Part shown: piece by piece, positions 1 to 64,000 of the stretch
How positions within the stretch are numbered: the stretch's first letter is position 1
How the letters are laid out: every line of letters begins with the position of its first letter
DNA from: Heliocidaris erythrogramma
Taxonomy: Eukaryota; Echinodermata; Echinoidea; Camarodonta; Echinometridae
NCBI GenBank assembly: GCA_025617745.1
Contig: CM046858.1
Location: 36,597,119 to 36,661,118, forward strand
Length of the DNA stretch: 64,000 nt
Direction: 5' to 3'
Notes under the pieces: model-generated
The model's database searches: none
What the model was told of the DNA's origin: nothing
What the model saw: the letters and a program-made list of their open reading frames with translations, nothing else
Made by a program: the position numbers and the translations under genes

Positions 1-1595
1 TGAATGCTGTTTTCAGTACCTGTAGAAGAACGATCTTTTACTGTCGGGTTGTTCATAGAAATAATAGGAATGCATCTGTTGTCCATTTCATCAAAGTCAC
101 CTTGCAAGGAGAAGCTTAGTAGTTCACCTAGATTTTCCTGACAGGAATGCATGTTAGTATTATCCGCACCATGCTGCTCTCTAGCTGAAATGTCAGTCAG
201 TACGGTCCTCCTGGGTCGAGACCGTACATGAGGGACGTTGGTCATTTCAAGAGATCCCATACCTTCATCACCTCTTCCTGCGTTCGAATTGATCTGAAAT
301 TTGCATTTCTTTTTCAAGTAAGATCGGTAAGAACCTCGAATATTGATGAGGCACATACAAATGGTCGACAAAAGCGCCAATGCCGATACTATGGCCAATG
401 GCAGAGTAAGTGATGAACATGTATTTTCTCCCCCTTTCGAGGTTAAATGTGTTAGCATCATGTTGCTCGTAGTAACGTGAGTTGAACTCGTCTGTTCTGA
501 AGTTGGTGATTTGGAAGTATTTCTCGTAATATTCACACTGATGGTTTGACATTGCTCTTCATCTGTTGCATTGCTTAACGGACTTTTGTGTGAAACCGAT
601 AAGGTATAAAAACTATGATTTCCTAAAGCTAAACTTCCAATGCCATATAGTTGTAGAGTGTTTGATTCATTTTTCTCTTCACCACAGATAAAAGAGATGC
701 GATTGGCACCAGCTATATATATTGTTACTGTTTGATCGACGGGTATAAAAATACCACTGACATTGTGCCACCATGTTAATGGAACATTTTCGTGCGCAAC
801 GCAACATTCAAAAGTTGCATTTTCAGCCTTATCATCTATAATGGTGTATAGTGTAATTGGCGAGAAATTGCACATTTTTGTGTCATTAATATTCTGACGC
901 GAAATAACACATTTGTCTGGGATAGTTCTTTCAAAATAAATGTCTCTAGGATCAACGTATATACTGAATTCGTTGGTGAGGTTGAGTTGACCGTCGAAGT
1001 TCATATTTGCAACCTTATGTTCATAAATGACATGGTTTCCTGCAGTTACAAGTTGTGCTTTCTCCCCATCTACCACTTGCATCCATTGACAGGACATCTG
1101 CACCTTGTTTCTTTCCTTGTCGAAAATAGTCAAACAAGTGGGTTCTCTATATTCGACCGTCAAATTCAATATCAAAACTGTACACAGGTACTGATCACCA
1201 TTATATAATGCGATGACGTGTCTCCCCGTGTCACTCTGTTCAATGAAAGAAATTAAGATATTGAGTGTGCCATTAATTTCTTCAGTCAAATCGTAACGTG
1301 TATCATCAAAAGCAGCGTTTCCTCCGGTGAATTCCAGAGTGCCATCGTATCGCCTTTTCCATATTGATTCTCCCTTTGTCCACACAAGTGATTGCTGACT
1401 GAATAACTGGGTACCTCGAGAGACAATCAGAGAAAAGTTACGTCCGTTCACAACGTAAACTGATTGTTCCCGGCCTCGCTGGTCAGCGCACCAGAATAGT
1501 GCACTGTCCTCAGAAAATGTTAATTTGGAAAAGCAATGCAATATCAAAAGTAAATATAAACATTTCCTTCCGTCGAAGAAGCCCATCCAATACAT
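1..1595 (-). CDS. Receptor gene A: type I membrane receptor, 3' end outside window
   Basis: Reading leftward from an ATG at 1595-1593, the frame stays open for about 531 codons to the window edge, so the tail end and stop are not seen. It encodes a hydrophobic signal sequence (about residues 11-25, ending LTFSED), an ectodomain with the family cysteines (FWC, YLCTV, PTCL, MSCQW, CCVAHE, FICGE) and many N-x-S/T sites, then one membrane helix near residues 396-418 followed by a basic KKKCK stop-transfer. The visible tail, about 110 residues, has no SH2-type tyrosine motif; those of its relatives lie nearer the C-terminus. Conserved family blocks include the W in SLVWTKGES, the SDTGRHV turn and AGNHVIYE. 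It is the most divergent full-length copy; only relic L (39.1-39.4 kb) is close to it. Cell-surface recognition is inferred, ligand unknown. Whether the unseen 3' part is intact cannot be told. Confidence 0.8.
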   Translation of the reverse strand, partial: MYWMGFFDGRKCLYLLLILHCFSKLTFSEDSALFWCADQRGREQSVYVVNGRNFSLIVSRGTQLFSQQSLVWTKGESIWKRRYDGTLEFTGGNAAFDDTRYDLTEEINGTLNILISFIEQSDTGRHVIALYNGDQYLCTVLILNLTVEYREPTCLTIFDKERNKVQMSCQWMQVVDGEKAQLVTAGNHVIYEHKVANMNFDGQLNLTNEFSIYVDPRDIYFERTIPDKCVISRQNINDTKMCNFSPITLYTIIDDKAENATFECCVAHENVPLTWWHNVSGIFIPVDQTVTIYIAGANRISFICGEEKNESNTLQLYGIGSLALGNHSFYTLSVSHKSPLSNATDEEQCQTISVNITRNTSKSPTSEQTSSTHVTTSNMMLTHLTSKGGENTCSSLTLPLAIVSALALLSTICMCLINIRGSYRSYLKKKCKFQINSNAGRGDEGMGSLEMTNVPHVRSRPRRTVLTDISAREQHGADNTNMHSCQENLGELLSFSLQGDFDEMDNRCIPIISMNNPTVKDRSSTGTENSI

Positions 1596-1879
1596 CTTAA
1601 CGAATTACTTAAAGGTTCTCGTCGTAAAATTCTGACGTTTAATGAATACAATGCAGCATTCACTAACAAAAAATTTAGAACTTTGCAAAAGAAAGATTGA
1701 GATCCTGGAGAGACAGTGCTGCAATGAAATGAGTTCAGCTAAATATTTTCCATATTGAGATAGCTCTTAAACACCCTTATCTGTTCCGTTTTCATGTCTG
1801 TACAATAGAAAAAGTGAGTGTGATACAAAGTAGCCATATACCGCATAGGAGACTGGAATTAATGATACAAAGCAGCACA

Positions 1880-1886
1880 TTTTATA
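1880..1886 (-). promoter_or_regulatory. TATA box of receptor gene A
   Basis: The minus strand reads TATAAAA in the context GCTTATAAAATG, about 285 bp upstream of the gene A ATG. The same box and flanks recur at 39657-39663 upstream of relic L, so the promoter was duplicated with the gene. The predicted start site is roughly 25-30 bp downstream, which leaves a 5' leader of about 255 bp if there is no intron. Confidence 0.5.
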
Positions 1887-1889
1887 AGC

Positions 1890-2996
1890 GTATTCCTCTA
1901 CTAAAAAGGCGGAGTCTCGTCAAAACTTTCTATATCTTTAATTATGCTCATATTTCTATATCAAACAAATAATATTGAAATATGATCGATATAATTAGTC
2001 AAGACCTAAAGAAAAGCGAAACCATTTCTTGAGGGGCATAAGTGAAACATAATCAGACAGAACCAATTAAACAGTTTAATTGCAGAGGCTTAGAAATATC
2101 ATCCTGTAATCTAAGTTTTCCTGAATGAAGAGGTAGCCAGTGGCGTAGCCAGAATTTTTCAGGGGGGGGGGGGGGGAGACGTGAAGGATCGACTAAGCGA
2201 AGGAGTCTCCGGGGTGAACCGTGAATAAAATATACATTTTTGTTCCTGGAAATCAATTTTCGGAATGATAAATTTATCTACATTTGTTAAGTTAAGAAAT
2301 TTATTTGTATTTTTCACTTTTTATCATGTTATTTCCTCCATTAATCTATGAATAGGGTACTGGAGAAATAAAATTTATCTCATCGAGCACTTGTGGTGAA
2401 CCTCACTCACTCAGGAGAACGCCTATCTTAATCTACAACACAGATGGCGCTACACTATATTGGTCTTATTTTGATTGGTCAGCTTTGCGCGAGGCCATTA
2501 TGACGTGAACTTGACTTTGGTGGTGGTGCACTAGTGATGTTGATGAAATGAAATAGAAATCAAATCTAACCTTCCGAAGTTCCACAAATAGAAACATATC
2601 AAATGAAATGAGATGAAGTACCCTGTTACCCAACTTTTATTTTGACATTCTTTTCTGTACATGTATTGTCTTTTGATTATGTAAGTAATATAATTAATCA
2701 TGGCAACAAAAAGTTTGATACATATAAAGGTATCTTTGTACATATTATTTTGGTGATAAAATTAATTTCGTTTTATTTTATCTCATGTATTTCTTTTTAA
2801 AATCAGAGTCTGAGGGAATCTCAAAAAGGTATACGATATAACGCTATACCTACATTTGTGGGGCTGGGTGGCCTAATTATTTTTTGAGATATATTTTTTT
2901 TTCAGAGAAGAAAAGGAAAGAAACAAGTTTGAGCTCTGAGAGTATGTTTAGTGGGAATTTTTTTTTGCTCGTAAGTATCAATATATAGCAGGGGGG
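1890..2996. other. Intergenic, no gene seen
   Basis: Upstream flank of gene A (matched at 39.66-39.92 kb up to about 2130), then unrelated AT-rich DNA. A poly-G run at about 2161-2176 follows the motif AGTGGCGTAGCCAGAATT, which resembles the end of a hAT-type repeat. No coding region is supported. Confidence 0.5.
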
Positions 2997-4164
2997 AAAT
3001 TTTCGGTAGGGGGTACACTAAGGCAGCATACAAACACACCATCAGCATATCATTTTTTAAGGGGCTGAATAGGGGGGGGGCATGACCCCCTTGTGCCCCT
3101 GCTATGGAAGTAGCCTGTTAAGTAGCGTTAATAAAGTTATACATTTTTTGCTTAAATTAATAATTTCTTCTCGTCTTGAATCTCTCATAAAAATATTTCT
3201 CCCTCGTATGGAGGTGGGGGGGGGGGGGGACTAACTTCCCTCCGCCGAAGCAAATTTCTTTTCCCGAAAAACAGAATTTCTGGAAAAGAATTTCTGACAT
3301 GATTTCCAAATTTTACGGCACATACTGCGGCGACAATTTATTGCTCACAGGTCATTTTCTAACACTAACCGAATTTCGAACCCTGAATACCTAAACACAA
3401 TCTTGACCCTTTTCTCTTCCGGAACATTTTCTAAAGTTTCAAATGTCTTTATTATTTTATAACGGTTTACAAAATAATGAAAATGAATGAATGGGGAAAA
3501 AGGTTCTTATTAATTATGCCAATCAATTGATGGTGATAAATCAATCGATCAATATTGACCTAAACTACTATGTGATTATACCCTGCGTGAATGAATTCCT
3601 GGTTCTACAAATATGAATGAAATATAATTCAGTGTCACAGTTAGAATGATAATCTTGTCAGCGATTCTAGAAAGACATTCCAAGTTTATTCCGTTGGAGA
3701 GAAAGAAATAAAGAGAGAGTTGGTTGAAAGTGAGAGAGAGAGAGAGAAATGAAAATATATTTTCAATACTTACAGCAGTTGAAATTTGGGAGGGGGTACA
3801 CTAAGGCAGCATACAAACACACCATCAGCATATCATTTTTTAAGGGGCTGAATAGGGGGGGGGGGGGCATGGCCCCCTTGTGCCCCTGACCACGCTATGG
3901 AAGTAGCCTGTTAAGTAGCGTTAATAAAGTTATACATTTTTTGTTTAAATTAATAATTTGTTCTCGTCTTGAATCTCTCATAAAAATATGTCTCCCTCGT
4001 ATGGAGGTGGGGGGACTAACTTCCCTCCGCCGAAGCAAATTTTCCCGAAAAACAGAATTTCTCGAAAATAATTTCTGACAGGATTTCCAAATTTTACGAC
4101 ACATACTGCGGCGACAACACTAACCGAATTTCGAACCCTGAATACCTAAACACAATCTTGACCC
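2997..4164. repeat. Pair of direct repeats of about 400 bp, with a third partial copy at 26.1 kb
   Basis: The block 2997-3415 is repeated at 3781-4164 with small indels: both begin near GGGGGTACACTAAGGCAGC, contain AAGGGGCTGAATAGG plus a poly-G run, and end near CACAATCTTGACCC. The second copy lacks about 30 bp around the ATTTATTGCTCACAGG stretch. A third, shorter relative lies at about 26100-26262 (CGTATGGAGGTG to TTCCAAATTTTAC). No open frame of note. Unclassified interspersed repeat. Confidence 0.8.
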
Positions 4165-5191
4165 TAAACCTAACCCAAAACCCAATAACAACTAAAGGCT
4201 TGACAATATCTCCAAAGCAAATGCCGGATCGCAGATTCCCCCTTTCTTCCGTTTAAAAAAAAAACGGGTCGAGGGGAGGGGTGGTTTGATACCTAGTTAT
4301 TTACTTAGTATATGACACAAAATACATTGGAGTAAAATGAAACACATATAAAAAAAATGATTATTTATGTTTATTTTATTGTGATTTTTAAAATAAAACA
4401 TCATGAAATTCCTAGTATATAGATATAAATAAGTATGTATTTACAGGGGACCCTAGGCTTTACATCATATCCTAGGAACGGGCTTGTCGCGATGAATGTA
4501 GTATACAATTACATTATAATATGTTATGACCTAGTTACGAACACAGTGACCACGTTTCCAAGATAATCGCCGATTTACTGAGCCGTACCTCCATTTTCTA
4601 CATGACAAACGAAAGATAAAACCCTTCTCACCAAACCAGAACTATCTGACGATCTACTACAATGTTATTAATCTCTCTTTCAGATTCTTAGCGTACTTTT
4701 CAAGACACATTATATAAGGGGTCATTTGTATTGATCTAAAATGAAGACACTCCGGTTTCTTTAACAGGCGATTGATTTTATAACGACTATTAAGGAAAGA
4801 GAATATCATATCACGAAACCAAGAGTTGTAAAATCTTATTCATATTTTTCATATGGACACTTTCTTTATTTCCTTTCTTGATGTCAAATACAATGACTTC
4901 CTCATTCAATGTAAAGTAAGTAAAGTCCTTTTCTAGTTGACTAATTTTACAAAGAATAATTTAAAAAAAATATCTCATCACGAAACCAAAAGTTTTGAAA
5001 TTTTATTTATATGTGATCCTGTTTTGATAACAATTAATCTTTACCCATTAATCTTTCCACTGACACCTTCTTTGCGTCCTGATGCCAAATATACTGACTT
5101 CCTCATTCAGTGCATTTATGCGATATATATACATGTATATATTTATTATGTGAAAGGAAATGAGAGAATAATTGTTGCGTAACTTAAATCA

Positions 5192-5222
<31 letters not shown>

Positions 5223-6485
5223 TTTTTCAGTAGTTCGGAGGCTTTAACTGTAATGATACATTGGTCAATAAAATAAGCAAGGTGAATGAATATGAGCAGG
5301 AAGTACTACACATTTTGAAATATATTCAAGAGTATTATCCTAGAGTGGCATAATAATGTAGCATATTAGTTACAGCATAAAATATATAAAACTTGCCAAC
5401 AGCGCGTAGACACTAATTATTCAGTCACAGTTTTGTATGTTTCTTGGGCAGATCTTTCTAAGATATTATTGGTTTTACTATATCTGAAAACAGCCGTATT
5501 TGCAAACGAATAACGGCCTGTGAAGAACTCTTAATCTAATAAATAATATCTTAATGTATAGTTGCAACAGAGATTCTTAAATTCAATTTAATGTTTCGAA
5601 TACGTATTATGAGAATAAATTCCAAGGCGTTATTATGTCAGCCAACCACATTATTGATATATCAAATAACATGAATTGGAGAAATAAAAACGATTTGTCA
5701 TTAGAACGATTTTGAGATTGAGGTATAGTTCCCTTTTTTCATAACGGCATTCTATTTTTGTCACGCAATTCGCGTTTTATCAATGTAATTTATAAACTAC
5801 ATTACAAATTTCATCTGCTATGTTTGGTATTAATAGATAACGTGTATCATCGAGAAACAAAATAAGATTGGAGAAGAATAGAAAGTGCACGTGTAGATTA
5901 AGAGGAACCAGAAATACATGTTTTTTTTAAAATACGTAATCCAGACATTTACTTCAGTTGGGTTAAACAATTCTGTAATACTGACACATCAGGGCGCGCG
6001 CACGCACGCACACACACACACATCATTTTATTGTGTCAGGATAACAATATATCATAACGTTACAAATAGGCGAACGTCCATAGGTAGTTCACAAATAATA
6101 CTTTAATAATGTATTTGTCAGTTCTTTCATTGCTCGCAGACATTATTGCAAATAGTCGACTTTGCATAATCCTCACAAAGATACTTTCGTCTATCAAAAC
6201 GTATAGGGATAAACAACAATTTTAACAAAGTCAACAACTTCTTATTATGGGAGCACAATGAGAACCGCAGCAATATAAATTTAAGATAAACTATTTTGCA
6301 ATATTGTATAGGTTGCGGTCGTCTGTCCTGATGTTAGTACTCCATCTGTAGTTCAAGCAAAACTCACACTTTGAGTTAAAAGCTACTTAAAGTGTGGTTT
6401 GTCCTACAGAGAAAATGTTTATCATCCTAACGTAATTTTACACGACAATAGAAGGCTAGAGTCACGACACATGACAACCAGTCAT
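4165..6485. other. Intergenic: 3' flank of gene B, no gene seen
   Basis: AT-rich DNA partly homologous to 26.3-28.3 kb and 40.0-42.9 kb (shared phrases such as CACGAAACCAAGAGTT and TGCCAACAGCG), showing that the 3' flank was duplicated with B-type genes. It has a (TA)n microsatellite at about 5190-5220 and a short CG/CA run near 5994-6021. No supported gene. Confidence 0.6.
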
Positions 6486-8336
6486 TCAGAAAAAAGTATG
6501 AACTGATGTGTTAATATATAATTCCCCGGCATCCGTCAATTCATCAGTAGGATTTGCAATCATGTTACTGTAGAAGTCAACGTGGTTCAGGACCAGGGAA
6601 TCTGAGCCATTTCTTTGAACGAGAGAGTGTAGACCGGGTTTGGGACCAGGGGCCCTTGGGTCGTCATTGTCTGACTCCAAATATGCAATTTTGTTGGTCT
6701 TTCGAGTCATGTCCGGTTTGGCGTACAAGGCATCTAAATCTCTCGTTGCTTCATGGTTAGTATTAGAACCGCCCGTGGTCGTGCACCCAGTGGCACCCTT
6801 ATGATCTTCCATATTCGAACTGCAATTACTAGAACGGTGACCAATACACGTACTATCAGGCTTTCCATTTTGTCGCTGCGAATGTAAGCTTGAAGGTCCA
6901 TCGTGATGCTTAGGGAATGGTGCTTTTGTTTCTTGTTTTTGTTCATGCCCTCCGTGGTCTAATGGACCCTGACGAGCAATAGCGCCTCGAAGATCAGAAT
7001 CCGTACAGGTTTGAAGGGGTTGTAACTGAACACCAGCATCACCTATCGTTACTCTTCCAAAATGGTATCGATATTTTCTTAAAAGAATATGGTAACAGTT
7101 GACAATACCAGTGCCAAGGCAGATTATTATAGAAATGACTAACATTACCCAAACCCAAGTCGGAGCTTTATTTGCCATGTTATTCCCTGTTTTGGGAGCC
7201 TCTGATGTTAAAGTCGTTTCCATCATTTTGCACTGACTGGTTACAGTATCTAATTCTCGATTTTCCTTTGGAGGTCGTTTGTCTTTCTCAATGTTTGTAA
7301 CATTCAATAGGAAGTTCTCACATCTTAAATTCTCGAGTGAATTGTGAAATTCTTCAGATGACACTGCAATGTTTAACAGTTTGCCTTCTATAAGATTAAC
7401 AATTACTATACGATGTAACAACAACGTGAGATTTTCATTTTGTACACCGCAGAAAAAAGGAAAGCGTTCGAAACTGATAAAAAATAATTTATCAGGAAGA
7501 TTGAGTTGAAGGAGACTGCTACCATTATTGTACCACCACGATATATCTGCACCGGTATCTTCTGCAGTACAACATTCAAAACGCCGACTTTGGTTATTCC
7601 TTATTACTTGCTCTTCTATTGGTAGAAAATTACAAGTCTTATTATTAGCTCTTTTGCTATTAGAAATATGACACATGCTCGGAACAATTCGTTCATCATG
7701 AATGTTGTCAGGAGGAAGGTAAAAAGTAAATTTATTAGTTACATTGAAATCGCCTTCGAAATTCATCTGAGGAGTTTCGTATTCATACACCACCTGATTT
7801 CCTGCCAGAAGTTTTGCTTGATCCCCGAAGTTCACCTGCACCCATTCACAAGACATCTGCAATCTTCCACTTTCTTGGTCAAGCACCGTTGAGCAGATCG
7901 GTTCTGCAGTCTCGATGGTTAAATTAAACATTGCAACCACACAAAGCGCTTGTGACCCCTGATGAATTTTGACGATGTGTTTTCCTGAATCTCTCAGTTC
8001 AGGGAAGGCAATATACAAATCAACAGCGTTCCCTCCTGCCACTTTAGCAAACCTGTAACGATTTTGATTAGCAGATGTATTGTCGATATTGTCTAATGTC
8101 TGATTGTCTAGTGTTATCCATTTTGACCACACCAGTGTTTGGGCGACGGTCAACGGATCTCTCAGAAAAAATCTCAGAGAAACATTTTGTCCGTTGACTG
8201 CCGTGAATGCTTGTTCTTGCTTGTCACCACACCAGAATAAGTCACCCTCACAAAATGTCATTTGGAAAACAGCTTGAAAAATGATAGAAAGGAATGGAAC
8301 CATTTTCCTTTTCAATGGAGAGCAAGATCGAGACAT
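6486..8336 (-). CDS. Receptor gene B: intact single-exon membrane receptor with SH2-motif tail
   Basis: The frame is open from 8372 (628 codons), but the start is placed at the in-frame Met of TSTMSRS (8336), because that Met is conserved in copies E and F while the first is not. Using 628-codon numbering: signal sequence about 24-41, ectodomain to about 400 with cysteines 48, 144, 160, 175, 234, 247, 267/268, 308 and 351 and about nine N-glycosylation sites, membrane helix about 405-426 (WVWVMLVISIIICLG), then a tail of 200 residues. The W82 block and DSGKHIV (128-134) look like a divergent Ig-V fold with unusual cysteine placement; that is inference. Tail motifs: Y550-AKP (YxxP, Crk/Nck type), Y601-SNM (YxNM, fits Grb2 and PI3K p85), Y619-INT (YxN). 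No intron is needed. It is one of only two complete undamaged copies in the window. Confidence 0.9.
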   Translation of the reverse strand: MSRSCSPLKRKMVPFLSIIFQAVFQMTFCEGDLFWCGDKQEQAFTAVNGQNVSLRFFLRDPLTVAQTLVWSKWITLDNQTLDNIDNTSANQNRYRFAKVAGGNAVDLYIAFPELRDSGKHIVKIHQGSQALCVVAMFNLTIETAEPICSTVLDQESGRLQMSCEWVQVNFGDQAKLLAGNQVVYEYETPQMNFEGDFNVTNKFTFYLPPDNIHDERIVPSMCHISNSKRANNKTCNFLPIEEQVIRNNQSRRFECCTAEDTGADISWWYNNGSSLLQLNLPDKLFFISFERFPFFCGVQNENLTLLLHRIVIVNLIEGKLLNIAVSSEEFHNSLENLRCENFLLNVTNIEKDKRPPKENRELDTVTSQCKMMETTLTSEAPKTGNNMANKAPTWVWVMLVISIIICLGTGIVNCYHILLRKYRYHFGRVTIGDAGVQLQPLQTCTDSDLRGAIARQGPLDHGGHEQKQETKAPFPKHHDGPSSLHSQRQNGKPDSTCIGHRSSNCSSNMEDHKGATGCTTTGGSNTNHEATRDLDALYAKPDMTRKTNKIAYLESDNDDPRAPGPKPGLHSLVQRNGSDSLVLNHVDFYSNMIANPTDELTDAGELYINTSVHTFF

Positions 8337-8624
8337 GGTTGATGTGTCCGTAGGTGATTGTTTTGATACCAAAGTTGGATTTGTAACTAATCTTCAGTAA
8401 AATGTATTTTAACGAGAGAAGGTCACGAGTTTGCCGTCAGTAGTATCCGACGAGCTTTCTAAACGGGAGTGTGGAAATGAACTATATGCAACGTTTTTTT
8501 CGTATCAGTAGGAATAAGTAAGGAAACTTTAAATGATTAAATAATCTATCAAGTCATGACCACAAAAGCAATTGACTGATGGGAAGGAATAAAGGTTCTA
8601 CCATTGATGTAAAGTAAGCCCCTC

Positions 8625-8633
8625 CTTTATATA
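8625..8633 (-). promoter_or_regulatory. TATA box of receptor gene B
   Basis: The minus strand reads TATATAAAG, flanked by CCTCCC and GAGGGG, about 290 bp upstream of the chosen ATG. The same site recurs before copy E (TATATACAG, 30177-30185) and copy F (TATAAAG, 45186-45192), embedded in a homologous 5' flank with the shared block GATGGGAAGGAATAAAGG on the plus strand. Confidence 0.6.
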
Positions 8634-8639
8634 GGGAGG

Positions 8640-9635
8640 AGCCTCTCAGATCGATAGATGATATCTGTTTGTGAGAGTGCGTGCTGTCTCTCAGGTAATT
8701 CAATGATTATGTTTCACAACCAACAGTCGTTTAGAAACTAAATTAGCGCAATAATTGTTTTTAAACAAAGGAAGTTTATGGGACTGTGCCATCAGCCAAT
8801 TTTTCTTCGTTTTGAAAACTGACGAAGATTAACTTGGCCTCATTCCCATGTTACTTCAAAATATCTTGAAAATGAAGGAAGACACTGTGATTAAAAGCAG
8901 AAATAATTGATGTAATTGAAGAGCACTCATGCGGGCACTTCACTAGTGTTCTCATCGTTTGTACGGAAACCATATTCCGTCGAGAGAATTTAGATTATTT
9001 GTGCTCTCATTCACAGGAGACAAACTAAGAATGGTCCCTGCTTATTACTATGGCTTTGTGTATGTTGTAGAAGAACATTATCGACACCCTTTTCGTGAAA
9101 ATAGGTATCGTAACACTCTTTCGGTCTCCCATAATGATTTTTGTCACTCAACTCTGCGACATATTTATTAATTTACAGTTCTGTTCTGTCATGCAGTAAT
9201 GTATGATATATTTAAAGAGCGACTGACAAAAGGCAGTTATTTTGTATCCTTTGAAACAGATTATATAATGTCGAATCAATCAAAGTCTTTACTCACTGGC
9301 TAAAAGGCCATCATATCTATCATCTCATGCTTAGTGTAAATAAATACTTATGGATTGCACCAAATAGGAGAAATATTTAGTTCATGATAAGACGCCAAAG
9401 ACCACGATATTCAACTCTAAAAAGATATTAACAACACTTTACAAGAGGCAATTGTTGTAGGATCTATTCATTTATAATAGCTTGCGCTAAAAGAAGCATA
9501 AGTTTTGGCAAGGCTATGCAAGATTATGCAATATACTTGTTCAATTTCTTTGAATTTGTGCCTCACACATAAACATGATTCACTCTCAGACATAAACCCA
9601 CTGACAAGCATTATTGATAACATTGATTATTGATA
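8640..9635. other. Upstream flank of gene B, no gene seen
   Basis: This DNA is homologous to 30.19-30.97 kb and 45.2-45.66 kb, the upstream flanks of copies E and F (shared GACGAAGATTAACTTGGCC and CACTCAT...TTCTC blocks). It may hold distal promoter elements. No coding potential is conserved among the three. Confidence 0.55.
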
Positions 9636-9639
9636 TACG

Positions 9640-10090
9640 GTGCCCGCAGACGAATAAACTAAAAAAATGCAATTCAGTAAGACGAAGGCATCGCGCAGGT
9701 TTGGCTTGTAGAGGGCGCTGTAGAAAGGTGGTCGCTAGAGTACCTTTATATAGAGAGAAGCGACATGGACATCTGACTTTTCTGGAAACAAAATGGCGTT
9801 TGAATTATTTCTATTGAGAACACCCAGGTGCTCATCGGAATTGAATATTGAAATGTTGCATAGCGGTGGAAACAAAATGGCGTTCAAATCATGAGTTGTC
9901 GCTACTCTCTTTATGTAGGTACTCTAGTCGTAACTAGGGTCCCTTGATAGATAGAGTTGCGACATTGACGTCCTATTTTTTGGCGTTCGAATTCTTTATA
10001 TTCAGAACACCCAGGTGCTGATCGAAATTGAATATAAATGTTGTCGTTACTCTTTCTATAAAGGGACTCTCGTCGTCGCCATAGCTACGT
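9640..10090. repeat. Degenerate tandem repeats around AACACCCAGGTGCT
   Basis: Two to three imperfect units share ACCCAGGTGCT(C/G)ATCG, TTGAATAT...ATGTTG, AAAATGGCGTT, GTCGCTACTCT and a run like TATAGAGAGAAG or TATAGGTAC. Unit length is about 180-200 bp. No gene. The family was not identified. Confidence 0.5.
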
Positions 10091-10255
10091 GGCCAATGCC
10101 CGTCTTCACGGCCGCGGTTGCTCTACTTTCGGCCAGAAATTGGCTTTAACCTAAAAACGGGAAGACGCGGGCAGCCAAATTCAATGTAAAGCTTTATACA
10201 CCTTAGGAACTTTGGTTCTAGAAATTTTAAAGCAGAAGTCGGCAGTAATGTTAAC

Positions 10256-10314
10256 ATTTTCCTTGTATTAATGAAAACATCTTAATAAGATGTTTTCATT
10301 AATACAAGGAAAAT
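10256..10314. repeat. Perfect palindrome, 29-bp arms with a 1-base spacer
   Basis: Arm 10256-10284 is the exact reverse complement of 10286-10314; two more pairs follow after one mismatch. AT-rich, and it could extrude as a cruciform. It lies in noncoding DNA beside relic M. Confidence 0.9.
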
Positions 10315-10719
10315 ATTCTTTTACTCATTTTAGCAGGTTACCACAAAAAAAGTAGTAAATATGAAATAGCTTTGGAATTTATACTCATTGATATTGATGA
10401 ATGACCTATTAGGAATTAGCATGAAATTTAAACTTTTTCCTAAATGTGAAAATCTTGCATTTAGCAAAGTAACTTTCAGGCACAATACCGTAAAAAGGAA
10501 CAATTTTTCAGTTTTAAGAAAATGTAAGGCTCTTGGAATATTAAAAATAGAAGTGTTGAGAAGGGTGTTATCTTCCAACATGACATTAAAAAGTTCGGAT
10601 AATCACAACCACCTAACTCCTATTTTGGTTTGACATTGGCCCATTGTGCGACGGTATAGCAACGCTGTTGTCGTAGATATGATCACCATTAACAAGATCA
10701 AGGATATATGGTTATTCAA

Positions 10720-12320
10720 AATCATAGACTAGAAGCGGAGTGTTTACTAATAGGTTTTTTTTATTCCAAGAGTCATCGTGACCAACCTCCGAAGAAGTAA
10801 CTTTTGCCAGATTATACAAGCCCTTGCCTGACTCAGAGGCGGATGCAAGAGACTGATTATTCATTAGTGTCCTGGTGACCAGATGATTTGTTTTTACGTC
10901 CAGGGAAATCACTGTCATTACCTACGGAACAGTATGCGCTGTCAAGGAATGAAGCAATAGCGCCGACAGAATTGGCGCTAGTTCTATTTTCCGTGTTATC
11001 GATGTCTTTTTCCTTTAAGATCTTCACCTCTTGCCTTTCTGAAATGATGAGCTTTGCCAATCTTGTCCCTTTCCATCCTTCCGAGTCGCAGAGGAAGATT
11101 AGGTGGAGTATCTTCATGTTCTGGACAAGGGATATCTCGACTAGTTAGAGAACACCTGTCAAAGACAACTTCGCCGTGCTCAGGATCTCCCCCATTTGCC
11201 TTTCTGAAAAAATGAACTTTGCCGATCTTGTCCCTTTCCACCCTTCCGCGTCGCAAAGGAAGGTTAGGTGGAGTATCTTCATGTTTTTGACAAGAGATCT
11301 CTCGACAAGTTAGAGGACACCTGTCAAAGATATACAGACTGAAGCGTGTTCATGCTAACCTCATGTGAACGCTATTTTGGACGCGATATTGATACTTGAC
11401 TAAAAAAAATCGTTTGTAGCACTTGTTAAAGCAGATTCCAGTGGATATAACGATTCTGAACATCAATGCTATTGCCAATATTACACCTACTTAGTTAAGA
11501 AGATACTTTGCTTCCCTTTTTTCATTTATAGCATTCGTTTTCATCACCTCACTCACGACACAATTTGACGAGGAATCATTATCTATTGATGTAAAAATGT
11601 AGATGTGGCTCTTGTTGTATTTAAAGGAAGAGTTTGACGTTCAACCACTGAAGAATTGTACGTTTTTCTGTGGAATTGTTTATTCCACTATGGACTTCAT
11701 GAATATCAGGTGAGACTAAAATACCGCAGTGCCCTTTGGGAAAATGTGTAAAGTTGTAATGGGATGGAGTTTCAGCAATGAGTGATCTGCGTCTTTCCCA
11801 CAGAAAAGGGACATATTCGACATCGGAAATGAAATGCGGTTTCATGGCATTGATTGGCAACAGACCGCTATCAGTGTTGTACCACTATGTGAGTGGGTTG
11901 TTTTCGTTCGCGAAGCAACATTGCTATTCAGCAATTTTTCTTGATGATTTCGAAGGCTGTGACGTTCTATCGGTAGCACGTTGTTTGCACTTTAATCCTT
12001 TCATTAGAAAAAAAAAATCATTTGGCGTTCTCTTCTCATTAGATATGTTTTGAATATCGGCGTATATACTGAATCTATGAGGTAATGTATAATGAGTCTG
12101 ATCCTCTCTGTTAAAATGTGCGGTACAACGGGGACCTGCATTAACGATGGTCAATTCCACCAAAGCTGTACATACATCAGTTGTTCCCTGAACAACTAAA
12201 TTGATGTGACTTTCTGAATACATCTCTCTTCTAGAAAGTCAATCAATATTTGAAAATTGTTCTGATTGAATTTATATGTCAACTAGTACCATAAGCCGTT
12301 ATCCATATCCCTCGGACTTT
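10720..12320 (-). pseudogene. Receptor relic M: old, frame-broken copy
   Basis: Pieces in three frames line up in order with the receptor family. At 12.2-12.1 kb, SESHINLVVQG, VCTALVELTIV and PRCTAHF match the GQHVVKIHQG, LCTIVILNLTV and PICS blocks; LPHRFSIYADI follows. At about 11.9 kb, QQCCFANENNPLT, a stop, then WYN matches CCVAHENVPLTWWHN of gene A. At 10.9-11.0 kb the tail piece GAIASFLDSAYCSVGND matches GAIVSTASNPDSTYCSVDD of gene D, keeping the ITIM-like SxYxxV. A weak LYN...HDDSW piece near 10.8 kb may be the end of the tail. A stop inside the ectodomain, frameshifts and a local duplication show it is dead. It combines features of the A and D subtypes, so it may be an early-branching copy. 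Confidence 0.75.
11029..11330. repeat. Tandem duplication of about 168 bp inside relic M
   Basis: The segment starting TTGCCTTTCTGAAA at about 11029 is repeated from about 11197. Both copies contain CTTGTCCCTTTCCA, the GTCGCA(G/A)AGGAAG block, AGGTGGAGTATCTTCATG and ACACCTGTCAAAGA. It duplicates part of the former tail-coding region just upstream, in reading sense, of the SAYCSV motif. Confidence 0.85.
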
Positions 12321-12329
12321 GTGTTAAAC

Positions 12330-15030
12330 CTAAACATGTTTCACTAAAGGCAGACGTTGGGTTTATCCAACGGAGGGTTTGGTTTAAGGATAATACCTCC
12401 TTAAGATGAAATAAATTTTGATATTTGAGAGCTTTAACCTGTTTTCACTTGTAATTGCACATATCATCTTCTGAAAATGAATGGTTGAAAGGAGCTTGTA
12501 CACATAAAACACATGAAAATGTTGCAAAAGGAGTTTACGAAGCCTATGTAACATATTGGACGGTCATAGGAGATGTTCTTTGAAAATAAAACTTGCTATA
12601 CAAAAACAAAAACAAAAACAAAAAATTTGATGGCGATTGATTCATCTTCTACCGAATCTTAGAAGATAATATAAATTCTAACGAGTTGTTTCATCTTTAC
12701 GTAGAAAATAGATCTGAATACTATTCTAACCCGAACTATGCCGAAAACTATCTTTCTAAAGTATTGCCTGACTAAAAAAAGAAAGAAAAGAAACGCACTT
12801 AGTCAGATTAAAAGCTGAACATAATAAATTACGTTTGATTGTAACCACAATCAGCAAACTAATTTCTCTCTTTCTTTTTAGAGGCTTTCATCCTCTTATA
12901 ACTCTCCGCTCAGTAGAGATAGTATGAGAGTATCAATTGAACTTGTGTCAATACATCATCATTCTACAGGTAGGACTTGACATATAGTTTAAGTGGCCTG
13001 CGATCTTACTTTTATATTTCTTTAATTAATTAACAAAACAGAAAGTCGTAGGCCAACTTCACAAATCAAGTAGAGTGAGAACGTTAAAAAACCTCATCAA
13101 TCTTCTTTCTTTTCTGCTCAAAAAATGAAACATGTGCGGCGCACACTTAATTGAAATTTTGATTCTTCTTTAATGACAGAATTGGTTGTACCTACAGTTT
13201 AGGAAGCGAAAAGGAAATTGGAAAGAATCATGTTAAAAAAATAGTCTCATGAAGTTTTCCATATATTAAAAGATGTTTGTAGTTTGGTATTCCATCAATG
13301 ATATCCGGTGAATTTTACCGTAACTATATGTAATGAATGCTAGATGAGGGCAATATACTGCCCTACGCTAGGACCTTTCCACCACGGCGGCTCCCCGCAC
13401 ACCAATCTCGAGACTTCGCACGGAGATGGCATGTGTGCCACTGTGTGTGAGTTTTGAACGTGTGTATGGTGCATAGTGCACGCTGAAGTTGTTGGGAGTT
13501 TATATCCCTGACCCGGCACCTAAATTATTGTTTTTCTCTAATTTGTTTAATATGCCACATCTTGACAGCGCCTTTTATATTGCTAGTATCTTGCTATTTA
13601 TCAACAAAAATCCAATAAATCTGACAAATTTATGAAGGCTTACCAAAACTAAACATCACCTTTAAATATACTGTTCCATAACAGGTCAGCATAGTTATAT
13701 AAAATTTAAGTCACTGTACACGGGCATTAGTGCACTTATATCTTGAAAGTTATTGTAGAATTCAATGGTAAAATAATTCCTAAAAAATCTATATTAAAAT
13801 GGAAGAATATATGGTCATACACAAACATGTACCACGCACACACATATATCAATAATTCGATTCATTTAATTTCTATAAATAAAGGGAAAAGAAAATAAAC
13901 ACAAATCCAAGAACACATAGCAATTAAAAGAATGGCACATCTATTGGAACTAAACATACTCAACTCTATCTTTAGCCAGAATTTTACAACAAATTTAACC
14001 CCTATATATGATCTCTGTGGTCCCAAAGAATAACTTCAATCATCATGAGTATTTAAACTAGGGTATATTATGAATTTAGGTAAAAGGATGGAGGCCACAG
14101 GTCATGGACGTTTTCCATTTGTTTTCGGCTATCCCGAGCAAAGCTACGGTAATGGAACAATAGTTGACCTATTTTTTTCTTTTCCACAGAAAAAGGACGT
14201 ACTCGACATCGGACCTCTGTTTTGTACCTAACAGTCTGTAATGACTAAGTTGTTGGAACTTATGATGATTTGGTCGATTTTATAAAATAGTGGAAAGGAA
14301 ATAAAGTCTTTATGAATCAAATCCGTTCATATTGAGATAGAGAAGGTTGTGAACACGATGGTTTAGTGACATCTATAACACGAGTCTTTCAGGTATAGAT
14401 CAACATAATTTTTGATCCAGTAGTAGGAAGCTTACTGTAATTACCGTACATATGATAATTTTTCAGGACAGATGACGCTAACAGAATGACTAAACATGCC
14501 ATTAAAAAATGTGTGATTAATGTTATTCCTTCAAATTAGTCCAACAGAATTTTTCATTTCATTTTATCTACATAATCCTTGAAGCACATTTCATTGTGAA
14601 CGTTATAGGAAAAATAAATGATAAAGCAATTCTACGAATTAGGAAAAAATGGAAGAAATTAAGGTCAAACATATACATCGCACACGTACATGACTTATAT
14701 CAAATGTCAATTTCATTTCTTCTAATTTTGTTTTCAGCTATTCCATGCAGAGCGAGGGTAATAAGGCATTAGTTTACATACTAACTACCTTTGATGATTA
14801 ACATGTGGGGAATTACAATGATTTGGTTTTTGGATATCAATATGAAAATTGAGGAAGGGAATAAAAGTCATAAAACCATCAAATCAAATATTGAGATACA
14901 GAGGGTTGTGAACACGATGGATCACTGACATTTTAGACCGTGTCATTCATAATAGAGGTCACCATCATTTGTCGATCCAGTATTGGGATCGGTATTATAG
15001 TTACCATACATATGATCATTGTTCAGGACA
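12330..15030. other. 3' flank of pseudogene C, no gene seen
   Basis: This block is homologous to 31.6-33.1 kb and 49.5-50.7 kb, the DNA downstream of copies D and G (shared GAGATAGAGAAGGTTGTGAAC, CGTACATATGATCATTGTTC and GCGAGGGTAATA). A less AT-rich piece at about 13340-13510 is not in the other two flanks and may be an inserted repeat. No supported gene. Confidence 0.6.
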
Positions 15031-15132
15031 GATGATTATAGGCCTTCATTCTGAGCGAGATTACTTTGAAAGAAATCCTCCCCAGGAGGGCTTGGGTCAT
15101 CATAATCCGACTCCAAAGACGTCATTTTCTTA

Positions 15133-15308
15133 TGGGGTGTTGCAAGAAAGTTGCGATTGATTGCAAGTTGCAACTGATCGGTACTGACCAATCAAAATCA
15201 TTGTTGCAAGCGCATCTTCTTGAATGGGCAGACCGTGAACCATTCAGAATGGCTGTTCTAATTTGCTGTACAATTTGCAATTGATTGCAACTTTCTTGCA
15301 ACACCCCA
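15133..15308. mobile_element. 176-bp Harbinger-type MITE with TTA target duplication
   Basis: Terminal inverted repeats begin TGGGGTGTTGCAAGAAAGTT and are near-perfect for over 30 bp. TTA lies on each side (15130-15132 and 15309-15311). The paralogue G has the uninterrupted site at about 50880 with one TTA, so both ends are fixed by comparison. A 3-bp TTA duplication is typical of PIF/Harbinger elements. It is too short to code for a transposase. Confidence 0.92.
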
Positions 15309-15335
15309 TTAGTCTTTTGGCTCATGTCGGGTTTA

Positions 15336-16538
15336 AGGCGCTGTAACACTCTACAGGCGCTGTTACACTCTAGCGTATAGAGCCAGCGTATGAGGAACGT
15401 ATGGACTTTTTGGGCATACGCTGACATACGCTGAAACACTCTAGGGGTACGCTGGAATACGTTTGTAGTACGCCGGGGTACGTCGGTGTACGCTGATGTA
15501 CGCTGACGGCCAAATTTTTTTTTGAACATGCACAAAAATTTTCAGCGTATGCCGACGTATGAATTTAACGCTCCTCATACGTTTCTCATACGCTGAACAC
15601 GCTAGAGGTACCCTGAAGGTACGTTACTCATACGTCGAGTACGCTTCTCATACGTTGAAATTGAGTGGGTCAAGAAAACTAGAGTTAGAGGAGCGTATAA
15701 TGAACGTGTGTCTGACGTGTGTCTAACGAATGGCTAACGTACTCAACTTATGCCTAACGTGTTCTGAGCGTACAGCCAACTTATCCCATGTGTATTACAT
15801 GCGCTTCTCATACGTTGAAATTGAGTGGGTCAGGAAACATAGCGTTAGAGGAGCGTATAATGAACGTGTGTCTGACGTGTGTCTAACGAATGGCTAACGT
15901 TATGATGGTAGTATATAAAGTCTCACATTTCCAAACCTGTTACAGTTGGCAGTTGTGTATGCTAGACACAGAAGAAGAAGGCGTAGAATGAGACGTGCGT
16001 GTGTGTGTGTGTGTAATTGGGTTTTACAGACGTGTATCAATCAGATATGATTATTTACGTCTGGGACCGACCTTTAACGTCACCATCCGAAAGACGTGAC
16101 TCAGTCTCGAACCTGGGTCCGCTGAATCAGTTTATAACTTCCTCTGGTAGCTGGATTACAGGCGCACGCCACAACGTCCAATCTGGGTGCCACCTTTTAT
16201 ACCCCCCGCTGTGTACGCTCCTCATACGTTAGGCTGACGTTCCGCATACGTTTGTCATACGTCGGAGGTACGCTGATATACGTTACTGATACGTTACGGT
16301 ATACGTCCAACTCAAATACACATCACATCACATACGCTCACATACGCTGACATACGCTATGCGTACGCTACTCATACGCTACTCATACGCTGACGGTATG
16401 CTGGGCTCACGTTACTCTAACGGTCATTAACCGAAAATCGACCTCATACGCTGAAAAGTTGTGCGTATAAACAATTTTTAGAAATATTCGATACGTTCCT
16501 CATACGCTGCCTCTATACGGTAGAGTGTGACAGCGCCT
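15336..16538. mobile_element. 1.2-kb non-autonomous Harbinger-type element carrying a minisatellite
   Basis: The ends are AGGCGCTGTAACACTC and its inverted copy (CACTCTAC/GTAGAGTG inside), with TTA on both sides (15333-15335, 16539-16541). The undisturbed site is GGGTTTAGCG in copies D and G. The left end carries a small extra copy of its first 18 bp or so. The interior is filled with degenerate units around CATACGCTGA / TACGTTGAAA, including a longer duplicated block at about 15645-15740 and 15802-15900, and holds a SINE-like insert. It sits inside the SLYAK codons of pseudogene C. No transposase. Confidence 0.88.
16040..16200 (-). repeat. SINE-like segment with a 7SL/Alu-domain-like block
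   Basis: On the minus strand 16172-16147 reads GTGGCGTGCGCCTGTAATCC followed by AGCTACC, very like the Alu domain of SRP (7SL) RNA. About 35-45 bp on comes GGTTCGAGACTGA (B-box-like, 16113-16101) and then CGGATGGTGACGTTAAAGG with GGTCCC (about 16089-16063). A (GT)n run lies beyond at about 15990-16012. The order fits a small RNA-derived SINE with a conserved body. The 7SL assignment is by eye and unproven; a tRNA-like head is the alternative. Confidence 0.45.
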
Positions 16539-19144
16539 TTAGCGTACAGAGAATGTGGGTTTGTTGTCGGTTTTGGGTTGCTTTTAATGAATAGCCCCTC
16601 TGTGTTTAGATCGACTGATAGTGGAGATGATTCTTTCATGGTCAATGGATAATAATAAAAACCCTCATGATCAGTGTTCATTTGAAGGGAACGTACTAAA
16701 GATTTTTAATCCGAATCTTTGGTACCGGTAGTTGTCGAAGTGCGTTGGACATCATTGACTGAACAATATGTACTCACGGGGCTTGATGCTGTAAAAACGA
16801 CTGCTCTGGAATTGTGCCTTCTGATGTTTTTCGTACCGACGACAATGTTCATTTGTCAGTAGCTTGACAGTGTCTTTATCGCTAAAATTCTTATGATGAG
16901 TGACACAATTCTTATCCAATGCTACCAAATTACGCCGCGATGGGCGGGTTGGAGGTCCGCCTCGTCGATTAGAACAGAAGGACAACACGTCAAGGTTGGT
17001 GCAATCCTCGTTGTTGTCTGGTTGTCGTTGTGGATAAGAACGTCATATCCACAGACTCTGCTCCTTCGCTGACCAGTCCTGTCGTAGTAACCGTGTGGAT
17101 TCCTTCATCTAACTCATATTTTGATTGCTATAGCTCTTTTCTGAGAAATTTTTGGTAACATTTGGCGAAGCAACCACAGATGCTGAACGCTAATTCTAAT
17201 GCTGATAGAACCACCAGTGAATATAGCAGTGCATTATTGTTTGGGCACTCTGATGACAAAGTTGCGCTTAAACTAATTTGAACAAGTGTCTCGTTCGATG
17301 TGCCATAGTTCAAAGAAGTTCCAATGTGTTCCTCAATTGACTTAGCACTCTCAGTTGTATTTTCACAAGTTAAAGTAACAGCGGATGTGTTTTACCATTC
17401 AAGTTTTGATGGAATGGAAATATTGCATTTCTGGTTTTCTTGTAATTGTGAAATCATAATGCCACCCAGTATCATCTGAAAATGATCTTTCTCCTCCACA
17501 TAAATAAGTGCGATTTGCTTGATATCCGACAAAAAATCTCGTCTGAATGATTAAGGGGATGCTGATAACCTCCAGTAGTGTACCACCGTGACAAGACCTT
17601 TGTCTCTTTGATTTTGCAGCATTCGAATACGGCAGACTGCTTTTGGTCTTTTCCAATCGGATGTGCTTGAATTATGGGGAATGTACATGTTTTATTCCCC
17701 TCTCGGCTGGAAACAGCACACACGCTAGACATCTTCTTTTCGTCAAAAATATTTTCAGGATCAACGAATGCACTGAATTTATTCGTTAAATTTAACTCAC
17801 CAGTGTTGGACATCAGAGGTGTTTCATATTCATACACCACCTGATTTCCTGCAAGAAATTGTGCACGATCCCATACGTTCACTTGCACGCACTGACAAGA
17901 CATCTGTAATTTTCCGCTTTCTCTGATGAACATTGTATAACATATAGGTGCTGTACCTTAACTTCAGGATTACAATTGTACAAAGTGATTGTGGCCCCTG
18001 GTGAATCTTGACGACGTGCTGTCCCGAATCGTTTCGTTCAGTAAATAAACATAATAAAATTGGTTTCGTTGATCTGACTTAAGGTATAATGACCAGCATT
18101 GAGAGATGCATCGGTAGCACATTCTAAAGAACGGTTGTTTAGTGTTTCACATACTGACTCTCCTCTTGTCCACACAAGCGACTGACTACTTTCCATCGTA
18201 TCTCTCAGATTAAACCTAAGAGAAATATTCTGTCCATTCACTTTGTGTATTGAATGTTCCTGCTGCTGGTTGCACCATAAAGTACTATCTTCAGAAAAAG
18301 TCACATGGATCAAAGATTGCAAAATACAAAAGAAGACAAATTTTCTCCGTTCCACATTAATGCTCTTGTGGGACATGGTAATCCTTCGGTATCTTGTAGC
18401 AAAGTCTATTTCTAGAAGGTTTCTAGAATTATTTAAATAAAGGTATCTTATTATCAAGAAATCCACTGACTTAAAGATGGGGCTCTTGTTCCTCTTTCTC
18501 AGGAAGAAACTAGATAATGAGCGCCATAATGTTTGATTAACATGATTGAAATGGTGAAAGCAGAGACAAACTACTTGTGCCAAAGACATGAAAGACGGGG
18601 GTCTTTATGAAGCGTTTTTTCTATCACCACCTTCCTGAATCACAATGTTCTTAGCAAGAACTAACAAATAGATATTGGCTGAAAGACCCAGACTGACAGT
18701 GTCTCTCATTGGATAACAACAGAAACGACTTTCTAAGGGGATGAGCCATCGTCTGTAAAATAAAGCCTACATTATATTTCTTTGTTAAGTGAAAGTGCTA
18801 GTCACGTTCGGTTAATCTTTAAAGGGGATGCTGATCCAAGAAAAATGAAGTCTGACGAAACTGAGAGCTACTTCAGATATTTCAAAATTGCTTTTAGTCA
18901 TTATGTTCCCCCACCCTTCCTTTCCCAAACAATATATTGATGATTGATACTTTCCCCTCTCTTCTTCAGGGTAAAATAAAATGTATTACTTTCTAACCTA
19001 CAAAGCCTATTGTTTAAAAGGGTGATTTCGAGAACCATCACATTTCGGTTTTACATTACGCGACTTTTGTATTGACGCTATTCAAAAAAGCAAACAGACA
19101 GCATACTTCTTGTTTAAATCAAAGCCTGACCAGGTGTATTTATG

Positions 19145-22100
19145 GTTCTAGGACTCCTACCCCCTGGACAACTATCCCCCGGATAACCACCCTAGGATAA
19201 CCACCCTCTAGGACAACTACCCCCTAGGACAACTACCCCCTAGGGCAACTACCCTCTAGGACGACTACCCCTCTAAGACAACTACCCCCTGATAACTACC
19301 CCAGACAACTACCCCCGGACAACTACCCCCAGACAACCATCCCCTGGACAACCACCCCCGGACAGCTACCCCCTGGACAACTACCCCCAGAAAACTACCC
19401 CCTAGGACAACTACCCCCAGGACAACTCCCCCCAGGACAACCACCCTCTAGAACAACCACCCCCCCCCCCCCACGCCGGACGCGTGTTTTTGTTTTACAC
19501 CGTAGCGTAGGCAATTTCGCGAAAAAAAAACAACATGCAAGTGCTCTGGTGAAAGAGTCTAAGTCGTCAGCGCACATTCTTGTTGTAACTACACTATGCA
19601 AGTTGTGCACGATCATACAGCCAGCCTGGGAAGCTGAGAAAGGGGGAAAATGAAATACATAAGAAAAGAGAAGCTAGAGATACAGTATAAACAAAGGTCC
19701 TTGGGACCATGGAAAGTGCCTCGTTATAGGAGGAATCTCGTTATATCAGGATTAAAAAATAAGAGATTATAAAGAGCTTGGTCCGGAATATTACCTTGTC
19801 ATATCAGGAATATTGTTATATCAGACCTCTTGATACTGAGTTTCCACTGTAGATGGAAGGAAAAAGAAAGAAATACATAAGGAATGAGAAGAGGATGTAT
19901 GGAAGGAAAGAGAAGAGAGGATAGATGGAAGGAAAAACAAAGAAATTCATTAGGATAATGGAGAAGATATGTTTTCCTTGCATCTATCCTCTTCTCTTTC
20001 CTTTTGTATTTCTTTGTTTTAACTTCCATCTATCCTCTTCTTTCCTTCCATCTATCATCTTTTCTTTCCTTATGTATTTCTTTGTTTTCATTGCATCTAT
20101 CCCCCCCTGACAACTACCCTGAGACAACTACCCCTTAGGGCATCTACTCTGTAGGACATCTTCTTGACAAATACCACCTAAGGTAACTACCGCCGGGTTC
20201 ATTAACGACTTATAGGGTTATTATTAACCCATAGGCTACGGGAACCGGGTGTTCCCTGTATTAAGCCTATGGGCATGAGAAAATTCAGTAGTCATCGGGT
20301 TCATCGGACAACAACCAACATACTCTCACCCATGGCATGTAGGTCAACTACCCCCCCCCCCCCCAAACAGTTACAACTCCCAGGTACTCGAAGGCATTTA
20401 AACTGATTTCGGCCAGGGGAGGACGTGGAAGGGGGTGGGGGGGGGGGGGGGTGACCAACAATCAGTAAGGATATAATGAGTATCCAGAGGAGGGGTATCC
20501 ACCTCCCACGATAAGAAAGTTAGGGAAATCTGATTATAAATAGGGTTTTGGTGCATTATAATGATAAAATTTACCTCACCACGTGAGTTAAATGTGTCTA
20601 TACCCATGAGCATGGGAGGAGATTTCCCCTGGTATTACATTTTTGTTTTAAAAGTTGGGTGTTTAAACTCGGTGTTTGATGGTGCATTGTACAGTTGAAT
20701 TTCTCATCCATCTTAACATGATTGTATACCCCATACTATTTTTTTAAATCGACCAACCACAATGCTAGTTTCCTTTAATACTCGATTGGCTGGTAGCTTT
20801 GTAACGAGTTGCATAATTGTAGAGTGCGTGAGGGAGAGGGGTGGGGGGTGTGTGACAAACGGCTGGAATATTTGTTTTCCTTCCCGCCCCCCTTAATTGT
20901 TGATCATGCAAAACATCTAATAGAGAGTTGATATTGCACATGGGAATACCTGCCTTCATGCATTGAAGAAAAAAACAACAAACAAAAAACAAAAACAAAC
21001 AATTCTTTTTAAATGATAGTATATATAAACTAGTTTTTGTTGTTTTTTTTAATGTGATAAACTAAGTTTTATTGTTGGAAGTTGGAGGAGGAACAATTAA
21101 GCGAGCAAGCATGAGCGAAAACAAACACTTCTCTTTTAATAAAATTTGGTATATTATCTGGGCTTTATTGTTGCAGGTCGGGGCAGAAATTTTGCTAAAG
21201 GCCATATTAATTCTATTTTGGCGAGCGAGCGTAGCGAACGAGCACAATCTTGTTCAATGTGATGTTAAGTCCAATTTGGGGTACTTTTTCTAGAGGGTGG
21301 TTGTCATGGGGTAGTTTTCCGGGTGGTAGTTAGTTGTCCTAGAGGGTGGTTGCCCTAGGGGGTAGTTGTCCGGGGGCTATATTTTTTTTCTGTCAGGACT
21401 TGAGCCACCCGACGAGAGAGGGCAGTATTTGAGCGTCAAGAGGGGTGACAATACGGTTTATTCCATCAAGACTAGTCGGCATGAATATTCATGAAAAACA
21501 AATTGTAGGGATATAATAAAATGAGCGCACCAGTCACGCAGTTCCTTGTGTGGCGCATTCGGATTCACGTCGTGCTCGTCATGAAGGAATCACGAGTTCG
21601 AGTCTCGGCAGGCTAAGGGGTGTTAGAATTTAGGAAAGTATCATTGACAAAATTTTCTTTTGCTGAAATAAAGTAAGGTGAAACTGAGGGAAAATACAAG
21701 TCTTAAATTTGTAGTTTCTCTCTCTCAAAGTCTCCAAAACGGGGCCTCTTGACGCTCAAATACTGCCCGCTCTTGTCAGCAAATCCTGACAGAAAAAAAG
21801 TACGCGTCTGGGGGTAATTGTCCTAGAGGGTGGTTGTCTGGGGTAGTTGTCCTAGGGGGTACTTGTCTGGGGGGTGGTTGTCCAGGAGGTGGTTGTACGG
21901 GGGTAGTTGTCCTAGAGGGTGGTTGTCCTAGGGGGTAGTTGTCTTAGAGGGTGGTTGTCCTAGGGGGTAGTTGTCCTAGAGGGTGGTTGTCCTAGGGGGT
22001 AGTTGTCTTGGGGTAGTTGTCCAGGGGGTGGGTGTGCAAGGGGTGGTTGTCCGGGGGGTAGTTGTCCTAGGGGGTAGTTGTGCGGGGGTAGTTGTCCTGG

Positions 22101-22423
22101 GGGTAGTTGTCCTGTGGTTAGTTGTCCTAGGGGTAGTTGTCCAGGGGTAGTTGTCCGGGGGTAGTTGTCCTGGGGGTAGTTGTCCTAGGGGGGTAGTTGT
22201 CCGGGGTAGTTGTCTGGGTGGTAGTTATCCGGGGGGTAGTTGGCCTAGAGGGTGGTTGTCCTAGGGGGTAGTTGTCTGGGGGGTAGTTATCCGGGGGGTA
22301 GTTGTCCTAGGGGGGTAGTCGTCCTAGAGGGTGGTTGTCCTAGGAGTTAGTTGTCCTAGAGGGTGGTTATCATCGGGTGGTTATCCGGGGGGTGGTTGTC
22401 CAGGGGGTAGGTGTCCGGATACG
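19145..22423. mobile_element. 3.3-kb foldback-like element with tandem-repeat inverted ends
   Basis: It is flanked by a 9-bp direct repeat, GTATTTATG (19136-19144 and 22424-22432); the empty site reads GGTGTATTTATGTACAATTC at 54231 in copy J. Both ends are tandem arrays in opposite orientation: left 19145-19475 with units like GGACAACTACCCCC, right 21283-22423 with GGGGGTAGTTGTCC. The first 70 bp or so of the two ends match as inverted repeats (CTACCCCCTGGACAAC...CCCCGGATAACCACC). The middle has a purine/pyrimidine inverted repeat (19850-20105), poly-C/poly-G runs and a nested MITE. Long repetitive inverted ends and a 9-bp target duplication are the hallmarks of Foldback or Mutator-like elements. 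No transposase gene is seen, so it is probably non-autonomous. Confidence 0.85.
21382..21800. mobile_element. MITE of about 420 bp nested in the foldback element, with a tRNA-like core
   Basis: Inverted ends: left TTTTTTTCTGTCAGGA, right TCCTGACAGAAAAAAAG; the inner arms GGGCAGTATTTGAGCGTCAA and their complement extend the match to about 60 bp with indels. It interrupts the right-hand GGGGTAGTTGTCC array. Inside, plus strand, TGTGGCGCATTCGG (A-box-like, about 21548) and GAGTTCGAGTCTC (B-box-like, about 21594) are spaced as in a tRNA, suggesting a captured tRNA-derived SINE. The stems do not form an intact tRNA. Confidence 0.7.
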
Positions 22424-22650
22424 GTATTTATGTACAATTCACAGCCATTTTTTGATTCATCGGTAGGACATCCAGCAAGAGTTTCTTATGTCCCAGCCAC
22501 CTTATTTTTTTCTTTCTTTTCCCTTTTTTTTTTTGCTAACATACTGTTTTTTTTCACTGTTTTAACATTCTAAAAGAGGGTGAAATTTTTGGTGGCTTGG
22601 ACATATCCCAGCCACCCTCTTTTTTAATTTTAGTAAATAATAGCTTACTT

Positions 22651-23830
22651 TTAAGGTTTATAGAGCTCAGCGATATCTTTCAGGAGAGCATCAAATAAGT
22701 CCTCCTGCCTGTGAGCATGTCTCCACATATATTCACTCAGGTGAAGGCTCCACTTGTCCTTGTGTGTTTTGTTTGGCTTAACTGACGCTTTATTTGCCAC
22801 CACAAATTCTCAATTCTCGCTACCTCAAATATGCAATTTTCGACGTAGAGGGCAATATTATGCATGGAAATGGTCCGCATCTTCGTTAACTTCACTTCCG
22901 GTCCGTATTGAAATACTACGGCTTATGAATAAAATGAGTGCTAAAATGCTTAATATTTGGAACGCAAGACATAAACCACTCAAATTTTGACAAATTAATG
23001 CAACCAATTGTCTCGATAAATCATGATGGTATCTTTTCAAACATGTCGGTTAATTTATACTCAAACTCGAGGATTTTTGTAATACCTGTCTACATTTTCA
23101 ATGCAAAATGACAAACACTTGTTGACCCAATCGGGATATTGTCAACACTGCACATGCGTCTGTTGGCGTAATTGCGTATTTGGGGTAGCGAGAATTGAAT
23201 TAGTATTTGCGCCAGTTGTGGGATCTACAAAATTATATGAGTGATTAACTGTCAGATGTTGGAAACCAGCTGTAGAAAGATAGTCGTATGCTTTCCAATA
23301 ATCACTGATGATAGTGCTTCCTGGTTTTATGTGAGCAGTTATCAGAGGTTCCAATGTAGCTCTACACCTTTATTGTCAGTAAGTGGTACAATGAATATTT
23401 CATTTGTACTTCGACAGATGCCACCAAACACGCACTGTCCATCTACAATTCTTCCTTTATTATATTTTTTTTGCCAAATTTTGACTCATCGATTTCCACC
23501 ACCTTGCCAGGACCACCAATTGGATTATCAGTGTGAAGTTTATTGGCAACTGCCCACTGGCACACTTCTCTACAATAATTAAAATAATCTGCAACAGTTT
23601 CCTTACTTGTAGTTACACATTTGTTTTCAGTGTCACTTTCACCTGATGAAACAGACGTTCATGAATTGCTTGACTATATTGCAGTTTTGGAATGAAACAA
23701 TAAGTTAAAAGTAAGCCATTCTGAATGAAATGTTTTAGGAATTGAACAAAGTACCTTTCCTTGCAGGAATTTGATTCTGTTTTCCTTGACCTCGACACGT
23801 TCGTTTATTGCACTGAAATTTAACTTCTGC
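22651..23830 (-). pseudogene. Merlin-type DDE transposase relic
   Basis: In several frames on the minus strand, pieces appear in the order of an ISXO2/Merlin transposase: a Cys-rich N-terminal trace (CNKRTCRGQ, about 23.8 kb), VCQWAVANK and VVEIDESKFGKK with the first catalytic Asp (about 23.5 kb), GRIVDGQCVFGGICR, ITAHIKPGSTIISDYWKAY with the second Asp (about 23.3 kb), GANTNSI (about 23.21 kb), then after a MITE ENLWWQIKRQL with the catalytic Glu and LSEYMWRHAH...DLFDALLKDIAELYKP, ending at TAA 22651. Frameshifts near 23.47, 23.36, 23.7 and 22.77 kb show it is inactive. The short palindromic GGTGGCTTGGACATATCCCA at about 22592 may be near its terminus. It inserted into receptor relic K. Confidence 0.82.
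22811..23197. mobile_element. 387-bp MITE inside the Merlin relic
   Basis: Inverted ends CAATTCTCGCTACC (22811) and GGTAGCGAGAATTG (to 23197), with similarity continuing inward (CAAATA(T/C)GCAATT). It separates the codons for TNSI from those for ENLWW in the transposase, so the coding sequence marks the insertion point. The target duplication is unclear. Confidence 0.8.
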
Positions 23831-24279
23831 TCTTCGTACGCTGTATTGACGTGATCGTGAGCTAGCTAGAAACAAGCAAGTGTGTACCGAGTATTACGTC
23901 ACATTTCCAAGGTTGGAAAAGAAACTGCTCGCGGGGCGAAAATATGCGAATATTTTGGTACACATTTGAAACACAATAATATTAATTTATGAAAACCTGT
24001 GGATTTCGAATGTTGATGGAATGTTTCAGGGCATCTTCTCCTTCCAGTTGATACCAAATTTATTGCATTTTGATTTGTTTGTACATCTCCGAGTAACACC
24101 TATGTCGAATCCCCTTTGTCCACACTAGCGTTTGGCCATCAAGTAACAAATTTATCAAAATTAATGAAATCTCGTGGAAATATTTTGTCCCTTCCAAGCG
24201 TCAACTGCTTCGAACGATGCAACGTAGAAAATATGTTGCAAAATGAATAACAATAAGCATATTTTCTTACCAATTTTCA

Positions 24280-25620
24280 GAAGAATGTTTTGGAAGAGTC
24301 CATGGAAAATATTTTCCGTATTGAGGTCGTTATTTCCATTCCAAGCCTAGCCTTTAAAGAACACAAACAGAATATATCGGAATTCGATTATAGAGAAGAA
24401 GGTGCAGGAAAAGTTACACAATTAAAAAAATCTGGAATGGCGTAGAATTGTAATTCTTGTTTAACTTAGCCATTTGGGATGAAGATGAACAAGGGTCGGA
24501 AATAGAAAATGATTGATAGAACGACAATAAGTATAGCGGGAATGCAAATGCGGAAATGACACGTTGCACAACAGGCTGATAAAGGAATGCAGCGAATCAA
24601 AAATGGGCGGAGCGTCGCCAAAGCCACGATGGTTTTGCTCTCACGATCGCCTCACCACCTTAACCAAACTGGATCTTACAGTATCACTAGTTGAATGAAA
24701 GCAAAACCCTTTAGAAGTAACTAGATATTGTGATAAAAACTTGAAACCCCGTGTTCGATTAATCCTCACAATGAATTCATGATTAACGTCTAATTAGGAA
24801 ATCAGAAGTTACATCAACCTGATTCCACCTTAAGGAATATGTATATGAATATGGATATGCACGATTAAAACAAGTATATTTGTAGCTGGTTCAGTTTTGA
24901 TAGATTGCCTAATAAGGCTAGTAGATTATTCATAGATGGTACTAGGAAGCAATAAGCAATGTTAAGTGTATGCTGGTAATGAGGACCGATGCGGTTAAAA
25001 AGAGTTGTGGTTTCATCCTTGCTCTATAATCTAATCCAGAAATGTACATGAATCATGCCGAATGTATAATAAATGATGGCCCTAATTTTTAAAAAAATAT
25101 TTCATTTACCCTTTTTTATAATGGATTGATAATTTTTAACACTGAATGTTGTTTTTGCCCAGATTACTATTCATGCGCAGTATAGAGATTCATAATTAGT
25201 AGTATTATTATACTATTATTATTAGACGTGGGAGGGGGGGGGGGGGGGGGGCTGGGAGAAGGGAGGAATTAAAATAGAAAAAGATGAGAAGATAAAGCAG
25301 GGAAATTTAAAGATATGTAGAGAGAGAAAAACATTTTGGGCTACGTGATCTTAATCAAAGATTATATAGTGAAAAAAAATATAATTTAATCTCGTCCAGT
25401 TGACGAGCTGACAACCAAACTGGTTTCCCAATCTTTCAATATCATTGGTTCTCTCGTAGGTCAATGGTGCAATACATAAATATATCCATGACCAAAGGAG
25501 GCAGTTCCCCACCCCCAATATTTCAATCGACCCCCCTCAAAGGGCAAAAAGCGAGGTTTCACCATTCCATCACCTACATTTTCTCACATGATCGCTATGC
25601 TACCTGACATACATGATTAT
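24280..25620. other. Upstream flank of relic K, no gene seen
   Basis: Homologous to 54.59-55.31 kb upstream of relic J (shared GGAAGAGTCCATGGAAAATA, GGGCGGAGCGTCGCCAAAGC, AGATTATTCATAGATGGTAC). The match ends at about 24965, then comes AT-rich DNA with a poly-G run at about 25234-25250. No gene. Confidence 0.6.
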
Positions 25621-28340
25621 TCAGTTCAATTCAGTTTTATTTCACCGAAACAACAACAAAAACCATGATAAATACACACCTACATGCATTGGTACAGTAA
25701 GGTATAAAAGTTGATTGGCAGGTAACAGCCGAAAAGGAAGGGACCCTTATCGGTCGCCGACCTTTAAAGATATAATTATTAGTTAAATTTATGTACCAAC
25801 TAGAATGATTTCCCTCAGACCTATAACGAATAGCTAAATTTCTTGCTGGCAATAATCTTTGTTGCCCCCTCGATGACAATAACTTTGATTTAAAAATATC
25901 TATTATAAGCATTCTTTTAAAGGCCTCAACATTCCAAAATATTTTTTTTCGTTCGGTTGCTATGCTCGTTCGCAGACTAATGGAACATGGTTTCTTGGAC
26001 TTTACAAACTCTGCTACTCCAAGGCTCCGAAGCGCCGGGGATGGGAGCAGGTGCTTCCCCAACAAAGAATATATTACATCAATCATTTCTTAATTTGTTA
26101 TCGCTGATAAATTATTCATCTCTCGTATGGAGGTGTGTGTGTGTGTGTGTGTGTGTGGGGGGGGGGGGGTGGTGGGTAGATAATCTCCATCCCTCTGAAG
26201 CGAATTTCCGACATCAAGAATTTTCTGACATGATTTCCAAATTTTACGAGGCATTGCACGAGTCATTTCGCTGTCAGCTTCTCTTCATGTGCATTTTTAC
26301 ATTGTTATTTCTCATTTTTTACGCTGTACTCACACCATCACTTATCTTCTTCTGATTAATCGAAACAATCCAACGGCAATGCATTTTTGATAAGTGTTAG
26401 ATTGTAGTCTTACGAGTTTGTAGTCTTGCTTAGTTTTGTCTTGTTGGTATTGCGCAAAGGGCCTGGAGGTGGCTACCAACGTGTTTTAGCCAATGACGAA
26501 ATTGTTTCGTTGACGTTCCACCTATTAATATGTTTGAATTGTTCATTAATAGAATGTTTCCCCTATATCAGGGGAATTGCTCCATATCGGGCTAAATATT
26601 GCGCCCTAAAGCTCCTGCTATTGGGACGTAATGAGGATTCAGAATGTAATCTTTATTTCATTAGTGCTAATCATTCAAGAGGATTATGGGTTATTTATAT
26701 GACACAAAACACATTACGCTACAATGAAGCACAATGAAGAACGATTATTTATATATTCATTTTATTGTAATTCTTAAAAATCAAACCTCATTAAATGATA
26801 TGGAACTATGCATTTACAGTGGGGCCTATGTTTTACATCAAAGGGCTTGTAGCGAAAGGGTGCGTAGTGTCGCGTCGACTGGAAGGCGACCATTCGTCCA
26901 AAGCCCCCCGGTTTTGCCGAAAACTGTGTGTTAGGAGCGTCGGTCGCGTTGCGTTGACTGGAACGTCACCATTTGTCCACCCCCGGTTCTGCTGAAATGG
27001 TGCGTTTTGGTCTTTTTAAAAATATAATATTCAGGGGGATCGGCGAATCGGCCGCGGCCCCATTCCCCTTTTCAGGCTTTGAAAAAAAAATGTCATAACG
27101 CAGTGGCAGATTTAGGGGGCCCGTGCCCCCTGAAAGTTAAGTATACATTGTATATTTTAGAACTGATAATCTTTTTCGGTTATTTTAGGGGGACGGACAA
27201 AGCAACTAGAGTCAATAGTCAACCCTTTATAAACGCCTTTTGGGGCGCGAAATAGCTAGATCCTGAACAGTATTATGCGAGGGAGCAAAGCGACCGAGCT
27301 TTAGAAACTTCTCGCATTTCACATCCAATAAAACACTATTTCTTAATACGCATTTGTCCTTGACTGGGGCGTAAATTCCAGAAGACCATGCATTTTCTTC
27401 TATTTCTGCCCCTTTGCCTGTTCTCTTGTGCGGTTTTTGCGCCCCATTCAACTGCCCCCCGTAAATACGCCGCTGCACAACTTGTTTCCCATTAATCTTT
27501 CCACGGACACTTTCTTTCTTATCATTTTTTTTAATGCCAACCTCCGCTGCTTAATTGATGAAACAAAATATGTTACCGCGAAACCAAGAGTTTTAAAATG
27601 TAATTTACATCCTATGTTGTTAACCCATTACCAATCTTGCGAACACTTTTTTGTCCTTAGTTAATGCCAAAGTGACTTCCTCATTAAGAGAATTTCTGCG
27701 ATAAAAGATATTCCGTACTTATTTTGTTTATCAGCTGTATTATTATTTTTTCAGATAAATTAATAATACAGCTGATAAACAAAATAAGCAAGCATAGTAG
27801 TTATACAAAAAAGATATATGGAATGTGCCAACAGCGTGAAAACACTCATTATTAAGTTACAGTTTCGTCTGTTGTAAGATATTATTTCAGCATCTGAAAA
27901 AGCCTTATTTGCAAACGAAAAACTGTCTATGAAGAGTTCTTAAAATAACACCCAAATTAAAATTGTTTAGTTGCCAGAGAGATTCTTGAATTGTGTTATG
28001 TTTCCTACAGTTATATGAGAATAAATTACAAGCCTTTTTTTTCTTCGGTCACTCCATTTCTGACATTACAAATGACATCAACAGAATGAATAAATCGATT
28101 CTGAGATTCAGGTGCATTTCTTTCCTTATCAAAACGAAATTTATTTTTGTTCTTACATTGAGAATAGATCACTTTTCATAATCCTCAGTTCATACTGATA
28201 CTACTCATACTACTCCATCTGTAGTTCAAGAAAACCCTAAAAAACTACGCGAAGTGTCATTTGTCCTACAGAGAAAAATGTTGATCATAATAACATATTT
28301 GTAACACGACAATAGAAGTTTAAAGCCACCACAACCAGTC
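25620..28340. other. Intergenic: unclassified repeat and 3' flank of copy E
   Basis: A 149-codon frame at 25637-26086 on the minus strand has no recognisable motif; it may be a retroelement tail or chance, and I do not call it a gene. The third copy of the 3-kb repeat lies at about 26100-26262 with a (TG)n/poly-G run at 26130-26170. From about 26.3 kb the DNA matches the B-type 3' flanks at 4.2-6.5 and 40.0-42.9 kb. Confidence 0.5.
27718..27788. repeat. Perfect hairpin, 28-bp arms with a 15-base loop
   Basis: Arm 27718-27745 is the exact complement of 27761-27788. The right-arm sequence (ATACAGCTGATAAACAAAATAAGC) has counterparts in the paralogous flanks near 41.99 and 42.24 kb, which lack the matching left arm. 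The left arm therefore seems to be a new inverted copy. Confidence 0.9.
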
Positions 28341-28344
28341 ATTC

Positions 28345-29852
28345 AGTAGAGAGTATGAGCAGATGTATTGAATATCCTGCATCCGTGAATTCATCAGTAG
28401 GATTAACAGTCGTATTACCATAGAAGTAAGCATGGTTCAGGGCCAGGAAATCTGAGGCAAATCTTTAAACGAGAAAGTCTCGACCGGGCTTGGAACCTGG
28501 AGTCAGGTCTTGTGTCGTTATAGTCCGACTCGAAAGATGTAATTTTGTTGGTCTTTCGGGTGGTATCCGGTTTGGCGTACAATGCCTCTATATTTGTCGC
28601 TGCTCCATGATTAGTACTGTAATCGGTTGTAGTGCGCCCAGTGGCATCCTTATGATCTTCCAGCCTCTCCAGTTTGACGCTGCCTATGTAAGTTTGGAGG
28701 TCCATGTTGATGATTATGGAATGGTGCCTTTCTTCCTTGTTTTTGCTCATGCCATCCCTGGTCTAAGTTCGCAATGTCAGGAGACTGGACACCATCGTCA
28801 CCTATTGTTACTGCAAAATCCATTTTGATCCTCTCATTTATTCCTTTTACAAAATTGTATGATATTTTCTTGAAACAATGTGGTAACAGTTGAGAAATCC
28901 AGTGGTAAAGCAGAATATTAGAGAAAGGGCGATAAGAATACCCAAACCCAAGTCGGAACTTTAGTTATCATGGTTATCTTGGTACATGTATGTTCTGGAA
29001 GAATCTGATAACACAGTCGTTTCTGTCCTTTTACACTGTGTGGTTATTGTATATAATTCTGGATTTTCCTCCGGAGTTTGTATTGAATGGTTATATCCTT
29101 CAGATGATGCTGATATAATTTAGATATGGTATATTAATGGTCTTTTAAAATTAACATTTCTAATATTACACAATATCAATCGAAATTGATAACAGATAAT
29201 TTATCAGGAAGAATGATAGGAAGGGGACTGCTACAATTATTGTACCACCGTAGTACAACAGTTACATTGAAATCGCCATCGAAATTCATCTGAGGAGTCT
29301 CGTATTCATACACCACCTGATTTCCTGCCAGAAGTTTTGCTTGATCCCCAAAGTTCACCTGCACCCATTCACAAGACATCTGCAATGTTACGCTTTTTTG
29401 TTAAGCACTGCTGAACAGATCGGTTCTGTAGATTCAATGGTTAAATTAAAAATGGCAACCACACAAAGCGCTTGTGTCCCCTGATGAATTTTGACGATGT
29501 GTTTTCCTGAATCTCTCGGGTCAGTAAAGGCAATATACAAATCAACAGCGTTCTCTCCAACCACTCTAGTCAACTTGTAACGTCTTTGATTAGCAGATGT
29601 ATTGTCGATATTGTCTAATGTCTGATTGTTCAGAGTTATCCATTTTGACCACACAAATGTTTGGGCGTCGGTCAACGTATGTCTCAGAAAATATCTCAGA
29701 GAAACATTTTGTCCGTTGACTGCCGTGAATGCTTGTTCTTGCTTGTCACCACACCAGAATAAGTCACCGTCACAAAATGCCATTTGGAATACAGCTTGAA
29801 AAATGACAGGAATGAATGGAACCATTTTCCATTTCAACGAAGAGCAACACAT
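28345..29852 (-). pseudogene. Receptor pseudogene E (B-type)
   Basis: It starts at the conserved Met of TSTMCCS (29852), with a signal sequence and a first ectodomain almost identical to F (shared RRYKLTRVVGENAVDLYIAFT). A frame slip at about 29390 ends the frame after VLNKKA. The next block MSCEWVQVNFGDQAKLLAGN runs to DFNVT and then jumps to WYNNCSS, a deletion of about 330 bp relative to F. Further deletions follow before the membrane helix near 28.93 kb, which is also out of frame. The tail keeps ALYAKPDTTRKTNK and SDYNDTRP, but the final YINT motif is deleted. Clearly dead; the upstream TATA-like box is retained. Confidence 0.9.
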
Positions 29853-30176
29853 GGTTGATGTGTCCGTAGATGATTGTTTTGATACAACTTTGTTACCACA
29901 GCTTCGTAACAAATCTTCAGTCAAATGTAGATTAACGAGAGAAGGTCACGATTTTTTCTGGAAGAGCGTTATCCGACGAGCAGTTCACAACTGAACTGGA
30001 GTGTGGAAATAAACTATGCAACATTGATATTCATATCTGAAGGAATAGGAAACGAAACTGGCAAATGATCATATAATCTATCAAATCAATTGATGCCTAA
30101 CACGTAATATGACCACAAAGCAATTGGCTGATGGGAAGGAATAAAGGTTCTGTCATTGCTGTAAAGAACGCGCCTC

Positions 30177-30185
30177 CTGTATATA
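30177..30185 (-). promoter_or_regulatory. TATA-like box of pseudogene E
   Basis: The minus strand reads TATATACAG in the same CCTCCC...GAGG context as the box of gene B. It is a duplicated promoter, probably with no functional product. Confidence 0.4.
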
Positions 30186-30189
30186 GGGA

Positions 30190-33130
30190 GGAGCCATTGA
30201 GGTTGATAAATGATTTATCTGTTTGTGAGAGTGCGTACTGTATCTCAGGTAATTGTGGTTACATTTTCCAACCAACTGTCCTTTAAAAACGGGCGAAGTT
30301 TATGAAACTATGCTATCAGCCAATTTGTCTCTGTTCAGAAATATGACGAAGATTAACTTGGCCTCATTCACATATTACTTCAAAGTATCTTGAAAATGAA
30401 TGAAGACACATGGATAAAATCCAGAAGTAATTGTTTTATCTTTTGGCAAGGATGTAATTGACGAGCACTCATTCACGTATTTCTCTAGTGTTCTCATCGC
30501 ATGTACAGAAACCTTATTTCGTCAAGAGAATATAGATTAATCGTGCTCTCATTCATAGGAGAGAAACTAGGAATTTTCCGTATATATTTACTATGGCTTG
30601 AACCTAGATGCTTTGTATTTGTTGTAGATAAACGTTATCGCCCTTTTTCGTGAAAATAGTATCCACTTCCGATCGTAACACCATTTCGGTGTCACATAAT
30701 GATCTATGTCACTCAAAGCTGCGACATATCTATTAATTACAGTTTTGATCTGCCACGCAAGAATTTAAGATCTATTTTCCAGGTGCTTAAAGTGCGGCCT
30801 ATAAAAGGCAGTCCATTTTTTATCCTACGAATAAATAAATACGAATCTCATTATGCCCCATCAATGACTGTCGGACAAATGAAAATATCAAGAGTGTTTA
30901 CTCACTCGCTAAAAGACCATTATTTATATCATTTCAGGCTAAGTGCAAATGGATATACAATATTAAGGATCACATGAAAATGGGAAAAATATTTAGTTCA
31001 TGATGGGAAATAAGTTAGGAATGGGGTATGGAAATGTCATTTATTTTGAAAAAAAAAGACGGTCACTAACTGGGAACTGAAATAGTTTCTGATAAATTTC
31101 TGACCCTCCTGACCGATCGATCCCTTGATGAAAAGTTATGTTACGTTTTATAATGTATTCAATATTATAACATATTCAATTGTGTTGTACATTACAAGTT
31201 GCACATCTTGTCGAATATGGTATCCTCATAACTGCGTAAAGCAGATTACAGTTTTGATTACATGAAATATTTTAAACTGATTATAGGGCTACAATACGAC
31301 CTAATGTTAATGTGCAAATATCCTATGCCTCACAGGTAACGATATATCTACAATTTCATGTGCCATGCACGCTTAACACAACGATATTCAACTTCAAACA
31401 AGAGTTTAATTACCTTGTATATTCTTTTTTCTCATTTCTCTCCATGTTACGATCATAACATATAGAATCTCTTTTGCGTCCATTTCCAGATCATGCATTT
31501 GTGAAGAAGAGATGGCAAAAATAAACGAAGAACATATTGCAATGTTTTCTGAGGTAAAAGCCACCAGGCACATTAAAATTTTCTCATTCAATAAAAATAG
31601 TGAGTAGATGTGTTGATATAGAAATCGTGGCAATACATCATCATTCTAGTGGTAGGCCTTGACATGAACTTAAGTGGTCATTTATTTAACTGATTAACAA
31701 AACAGCAAGTCGTAGGCCCACTCTACAAATCGAGTAGCATGTTCCCCTATATTGAAGGAAAACGCAATACACCATTTCATGAAACAAAAAGTGACTCCAA
31801 TGTTTTCAGGTTTGACAACGTTGTTACTAAACTCATCAATCTGATTTCTTTTCTGCCAAGTCAAAAAGTTAAAGTGACCAAAGAGTTATATCAACAGTTA
31901 ACATTAAAAAGTTGTATATTCCAATTAAGCCTCTTCTTTAATGATATATTATAATAAAGAGTTGTACTTAAATTTGCTGTTTCATTAAAGGTTAACCGAG
32001 GTATATAAAATTCAGTTCCCTGTCCATGAGCATTAGTGCACTTCATTTCATCAAATTTATTGTAGAATTCAATGGCAAGAGAATTCCTCAAAATCTGTAT
32101 CAATATGAGAGAATATATGGACATACACAAACATGTACGACGCACACATATATCAATAATTCGATTCTTTTAATTTCTATAAAAAAGGGAGGGGGAGAAA
32201 AACACCATAAAACACATAGCCATTAAAAGAACGGCACATGTTTTGGCACTAAACATACTGTATCTTTAGCCAGAATTAGCGACAAATTACCCCCCGTATA
32301 TTTTGGTCACAAAGAATAACATCAATCAACTTGAGTGTTTAGACTAGGGTATGTTATAAATTTAGGTAAAAGGATGAAGGACGTGGCAGGTCAGGGACGT
32401 TTTTCATTTGTTTTTTTCGGCTATCCCGAGCAGTAATATAGACTTGGTTTACCTATTAACTGCCTGTAATAATTTAGATGTTGAAACTTAAGATGGTTTG
32501 GTTGATTATATAAAATAGTGGAAAGAAGATCAAGTCTTTATGAATCAAATCCGTTCATATTGAGATAGAGAAGGTTGTGAACACGATGGTTTAGTGATAT
32601 GTATGAACCGAGTCTTTCAGGTATAGATCAACATCATTTTTGAGCATCCTACTGTAATTACCGTACATATGATCATTGTTCAGGACAGATGACTTTAAAC
32701 ATACCATTAAAACAGTTTGTGATTAATGTTGTTATTCCGTCAAATTAGAACTACCTAATTTTTAATCTTCAATTTACTCTACATAATCCTTGACACGCAT
32801 TTTTATGTAAACGTTATGTGAGAACTTAATGATAAACCAATTCTACGAATTAGACACAAATGGAAGAAATAAAGGTATATATCAAATATATCAAATGTCA
32901 ATCATTTGATATCTTTTCTTAAATTTTGTTTTTCAGCTATTCCATTCAGAGCGAGGGTAATAGGGCATTAGTTTACATAATAACTACCTACGATGATTAA
33001 CATGAGGAGAATTATAACGGTTATTTGGATTTTGGACGTCAATATAAAAATTGAGGAAGGGAATGAAAGTCATAAAACCATCAAATCGGTAGATATTGAG
33101 ATACAGAAGGTTGTGAACACGATGATTTAC
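30190..33130. other. Intergenic: upstream flank of E and downstream flank of D, no gene seen
   Basis: The left part matches upstream DNA of B and F. The right part (about 31.6-33.1 kb) matches downstream DNA of C and G. Short open frames here are not shared between the copies. No supported gene. Confidence 0.6.
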
Positions 33131-33134
33131 TGAC

Positions 33135-33225
33135 ATGTTTGAACTGTGTCATTCATATACAGGTCACCGTCATTTGTCGATCCAGTATTGCGATCGGTAT
33201 TATAGTTACTGTATACATGATCATT
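33135..33225 (-). other. Fossil C-terminal YxN module downstream of the gene D stop
   Basis: Just past the D stop, the frame reads DHVYSNYNTDRNTGSTNDG and then DLYMNDTV. This aligns with the C-termini of other subtypes (PTDELTDAGELYINTS in B; TDESTSGCELYINTPG in J). It holds two YxN motifs and is no longer in frame with the ORF because of an upstream 59-bp deletion. The same block survives after the stops in C and G. Confidence 0.7.
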
Positions 33226-35218
33226 GCTCAGGAGGCCTTGGGTCATCATAATCCGACTCCAAATACGTCATTTTCTTGGTCTTTCGGCTCATGTCGGGTT
33301 TAGCGTACAGAGAATCTGGGTTTGCTGTAGGTTCCGGGTTGCTGTTAATCAAGGGACCCTCTGTGTTTGGATCGACTGATAGTGGAGATGATTCTTTCAT
33401 GGTCAGTGGATCATAATAAAAACCCTCATGATCACTGTCTATTGGAAGGGAACGTAAGAAAGATTTGGAATCCGAAACTTTGGTACCTTTAGTTGTCGAA
33501 GTGCCCTGAACATCATCGACTGAACAATATGTACTGTCAGGGTTTGATGCTGTAGAAACGATTGCTCCCGCATTGTGCCTTCCGATGTTTTTCTTACCGA
33601 AGACAATGTCATTTGTAAATAGTTTGATAGTGTCTTTATCGCTAGAATTGCTGTAATGAACGACAAAATTCTTATCTAACGCTACCAAATTACGCTGCGA
33701 TTGGAGAGTTGGAGGTCCGTCTTGCCAATTCGAACAAAACAACAACGCGTCTTGGTTGGTGCAGCCCTCGTTCTTGTCTTTTTGTCGTTGATGCGAGATC
33801 GACTGGGGCAGCTCAGTAACCCTGTCAGGTTGAGGAAGTCGTGTCGCTAAGACCGTCATATCAACAGACTCTGCTCCTTCGTTAACCATTCCTGCCATAG
33901 TAGCCGTGCAGATTTCTTCATTTAATTCATCTTTTAATCGGTATCGCTCTTTTCTGATCAAGTTTTGGTAACATTTGACGAAACAACCAAAGATGCTGAA
34001 CGCTAACGCCAATGCTGATAGAACCACTAGTGAATATAGCATCATATCATTGCTCATCATCGCTCGTTGGCACTCTGATGACACATTTGTTAATAAACGA
34101 CTTTGAGGAAATGCATCACTCGGTGTGCCATTGCTCAAAGAAGTTCCAGTGTCTTCCTCATTTGATTTAGCATTCTCCGCTGTACTTTCACAAGTTACAG
34201 TAGCAACGGATTTGTCTGACCCTTCAAGTTCTGATGAAATAGAAATATTGCATTTCTGGTCTTCCTGTAATTGTACAATCATAATGTCACCCACTATCAT
34301 TAGGAAATGATATCTCTTTTCCACATAAATAAGGGCGATATGCTTTATATCCGACAAAGAAATCTTGTCTGAATGATTAAGTGGAAGGAGATAACCACCA
34401 GTAGTGTACCAACATGATATTAATATTTTCTCTTCGATTTCGCAACATTGGAATACAGCAGATTGGTTTTGGTCTTTTCCGATGGAACGAGCTTGTATTG
34501 TAGGAAATGTACATGTTTCATTTGTGACCCCTCTGTCATTAGAAACAGCACACTCATGCGGCATGATCGATTCGTCAAATATGTTTTCAAGAGCAACATA
34601 TGCACTAAACTTACTCGTTATATCAAAATGATCTTTATAGTTCATTGTAGGAGTTTCATATTCATACACCACCTGATTTCCTGCAAGAAGTTGTGCACGA
34701 TCCCCTACGTTCACTTGCACCCACTGACAAGACATCTGTAATGTTCCGCTTTCTCTGATGGATATTGTAGAACATATAGGTGCTGTACCTTCAACGGTTA
34801 AATTCAGGATTACAATTGTACAAAGTGATTGTGGCCCCTGGTGAATCTTGACGACATGCTGTCCCGAATCGCTTTGTTCAGTGAACGCAATAAACATATC
34901 AAAATTGGTTTCGTTGTTCTGACTTAAGAAATAACGACCAGGATTCAGAGATTTGTCGGTAATGCATTCGAAAGAACTGTTTAGTTTTTCACATATGGAC
35001 TCTTCTTTTGTCCACACAAGCGACTGAGCACTTCGCATCGTAACTCTCAGGTTAAACCCAAGAGAAATATTCTGTCCATTCACTTTGTGTATTGAATGTT
35101 CCTGCTGCTGGTTACACCATAAAGTATCATCTTCAGAATGAGCCAGATGGATTAAAGATTGCAAAATACAAAAGAAAAAAAGTATTCTCCATTCCATAGT
35201 GATGCTCCTTTGAGACAT
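33221..35218 (-). CDS. Receptor gene D: intact single-exon membrane receptor with ITIM-like and YxxP tail motifs
   Basis: 665 codons. Signal sequence about 8-28 (ILFFFCILQSLIHLAHS). The ectodomain runs to about 390, with Cys 35, 133, 149, 164, 223, 236, 258/259, 269 and 323 and about ten N-x-S/T sites. W69 (LVWTK) and DSGQHVV (117-123) suggest a divergent Ig-V fold followed by two more Ig-like modules (inference). The membrane helix is about 393-416, then a 250-residue tail: Y564 in STYCSV fits the ITIM pattern SxYxxV, Y602-DPL, Y638-AKP and Y657-DDP fit YxxP (Crk/Nck type), and Y652-LES is a further tyrosine. The start MSQRSITM is conserved in C and G. It ends RPPEQ; relative to G a 59-bp deletion between two CAGGA repeats removed the normal end. 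Intracellular phosphotyrosine signalling is inferred. Confidence 0.9.
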   Translation of the reverse strand: MSQRSITMEWRILFFFCILQSLIHLAHSEDDTLWCNQQQEHSIHKVNGQNISLGFNLRVTMRSAQSLVWTKEESICEKLNSSFECITDKSLNPGRYFLSQNNETNFDMFIAFTEQSDSGQHVVKIHQGPQSLCTIVILNLTVEGTAPICSTISIRESGTLQMSCQWVQVNVGDRAQLLAGNQVVYEYETPTMNYKDHFDITSKFSAYVALENIFDESIMPHECAVSNDRGVTNETCTFPTIQARSIGKDQNQSAVFQCCEIEEKILISCWYTTGGYLLPLNHSDKISLSDIKHIALIYVEKRYHFLMIVGDIMIVQLQEDQKCNISISSELEGSDKSVATVTCESTAENAKSNEEDTGTSLSNGTPSDAFPQSRLLTNVSSECQRAMMSNDMMLYSLVVLSALALAFSIFGCFVKCYQNLIRKERYRLKDELNEEICTATMAGMVNEGAESVDMTVLATRLPQPDRVTELPQSISHQRQKDKNEGCTNQDALLFCSNWQDGPPTLQSQRNLVALDKNFVVHYSNSSDKDTIKLFTNDIVFGKKNIGRHNAGAIVSTASNPDSTYCSVDDVQGTSTTKGTKVSDSKSFLRSLPIDSDHEGFYYDPLTMKESSPLSVDPNTEGPLINSNPEPTANPDSLYAKPDMSRKTKKMTYLESDYDDPRPPEQ

Positions 35219-35219
35219 G

Positions 35220-36430
35220 CTGATCCTTGGGTATCTTGTAACATGAGCTATTTCTTGAAAATTTCTAGAAATATCTCAAAAAATATATCTTATCATCAAG
35301 AAATCCCAGCGGCCTAAAGATGGGGCTCTTGTTCCACTTTCTCAGGAAGAAACTGGAAAATGAGCGGCGGAATAGCCTATGTTTGATCTACACGATCGAA
35401 ATGGTGAAAGTAGAGACAAATTACTCGCGCCAAAGACATAAAAGAGGAGGGGCTTCATAAAGCGTTTCTGGTATGACCGCCTTCCTGAATCACCATGGTG
35501 ATGTCCTGAAGTTACAAATGGCTATTGGCTGAAGGACCCCGATTGACAGCGTCTCTCATTGGAAACGACTTTCCCATGGGAGTAGCCATTGTTCAGAAAG
35601 TAAAACCAATATTAAATTTATTTCGTAAGTGAAGTGCTATTCATGTTTGGTTTATTTTTAAAGGGAATCATGATACACGAAAATGCAATATGGATAATCT
35701 TAGAGCTACTTCAGACATTCAAATTTGGTATCATAGTCTTTATGTTTGTTCCCCGGCCATTCTTTGGAACAATGTATCGATAATTTAATACTGTCGCCTC
35801 TCATCTTTACGGCAAAATATAACGTATTACTTTCTAACCTATATTTTTCACAAGGATCTGCCTTAAAATGTTATAAAACAAATAATACACATCATAATGT
35901 TCGGGCGTTGGTATAAACCTGGATAAACTGGTTCGAAACAGTCCAAACACCCACGGCTATCGCCTAGGGTGTATCAGACTGTTCAAAAGGTACCTTGTGT
36001 TGATAATCCATACTGATCCCCTCACTGATGTGTATTATTTGTATAATACGGTGTCATTGCAAAAAGTAATCTATTAAATTCTGTACTTCAAATTTAAAGA
36101 ATCAGTCATGGTCTAACAAAACCAGTGCAATATCAAATTATAAAGATTGTGTTTGGAGGAAAGCAATAGGAGTATGATTTGCCTCATATAGAGATAGGGC
36201 CACCTAACACGACAGATCACGACCATGTATTTGAAAACCTATGTAAATGTCAGTAAACCTAGTAGTAAATTTTCGAAGTGACGCTGATAATGCGGCCAAA
36301 TCGTACTTTCTGTTATGTTTTGTGTATAAATATATGCAAGAGTTTTGAATCTTAATGTTAGCTTTCTTTACCTACAGATGAAATACAAAAATATTATTGA
36401 GCTTGCTTCTTACCTATAAATCTCTGCCGG
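35220..36430. other. Upstream flank of gene D, promoter not pinned down
   Basis: It is homologous to the regions upstream of C (18.38-19.0 kb) and G (52.74-53.4 kb). A TATA-like ATAAAG or TTTATG near 35444-35466 is the best candidate, but the box is less clear than in A- and B-type genes. Upstream of D an ATG (about 35442) opens a 20-codon uORF that ends in TAG before the main start, while the homologous frames in C and G stay open. Confidence 0.45.
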
Positions 36431-38719
36431 AGACATGTGTCTTGATGCTATTTTCTAAAGAAAACCGACATCATGCTACTTGTTTATTAAAATCAAAGCC
36501 TGACCAGGCGTATTTATATACAATTCAACGCCACTTGTGGATTCATCGTTAGGACATAATTGCTACACTGTTGCCATAGACGTGGAAAACATCATCGGGA
36601 TTCAGGACAGATGGAGATAGTTCATCTTCCTGAACTAGAATGATTTGAAAGAACTCATCTCCAGGAGGTCTTGGGTCATTATAATCCGACTCCAATACGT
36701 TATTGATTTTCTGGCTCATGTCGGGTTTAGCGTACAGCGCCTCTATATCCGGAGCTGGTGAGCTGGTGAGCTGGTGAACTGGTAGCCATCTTATCCCCTC
36801 TAGATGCCTTCTGTTGAAGTGATGAGGAAATGGTTGAATCATACTGTACGATTCATGACTGTGCAAACTCAAAGGAATGCCTTCGACATCGTCCACCGAG
36901 CAATACGTACCATCTTGGTATTGTGTGATTGCACTGGGCCACTGGCCATAGGTGCATTGTGCTGAGCAGTGCTTCTAATGCCACCCCCTGGACGGCCTCC
37001 AGACTCCTGTTCAACCATTTATCGTCGTGAAGGCAGGTTTGGTGGCCCACCTGGCAGTCCCGAGCATGACGCCATATTTTCTTGTTTAAAGCAATGGTCC
37101 GTTTCGTCCGGTGGGCGCTGATTAAATACAAACCTTTTGGACCCAGAATCCACATCGTGTTGGGGTGTTTGATGTGTAAAGGTCGTCATTACTAGGGCTC
37201 CTGCATCATCATCTTCCGTTACAGTTGAACCTTTCTGCATCGAATTCCTTCTCACCAGATATTGATGTTTACCAGGGATACTGTAGTAGCACCAGGAATT
37301 ATTGATTGCCGGGGTCTTTGGAATTTTTTTGCTTCTGAAGAAGGACTGAGATGCAAAATAGTGCTATATGTGACAAATTTTGAAGCCTATTTAATGAAAA
37401 ATATTTTCAATTGGTATGAAGATTTTTTCTTTTTTTTGCTATTTTTTTTTAACGACGGCCAATAAGGGGGGAGGGGGGCGCCTGTTGCGCGCCCCTGGAT
37501 ACGCCCCTGTAAGAGTACAGTCTACATCAAGACGCCGGATGTGTGGGGGGCAGGGGCTTCCCTCTATCGAGGGATAGGGAATTTTGTTCCCGGCTCCTTT
37601 CAAAGATTATTGCATAATATAACAATTCTGCATTATTATTATTAATATGCTTTCTATTGTGCTCTAAAATCCAACATTCCAAAAACTTTCCACCATTGAT
37701 AAATGCCATTTTTGTCTTCTGATAAGTGCCCTTTTAACAAATATTTTCACAATATCACTTACAAAATAAATTCTAAAGTCCTCGAAAGAGCAATACCTAG
37801 CTTTAAAAAAATTCATTCAGTAATGGATTCCCCTAGTGCCCCTTAATTAAAGCAAATGAGGACATTTTCTTCCAAAAACAAAAATTCCAATGAATTTAAA
37901 GTATATTCTTTTATCGCATTTGTTTCAGGCGATGTAATCATTATTAAAACTATCTAAATCACAATTTGTGACAGTGGGGGAGGAGGAGGTACAAATGCAG
38001 AATACAGGGTGTCATATAAAAAAAATCATTATTTATGATACATGTATTTTGACCTTGCTTCACCCAGAGTTCATTCATTCAATAATTATTCAGAACTCCA
38101 AACAGTCTTTTGTTGTATGTCTTATAGTAATGGTAATTAGTTCCTGTGAAAGAAAGTTGAACTCATTTAAATTCAGGTCTTAATATATTCTTTTGTGCAG
38201 GTGCTCCTTATCATCAATTTCCTGAGTTGAGGTTTATTTTGGTTAGTACATGAAATGGTGTAAAATCTTTAGATGATTTACTATGGTATATATGTAGGGG
38301 TAAACCTTCCCTTGGGGAGACACGATTTTGGCAGTAAAGTGGCATCATGATATTTTTGTTATACGCAGCTAGTGCTGTCCACTTGTAGTTTGGGGCTACG
38401 TTAGGATTATCTCCATCGGTACCAGTATAGGGGTACTACAGTCAGCCATATTTCTGTCATACATATCCTGACAGGCCAAAAGTATGAGTAAGAGTAAGGC
38501 TATGTAAAGCTTTCCTCATCGGATACCAGACAGAACAAGTTCTTTATGGGGCTAGTGGTCCAGACCAGACTCCGCTGATAAGGGCAGACGGGCAGTCAAC
38601 AAATGGTCTGACGGCGACGCTACCACACCACTTGTGAGGGTTAGCAGACATCTCAGGGGCAACTGCCGATCATCTGTGTAATAAAACATATTTTTCTTTT
38701 ATTATCTGTTACTTGTTAT
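36428..38719. repeat. Segmental duplicate of 61765-64000
   Basis: It begins at TGTGTCTTGATGCTATTTTC and runs colinear with the copy at the right end of the window, through relic H and about 1.4 kb of noncoding DNA, to at least 38719. The copies differ by indels: this one lacks about 170 bp around the membrane-helix codons, the other lacks about 120 bp (matching 38464-38585). Confidence 0.92.
36480..37290 (-). pseudogene. Receptor relic H: tail fragment
   Basis: Reading leftward: RRNSMQKGSTVTEDDD, then after a frame change QDGTYCSVDDVEG, EALYAKPDMSQK, SDYNDPRPPGDEFFQ and DVFHVYGNSV. One more frame change is needed to reach VELYINTPGQALI. It corresponds to the tail of a receptor from just after the membrane helix. 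The upstream part is missing because of a deletion relative to the duplicate I, joining GTAGTAGCAC directly to repeat DNA at about 37290. Dead, but it documents a subtype with TYCSVD, YxxP and two YxN motifs in one tail. Confidence 0.85.
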
Positions 38720-39121
38720 TGTAAATTCATTGAAGAAAGAAATACTTAATTAAAATTTAGCTTAAATTCTATTTTCCCGTTTCAATTGCCTTTTCTGTTG
38801 TGTCTTTTTTTCTCTTTTGCATTTGCCTATGATTTGAATGTCCGGATAACGTGACACAAGAGCAATTTAAAGGGAACTCTGTCTTTTGACTTCAAAATAT
38901 ATGAGATAAATCCAAAATATGTTCATGTGGCTCTTACGTCAGGATGAGAAATCCCATTATGGCAAACGGTCATTAAGTAGCATGACTTAATCAATTAAAA
39001 TATCCATTTTAAGTGCACAAATTGTGGCAATATAATACGGGGACCTTTTCATACACTCATATCTATTCCTTAATTTTTTGGTCCGCTCTGCACGAACAAT
39101 GTCACTGATTTTTGTAATTCC

Positions 39122-39363
39122 TTGTCGAAAATAGTCAAATGGGTTTTGTACATTCGACGGTCACATGCAGTATCAAAACTGTACATAGATAATGCTTACT
39201 CAGAAGCTGAGTTTCTCGAGAGACCATCAATTAAAAGTTACGTCCGTTCCCTGCCTCGCTGTTCAGCACACCTTTCTTCAGAAAATGCTAATTTGGAAAA
39301 GGAATGTAATATCAAAACTAAATATAAAGATTTCCTTCCGTCGAAGAAGCCCGTCCAATACAT
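39122..39363 (-). pseudogene. Receptor relic L: 5' remnant of an A-type gene
   Basis: Bases 39120-39363 match the 5' coding part of gene A (start ATG equivalent at 39363, the KCLYLLLILHC-like signal region, then FRE/VNGRNF-like codons), with about 240 bp missing inside and nothing beyond the matched 5' part. The A-type upstream region and TATA box are kept (39657-39663). Confidence 0.8.
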
Positions 39364-39656
39364 CGTAACGAATTTATTACAAACGTTCTCGTCGTAACAG
39401 TTCTGACGTTAAATGCTTAGAATGCAGCATTCAATAACTCAAAATTGAGAACTTTGCGAAAAAAAAAATGAGATCCTGGAGAGACAGTACTGCAATGAAA
39501 TAAATTCAGCTAAATTTGTTTATATCCATACAGTCATTGCGTTGGGATGGCTCTTCACCACCCTATCTATTCCCTTTTCATGTCTGTACGATATGAGAAA
39601 AAGTGAGTTTGATACGTAACCATAGTCGACTAGAATTAATGATACAAAGCAGCACA

Positions 39657-39663
39657 TTTTATA
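39657..39663 (-). promoter_or_regulatory. TATA box upstream of relic L
   Basis: TATAAAA on the minus strand with the same flanks as the gene A box. Orphaned promoter copy. Confidence 0.4.
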
Positions 39664-39919
39664 AGCGTATTCCTCACGTAAAAATGCGGAGTGTTATCAA
39701 TACTTTCTGAATTTTAGTTATGCTCATATTTCAATATCACACAAATAATATTGAAATATGATCGACATAATCATTCAAGACCTAGAGAATAGCGAAACAT
39801 TTCTTGAGGGGCATAATTAAAAACATAATCGGACAAAACCAATTAGTCAGCCTCACAAAGTTTAATTACAGAGGCTCAGACAAATTTACTGTAATCTAAG
39901 TTCCTGAATGAAGATTATT

Positions 39920-42900
39920 TTGGTATTTGTTTATTCATTGGAGAAGTAGCCTAACAAGGTTTACATTGTTTTGCTTAATTTATCTCTCTGTGTTTTTAAG
40001 CAGATTTTGTCATTTTCTCCAGAATCTATTTATCTATTTATCTTTCTTTGCAAGGTATTTGATTCTATTCGAAAAGCCCCAGATTGCCTTTTAGTTACCC
40101 CCTCTAATGTCTTCATCTCATGACGAGGCATGTCGCTGTCAACCTTTCTTCATGTGCAATTTGAACTTTATTATTTCTCACTGTTTACGCTATACAAACA
40201 TCATCACTTTTATCATCTCAACATATCTCTTTCTGAAAAAGTGAAAACAATTCAACGGCAATGCATTTTTTATTAGTTTTAGATACAAATTAGTCCTGTT
40301 TAGTTTTGTCTTGTTGGTACTGCTCAAAGCGCTTGAACGTGGATACCACCGTGTCTTAGCAAATGACGAAATTGTTTCGTTAAAGTTCCACCACCTAATT
40401 TGTTTGAATTGTTCATTTCATATTAATAGAATGTTTCCCATATATCGAAATTCTATAACTCACGATGCTGAAAGCCAATCATACCGTATACAAAACAAAG
40501 TTTCAACTATAAATACTATGAATGCCAGAATGGCAGCACCTTCAGGAATAAAGTATTGGAACTGCTCCATATCGGGCTACACATTGAACCCTAAAGATTC
40601 TACTATTGGGGCATAATGACGATTCACAATGTAATCTGCATTCCTTAGTGCCAATCATGCAAGAGGATTCTGAGATTGATACCTAGTTATTTATACGACA
40701 CAAAATACATCGTATTTTGTAATTGTTGTAATTGTTGTAATTGTTAAAAATCAAAGCTCATTAAATCATATGGAACTATGTATTTACAGTGAACCCTAGC
40801 TTTTACATCATATCCTTGCTAATGGTATTCGGGATGAATGTATCATCCAATTACATTATAATTATGCTATGATATATTTTTGAACACAGTGACCATAATT
40901 CCAAGATAATCGCCGACTTTATTCTGAGCTGCGCCGCCCCTTTCTACATGACAAATGAAAGATAAAACTTCTTTTCACTAAACCCAAAGTATGCGACAAT
41001 TCATTACAATGTGATTAAAGGGGAATTAAACTCAAAATATAAATGTGCTTACACACTTAGAAAAAATGTTCAAGTTTGCACCCTAGATGCAACACTGGCA
41101 GCACATTTTTGGGTGCAACCTTGCACCCTACATGAAAATGGTCCAAAAATGCACCTTTTTGTTCTTGTTTGCACCCGTAAAAAGTGCAACTTTGCACCTT
41201 TAAGGGTGCAGAAACATTTGCATCCAAAATGGTGCAAATGTGTACCTTTTCTAAAGGGTACAACGTACTCTATTGTAGCTAACTGCACCCTTAAAGGTGC
41301 AAAAAGCTTCTTAGGGTACAAAGTTGCACCCCAAAAGGTGCATTTTTTGTTGCATTTTAACGGTGCATAATTGTACCTTTTTTTTCTTAGTGTGTATATT
41401 CAAAGATGTAATCTATTCCTTGTTGTCGTACGTAGTTTTGCATTAAAATATACGAGACCGGAATAAATCAAAATTTTCTCAGCAAATTTTATCGTCTGCT
41501 ATAGCAATACCTGGGGCTGTCATTTTCTTGATGTGTACATAAAGATATTATTAATCCGAATGAAAAATTGCCTTTCTTCCTGATACAAAATTCCATTTGA
41601 ATCTTGCCTTTAGATTCTCAGCGTACCTCTCAAGACACTCTAAGGAGTCATTTATAATTTTCGTTCTCTTCAGCAGCCGATTGCTTTTATAACGACTGAA
41701 TAGGGATTAGAGTTACCACGAAGAAAAGATGTGTTCTCAGCTTGTTTATTCATTAATCTTTCCTTTTTTCCTTTCTTGATGCAAAATACACTGACTTCCT
41801 CATTCAATGTAATTGAGGAAACAAAATATCTCATCATGAAACCAAGAGTTTTGAAATGTAATTTACATCCTATTTTGTTCACCCATTTATCTTGCTACGG
41901 ACACTTTTTTTGTCCTTAGTTGATGCCAAAGTGACTTCCTCATTCAGTCACTTTCTGCGATAAAGGTCTTTCGGTTTTTATTTGTAAACGATACAGCTGA
42001 TGAATAAAATAAGCAAATATGAATATGAGCAGGACCTCATTCAATGTAATTGAGGAAACAAAATATCTCATCGCGAAACCAAGCGTTTTGAAATGTAATT
42101 TACATCCTATTTATCTTGCTTTTATCTTGTTCACTCATTTATCTTGCTACGGACACTTTTTTGTCCTTAGTTGATGCCAAAGTGACTTCCTCAATCAGTC
42201 AATTTCTGCGATAAAGTTTTTTCGGTTTTTATCTGTACATGATGCAGCTGATGAATAAAATAGGCAACTATGAATATGAGCAGAAAGCGCTACAAATTTG
42301 AGCGATATTCTAGAGTATTATCCTGTAGTGCCATAATAATCAAGCATAATAGAAAAAAAAAATAAATGTGCCAACAGCGTGGAAACACTCATTATTTAGT
42401 CAAAGTTTTTTCTGTTTCTTTTGCAGATCTTTCTATAGTTGCCATAGAGATTCTTGAATTATGTTATGTTTCCAATAGGTATATGATTATAAATGTCAAT
42501 TAAGGCATTTTATGTAAGTCACACCATTTCTGATATATCAAATAACATCAACAGGATAAATAAATCGATTATGAGATTCAGGTCCATTTCCTTTCTTTTC
42601 ATAACGGCATCTTCTTTTTGTTCTTACATTGACAATAGATGATTTTTCAGATTACATAAGTAAGTTTGTTTTAACGTATGGGGATAAACAACATTTTAAA
42701 CAAAGTTAACCACTTGATATTTTGGAAGCCGCACAATATGAAAAATGAAGCAATACAAATATCTATTTTGCAATATTATTATAATTATTGCGGTCTTTAT
42801 TCTGATGTTAATACTTCGTCTGTAGTTCAAGAAAAATCTAAAAAGCTACGCGAAGTGTGATTCTTCCTACATAGAAAGTTGTTCACCATATTAACGTATT

Positions 42901-42949
42901 TTACACGACAATAAAAATTTTAAGTCACGACAAACTGACAACCAGTCAT
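39920..42949. other. 3' flank of copy F with a MITE, no gene seen
   Basis: AT-rich DNA matching the 3' flanks of B and E. Within it, about 41820-41990 and 42040-42250 are a local direct duplication (TTGAGGAAACAAAATATCTCATC, AAGTGACTTCCTCA). A repeat beginning TTAAAGG(G/A)GAATTAA at about 41018 has a relative at 55300. No supported gene. Confidence 0.6.
41052..41394. mobile_element. 343-bp TA-target MITE with internal TGCACC/GGTGCA repeats
   Basis: Inverted ends CACACTTAGAAAAAA and TTTTTTCTTAGTGTG are flanked by TA on both sides (41050-41051, 41395-41396), as in Tc1/mariner-type MITEs. The interior contains about a dozen TGCACC or GGTGCA words in both orientations. The host repeat has an uninterrupted relative at about 55300-55500. 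The frames across it are chance products of the repeat. Confidence 0.85.
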
Positions 42950-44844
42950 TCAGGAGAAAGTATGAGCAGATGTGTTGATATATAATTCCCGAGCATCTGT
43001 CATTTCATCAACAGGATTAGCAATCATGTTACCATATAAGGCAGCATGGTGCAGGGCAAGGCAATCTAAGCCATGTTCTGGAGCGAGAGTGTCTTGATCG
43101 GGTTTTGGACCAGGAGCCCTGGGGTCGTCATAGTCCGACTCTAAAGATGTCATTTTGTTGGTCTTTCGGGTCATGTCCGGTTTGGCATACAAGGCCTCTA
43201 CATTTGCCGTTGCTTCGCGGTTCGTATAAAAAGCCGTGGTAGTGCGCCCATTGGCATCCTTATGATCTTCCACATTTGAATTTTGGTGGCCAATACAATT
43301 ACTTTCAGCCCCTCCAGTTTGGCGCTGCGTATGTAAGCTCGGAGGTCCATGTTGATGATTAGAGAACGGTGCCTTTCTTTCTTGTTTTTGTTCACCCCCT
43401 CCCTGGTCCAATGGACCCTGATGAGCAATAGCGCCTCGAAGATCAGAATCCCTGCAGTTTTGAAGGGGCTGTAATTCTAAGTTCGTAATTTCAGGAGACT
43501 GGGCATCATCGTCCCCTATTGTTACTGCAGAATCCATTTGGATCCCCTCATTTAGTCCTTTTACAGTATTGTATCGATACTTTCTTGAAAGAATTTGGTA
43601 ACAGTTGACAAATCCAGTGGCAAGACAGAATATTAGAGAAAGCGCTAATATTACCCAAACTAAAGCAGGAATTTTAGTTATCATGGGTATCTTGGTATCA
43701 TCTATTCTGGAAGCATCTGATAGCGTAGTCGTTTCTATCTTTTTACACTCAGTTATCATGTCTACTTCTGGATTTTCCTCCGGATGTTGTATATCTTTCT
43801 TAATGTTTCGAGCGTTAAGCGAAATGTTCTCACACCTTGGGCTCTCGATTGAATTCTTATCTCCTCTCCAAATGCTGCTGACATAGATATGGTGTATTGT
43901 TGGTCTTTTACAAAATAAACATGCAATAACAATGGGAGATTTCCATTTTGTACACTGCAGAAAATAGAAAAGTGTTGGACATTGGTAAAAAATAATTTAA
44001 CAGGAAGACTGAGTGGAAGGAGACTGCTGCCATTATTGTACCACCATGCCACAGCACTGGTATTTTCTGTACTACAACAGTTTAACACAAAACGCTGAGT
44101 TTGGTTATTCCTTATTACGTACTCTTCTATTGGCAGAAAATTACAAGTCTTATTAATAACTCTTTTGCTATTAGAAATATGACACATTCTCGGAACAATC
44201 CGTTCATCATGAATGTCAAGAGGAAGGTAAACAGTAAATTTATTAGTTACATTGAAATCGCCATCGAAATTCATCTGAGGAGTTTCGTATTCATACACCA
44301 CTTGATTTCCTGCCAGAAGTTTTGCGTGATCCCCAAAGTTCACCTGCACCCATTCACAAGACATCAGCAATCTTCCACTTTCTTGGTTAAGCATCGTTGA
44401 GCAGATCGGTTCTGTAGTCACGATGGTTAAATTAAACACTGCAACCGCACAAAGCGCCTGTGTCCCCTGATGAATTTTGACGACGTGTTTTCCTGAATCT
44501 CTCAGTTCAGTAAAGGCAATATACAAATCAACAGCGTTCTCTCCAACCACTCTAGTCAACTTGTAACGTCTTTGATTAGCGGATGTATTGTCGATATTGT
44601 CTAATGTCACATTGTCAAGTGTTATCAATTTTGACCACACCAATGTTTGGGTGTCTGTAAACGGATCTCTCACAAAAAATCTTAGAGAAATATTTTGTCC
44701 GTTGACGGCCGTGAATGCTTGTTCTTGCTTGTCACCACACCAGAATAAGTCGCCCTCACAAAATGTCATTAGGAATACAGCTTGAAAAATGCTAGAAACT
44801 AATGGCATAATTTTAAATTTCAACGCAGAGTAAGATCGAGACAT
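42950..44844 (-). pseudogene. Receptor gene F (B-type), complete except for one frameshift
   Basis: It starts at the conserved Met of TSTMSRS (44844); the frame is open further upstream but the extra residues are not conserved. Signal sequence, ectodomain with all B-type cysteines, AGNQVVYEYETPQM and WWYNNGSSLLPL. The frame shifts at about 43858-43868, where GGAGAGGAGATAAG seems to hold one GA too many (or one base too few). The other frame then continues through the membrane helix (ALVWVILALSLIFCLATGF) to the end NTSAHTFS. The tail has ALYAKPD, SDYDDPRAP, LYGNM (YxNM) and ELYINT. With a single lesion it could be a recent pseudogene, a null allele or an assembly error. Confidence 0.88.
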
Positions 44845-45185
44845 GGTTGACGTGTCCGTAGATGATTGTTTTGATACAAGTTTGTTACCAAGGTTGGCTT
44901 TGTTACGAATCTTCCGCAAAATGTAGATTACCAAGAGAAGGTCACGAGTTTGCCGTCAGTAGTTCTGAAAGAGCGTTATCCGACGAACAGGTCATACCGG
45001 GAGGTCATAACTAAACTGGAGTGTGGAAATGAACTGTGCATCATTTTATTCGTATCTGAAGAAAAAGGAACCGAAACTTTTAAATGATCCCTGCTCTTTC
45101 AAATCAACTGATGCCTAACACGTGATTACATTTGTGCTGATGGGAAGGAATAAAGGTTCTAGCATTGCTGTAAACAGCGCTCCTC

Positions 45186-45192
45186 CTTTATA
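45186..45192 (-). promoter_or_regulatory. TATA box of copy F
   Basis: TATAAAG on the minus strand, in the duplicated B-type promoter region about 345 bp upstream of the conserved ATG. Confidence 0.5.
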
Positions 45193-45688
45193 GCGGGTGG
45201 AGCTTTTCGAGTTGATAAATGATCTGTTTGTGAAAGTGCGTACTGCCTCTCTGGTAATTATGATTACATTTCTCAACCAATTGTGGTTTAGAAATTAATT
45301 AGCGCAACAATAGTTTTTAAACAAAGGTAGTTGGTTTTGTAATAGACGAAATTGATGAAACTATGCCATTAGCCAATTCTTTTCTTTATTTTGAAAAATG
45401 GTGAAGATTAACTTGACCTTAATCCATATTACATCAAAGTATCCTTGAAATGAATGAAGACACAGGGAGAAATAATTAATTTATCATTTGGAAAGTATTT
45501 AATTGACGAGCACTCATTCACGTATTTCTCTCATGTTCTCATTGCATGTACATAAACCTTATTCCGTCAAGAGAATATACATTAATCGTGCTTTCATTCA
45601 CAGAAGGGAAACTAGGAATTGTCCTTATATATTACTATGGCTTCAACGTAGATGTGTTGTTTTTGTTGTACATGTAGATGACACTGAT

Positions 45689-47400
45689 TTACAAAACAAA
45701 ATGTGTTGTCTTAAAATCGGAAAAGGGTATACATGCATGGCTTACACCAAATAGCTTATTTTTTTTTAAATCAGTCACACAAGTCTCAGCTCCGAGAGAA
45801 TTTGGGTTGGAATGAGAACTAGAAAATGAGGACGAGGGTATGAGAAAGAGGATGCCGTCATGTCTGCTAGGGGATGAACTTCTATCAAGGGGGAGAGGGA
45901 GGGAGAGTAAAGAATAAGGGATAAGAGATAATGAAAGAGAGAGAGAGAGAGAGAGAGAGAAAGAGGGGCTCACGGTATAGTTATTACGGGGAAATGAGAA
46001 ATATGGAGTAAAATAAAGAAAGTCAGATGAAGGGAATGAGAAAGAGTGGACAAGAAATCGAAGAGGTGAAAAGAATGGTAGAAATGAGAAGAGAGAGAAA
46101 AGGGTACAAATGAGACGGGAAAGTAGAGCGGGAAAGTAGAGCGGGAGGGAGAGAGAGAGAGAGATGGTAGCCGGTGAAAATAAGGGGGCGGCGAGACTGA
46201 TCGTAAAAGAAGAAAGTGGGAAAGATGCAGGCATGTCCCATATTGTAGAAAAGTAGTATAATTGAGCCGAGATGGAAAGAAAGAAAAACGAAAAAGGAAA
46301 AAAGACGGAAAGACCCCCCCCCCTAAAAAAAGGGGGAGAGTCTCGAGTGAGATAGAGTAAGACAGAGAAAAATGAGAGGAGTTAAAAGGATGGAGAAAGA
46401 AATGAAGCAAGAGCATGAAAAAAGAGAGGGGATGAGAAAGCTAGGAAGGACTGGAATAAGAATAAGATTCATACAGAGTGAGAGACAGCTTTGGACCAAT
46501 TGATTCTAAGTAGGAAGATATAGGGTGGTATATATTGCATTGGAGTAACCATTTTCATCATGTCCTGTATATTATATCAATTAAGAAGACGAAGTATCTT
46601 GTCTGAAAATAACATTGATTTACAAAACAAATTGTGCTGTTTTACAGTCGGGAAAAGGGTACATGCATCGTTTACACAAAATAACTTATTCTTTTTTGAA
46701 AATAGTCACAAGACCCAGCCCTGAGAGAAAGTGTGGTAGGAATGAGAACTAGAAGATGAGGACGAGGGTATATGAGAAAGAGGTTGCCGACATGTCTGGG
46801 GGATGGACTTCGATCAAGGGCAAGGGGGAGGAGAGGAGTAAACAATAACAGATTAAGAGAGAATGAAAGACAGAGAGAGAGAGAGAGAGGGGGGGGGGCT
46901 GTAGAGTTATTTAAAGGGAAATGAGAAAGATGGAGTAAAATTAAAAGAATGAGAAAGAGTGGGTAAGAAACAGAAGAGGTGAAAAGAATGTTGGAAATGA
47001 AAAGAGCCAAATATGGTAAAAGTGAGACACGGAAAAGTAGAGCGGGAGAGAGAGAGAGAATGAGAGATGTTAGGGGAGGGGGAGGCGAGACTGAGTGTAA
47101 AAGAATAAAGTGGGAACGATACAGGCAGGTCCCATATTGTAGAAAAGTAGTATAATTGAGCCGAGATGGAAAGAAAAGAAAAACGAAAAAGGAAAAAAGA
47201 TGGAAAGACCTCCCCCCCACAACCCCCTCCAACCCCCTCCCTCCAAAAAACAAAACAAAAACAAAACTGGGAGAGTCTTAAAAGTTAAAAGGAAGGAGAA
47301 AGAAATGAAGCATGAGAAAGGGGATGAGAAAGCTAGGAAAGACTGGAATAAGAATAATATTCATAGAGTGAGCGATAGCTGGGACAAAGAGAGAAATTGA
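45689..47400. repeat. Tandem duplication of about 930 bp, purine-rich
   Basis: Block 45689-46500 is repeated at about 46619-47400 (shared TTACAAAACAAA, AGAGGATG/GAGGTTGCCG, CCCATATTGTAGAAAAGTAG, AATTGAGCCGAGATGGAAAG). The plus strand is dominated by GA/GGA runs. Open frames of 148-193 codons on the minus strand are Ser/Leu/Phe-rich translations of this pyrimidine tract and not credible genes. Confidence 0.85.
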
Positions 47401-47404
47401 TTCG

Positions 47405-50400
47405 AAGTAGGAAGATATAGGGTGGTATATAAGACAGAATGAAAAGGGGAGGGGGTTCTAGATTTAAAAAAAAATATTTATATATAATTCAGTCCCCCTC
47501 CTACCCTCTCTCTCTTTCTCACTCAAACCTCTTTTTTCGCGATCATCTTTTAATGTTGATCCATAATTCATCTCCCCCCTCTCTCTCTTTCTCTCGCTCT
47601 TTCTCTTCTTCTTCCTTCCTCTCAATCCCTTTCTTTCAACTTCTCTATGACTGACGTTTTATTCCATTCCAATTCAATAATTAACTCCAAATCATTTGTA
47701 TGGAAACATTCATTTACGGATATATTCTTGGCACATTTCCGGACTCATTAATTTTCTTTCTCCTGAAGCCATCTTTATCTAGCAATTTCATTCTAATTTC
47801 CTTCCTACCTCTTCTTTATTTCAGTTCTCTTTCATTTTATCTGCTCTGGAAGTACTTAAAAATGCATGTAGCATGCATGTTGAAAAGAAATCTTAGAAGC
47901 ATGCCCTTTTTCTATCATGTAATATACAATCGTGTAGATTGCACAATTTCTGGCATGGTTCAGACATTCATACGAGGCCTAGAAACTCAACAATAAAGCT
48001 CTACTTTAAGTTTCATTACCAAGCTTCTTTATTCAATAAATGAAACAAGCTGATCAAAGCAGAAAATTCATAGATCTCATTAGATTCATTAACACGTGAA
48101 AATGATGGGACAACTATAAAAAAATTGTGAATGTTAAGAAAACAAATTCTTTGAGAATATCAAATTGGTGAAATGCTAATGTGACTGTGGTGACATTATT
48201 CAATAGTGTCGGACAACTCTTCTCACTTGTTTGTAAACTGGCGATGATAATGTCTATTTTTTCCTTCCATGTTGTTTTCTAATATTAATTAAGGATAACA
48301 TGTCCTCCAGTAAACAAAATCCATGCTTCTCTGTTATTGAGTTTTGAAACATGATTGATTTCATTAATTATGATTACAGAAACAAATGTGATAGCTTTCC
48401 TATATACTTGTAATTAGACTCAAATGCATGGAGTGCAAATATAGTGATTTTATCTGTAAAGTCAGGAAAGGTGGTAAGTAGGGGGGGAGGGGGGGGGGGA
48501 GGGGGCTGGTCACGGAGCTCCTTTATCACTTTGAGACTATTGTGGCCTTTCAGATTTCAAAACTATAATTAATCTGCAATTGATGGGAATATAAATGACT
48601 GAAAACGGGGTCCGCTCGCTATTCATAAGGACCGCTATTCATAGAAAACCGCTATTCATTTAAAACGCGGTCCTTATGAATAGTTATGAACGGTGGTTCT
48701 TATGAATGGAGGTTCTTATGAATAGCGAAGTAATTTGTCTATGGTTTTCTTGCTATTCAGAAGGACCGTTATTCACACAAAACCAATATTTATTTAGTCA
48801 CGCGTTAAGGATGGCGGTCCTTATGAATAGCAATCCTTATGACTGGCGAGGTTACCCCCTGAAAACTGCCCTCTTCCCTTTACAGATAAGCTTATGTAAT
48901 TCTATACAAACTGTACACACTTTGCAGAATGCAAAATATTAACTATAGAGTTATAAATAAATTCACATGGTAATTGAATTTAATCTAAATTTGGTCTGCT
49001 TTGCAATATTATTTAACTGTATTAAATACAAATTTAGGTATTCTTTTTAACTTACTGGATAATGAAAATAGCAAAGCATAATTCTGTAATTGTACTGTTC
49101 AGTCTCGCCAATCTACCCACTATGGGCAGCTTCAAAATATAAGAATTTAGATATTTGTCTTTTTTTTTCCTTTTTCTGGATTCTTTACAATCATTGTCTG
49201 TGAGGGCCAGTGTCTGGGAGATTCTTCAGGATCCTCCCGTCAGTACCAATGCCTCATCAATCTGAAGAGAAAATAATGAAAAGGTCTTGCTATATACATA
49301 ATTATGTACATGTATGTTACAAAAGTGTCTATGGTTTGAAAGTTGATTTATATTGAATCTGGAAGAAAAAAAGACAGTCGTATCTTATTGTATAGTGGCT
49401 AATACACAATATCTGAATTTGCAATGACCTAATGAAGCAAAAGGTGTATAGATATGATCAGGAATGATAGGGACAATGTCTCTTCTGATTTGCCAAATAT
49501 CACCCCAAAATCTGATAACTTTGGTAAAGGGAGATTTTCAAACATATTGAATGAAGTCTTCTTGACGATTGTCGCTAGCATGGTTATCAATAATTCGATG
49601 CTTTTAATTTCTATAAATAAAGGGAAAAGGAAATAAACACAAACCCTAGAACACATAGCAATTAAAAGAATGTCACATCTATTGGAACTAAACATACTAA
49701 ACTCCATCTTTAGCCAGATTTTTACAACAAATTTAACCCCTATATATAATCTCTCTGGTCCCAAAGAATAACTTCAATCATGATTAGTGCTTAAACTAGG
49801 GTATATTATTAATTTAGGTAAAAGGATGGAGGCCACAGGTCATGGACGTTTTCCATTTCCATTCCAGAGCTACGGTAATAGAACAATAGTAAGTTACCTA
49901 TTTGTCTCTTTCCCACAGAAAAAGGATACTCGACATCGGACGTCTGTTTTGTACCTAACTGTCTGTAGTGACTAAGATGTTGGAACTTATGATCATTTGG
50001 TCAATTTTATAAAATAGTGGAAAGGAAATAAAGTTTTTATAACTCAAATCCGTTCATATTGAGATAGAGAAGGTTGTGAACACGATGGTTTAGTGACCTG
50101 TATAAAACGAGTCTTTCAGGTATAGATCAACATAATTTTTGATCCAGTAGTGTGATGGTTTATTGTAGTAACCGTACATATGATCATTGTTCCGGACAGA
50201 TGACGCTAACAGAATGACTAAACATGCCATTAAAAAAAATTGTGATTAATTTTGTTATTCCTTCGAATTAGTCCTACAGATTTTTTCATTTTCAATTTAC
50301 TCTACATAATCCTTGACGCACATTTCAATGTGAACGTTATTGGAGAACTAAATGTTAAACCAATTCTACAAATTAGGGGAAAAGATGGAAGAAATTAAGG

Positions 50401-50700
50401 TCAAAATTATACATCGCACACGTACATGACTTATATCAAATGTCAATTATTTGATTTCTTATAATTTTTTTTCAGCTATTCCATGCAGAGCGAGGGTAAT
50501 AGGGTATTAGTTTACATACTAACTACCTTTGATAATTAACATGTGGGGAATTACAATGATTATTTGGTTTTTGGACATTAATGTGAAAATTGAGGAAGGG
50601 AATAAAAGTCATAAAACCATCAAATCCGTACATATTGAGATACAGGGGGTTGTGAACACGATGGAACACTGACATCTTAAACGACCGTGTCATTCATATA
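47405..50700. other. Intergenic: pyrimidine tract, MITE and 3' flank of G
   Basis: CT-rich stretch at 47490-47630, then AT-rich DNA and a poly-G run at 48480-48505. From about 49.56 kb it matches the downstream flanks of C (13.84 kb on) and D (32.15 kb on). No supported gene. Confidence 0.55.
48606..48858. mobile_element. MITE-like element built of GGTCCTTATGAATAGC words
   Basis: The left end CGGGGTCCGCTCGCTATTCA and the right end (complement GGGGTAACCTCGCCAGTCAT) form imperfect inverted repeats. Inside, TATGAATAGC and its complement GCTATTCATA occur about ten times, on both strands. No coding. Confidence 0.65.
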
Positions 50701-50785
50701 CAGGTCACCATCATATGTCAGTCCATTATTGGGATCGGTATTATAGTTACTGTACATAATTATGATCATTGTTCAGGACAGATGA

Positions 50786-52738
50786 TTATAGGCCTTCATT
50801 CTGAGCGAGAATGCTCTGAAAGAAATCCTCCCCAGGAGGCCTTGGCTCATCATAATCTGACTCCAAAGACGTCATTTTCTTAGTCTTTTGGCTCATGTCG
50901 GGTTTAGCGTACAGAGAATCTGGGTTTGTTTTAGGTTTCGGGTTGCTTTTAATGAATGGTCCCTATGTGTTTGGATCGACTGATAGTAGAGATGATTCTT
51001 TCATGGTCAATGGATCATAATAAAAACCCTCATGATCAGTGTTCATTGGAAGGGAACGTACGAAAGATTTTGGATCCGAATCTTTGGTACCGGTAGTTGT
51101 CGAAGTGCGTTGGACATCATCGACTGAACAATATGTACTCTCAGGGCTTGGTGCTGTAAACACGACTGCTCTCGCATTGTGCCTTCCGATGTTTTTATGA
51201 TGAGGGACACAATTATTATCCAACGCTGCCAAATTACGCCGCGATGGGAGGGTTGGAGGTCCGCCTTGTCGATTAGAACAGAACGACAACGCGTCAATGT
51301 TGGTGCAACCATCGTTGTTGTCTGGTTGTCGTTGATGCGGGATAGACTGGGGCAGCTCAGTAGCCCTGTCAGGTTCAGGAGGTTGTGTAGATAAGAACGT
51401 CATATCCACAGACCAGGGAAGTGCACAGACTCTGCTCCTTCGCTGACCAGTCCTGTCGTAGTAACCGCGCGGATTCCTTCATCTAACTCATATTTTGATT
51501 GGTATCGCTCTTTTCTGAGGAATTTTTGGTAACATTTGGCGAAGCAACCACAGATGCTGAACGCTAATGCCAATGCTGATAGAACCACTAGCGAATGTAG
51601 CAATGCATTATTGCTTGGGGACAAAGTTGCGCTTAAACCAATTTGAAGATGTGTCTCGTTCGATGTGCCATAGTTCAAAGAAGTTCCATTGTGTTCCTCA
51701 ATTAACTTAGCACTCTCAGTTGTATTTGCACAAGTTAAAGTAACAACGGATGTGTTTGACCATTCAAGTTTTGATGGAATGGAAATATTGCATTTCTGGT
51801 TTTCTTGTAATTGTGAAATCATAATGCCACCCAGTATCATCTGAAAATGATCTTTCTCCTCCACATAAATAAGAGCGATTTGCTTGATATCCGACAAAAA
51901 AATCTTGTCTGAATGAATAAGGGGAAGCAGATAACCTCCAGTAGTGAACCACCATGACAAGACCTTTATCTCTTTGATTTCGCAGCATTCGAATACGGCA
52001 GACTGATTTTGGTCTTTTCCAATCGGATGTGCTTGAATTATGGGGAATGTACATTTTATTCGAGTTCCCCCTCTCGCTAGAAACAGCACACACGCTAGGC
52101 ATCTTCTTTTCGTCAAAAATATTTTCAGGATCAACGAAATTTAAATCACCAGTCTTGAACATCAGAGGTGTTTCATATTCATACAGCACCTGATTTCCTG
52201 CAAGAAGTTGTGCACGATCCCCTACGTTCACTTGCAACCATTGACAAGACATCTGTAATTTTCCGTTTTCTCTGATGAACATTGTAGAACATATAGGTGC
52301 TGTACCTTCAACGGTTAAATTCATGATTACAATTGTACAAAGTGACTGTGGCACCTGGTGAATCTTGACGACATGCTGTCCCGAATCGTTTTGTTCAGTG
52401 AACGCAATAAACATAATAAAATTTGTTTCGTTGATCTGACTTAAGGTATAATGACCAGCATTGAGAGATGCATCGGTAGCACATTCTAAAGAACGGTTGT
52501 TTAGTTTTTCACATACTGACTCTCCTGTTGTCCACACAAGCGACTGGCCACTTTCCATCGTATCTCTCGTATTAAACCTAAGAGAAATATTCTGTCCATT
52601 CACTTTGTGTATTGAATGTTCCTGCTGCTGGTTGCACCATAAAGTACTATCTTCAGAAAAAGTCAGATGGATCAAAGATTGCAAAATACAAAAGAAGAAA
52701 ATTTTTCTCCGTTCCATATTAATGCTCTTGTGAGACAT
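50786..52738 (-). pseudogene. Receptor pseudogene G (D-type)
   Basis: It starts at the conserved MSHKSINM (52738); an open frame continues upstream to 52951, probably not translated. The order is as in D: signal sequence, WCNQQQEHSIHKVNGQN, GESVCEKLN, GNQVLYEYETPLM, WWFTTGGYLLPL, a membrane helix near 51.53-51.6 kb, and a tail with ESTYCSVDD (ITIM-like), EGFYYDPLTM, SLYAKPD and SDYDEPRPPGEDFF. Lesions: a small deletion at about 52138 (in the FSAYVDPEN region), a frameshift near 52070, a 17-bp insertion at about 51413-51429 (absent from C and D) and a GAG-to-TAG change at about 50967. The homologous frame ends with TAA at 50786-50788. Dead, but it preserves empty sites for the MITEs in C. Confidence 0.9.
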
Positions 52739-52964
52739 GGTAATCCTTCGGTATCTTGTAGCAAATTCTATTTCTTGAAGGTTTTTAGAATTATTTAAAT
52801 GAAGGTATCTTATAATCAAGAAATCCATTGACTTAAAGTTGGGGCTCTTGTTCCTCTTTTTCGGGAAGAAACTAGATAATGAGCGCCATACTGTTTGATT
52901 AACATGATTGAAATGGTGAAAGCAGAGACAAAATACTTGTGCCAAAGACATTAAAGAGGAGGGG

Positions 52965-52971
52965 CTTTATG
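52965..52971 (-). promoter_or_regulatory. Possible TATA-like box of G
   Basis: CATAAAG on the minus strand in a block (GCTTCATAAAGCCCCTCCTC) largely shared with the upstream regions of C and D. A weak match; offered only because it is conserved in position. Confidence 0.25.
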
Positions 52972-53794
52972 AAGCGTTTCTGCTATCACCACCTTCCTGA
53001 ATTACCATGTTCTTAGCAAGAACCAACAAATAGATATTGGCTGAAAGACCCAGACTGGCAGCGTCTCTCCATGGATAACAACGGAAACGACTTTCTAAGG
53101 GGAGGAGCCATCATCTGTAAAGTAAAGCCTATATTACATTTCTTTGGTGAGTGAAAGTGCTATTCACTTTCGGTTAATCTTTAAAGGGGATGCTGATCCA
53201 AGAAAAATGAAGTCTGAAGAAATTGAGAGCTACTTCAGATATTTCAAAATTGCTTTTAGTCATTATGTTTCCCCCACCCTTTCTTTCCCAAACAATGTAT
53301 TGAGGATTGATACTTTCCCCTCTCGTCTTCAGGGTAAAATAAAATGTACTACTTTCTAAACTACAAAGCCTATATCATTTTAAAGGGTGATTTCGAGAAC
53401 CATCATATGTGGTTGAGATCGTCCATATCTAATTAAATTTCGGTTTTATACTTCGCGTTACTATGCCGCAGTCGCTTATGAAGCTAACCCTTTTCTGACT
53501 ACATATCATTTCTCTCTAAGATGTCATTGCAACATACAATCTATTAAAATTTGTTCCTTCATGTTTAAACAATCGGCCACAAAATATGTGTTTGGAGGAA
53601 AACAATATCAGTACGATTTGACTCATTCTAGAGACAGGGGCCACCTTTCACGACCAATAGATGTGTATTTGAATCAATATGTAAAATGTCAATAAACCTC
53701 ATAGTAATTTGTCGAGATGACGCTGATTTTGCGGGCAAAAGGTATTTTCAAGACCCATATATATATATATATACATATATACTCTATTCGCAGC

Positions 53795-53917
53795 CATAGG
53801 GGGAATCCTTTATCTCAGCCTATTGTTATCATTCCCCGTAACGCCTATCGAAATTCCCCTTAACGCCCAATTTTTATTGTGACGGGAATAAACCGCATTG
53901 TTAGGATTCCCCCTATG
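53795..53917. mobile_element. Short inverted-repeat element, 15-bp perfect ends
   Basis: CATAGGGGGAATCCT (53795-53809) and AGGATTCCCCCTATG (53903-53917) are exact complements, 123 bp overall, with the inner sub-repeat ATTCCCC...AACGCC. MITE-like; target duplication not clear. Confidence 0.7.
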
Positions 53918-53940
53918 ATCGGAAATAGTAATATATAAAC

Positions 53941-54089
53941 GACTAACGGGTACATTAGGAGGACAGTTTTTGTTCTTTTTCTTTGTTCAACTGTCGACCT
54001 AATGTACCAACTGTCGACCTAATGTAGGGGTCGCTATTATGACGAAATAAACTGCATTGTTAGGTGTCGACTTAATGTACCCGTTAGTC
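53941..54089. mobile_element. 149-bp inverted-repeat element
   Basis: GACTAACGGGTACATTA (53941-53957) and TAATGTACCCGTTAGTC (54073-54089) are perfect complements. TGTCGACCTAATGTA occurs in the interior more than once. It is followed by a (TA)n tract at 54106-54146. Confidence 0.75.
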
Positions 54090-54101
54090 AAATAAATACA
54101 T

Positions 54102-54132
<31 letters not shown>

Positions 54133-54212
54133 TTATATATATATATTAATCTCTGGCAGAGACCTTTGTATTGACGCTATTTAAAAAAGGAAACCGACAG
54201 CATACTTCTTGT

Positions 54213-54585
54213 TTAAATCAAAGCCTGACCAGGTGTATTTATGTACAATTCACAGCCACTTGTTGATTCATCGGTATGACTTCCTAACACTGTTGCCACA
54301 TGGTAGACATGATCGGTGTCCAGGACAGGTGGATGTAAGTCATCATCCTGAACGAGAATGCTTTGAAACAATTCAAAATCTACACTACCGTTATATTCCA
54401 AAGGTCGGTCGTCGTTTTTTTTTAATCCATGTTGATTCTCCCTTTTGTCCACACTAGCATATCAAATTTATCAAATGAAATCTCGTGGAATTTTTTTTTT
54501 CCTTTACAAGCGTCGACTGCTTCGAACGAGGCAACGTAAAAAATATGTTGCAAAATGAATAACAATAAGCATATTTTCTTTCCAT
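54213..54585 (-). pseudogene. Receptor relic J: start fused to tail by deletion
   Basis: An ATG at 54585 opens a signal-like start (KYAYCYSFCNIFFTL). After about 130 bp the sequence reads the WTKG-region remnant VDKRENQH and jumps directly to a C-terminal tail, DFELFQSILVQDDDL, DTDHVYHV, TDESTSGCELYINTPGQALI, stop at 54213. Nearly all of the ectodomain, the membrane helix and most of the tail are deleted. It shows the original C-terminus of this subtype, with the YxN motif, and supplies the empty site for the foldback element in K. Confidence 0.8.
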
Positions 54586-54599
54586 TATCAGAAGAATGT

Positions 54600-56152
54600 T
54601 AAGACATTTTGGAAGAGTCCATGGAAAATATTTTCAGTATCGAGGTCGTTATTTCCATGTCCAAGCCTAGCCTTTAAAGACACGAAAAAATGGTTCAGAA
54701 CAAAATATATCGGAATTTGATATTATAGAGAAGAATGTGCAGGAAAAGTTACACAATTAAAAAATCTGGAATGGCGTAGAATTGTAATTCTTGTTCAACT
54801 TAGCCATTTGGGATGAAGATGAACAAGGGTCGGAAATAGAAAATGATTGATAGAACGATGATAAGTGTAGCGGGAATGCAAATGCAGAAATGACACGTTG
54901 TACAACAGGCTGATAAAGGAATGCAGCGAATCAAAAATGGGCGGAGCGTCGCCAAAGCGATAATGGTTTTGCTCTCATGATCGCCTCACCACCTCAACCA
55001 AACTGGATCTTACAGTACCCCTAGTTGAATGAAAGCAAAACCCTTTGGAAGTAACTAGATATTGTTTTAAAAATTTGAAACACTGTGTTCGATTAATCCT
55101 CACAATGAATTAATGATAAACTAATCTAATTAGGAAATCAGAAGTTATATCAACCTGATTCCACCTTAAAGAATATATATATGAATATGGATATGCACGA
55201 TTAAAACAAGTATATTTGTAGCTGGTTCACTTTTGATAGATTGCCTAATAAGGCTGGTAGATTATTCATAGATGGTACTAGGAAGCAATAAGCAATGTTA
55301 AAGGAGAATTAACCTCAAACAATAAAGACGATAGTGTTCAAAGGTGTTATTTATTCCTACTTGTTAGACTCTATGGCTTCGCGTCAAAATATACGAGATC
55401 GATACGAATCAAGATTTTCTGAGCAAAATTTATCATCTGCTAGCAATATGTATCGTCTGCTAGCAATACATGGGGGCTGCCATTTTTTTATGTGTACAAG
55501 AAGATTTTCTTAATCCAAATGCCCAATTGCCTTTTTCAAAATTAAAAAACCCATTTGAGATTAAAAAATATAGAATAGATATGTCAATTTATTTTTAAAC
55601 TGAAGATTTCCTTATATATTTCTGTTGAAAATCGATATTCGCTTAATATAAATATATTTTCTAGATACTGTGACGCAATGGACGGAGCAAATTAATTCAA
55701 ATTTTATGGATGCTTCTTCCTGAGCATCTATAGCGGCAAACTATGCATTCACCTGCTTTCGGATAATGGGACTTGAAAAGTCAGAATGCATGCTGCATAT
55801 ATTATGTTCTGCTCTGTTTGGCAAACCCAAGAAAATAGATTTTTGTTAAGCAAAACCAGACAATTTAAAAGTATCATTATAAAGATTTGATTTTTATAAA
55901 TCATGTAAACACCCACTTTATATTTTTCGTCACATATGGGATTTTAGGTAATGAAGAAAATCAATTTAGGTCTTGGATGCAAAATATCTTCCTGACCGGA
56001 ACATTTCTCAATGGTTCATGTACAAATCCAAATCAGCAAGAAAATGGCAGCCCCCATGTAATGAGTAGGAGACGATACCGGGTGTTGGAATATCTTTATT
56101 TATCCCTTTTCTGATATCTTATTAGAAAATGATTTAGGCCAATAAGTAGGAA
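54600..56152. other. Upstream flank of J and an inverted-repeat unit, no gene seen
   Basis: It matches 24.28-24.96 kb up to about 55305. Beyond that, CATGGGGGCTGCCATTTTTT (55469) is repeated inverted as AAAATGGCAGCCCCCATG (about 56042), bounding a 590-bp segment. A relative of the left part is at 41.4-41.6 kb. No supported gene. Confidence 0.55.
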
Positions 56153-56652
56153 NNNNNNNNNNNNNNNNNNNNNNNNNNNNNNNNNNNNNNNNNNNNNNNN
56201 NNNNNNNNNNNNNNNNNNNNNNNNNNNNNNNNNNNNNNNNNNNNNNNNNNNNNNNNNNNNNNNNNNNNNNNNNNNNNNNNNNNNNNNNNNNNNNNNNNNN
56301 NNNNNNNNNNNNNNNNNNNNNNNNNNNNNNNNNNNNNNNNNNNNNNNNNNNNNNNNNNNNNNNNNNNNNNNNNNNNNNNNNNNNNNNNNNNNNNNNNNNN
56401 NNNNNNNNNNNNNNNNNNNNNNNNNNNNNNNNNNNNNNNNNNNNNNNNNNNNNNNNNNNNNNNNNNNNNNNNNNNNNNNNNNNNNNNNNNNNNNNNNNNN
56501 NNNNNNNNNNNNNNNNNNNNNNNNNNNNNNNNNNNNNNNNNNNNNNNNNNNNNNNNNNNNNNNNNNNNNNNNNNNNNNNNNNNNNNNNNNNNNNNNNNNN
56601 NNNNNNNNNNNNNNNNNNNNNNNNNNNNNNNNNNNNNNNNNNNNNNNNNNNN
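56153..56652. other. Assembly gap (500 N)
   Basis: Exactly 500 N, so the size is probably nominal. The DNA to the right begins GC-rich (CCAAGCTTGGCTCTCC). The linkage between relic J and the retroelements to the right rests on scaffolding. Confidence 0.99.
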
Positions 56653-56975
56653 CCAAGCTTGGCTCTCCTTCCCGCCGTGGCCTGCTGGCCAGCCCAATTA
56701 CTATCGAGTCACCAAAATATGCACACGGCGCCAGACCTGAAACAAGTAATAATACAAATCCTCTGGCAGTACAGGAGTCCACAATTTATTTTTTGTTACA
56801 CACTTACTAGGACACTTCTATATGTTAGCTATTCTGATTCGCATTATCGTGAACATCATCCTCAACATTCCCTGTAACTTGTTTCTATACCTAACCATGC
56901 TATGAGTCATCCTAAAAGTACAAAATGCCTATGTGTCAAAGTGCGTGTAAACCTCATCTGGGAAAATGATTTTTA

Positions 56976-58351
56976 TATTTATATATATATATATATATAT
57001 TTTGAATCGAAAGTCCACGTGTTGCTTTCTACTACAGTGTACCACAAACCCACTGACAGCTTCTCCTACCTCCAGTACAGTAGTTTTCATCCTAAGCACA
57101 TAAAGACATCGATAGTATACAGCCAGATGTTACGTTACAGACGGATTATTTCTAACGAACAAGAGTTCGCTCGAGAATCGCTTAAATTAGCGCGTCATTT
57201 CGTTGAAGCAGGATACCCTGTGGACTTGGTAGAAACAGGCAGACTCAAAGCATTACACCGTGACAGGGCGCGTCTTTTGAGTGATCACAAGGAAAAATGC
57301 AAATCACAACGTAAAGTACTTGTGACTACCTTTCACCCAGAAGTTAGCTCCCTCGCGAAGAACATTCGCCGTGAATGGCCCATTCTCCAACAGGATCCTC
57401 AGCTGGCCCTAAATTTGCTCTGCCACCACTGCACGCGCAAAGACAACCCAAAAATCTCCGTCGTTTACTGACTACCAGTTTGAGCGGCTTTGGGCAAGAG
57501 GCTAACAAAACAATGCGGCAAAACTAGGTGTCAAATATGCAAGCACATGATTCTTGATCAAAGTATCAGGCTTTCTGAAAAATGCACAATCAGACCCACT
57601 CCTTGTAACTGTGACGTAACGAATGCTGTGTATGCTATCAAATGTGCCAAATGCCCGAATGCCCTGTACATAGGAGAAACTCTCAGATTTAGGGAGAGAT
57701 TTAACAACCACAAGAGCAGCATTGCTCGCAAACTCCATCACCCTGTGGCAGAACACTTCAATACAGCTGCACACTCAGTGAGCGACCTACAATGCTGCAT
57801 TCTAAGAGACAGGCTCGTATCATTTGAAGACCGACATTTGTACGAAATCAAAATGATCGTTAAAAATGAGAGCTTCAAGAAGCCAGGCATGAACATAGAC
57901 ATGTCCTGGCTTACTAACTACACTTTTCTTTCGATAATACTACTCGTATTCTATTAGGCACCTACTCAAACACCACTGTTACTTTTCTTTTATGACGTAT
58001 TATTTTCTTTATGACGTTTTAGTAATTTCTCGCTCACTCCTCATGCGCCTTGCGTCTATAAGCGCACCTTTTATTATTATTATACGCTTTGGGTCCTAAT
58101 TTACCTGTCTGTATTTCTATTGTGACGTCTTCGTGACGTTTTTATGTTTTTGAGCTGTAAAGCGTTTCCAGGACGATGCGCCCGGTTATTTATAAACTAA
58201 TCGCGCATTGTCTTGGAAACGCTACATGGATAAGTTTTCGAAATTTTGTCATTATTCACTTGACAAAGACGGTGAGAGGATCGTCGAAAATTCGTGAGAA
58301 AATAAAATAGTTGGAGAAAAAAGCATGAAATGTCTACTGGTCTTTTTTTTG

Positions 58352-58384
<33 letters not shown>
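56976..58384 (+). mobile_element. Penelope-like element extent, between two (TA)n tracts
   Basis: It lies between TA runs at about 56970-57000 and 58356-58384. After the stop codon come about 400 bp with a strong hairpin, AGCGTTTCCAGGACGATGCGC (58161-58181) against its near-complement at 58203-58223 (two mismatches, 21-nt loop), and a second short one (TTTGTCA/TGACAAA, 58245-58267). These probably belong to the 3' end of the element. I see no convincing hammerhead core. Confidence 0.6.
57004..57957 (+). pseudogene. Penelope-like element: RT C-terminus and GIY-YIG endonuclease, 5'-truncated
   Basis: From about 57010 the frame reads TTVYHKPTDSFSYLQYSSFHPKHIK and on to SQMLRYRRIISNE, the C-terminal reverse-transcriptase region typical of Penelope-like elements, followed by LAKNIRREWPIL. 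A stop or frame change at about 57468-57495 breaks the reading, then CGKTRCQICKHM (Cys-rich finger) leads into a GIY-YIG domain: NAVYAIKC, NALYIGET, LRFRERFNNHK and the final Glu in RHLYEIKMI. The stop is at 57955. The catalytic part of the reverse transcriptase is absent, so it is a dead, truncated copy. A (TA)n tract abuts the truncated 5' end. Confidence 0.9.
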
Positions 58385-58386
<2 letters not shown>

Positions 58387-58557
58387 GGAACAACGTACAC
58401 AATTTCATACACCTAGTGAAGAAAAGAAAATTCAAATATAATGGAAACTTCAGAAACGTAACAGAACTACTCATATGACTCTATATGGGAGAATATTAAG
58501 TAAACATTGAAAGTCCCAAATTTCCCTCATGCGTTCCCTAACTTGCGGGTTCCATAT

Positions 58558-59458
58558 TTATGCGGATATAACGCTTGTGTGTGTCTGTAACCAGCGACCC
58601 ATTGTCTGAATATCGCTCGCGTCACATCCAGACATCGCAGCCGATGTTGCTGCACAAATGCGAAATGAATGAGAGGCAAAACGCGCCGCTGGGAGATTCA
58701 AGAATGTCAGACACTTCCGCAAAACTGCAGTAAACACGCGCCTCGTAAGTTGCCTCCCATCAAGTTCACAGAAGAACGATTCTCCAGTGAGAGACCTCAC
58801 GGCAAGATACCCCACTGCGGCTTCCACCGGGCACACCGGACTGCCAGCCATCTCCGGAATAATGATGGAACAACCCTTGCCCGACTGGTCCGTTTTGGAG
58901 GACCTAATGAAAAGCTTAAGCCTTTGAGATGGAGACTTCCCACAAAACAGACACATCAATGGCTCTAAGGCTGACCCAGGTGCCGACCTTGTAATCCCGT
59001 GAATTCACCGACCCTTAAAAATCCGAAAAATGCCATAGTGAAGCAAGATCTGAAAAGTGCATCATACGATGTACAAACCGCTGCCAAACATGGCAACAAC
59101 TTCTCCAATAAGCCTAACGTTATAGGACAACGTGTATCAACACTCGAACGCCGCCTACGACAACCCTCCAACAACAGCCTGACCACAAAATGCTGAGTCA
59201 CGTCAGTGCGACCTTGGGAACGTAGGTGAAATGACAAACCCGCGACATACGCGCCTATGGTGGAAGCCGCATAATCTCGCAAGGATAGGTAGGAGATAAA
59301 AATGCCACCTGCTCATGTGAGAAAGAGGCGTACTGTCCAGGAAAATATATTCCTACGAACTTACTAAATGCCTCTAGGGCTTGCCGATATACTGTCTGCG
59401 TATTCTGAGACCTAGCCGCATTGATTAAGCCTGTCCACTCCCGTTGAAGGTCGTCCAT
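58558..59458 (-). pseudogene. DIRS tyrosine recombinase
   Basis: An N-terminal core-binding part (ARSQNTQTVYRQALEAFSKF) shifts frame at about 59275 to RDYAASTIGAYVAGLSFHLR and then FLRVGEFTGL with the first catalytic Arg, and shifts again at about 58965 to the C-terminal domain with HSFRICAAT (H-x-x-R) and TMGRWLQ. The nucleophile Tyr does not follow in frame: a slip in an ACACAC run at about 58575 moves the expected YIR codons into another frame, and the ORF ends in SVISA. Confidence 0.85.
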
Positions 59459-60958
59459 AGATGGCTCGGGAAAGGCGTCGGCTGTGGGTCTGCGTCTGGC
59501 GCGAGTCGCCTGAACCGCTCGGTCTGGAAACGAGAAAGAGCATCAGCGATATTGTTACGACTGCCTGGAACATAGCAGGCTTTAAATCTGATGTTATGAC
59601 AGAGATAAATAACTTCCGTAGTAATCGCATCATCATGGGACATTTCGCTGTCTGTGAATTAATCACTGTTACCACAGCCTGGTTATCGGACCAGAAAGAC
59701 ACCGTTTGTTCGCTAAATGCGGGGCCTATAGGTGTAACGCTACAACAACAGGGAAGAATTCCAGGAGGGCAATGGAATACGCCGGCGTGCCAATACCCAG
59801 TGGCCACCTTTCTTGAACCCATTTTCCTCCGAAATAGACCCCGAAGCCAATGCTCCCGGATGCGTCGGTATGGAAGTGTAATTCCTCACTGCTCCATGTG
59901 TGTCGACCTAGAAAAAAGATCCTGCCGTTAAAACCCAACAAGAATTGCTGCCATGCTTCAAGGTCTTCCCTGGCCCCCGAAGAAAGACGGATTTTGTGAT
60001 ATTGCTCCCGTACGCTGGAAGACAAGTCGATAAGCCGCCTCAGGAACGCCCTGCCGGGCGAGACAGCCCTACACACAAAATTGAGGCTGCCGACCACCGA
60101 CTGCAACATTCGCTTTGTCGCTTTCTCTTTTCCAAGAACCGCCTCGATCAACTCCAATAAGGCAGCCACTTTCTCTTGTGGCACTCTCACCTTCCCAGAA
60201 ACCGAATCTATCTCCAATCCCAGAAAGGTGATGGATGTCACTGGCCCTTCCGTCTTTTCCCGGGCGATCGGCACGCCAAAGTGATCACAAAGAGCATGGA
60301 AGCTAACATAATTCCTTGACCGAATTCCCCACAAAAAAGAAGTCATCCAGATAATGCAACATGCTCCTCGAGCCCGCCACCTCTCGGGAACAATAATCTA
60401 AAAACGAACTCGTGGGCTCTCCGAAGCCTACGCTAAACCTACTATGACTGGCGCAAATAATCTGAGGAGATTGAAGAGCGCCATCATAAAGAAGAACCAA
60501 CCAACCAACCGAACTGAACTTTTCCCATGTCGAGCAGGCGATCGAACACCCAATTGGCATGCATCTGTCATAATAAAACTTGCCCCCTATGCACATGCCA
60601 AGCAAATCGAAATCATCAGGGTGAACGGGCAACAGGCGGAAGGCTGACTTCACATCAGTTCTCCCCATGCATGAACCCGCTCCCACACTCTGCACAAGCG
60701 CCACTGCATCATCAAATGTTGAGTAAACCACTGAACAATCTTTTGGGTCAATCTGGCCGTTAACTGAATTATCTTTTGGAGCGGACAGGTGGTGAATCAT
60801 TCGATACTCGCCGGCGCCTTCTTTGGAACTAAACCCACTGGTGAACAGCGAAAATTTGGAAATGGAGGAGTATCAAAAGGCCCTACTATGCGACCCCAGT
60901 CCACCTCCTTTTGCACCTTGTTGTGCAACAGCTCGCTGAGTTCATACGCCGACCTCAA
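59412..60958 (-). pseudogene. DIRS reverse transcriptase and RNase H
   Basis: In order: EVDWGRIVGPFDTPPFPNF and GLVPKK (about 60.85 kb), a frame change, MIHHLSAPKDNSVNG, GRTDVKSAFRLLPVHPDD, MPIGCS, HYLDDFFFVG (the YxDD box, about 60.34 kb), a frame change, FGVPIAREK, ITFLGLEID, FHTDASGSIGFGVYF (RNase H first Asp, about 59.87 kb), then SDNQAVVTVIN and GSRNNIADALSRFQ. These are the expected DIRS motifs. At least three frame changes make it non-functional. Confidence 0.88.
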
Positions 60959-60961
60959 GTT

Positions 60962-61692
60962 TTATGACATAACTGTAGTTTTTTGCCCTTTGAACCCAAT
61001 GCGAAACCCCTGTTGAAATCCGTCACGCAAAAATTTTGCATCTTGTGCATTGGGATAACGCCTCAGAAATGTGATCAAACGCTCGGGTTTAATTGGCGTT
61101 GGTGCCAGCGTTCTTGACCCGAGTCGACCCCGTGGACATCGGGTGCTATTGTGAGAGTCTCGCCCGCATCTTTCACACGCGTGTGTGAAGACACACGATT
61201 TTTTGGTACAACCGCCACCATTGAACGCGTAGCAGTACCTTGGGCCACTCTGCCGAGCACTGTACCCGCGACCAGCGCCACCCCGCCCCCTTGGGACAAT
61301 TCCTGCTCTCCTGGCGTTCCCGTAGGTACGAAAATTCGCCCCGCGGCTGGAGTCGCTATCGGCTGGTGCGTGCCAGCTCAGTTGCATGAATGGTGCCGCT
61401 GCCGTCATCAACCATAGTTCACTGTCACCCTAGCCCAAGATCGTGTGGGCTCTTGTTGTTGGCGGAGGCGAAACTGTGTATCATATGTCCGCCACCCGTA
61501 TCCCCCAAATCTTGCCGCGGTCCGAACAATGTCGATATATTTAAATAACTCACGAGCTCTGTTCCCGTGTTTTTCAGTACATATGGAGGCGAAGACCAGA
61601 AAGGCGCTCGTCCATTGTTCTATTGACGTGATTCGCGGGGGTTTGTTTTGTGGTTGTAGCTGCATGGTCGAGCCTGAGAACGTTAAGACCAT
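60962..61692 (-). pseudogene. DIRS Gag-like protein with CCCH and CCHC fingers
   Basis: It begins MVLTFSGSTMQLQ and includes TSIEQWTSAFLVFASICTEK, a block common to DIRS-type Gag. A one-base slip at about 61410 changes frame. The second part has Gly/Arg-rich RGRGGAGRGYSAR, then a C-x7-C-x4-C-x3-H finger and a C-x2-C-x4-H-x4-C zinc knuckle (CERCGRDSHNSTRC), both with all ligands in place. Nucleic-acid binding in the element particle is the family role. Confidence 0.8.
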
Positions 61693-61819
61693 ACCTGTAT
61701 CGTTACCCTGTGTTTCCCCAAGTCATCTCCCACGGTTGGCAATACTGGGGGAGAACCAAACCAAGACTTGTGTCTTGATGCTATTTTCTAAAGAAAACCG
61801 ACATCATACTACTTGTTTA

Positions 61820-62690
61820 TTAAAATCAAAGCCTGACCAGGCGTATTTATATACAATTCAACGCCACTTGTGGATTCATCGGTAGGACGTAATTGCTACA
61901 CTGTTGCCATAGACGTGGCAAACATCATCGGGATTCAGGACAGATGGAGATAGTTCATCTTCCTGAACTAGAATGATTTGAAAGAACTCATCTCCAGGAG
62001 GTCTGGGTCATTATACGTTATTGATTTTCTGGCTCATGTCGGGTTTAGCGTACAGCGCCTCTATATCCGGAGCTGGTGAGCTGGTGAGCTGGTAGCCATC
62101 TTATCCCCTCTAGATGCCTTCTGTTGAAGTGATGAGGAAATGGTTGAATCATACTGTACGATTCATGACTGTGCAAACTCGAAGGAATGCCTTCGACATC
62201 GTCCACCGAGCAATACGTACCATCTTGGTATTGTGTGATGGCACTGGCCATAGGTGCATTGTGCTGAGCAGTGCTTCTAATGCCACCCCCTGGACGGCCT
62301 CCAGACTCCTGTTCAACCATTTATCGTCGTGAAGGCAGGTTTGGTGGCCCACCTAGCAGTCCCGAGCATGACGCCATATTTTCTTGTTTAAAGCAATGCT
62401 CCGTTTCGTCCGGTGGGCGCTGATTAAATACAAAACCTTTTGGACCCAGAATCCACATCTTGTTGGGGTGTTTGATGTGTAAAGGTCGTCATTACTAGGG
62501 CTCCTGCATCATCGTCTTCCGTTACAGTTGAACCTTTCTGCATCGAATTCCTTCTCACCAGATATTGATGTTTACCAGGGATACTGTAGTAGCACTTCGT
62601 ATTGCAAGAACCAATGATGAAAGCAAGCCCTGATGCTGATATTGCGACCACTGCTATCAGAATAGGATAATCTAAAGTTCTCACTCAATT
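61820..62690 (-). pseudogene. Receptor relic I: membrane helix and tail fragment
   Basis: Duplicate of H, but it keeps more of the 5' side: DYPILIAVVAISASGLAFIIG (membrane helix, about 62.6 kb), CYYSIPGKHQYLVRRNSM, STVTEDDD, then frame changes to QDGTYCSVDDVEG, a short deletion, LYAKPDMSQKINN and the end of the tail. A 10-bp or so loss at about 62010 removes SDY. No ectodomain. Non-functional, with lesions partly different from H. Confidence 0.85.
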
Positions 62691-62714
62691 GCTATTAATA
62701 TTGTACTGTAAGAG

Positions 62715-62891
62715 CAGTGGCGTATTCAGGATTTCCAATAGGGGGGGGGGGGGCGCCAGGAATTATTGATTGCTGGGGTTCTTTGGAAAATTTTTGCTTC
62801 TGAAGAAGGACTGAGATGCAAATTAGTGCTATATGTGACAAATTTTGAAGCCTATTTAATGAACAATATTTTCAATTGGATACGCCCCTGT
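62715..62891. mobile_element. hAT-like non-autonomous repeat next to relic I
   Basis: It starts CAGTGGCGTATTCAGGA and ends GGATACGCCCCTG, imperfect inverted repeats of the CAGNGGCG type, with a poly-G run inside. Flanks TAAGAG (left) and TAAGAT (right; TAAGAG in the H copy at about 37510) look like a target duplication. The duplicate at 37291-37509 has lost the left end but has a longer right part. Confidence 0.55.
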
Positions 62892-64000
62892 AAGATTACA
62901 GTCTACATCAAGACGTCGGATGTGTGTGTGTGGGGGGGGGGGGGGGGGGTGGGCAGGGCTTCCCTCTATCGAGGGATAGGGACAAATTCTTTTTGTTCCC
63001 GGCTCCTTTCAAAGATTATTGCATAATATAAAAATTCTGCATTATTATTATTAATATGCTTTCTTTTGTGCTCTAAAATCCAACATTCCAAAACTTTCCA
63101 CCATTGATAAATGCCATTTTTGTCTTCTGATAAGTGCCCTTTTAACAAATATTTTCCCAATAGCACTTACAAAATAAATTCTAAAGTCCTCGAAAGAGCA
63201 ATACCTAGCTTTAAAAAAATTCATTCAGTAATGGATTCCTCTAGTGCCCCTCACTTAAAGCAAATGAGGACATTTTCTTCCAAAAAAAAAAATTCCAATG
63301 AATTTACAGTATATTCTTTTATCACATTTGTTTCAGGCGATGTAATCATTATTAAAACTATCTAAATCAGAATTTGTGACAGTGGGGGAGGAGGAGGTAC
63401 AAATGCAGAATACAGGGTGTCATATAAAAAAAAAAAATCATTATTTATGATACATGTATTTTGACCTTGCTTCACCCAGAGTTCATTCATTTAATAATTA
63501 TTCAGAACTCCAAACAGTCTTTTGTTGTATGTCTTATAGTAATGGTAATTAGTTCCTGTGAAAGAAAGTTGAACTCATTTAAATTCAGGTCTTAATATAT
63601 TCTTTTGTGAAGGTGCTCCTTATCATCAATTTCCTGAGTTGAGGTTTATTTTGGTTAGTACATGAAATGGTGTAAAATCTTTAGATGATTTACTATGGTA
63701 TATATGTAGGGGTAAACCTTCCCTTGGGGAGACACGATTTTGGCAGTAAAGTGCCATCATGATATTTTTGGTATACGCAGCTAGTGCTGTCTACTTGTAG
63801 TTTGGGGCTACGTTAGGATTATCTCCATCGGTACCAGTATAGGGGTACTACAGTCAGCCATATTTCTGTCATAGGCAGTCAACAAATGGTCTGACGGCGA
63901 CGCTACCACACCACTTGTGAGGGTTAGCAGACATCTCAGGGGCAACTGCCGATCATCTGTGTAATAAAACATATTTTTCTTTTATTATCTGTTACTTGTT
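62892..64000. other. Noncoding part of the duplicated segment, no gene seen
   Basis: AT-rich DNA with TG/poly-G at 62920-62950. The short open frames are shared with the other copy only where identity is high, with no sign of coding constraint. Confidence 0.5.

Follow-up and report, generated by a model that had tools for sequence, protein, structure and literature searches.

The paired receptors of vertebrates (KIR, LILR, NITR and SIRP) are clustered immunoglobulin (Ig) proteins, some with long tails and some tail-less, which exchange parts and whose genes undergo birth and death. Among invertebrates, the Alr genes of Hydractinia are multi-exon, and the SpTransformer products of sea urchins are small secreted effectors. 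Alr is described as a clustered 41-gene family of the Ig superfamily (IgSF) with unusual V-set and I-set domains, for which a role in allorecognition is reported (PMC11999971). The FcoR receptors of Botryllus are described as multigene type I proteins with three Ig domains, one of them V-type, followed by a single helix and a long tail rich in tyrosine motifs; their loci occur in pairs and undergo birth and death. According to the same description they measure 520-610 aa, include a sushi domain, signal through ITIM/hemITAM tails and are alternatively spliced from several exons (PMC12065747). For echinoderms, the sources cited here usually frame recognition by Toll-like, NOD-like and scavenger receptors plus SpTransformer effectors (PMC13428168; PMC3308324), and it is TLR, NLR, scavenger receptors and SpTransformer that a 2026 review names in the passages drawn upon (PMC13428168). 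SpTransformer (185/333) is presented as a sea urchin immune cluster that lies in unstable repeats and has mosaic genes (PMC13428168; PMC5103432). In addition, IgV-IgC1 transmembrane receptors of sea urchin were noted by Hibino (2006) and Rast (2006), as summarised in PMC3308324.

The locus described here, from the sea urchin Heliocidaris erythrogramma, was encountered in a window of 64,000 nucleotides (the whole stretch of DNA analysed). On balance we believe that it belongs to a family of type I membrane receptors that is encoded in the germline, has expanded, and has Ig recognition resembling that of paired receptors. A profile built from the copies in the window, with relics typed by blastx, gave 11 copies or relics (Table 1). 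The initial annotation had seen twelve or so on one strand; the single strand was borne out. It had also taken copies B and D to be intact, A to be open to the window edge and the rest to be dead. This holds for B, which is open end to end, and for A; D is open as well, but a 59-base deletion, seen on comparison with C, F, B and E, removes the last part of its tail. The others are indeed dead in the window, which is not true of the family as a whole (see below). In B the frame runs through a signal peptide, a V-set-like domain 1 (D1), D2, D3, a stalk, one helix and a tail, and the common signal peptide, single helix (by hydropathy) and tyrosine tail proposed initially are found in the copies.

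Table 1. Members of the receptor family and domain 1 of copy B in the window.
Feature	Position	Strand	State
Copy A (A-type)	3..1595	-	open to window edge; in the genome a whole 674-aa frame (L024)
Copy B (B-type)	6489..8336	-	intact 616-aa frame from MSRSC; 605 aa from second Met
V-set-like domain 1 of copy B	7905..8246	-	
Old ectodomain relic, type unsettled	11368..12214	-	closest by blastx to a J-type member (26% identity)
Copy C (D-type)	14952..18376	-	broken by frameshifts and stops; interrupted by ~1.4 kb of other sequence
Copy G (B-type)	28375..29846	-	broken, several lesions
Copy D (D-type)	33224..35218	-	open 665-aa frame, tail end lost
H-type relic (tail and membrane region)	36509..37291	-	typed by blastx
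A-type relic (5' end of coding frame)	39138..39363	-	typed by blastx
Copy E (B-type)	42953..44844	-	single frameshift near 43.88 kb
Copy F (D-type)	50683..52738	-	several frameshifts and stops
H-type relic	61801..62663	-	typed by blastx

The similarity between copies is not due to chance (tblastn E-values of 0.0 for B versus E and 1.8e-153 for D versus F). In copy C, the other sequence between 15137 and 16526 separates the tail end (14952-15137) from the remainder. At the two H-type relics, the DNA of 61764-62595 and of 36431-37292 is 95% identical, and the flank of the relic at 36509-37291 (37496-38461) recurs at 62877-63873. Blastx ruled out that the relics at 36.5-39.4 kb form a single A-type copy, the tail being H-type and the A-type 5' end separate. 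Scans of the window with Rfam and for tRNAs returned nothing. Close to the copies, Pfam picked up reverse-transcriptase and GIY-YIG fragments at 57-61 kb.

In the whole sea urchin genome (1.06 Gb) there are at least 82 family loci; contig 6 carries 74 of these between 36.52 and 37.47 Mb, without exception on the same strand. Its sequence bears echinoid marks: a Pfam Bindin match above the cut-off (239.9 bits), the gene order ND2-16S-COX1 in the mitochondrial DNA, and, within COX1, AAA at three of four positions of conserved Asn and ATA at several positions of conserved Ile. The number of loci is a lower bound, since it leaves out further candidate places near 37.168 and 37.209 Mb, and near 36.586, 36.829 and 37.184 Mb in a tail search. 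Frames of at least 600 aa are open in 33 loci (the C21 copy, broken in the fetched stretch, is left out; among the 33, the 5' part is missing from L053 and the end of the tail from D, L010 and L026) and absent from 49, some of which are tail-less forms. Such long frames are not due to chance, as no frame exceeded 179 aa in 780 mononucleotide shuffles made from 39 fetched loci that had been selected as matches. Among the long-tail members of alignment A6, 29 in number, a single open frame covers the coding region (an in-frame signal peptide is missing from L042, the tail end from L010, L026 and D), in agreement with the single coding exon proposed initially; 5' leader introns may still occur. 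Single-exon frames, together with the nearby reverse-transcriptase and GIY-YIG fragments, could be read as signs of transposon or virus passenger genes rather than host receptors. This reading is extremely improbable given one orientation across nearly 1 Mb, a mere 5 loci out of 82 on other contigs, and viral contigs with no match to exact peptide patterns of B.

The lack of coding introns in the copies read would also fit a family made up largely of non-functional copies of a single founder with one exon, as would the 49 loci without a 600-aa frame (some of them tail-less) and the dN/dS of 0.46-0.88 among window copies. We regard this as very unlikely, because so many loci are open, the motif cores are kept, and recent pooled dN/dS in the Ig domains is 0.42-0.62 (13 non-overlapping pairs, exchanged pairs included). 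The family is under coding constraint. Moreover, upstream and downstream flanks were duplicated along with the genes, so that the copies arose at the DNA level and not through repeated retroposition. Over the same 13 pairs, pooled dN/dS did not reveal positive selection on the V domain.

The initial annotation regarded the family as apparently undescribed. No name could be given at the sequence level: Pfam and NCBIfam on A, B and D, as well as phmmer of B against PDB, gave no convincing match (a Pfam match of copy D to Nrap, at 0.014, was under the cut-off and taken as chance), and the alignment A6 profile retrieved 11 PDB sequences up to an E-value of 10, none significant (best 0.081), with Ig domains of myomesin, TIM, CD48 and PD-1 among them. 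The kind of the ectodomain, however, is recognisable in domain 1, which has a V-set beta-sandwich fold and makes a divergent, V-set-like Ig domain. W70 (the Trp of strand C), D116 and G118 are invariant in all 32 members, and position 120 of the DxGx(Y) motif is His in 31 and Tyr in one. In V-set domains, a disulfide between strands B and F is usual, if not strictly required. In the urchin domain this canonical pair is missing from 32/32 members, with F/L/V at position 56 and V/I/L at 122 (sites assigned by motif and strand); cysteines are found instead at C36 (30/31) and C132 (32/32), hence the name V-set-like. Lying in neighbouring edge strands, C36 and C132 may form a pair that replaces the canonical disulfide. 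None of the 32 members reaches the gathering score of Pfam V-set (PF07686): four match below the 26-bit cut-off (21.6, 15.1, 14.1 and 14.0) and the other 28 have no match at E<=0.1. No Pfam Sushi match was obtained in the 32 at E<=0.1, though D2 is so divergent that a sushi domain there may escape such a scan, and domain 3 may be weakly Ig-like.

The tails of long-tail members span 160-300 aa and, as first supposed, are of the phosphotyrosine type. YA(K/Q)PDM is kept in 28 of 29 and Y(C/S)S(V/L/M)(D/E)D in 25 of 29, and YxxP and YxN occur far above shuffle expectation. The strict ITIM, (S/I/V/L)xYxx(I/V/L), is not in excess (11 in 32 tails versus 6.2, sd 2.4, maximum 13, in 500 shuffles). Two motifs noted at the outset are real, YxxM in copy B (YSNM) and SxYxxV in D, C and F (STYCSV). 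Copy B further carries YAKPDM and YINT, and copy D has YYDP, YAKPDM, YLES and YDDP; the Y(C/S)S(V/L/M) core is absent from B-type tails, that of copy B included. Signalling motifs had been said to outlast ectodomain decay. Their cores are kept in most members, but dN/dS in the distal tail (0.56 when recent pairs are pooled) is not lower than in the Ig domains.

Set beside the known systems, the urchin family resembles KIR, LILR, NITR and SIRP in its clustered Ig receptors, its long-tail and tail-less members, its exchange of parts and its birth and death, the last already proposed in the initial annotation. It differs from them in having no strict ITIM excess, one exon and non-canonical V-set cysteines. 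With FcoR, as far as that description goes, it shares multigene type I receptors with a V-type Ig domain, one helix and a tyrosine tail, paired loci and birth and death (PMC12065747); unlike the multi-exon, alternatively spliced FcoR it has one coding exon, its tails carry YxxP/YxN in place of ITIM/hemITAM, and the scan of 32 members gave no Sushi match. By description only, it is like the cnidarian Alr in its clustered IgSF genes with an unusual V-set (PMC11999971), and like the Hibino and Rast receptors in being echinoid membrane proteins with a V-type Ig domain (PMC3308324). SpTransformer too is a sea urchin cluster with mosaic genes (PMC13428168), but the present products are membrane receptors with Ig domains.

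We infer an immune or allorecognition role for the family, an immune one being probable; the coelomocytes hinted at initially fit, as the genome is that of an echinoderm. Sea urchins are solitary animals, so tissue fusion is not an obvious natural pressure on them. It is thus unlikely that the cluster is an allorecognition supergene, that is, one for self/non-self tissue discrimination via binding of the homotypic or missing-self kind, a role suggested for Alr in Hydractinia and for fester/FcoR in Botryllus, even with an FcoR-like V-type Ig ectodomain, tyrosine tail, gene pairs (D-H here) and birth and death (as described in PMC12065747). A family of 82 loci or more, rich in relics and marked by duplicated blocks and exchanged parts, fits recognition of changing ligands better than conserved adhesion. 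Adhesion and guidance receptors also carry IgSF ectodomains and YxxP/YxN tails, and gamete proteins are able to expand and recombine. Nevertheless, receptors for adhesion, neural wiring or gamete recognition that happened to expand seem an improbable explanation. If the family does serve paired-receptor-like recognition, the V domain would bind variable ligands, microbial or self, and once receptors cluster, their tails would become substrates of Src-family kinases. SH2 proteins could then dock, of the CRK type at YxxP and the GRB2 type at YxN, with the PI3-kinase type also at YxNM in B-type tails, while a further SH2 protein, perhaps a phosphatase, would bind at the Y(C/S)S(V/L/M) core. With different docking motifs, subfamilies would differ in output.

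Between paralogues, the divergence of domain 1 is discordant with that of the rest of the gene, which is read as exchange. Gene conversion or unequal crossing-over between same-orientation units may bring binding parts and signalling parts into new combinations, as happens in paired immune receptors. The single-exon design would make conversion unusually easy, for entire receptors as well as for their parts, and would offer the germline another route than exon shuffling or V(D)J. Tentatively, we suggest that this sea urchin may have evolved its own KIR/LILR-like system on a non-canonical V-set, in which both processes swap V domains, tails and a tail-less module among the single-exon units of a ~1-Mb, one-orientation cluster, each haplotype carrying a different activating, inhibitory and decoy set partly inherited as D-H pairs. 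A large V-set-like tyrosine-signalling cluster would provide echinoderms with an equivalent of the paired Ig receptors of vertebrates and of the receptors that tunicates and cnidarians use in allorecognition, and would permit a direct test of homology versus convergence of such systems. The relocated cysteine pair and the V-domain exchange between single-exon genes are specific, checkable features of it; the discordance of domain 1, the recurring D-H neighbours and the tail-less module recurring under different ectodomains are new here. D and H neighbours (D>H) occur 7 times, the only pair to stand out in a neighbour permutation test (80 loci, 54 typed, 31 permuted, 26 untyped kept in place, 20,000 permutations). 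A>B occurs 3 times, a count reached by 725 of the 20,000. An apparent B>D recurrence of 7, with untyped loci skipped, was dropped, as it falls to 4 once these are kept in place (reached by 766/20,000).

In L035 the tail-less membrane module lies beneath an H-type ectodomain, and thus long-tail and tail-less members share an ectodomain type. Tail-less forms could act as decoys or depend on a partner. Unlike in vertebrate paired receptors, the three tail-less forms compared (L014, L016 and L035) have no Lys or Arg inside the helix (STxAHGVSIxAFAF, with one His inside). The helix of L055, which is outside these three, has a Lys towards its end.

The receptor family is concentrated on one contig of the genome and is far larger than its representation in the window. 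Merged protein searches of the 1.064 Gb assembly (26 contigs; the window is C6:36597119-36661118) with copy B of the window and a distant member gave at least 82 loci, a lower bound: 77 on contig C6 (76 minus, one plus), two on C21 and one each on C9, C16 and C20. In COX1 of the assembly (contig C24), TGA encodes Trp, AAA occupies three of four conserved Asn positions and ATA stands at conserved Ile positions, a code of the echinoderm type. COX1 is preceded by ND2-16S and followed by tRNA-Arg, tRNA-Ser (minus strand) and tRNA-His, an arrangement known from sea urchins and sea cucumbers, and a Pfam Bindin match of 239.9 bits indicates a sea urchin. The main cluster comprises 74 loci within 36.519-37.470 Mb of C6, every one of them minus-strand. 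Judged by frame length, the match is free of stops and lies in a frame of at least 600 aa at 34 of the 82 loci; the C21 copy among these is broken, leaving 33, and 13 additional loci have frames of 425-599 aa. A tail-only query produced 52 matches, confined to C6, C9 and C21 and oriented as the receptors there, a few of them at tail-only places. Besides L001-L008, 49 receptor stretches were fetched; an alignment of 32 proteins (29 long-tail, three tail-less) was built from these and from the window copies, picked for open frames, with broken copies and the later loci L050-L059 left out. L055 (C6:38161300-38163200), 0.7 Mb beyond the main cluster, is an open member of 434 aa that has diverged strongly and has no long tail. 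Three B-type loci, L058 (C6:37.2 Mb), L059 (C21:48.86 Mb) and L013, share 95-98% DNA identity, one of them on another contig, which reflects either recent transposed duplication or an assembly artefact.

Within the window, tblastn with three long frames and a profile built from the copies found there placed family members on the minus strand only, and blastx typing distinguished 11 copies or relics. Copy A extends past the window edge, copy B is an open frame of 616 aa, and copy D is open for 665 aa but has lost its tail end through deletion of 59 bases that C, F, B and E retain. Copy E carries one frameshift, copies C, F and G several lesions each, and the four further members are relics. Because the gene flanks were duplicated with the genes (examples in the table) and upstream regions can be aligned within subtypes, the array grew by duplication of DNA blocks and not by repeated retroposition; its founder may itself be retroposed. 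The tail of copy C is split by about 1.4 kb of other sequence, and the D-type genes C, D and F seem to have a second copy of their own tail-end region about half a kb downstream (72-75% identity). Among the other elements listed, the GIY-YIG match is to a domain that also occurs in Penelope-like retroelements.

Duplicated segments, repeats and other elements in the window
Feature	Window position	Strand	Remarks
Co-duplicated gene flanks	6198-9056 with 42673-45643		
Co-duplicated gene flanks	36431-38461 with 61764-63873		in two pieces
Other sequence splitting the tail of copy C	15137-16526		
Tail-end repeat pair by copy C	14228-14475 with 14781-15035		
Tail-end repeat pair by copy D	32544-32685 with 33080-33233		
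Tail-end repeat pair by copy F	50011-50203 with 50586-50785		
Minisatellite arrays	19157-19464, 21810-22416		two arrays, 15-16-base unit, matching each other in opposite orientation
Dispersed repeat	24110-24965, 54439-55301		89% identity
Run of 500 N	56153-56652		withheld stretch or assembly gap
Frame with GIY-YIG match	57484-57957	+	PF01541, E 1.1e-4
Retroelement-looking pieces	59412-61429	-	
Weak reverse transcriptase match	60303-60872		PF00078, E 0.006, below cut-off

Block duplication also explains the recurrent neighbour pairs of the cluster. With 80 main-cluster loci and window relics taken in order (54 typed, 26 untyped and kept in place, 31 permuted), D was followed by H seven times against 1.8 expected, a value reached in 1 of 20,000 permutations. 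B was followed by D four times (1.6 expected; 766 of 20,000) and A by B three times (0.9 expected; 725 of 20,000). Adjoining members of different subfamilies are inherited together. Loci L045 and L049, 300 kb apart, are 95% identical across 5 kb and are surrounded by relatives in similar order; such pairs may be uncollapsed haplotypes.

The product is a type I receptor whose tip is V-set-like, encoded in one coding exon and ending in a tail of conserved tyrosine modules. YA(K/Q)PDM or YSKPDM is present in 28 of the 29 aligned long-tail members and Y(C/S)S(V/L/M)(D/E)D in 25. Across these 29, YxxP occurs 52 times against 12.3 in shuffles and YxN 38 times against 10.9, although the tails are relatives and the shuffles overstate their independence; the strict ITIM (11 against 6.2, sd 2.4) showed no excess. 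The open copies L050 (YCVLDD, YANPDM), L051 (YSLVDD, YTQPDM), L052 (YSSVED, YAQPDM) and L053 (YCSLDD, YAEPDM) bring the exact PDM core to 29/33 and the exact Y(C/S)S core to 27/33. All four aligned rows lacking the latter are B-type (B, L010, L011, L013); three of them have YxNM, a CD28-like site, as against none of the other 25 long-tail rows. YxxM is not confined to the B-type, since H-type rows carry YCSM at the core.

Subfamilies thus differ in their tail modules, some members have no long tail, and parts of one gene diverge discordantly. Synonymous divergence of D1, the V-set-like domain, disagreed with that of the rest of the gene in 9 of 72 pairs after Bonferroni correction, representing fewer than nine events because pairs have members in common. 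D1 was the more diverged part in L031/L036 (0.45 vs 0.06) and L043/L047 (0.60 vs 0.16), while L020/L021 ran in the opposite direction (0.03 vs 0.27). A tree of 43 rows supported subfamilies A, B, D, H, J and K and grouped tail-less L014 with the B-type and L035 with the H-type; the position of L016 was weak, and L014, L016 and L055 form long branches. The ectodomain of L035 is 71% (D1), 72% (D2) and 59% (D3) identical to the H-type, yet its membrane end agrees with L016 at 21 of 23 residues and with the H-type at 5-6 of 26; between L014 and L016, 15 of 23 residues are shared. The simplest account of this short segment is one tail-less membrane module joined to different ectodomains by recombination.

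Among A, B and D, dN/dS was 0.26-0.34, with dS saturated (1.6-2.8). Pooled over 13 non-overlapping recent pairs, it was 0.53 in D1, 0.42 in D2, 0.62 in D3, 1.23 in the stalk, 0.67 in the membrane segment and 0.71 and 0.56 in the proximal and distal tail. All parts except the stalk are therefore under constraint, and the pooled values gave no sign that the V domain is, on average, positively selected.

SH2 domains differ in preference, with CRK favouring YxxP, GRB2 YxN and PI3K YxxM. The V-set-like tip would bind variable ligands, and clustering of receptors could lead to phosphorylation of tail tyrosines and SH2 docking, with different subfamilies giving different outputs; tail-less forms may be decoys or act via a partner. 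Immune recognition in a broad sense is the role we consider probable. An allorecognition receptor appears unlikely, and functions in adhesion or in gametes equally so. As a kind, germline-encoded Ig receptors that lie in clusters and bear tyrosine tails have been described in vertebrates, tunicates (PMC12065747) and cnidarians (PMC11999971). The urchin set is a variant of this kind: its host is an echinoid, the coding region is a single exon, the cysteine pair has been relocated, the tail is of the YxxP/YxN type and modules are exchanged. For echinoderms, a 2026 review (PMC13428168) names TLR, NLR, scavenger receptors and SpTransformer, and the sea urchin IgV-IgC1 membrane receptors summarised in PMC3308324 may be relatives. 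No title or abstract opening found in the open PubMed Central literature describes this cluster, which leaves its unpublished status unproven.

Upstream, a CTCC(T/G)CC-type box was seen in 14 of 39 members from several subfamilies, mostly 258-354 bases 5' of the chosen start codon, and a TATA box lies near -291 to -302 in L024 (the whole of copy A), B and L010. The positions of these boxes suggest that each gene may be driven by a promoter of its own, with either about 270 bases of 5' leader or an intron in the leader.
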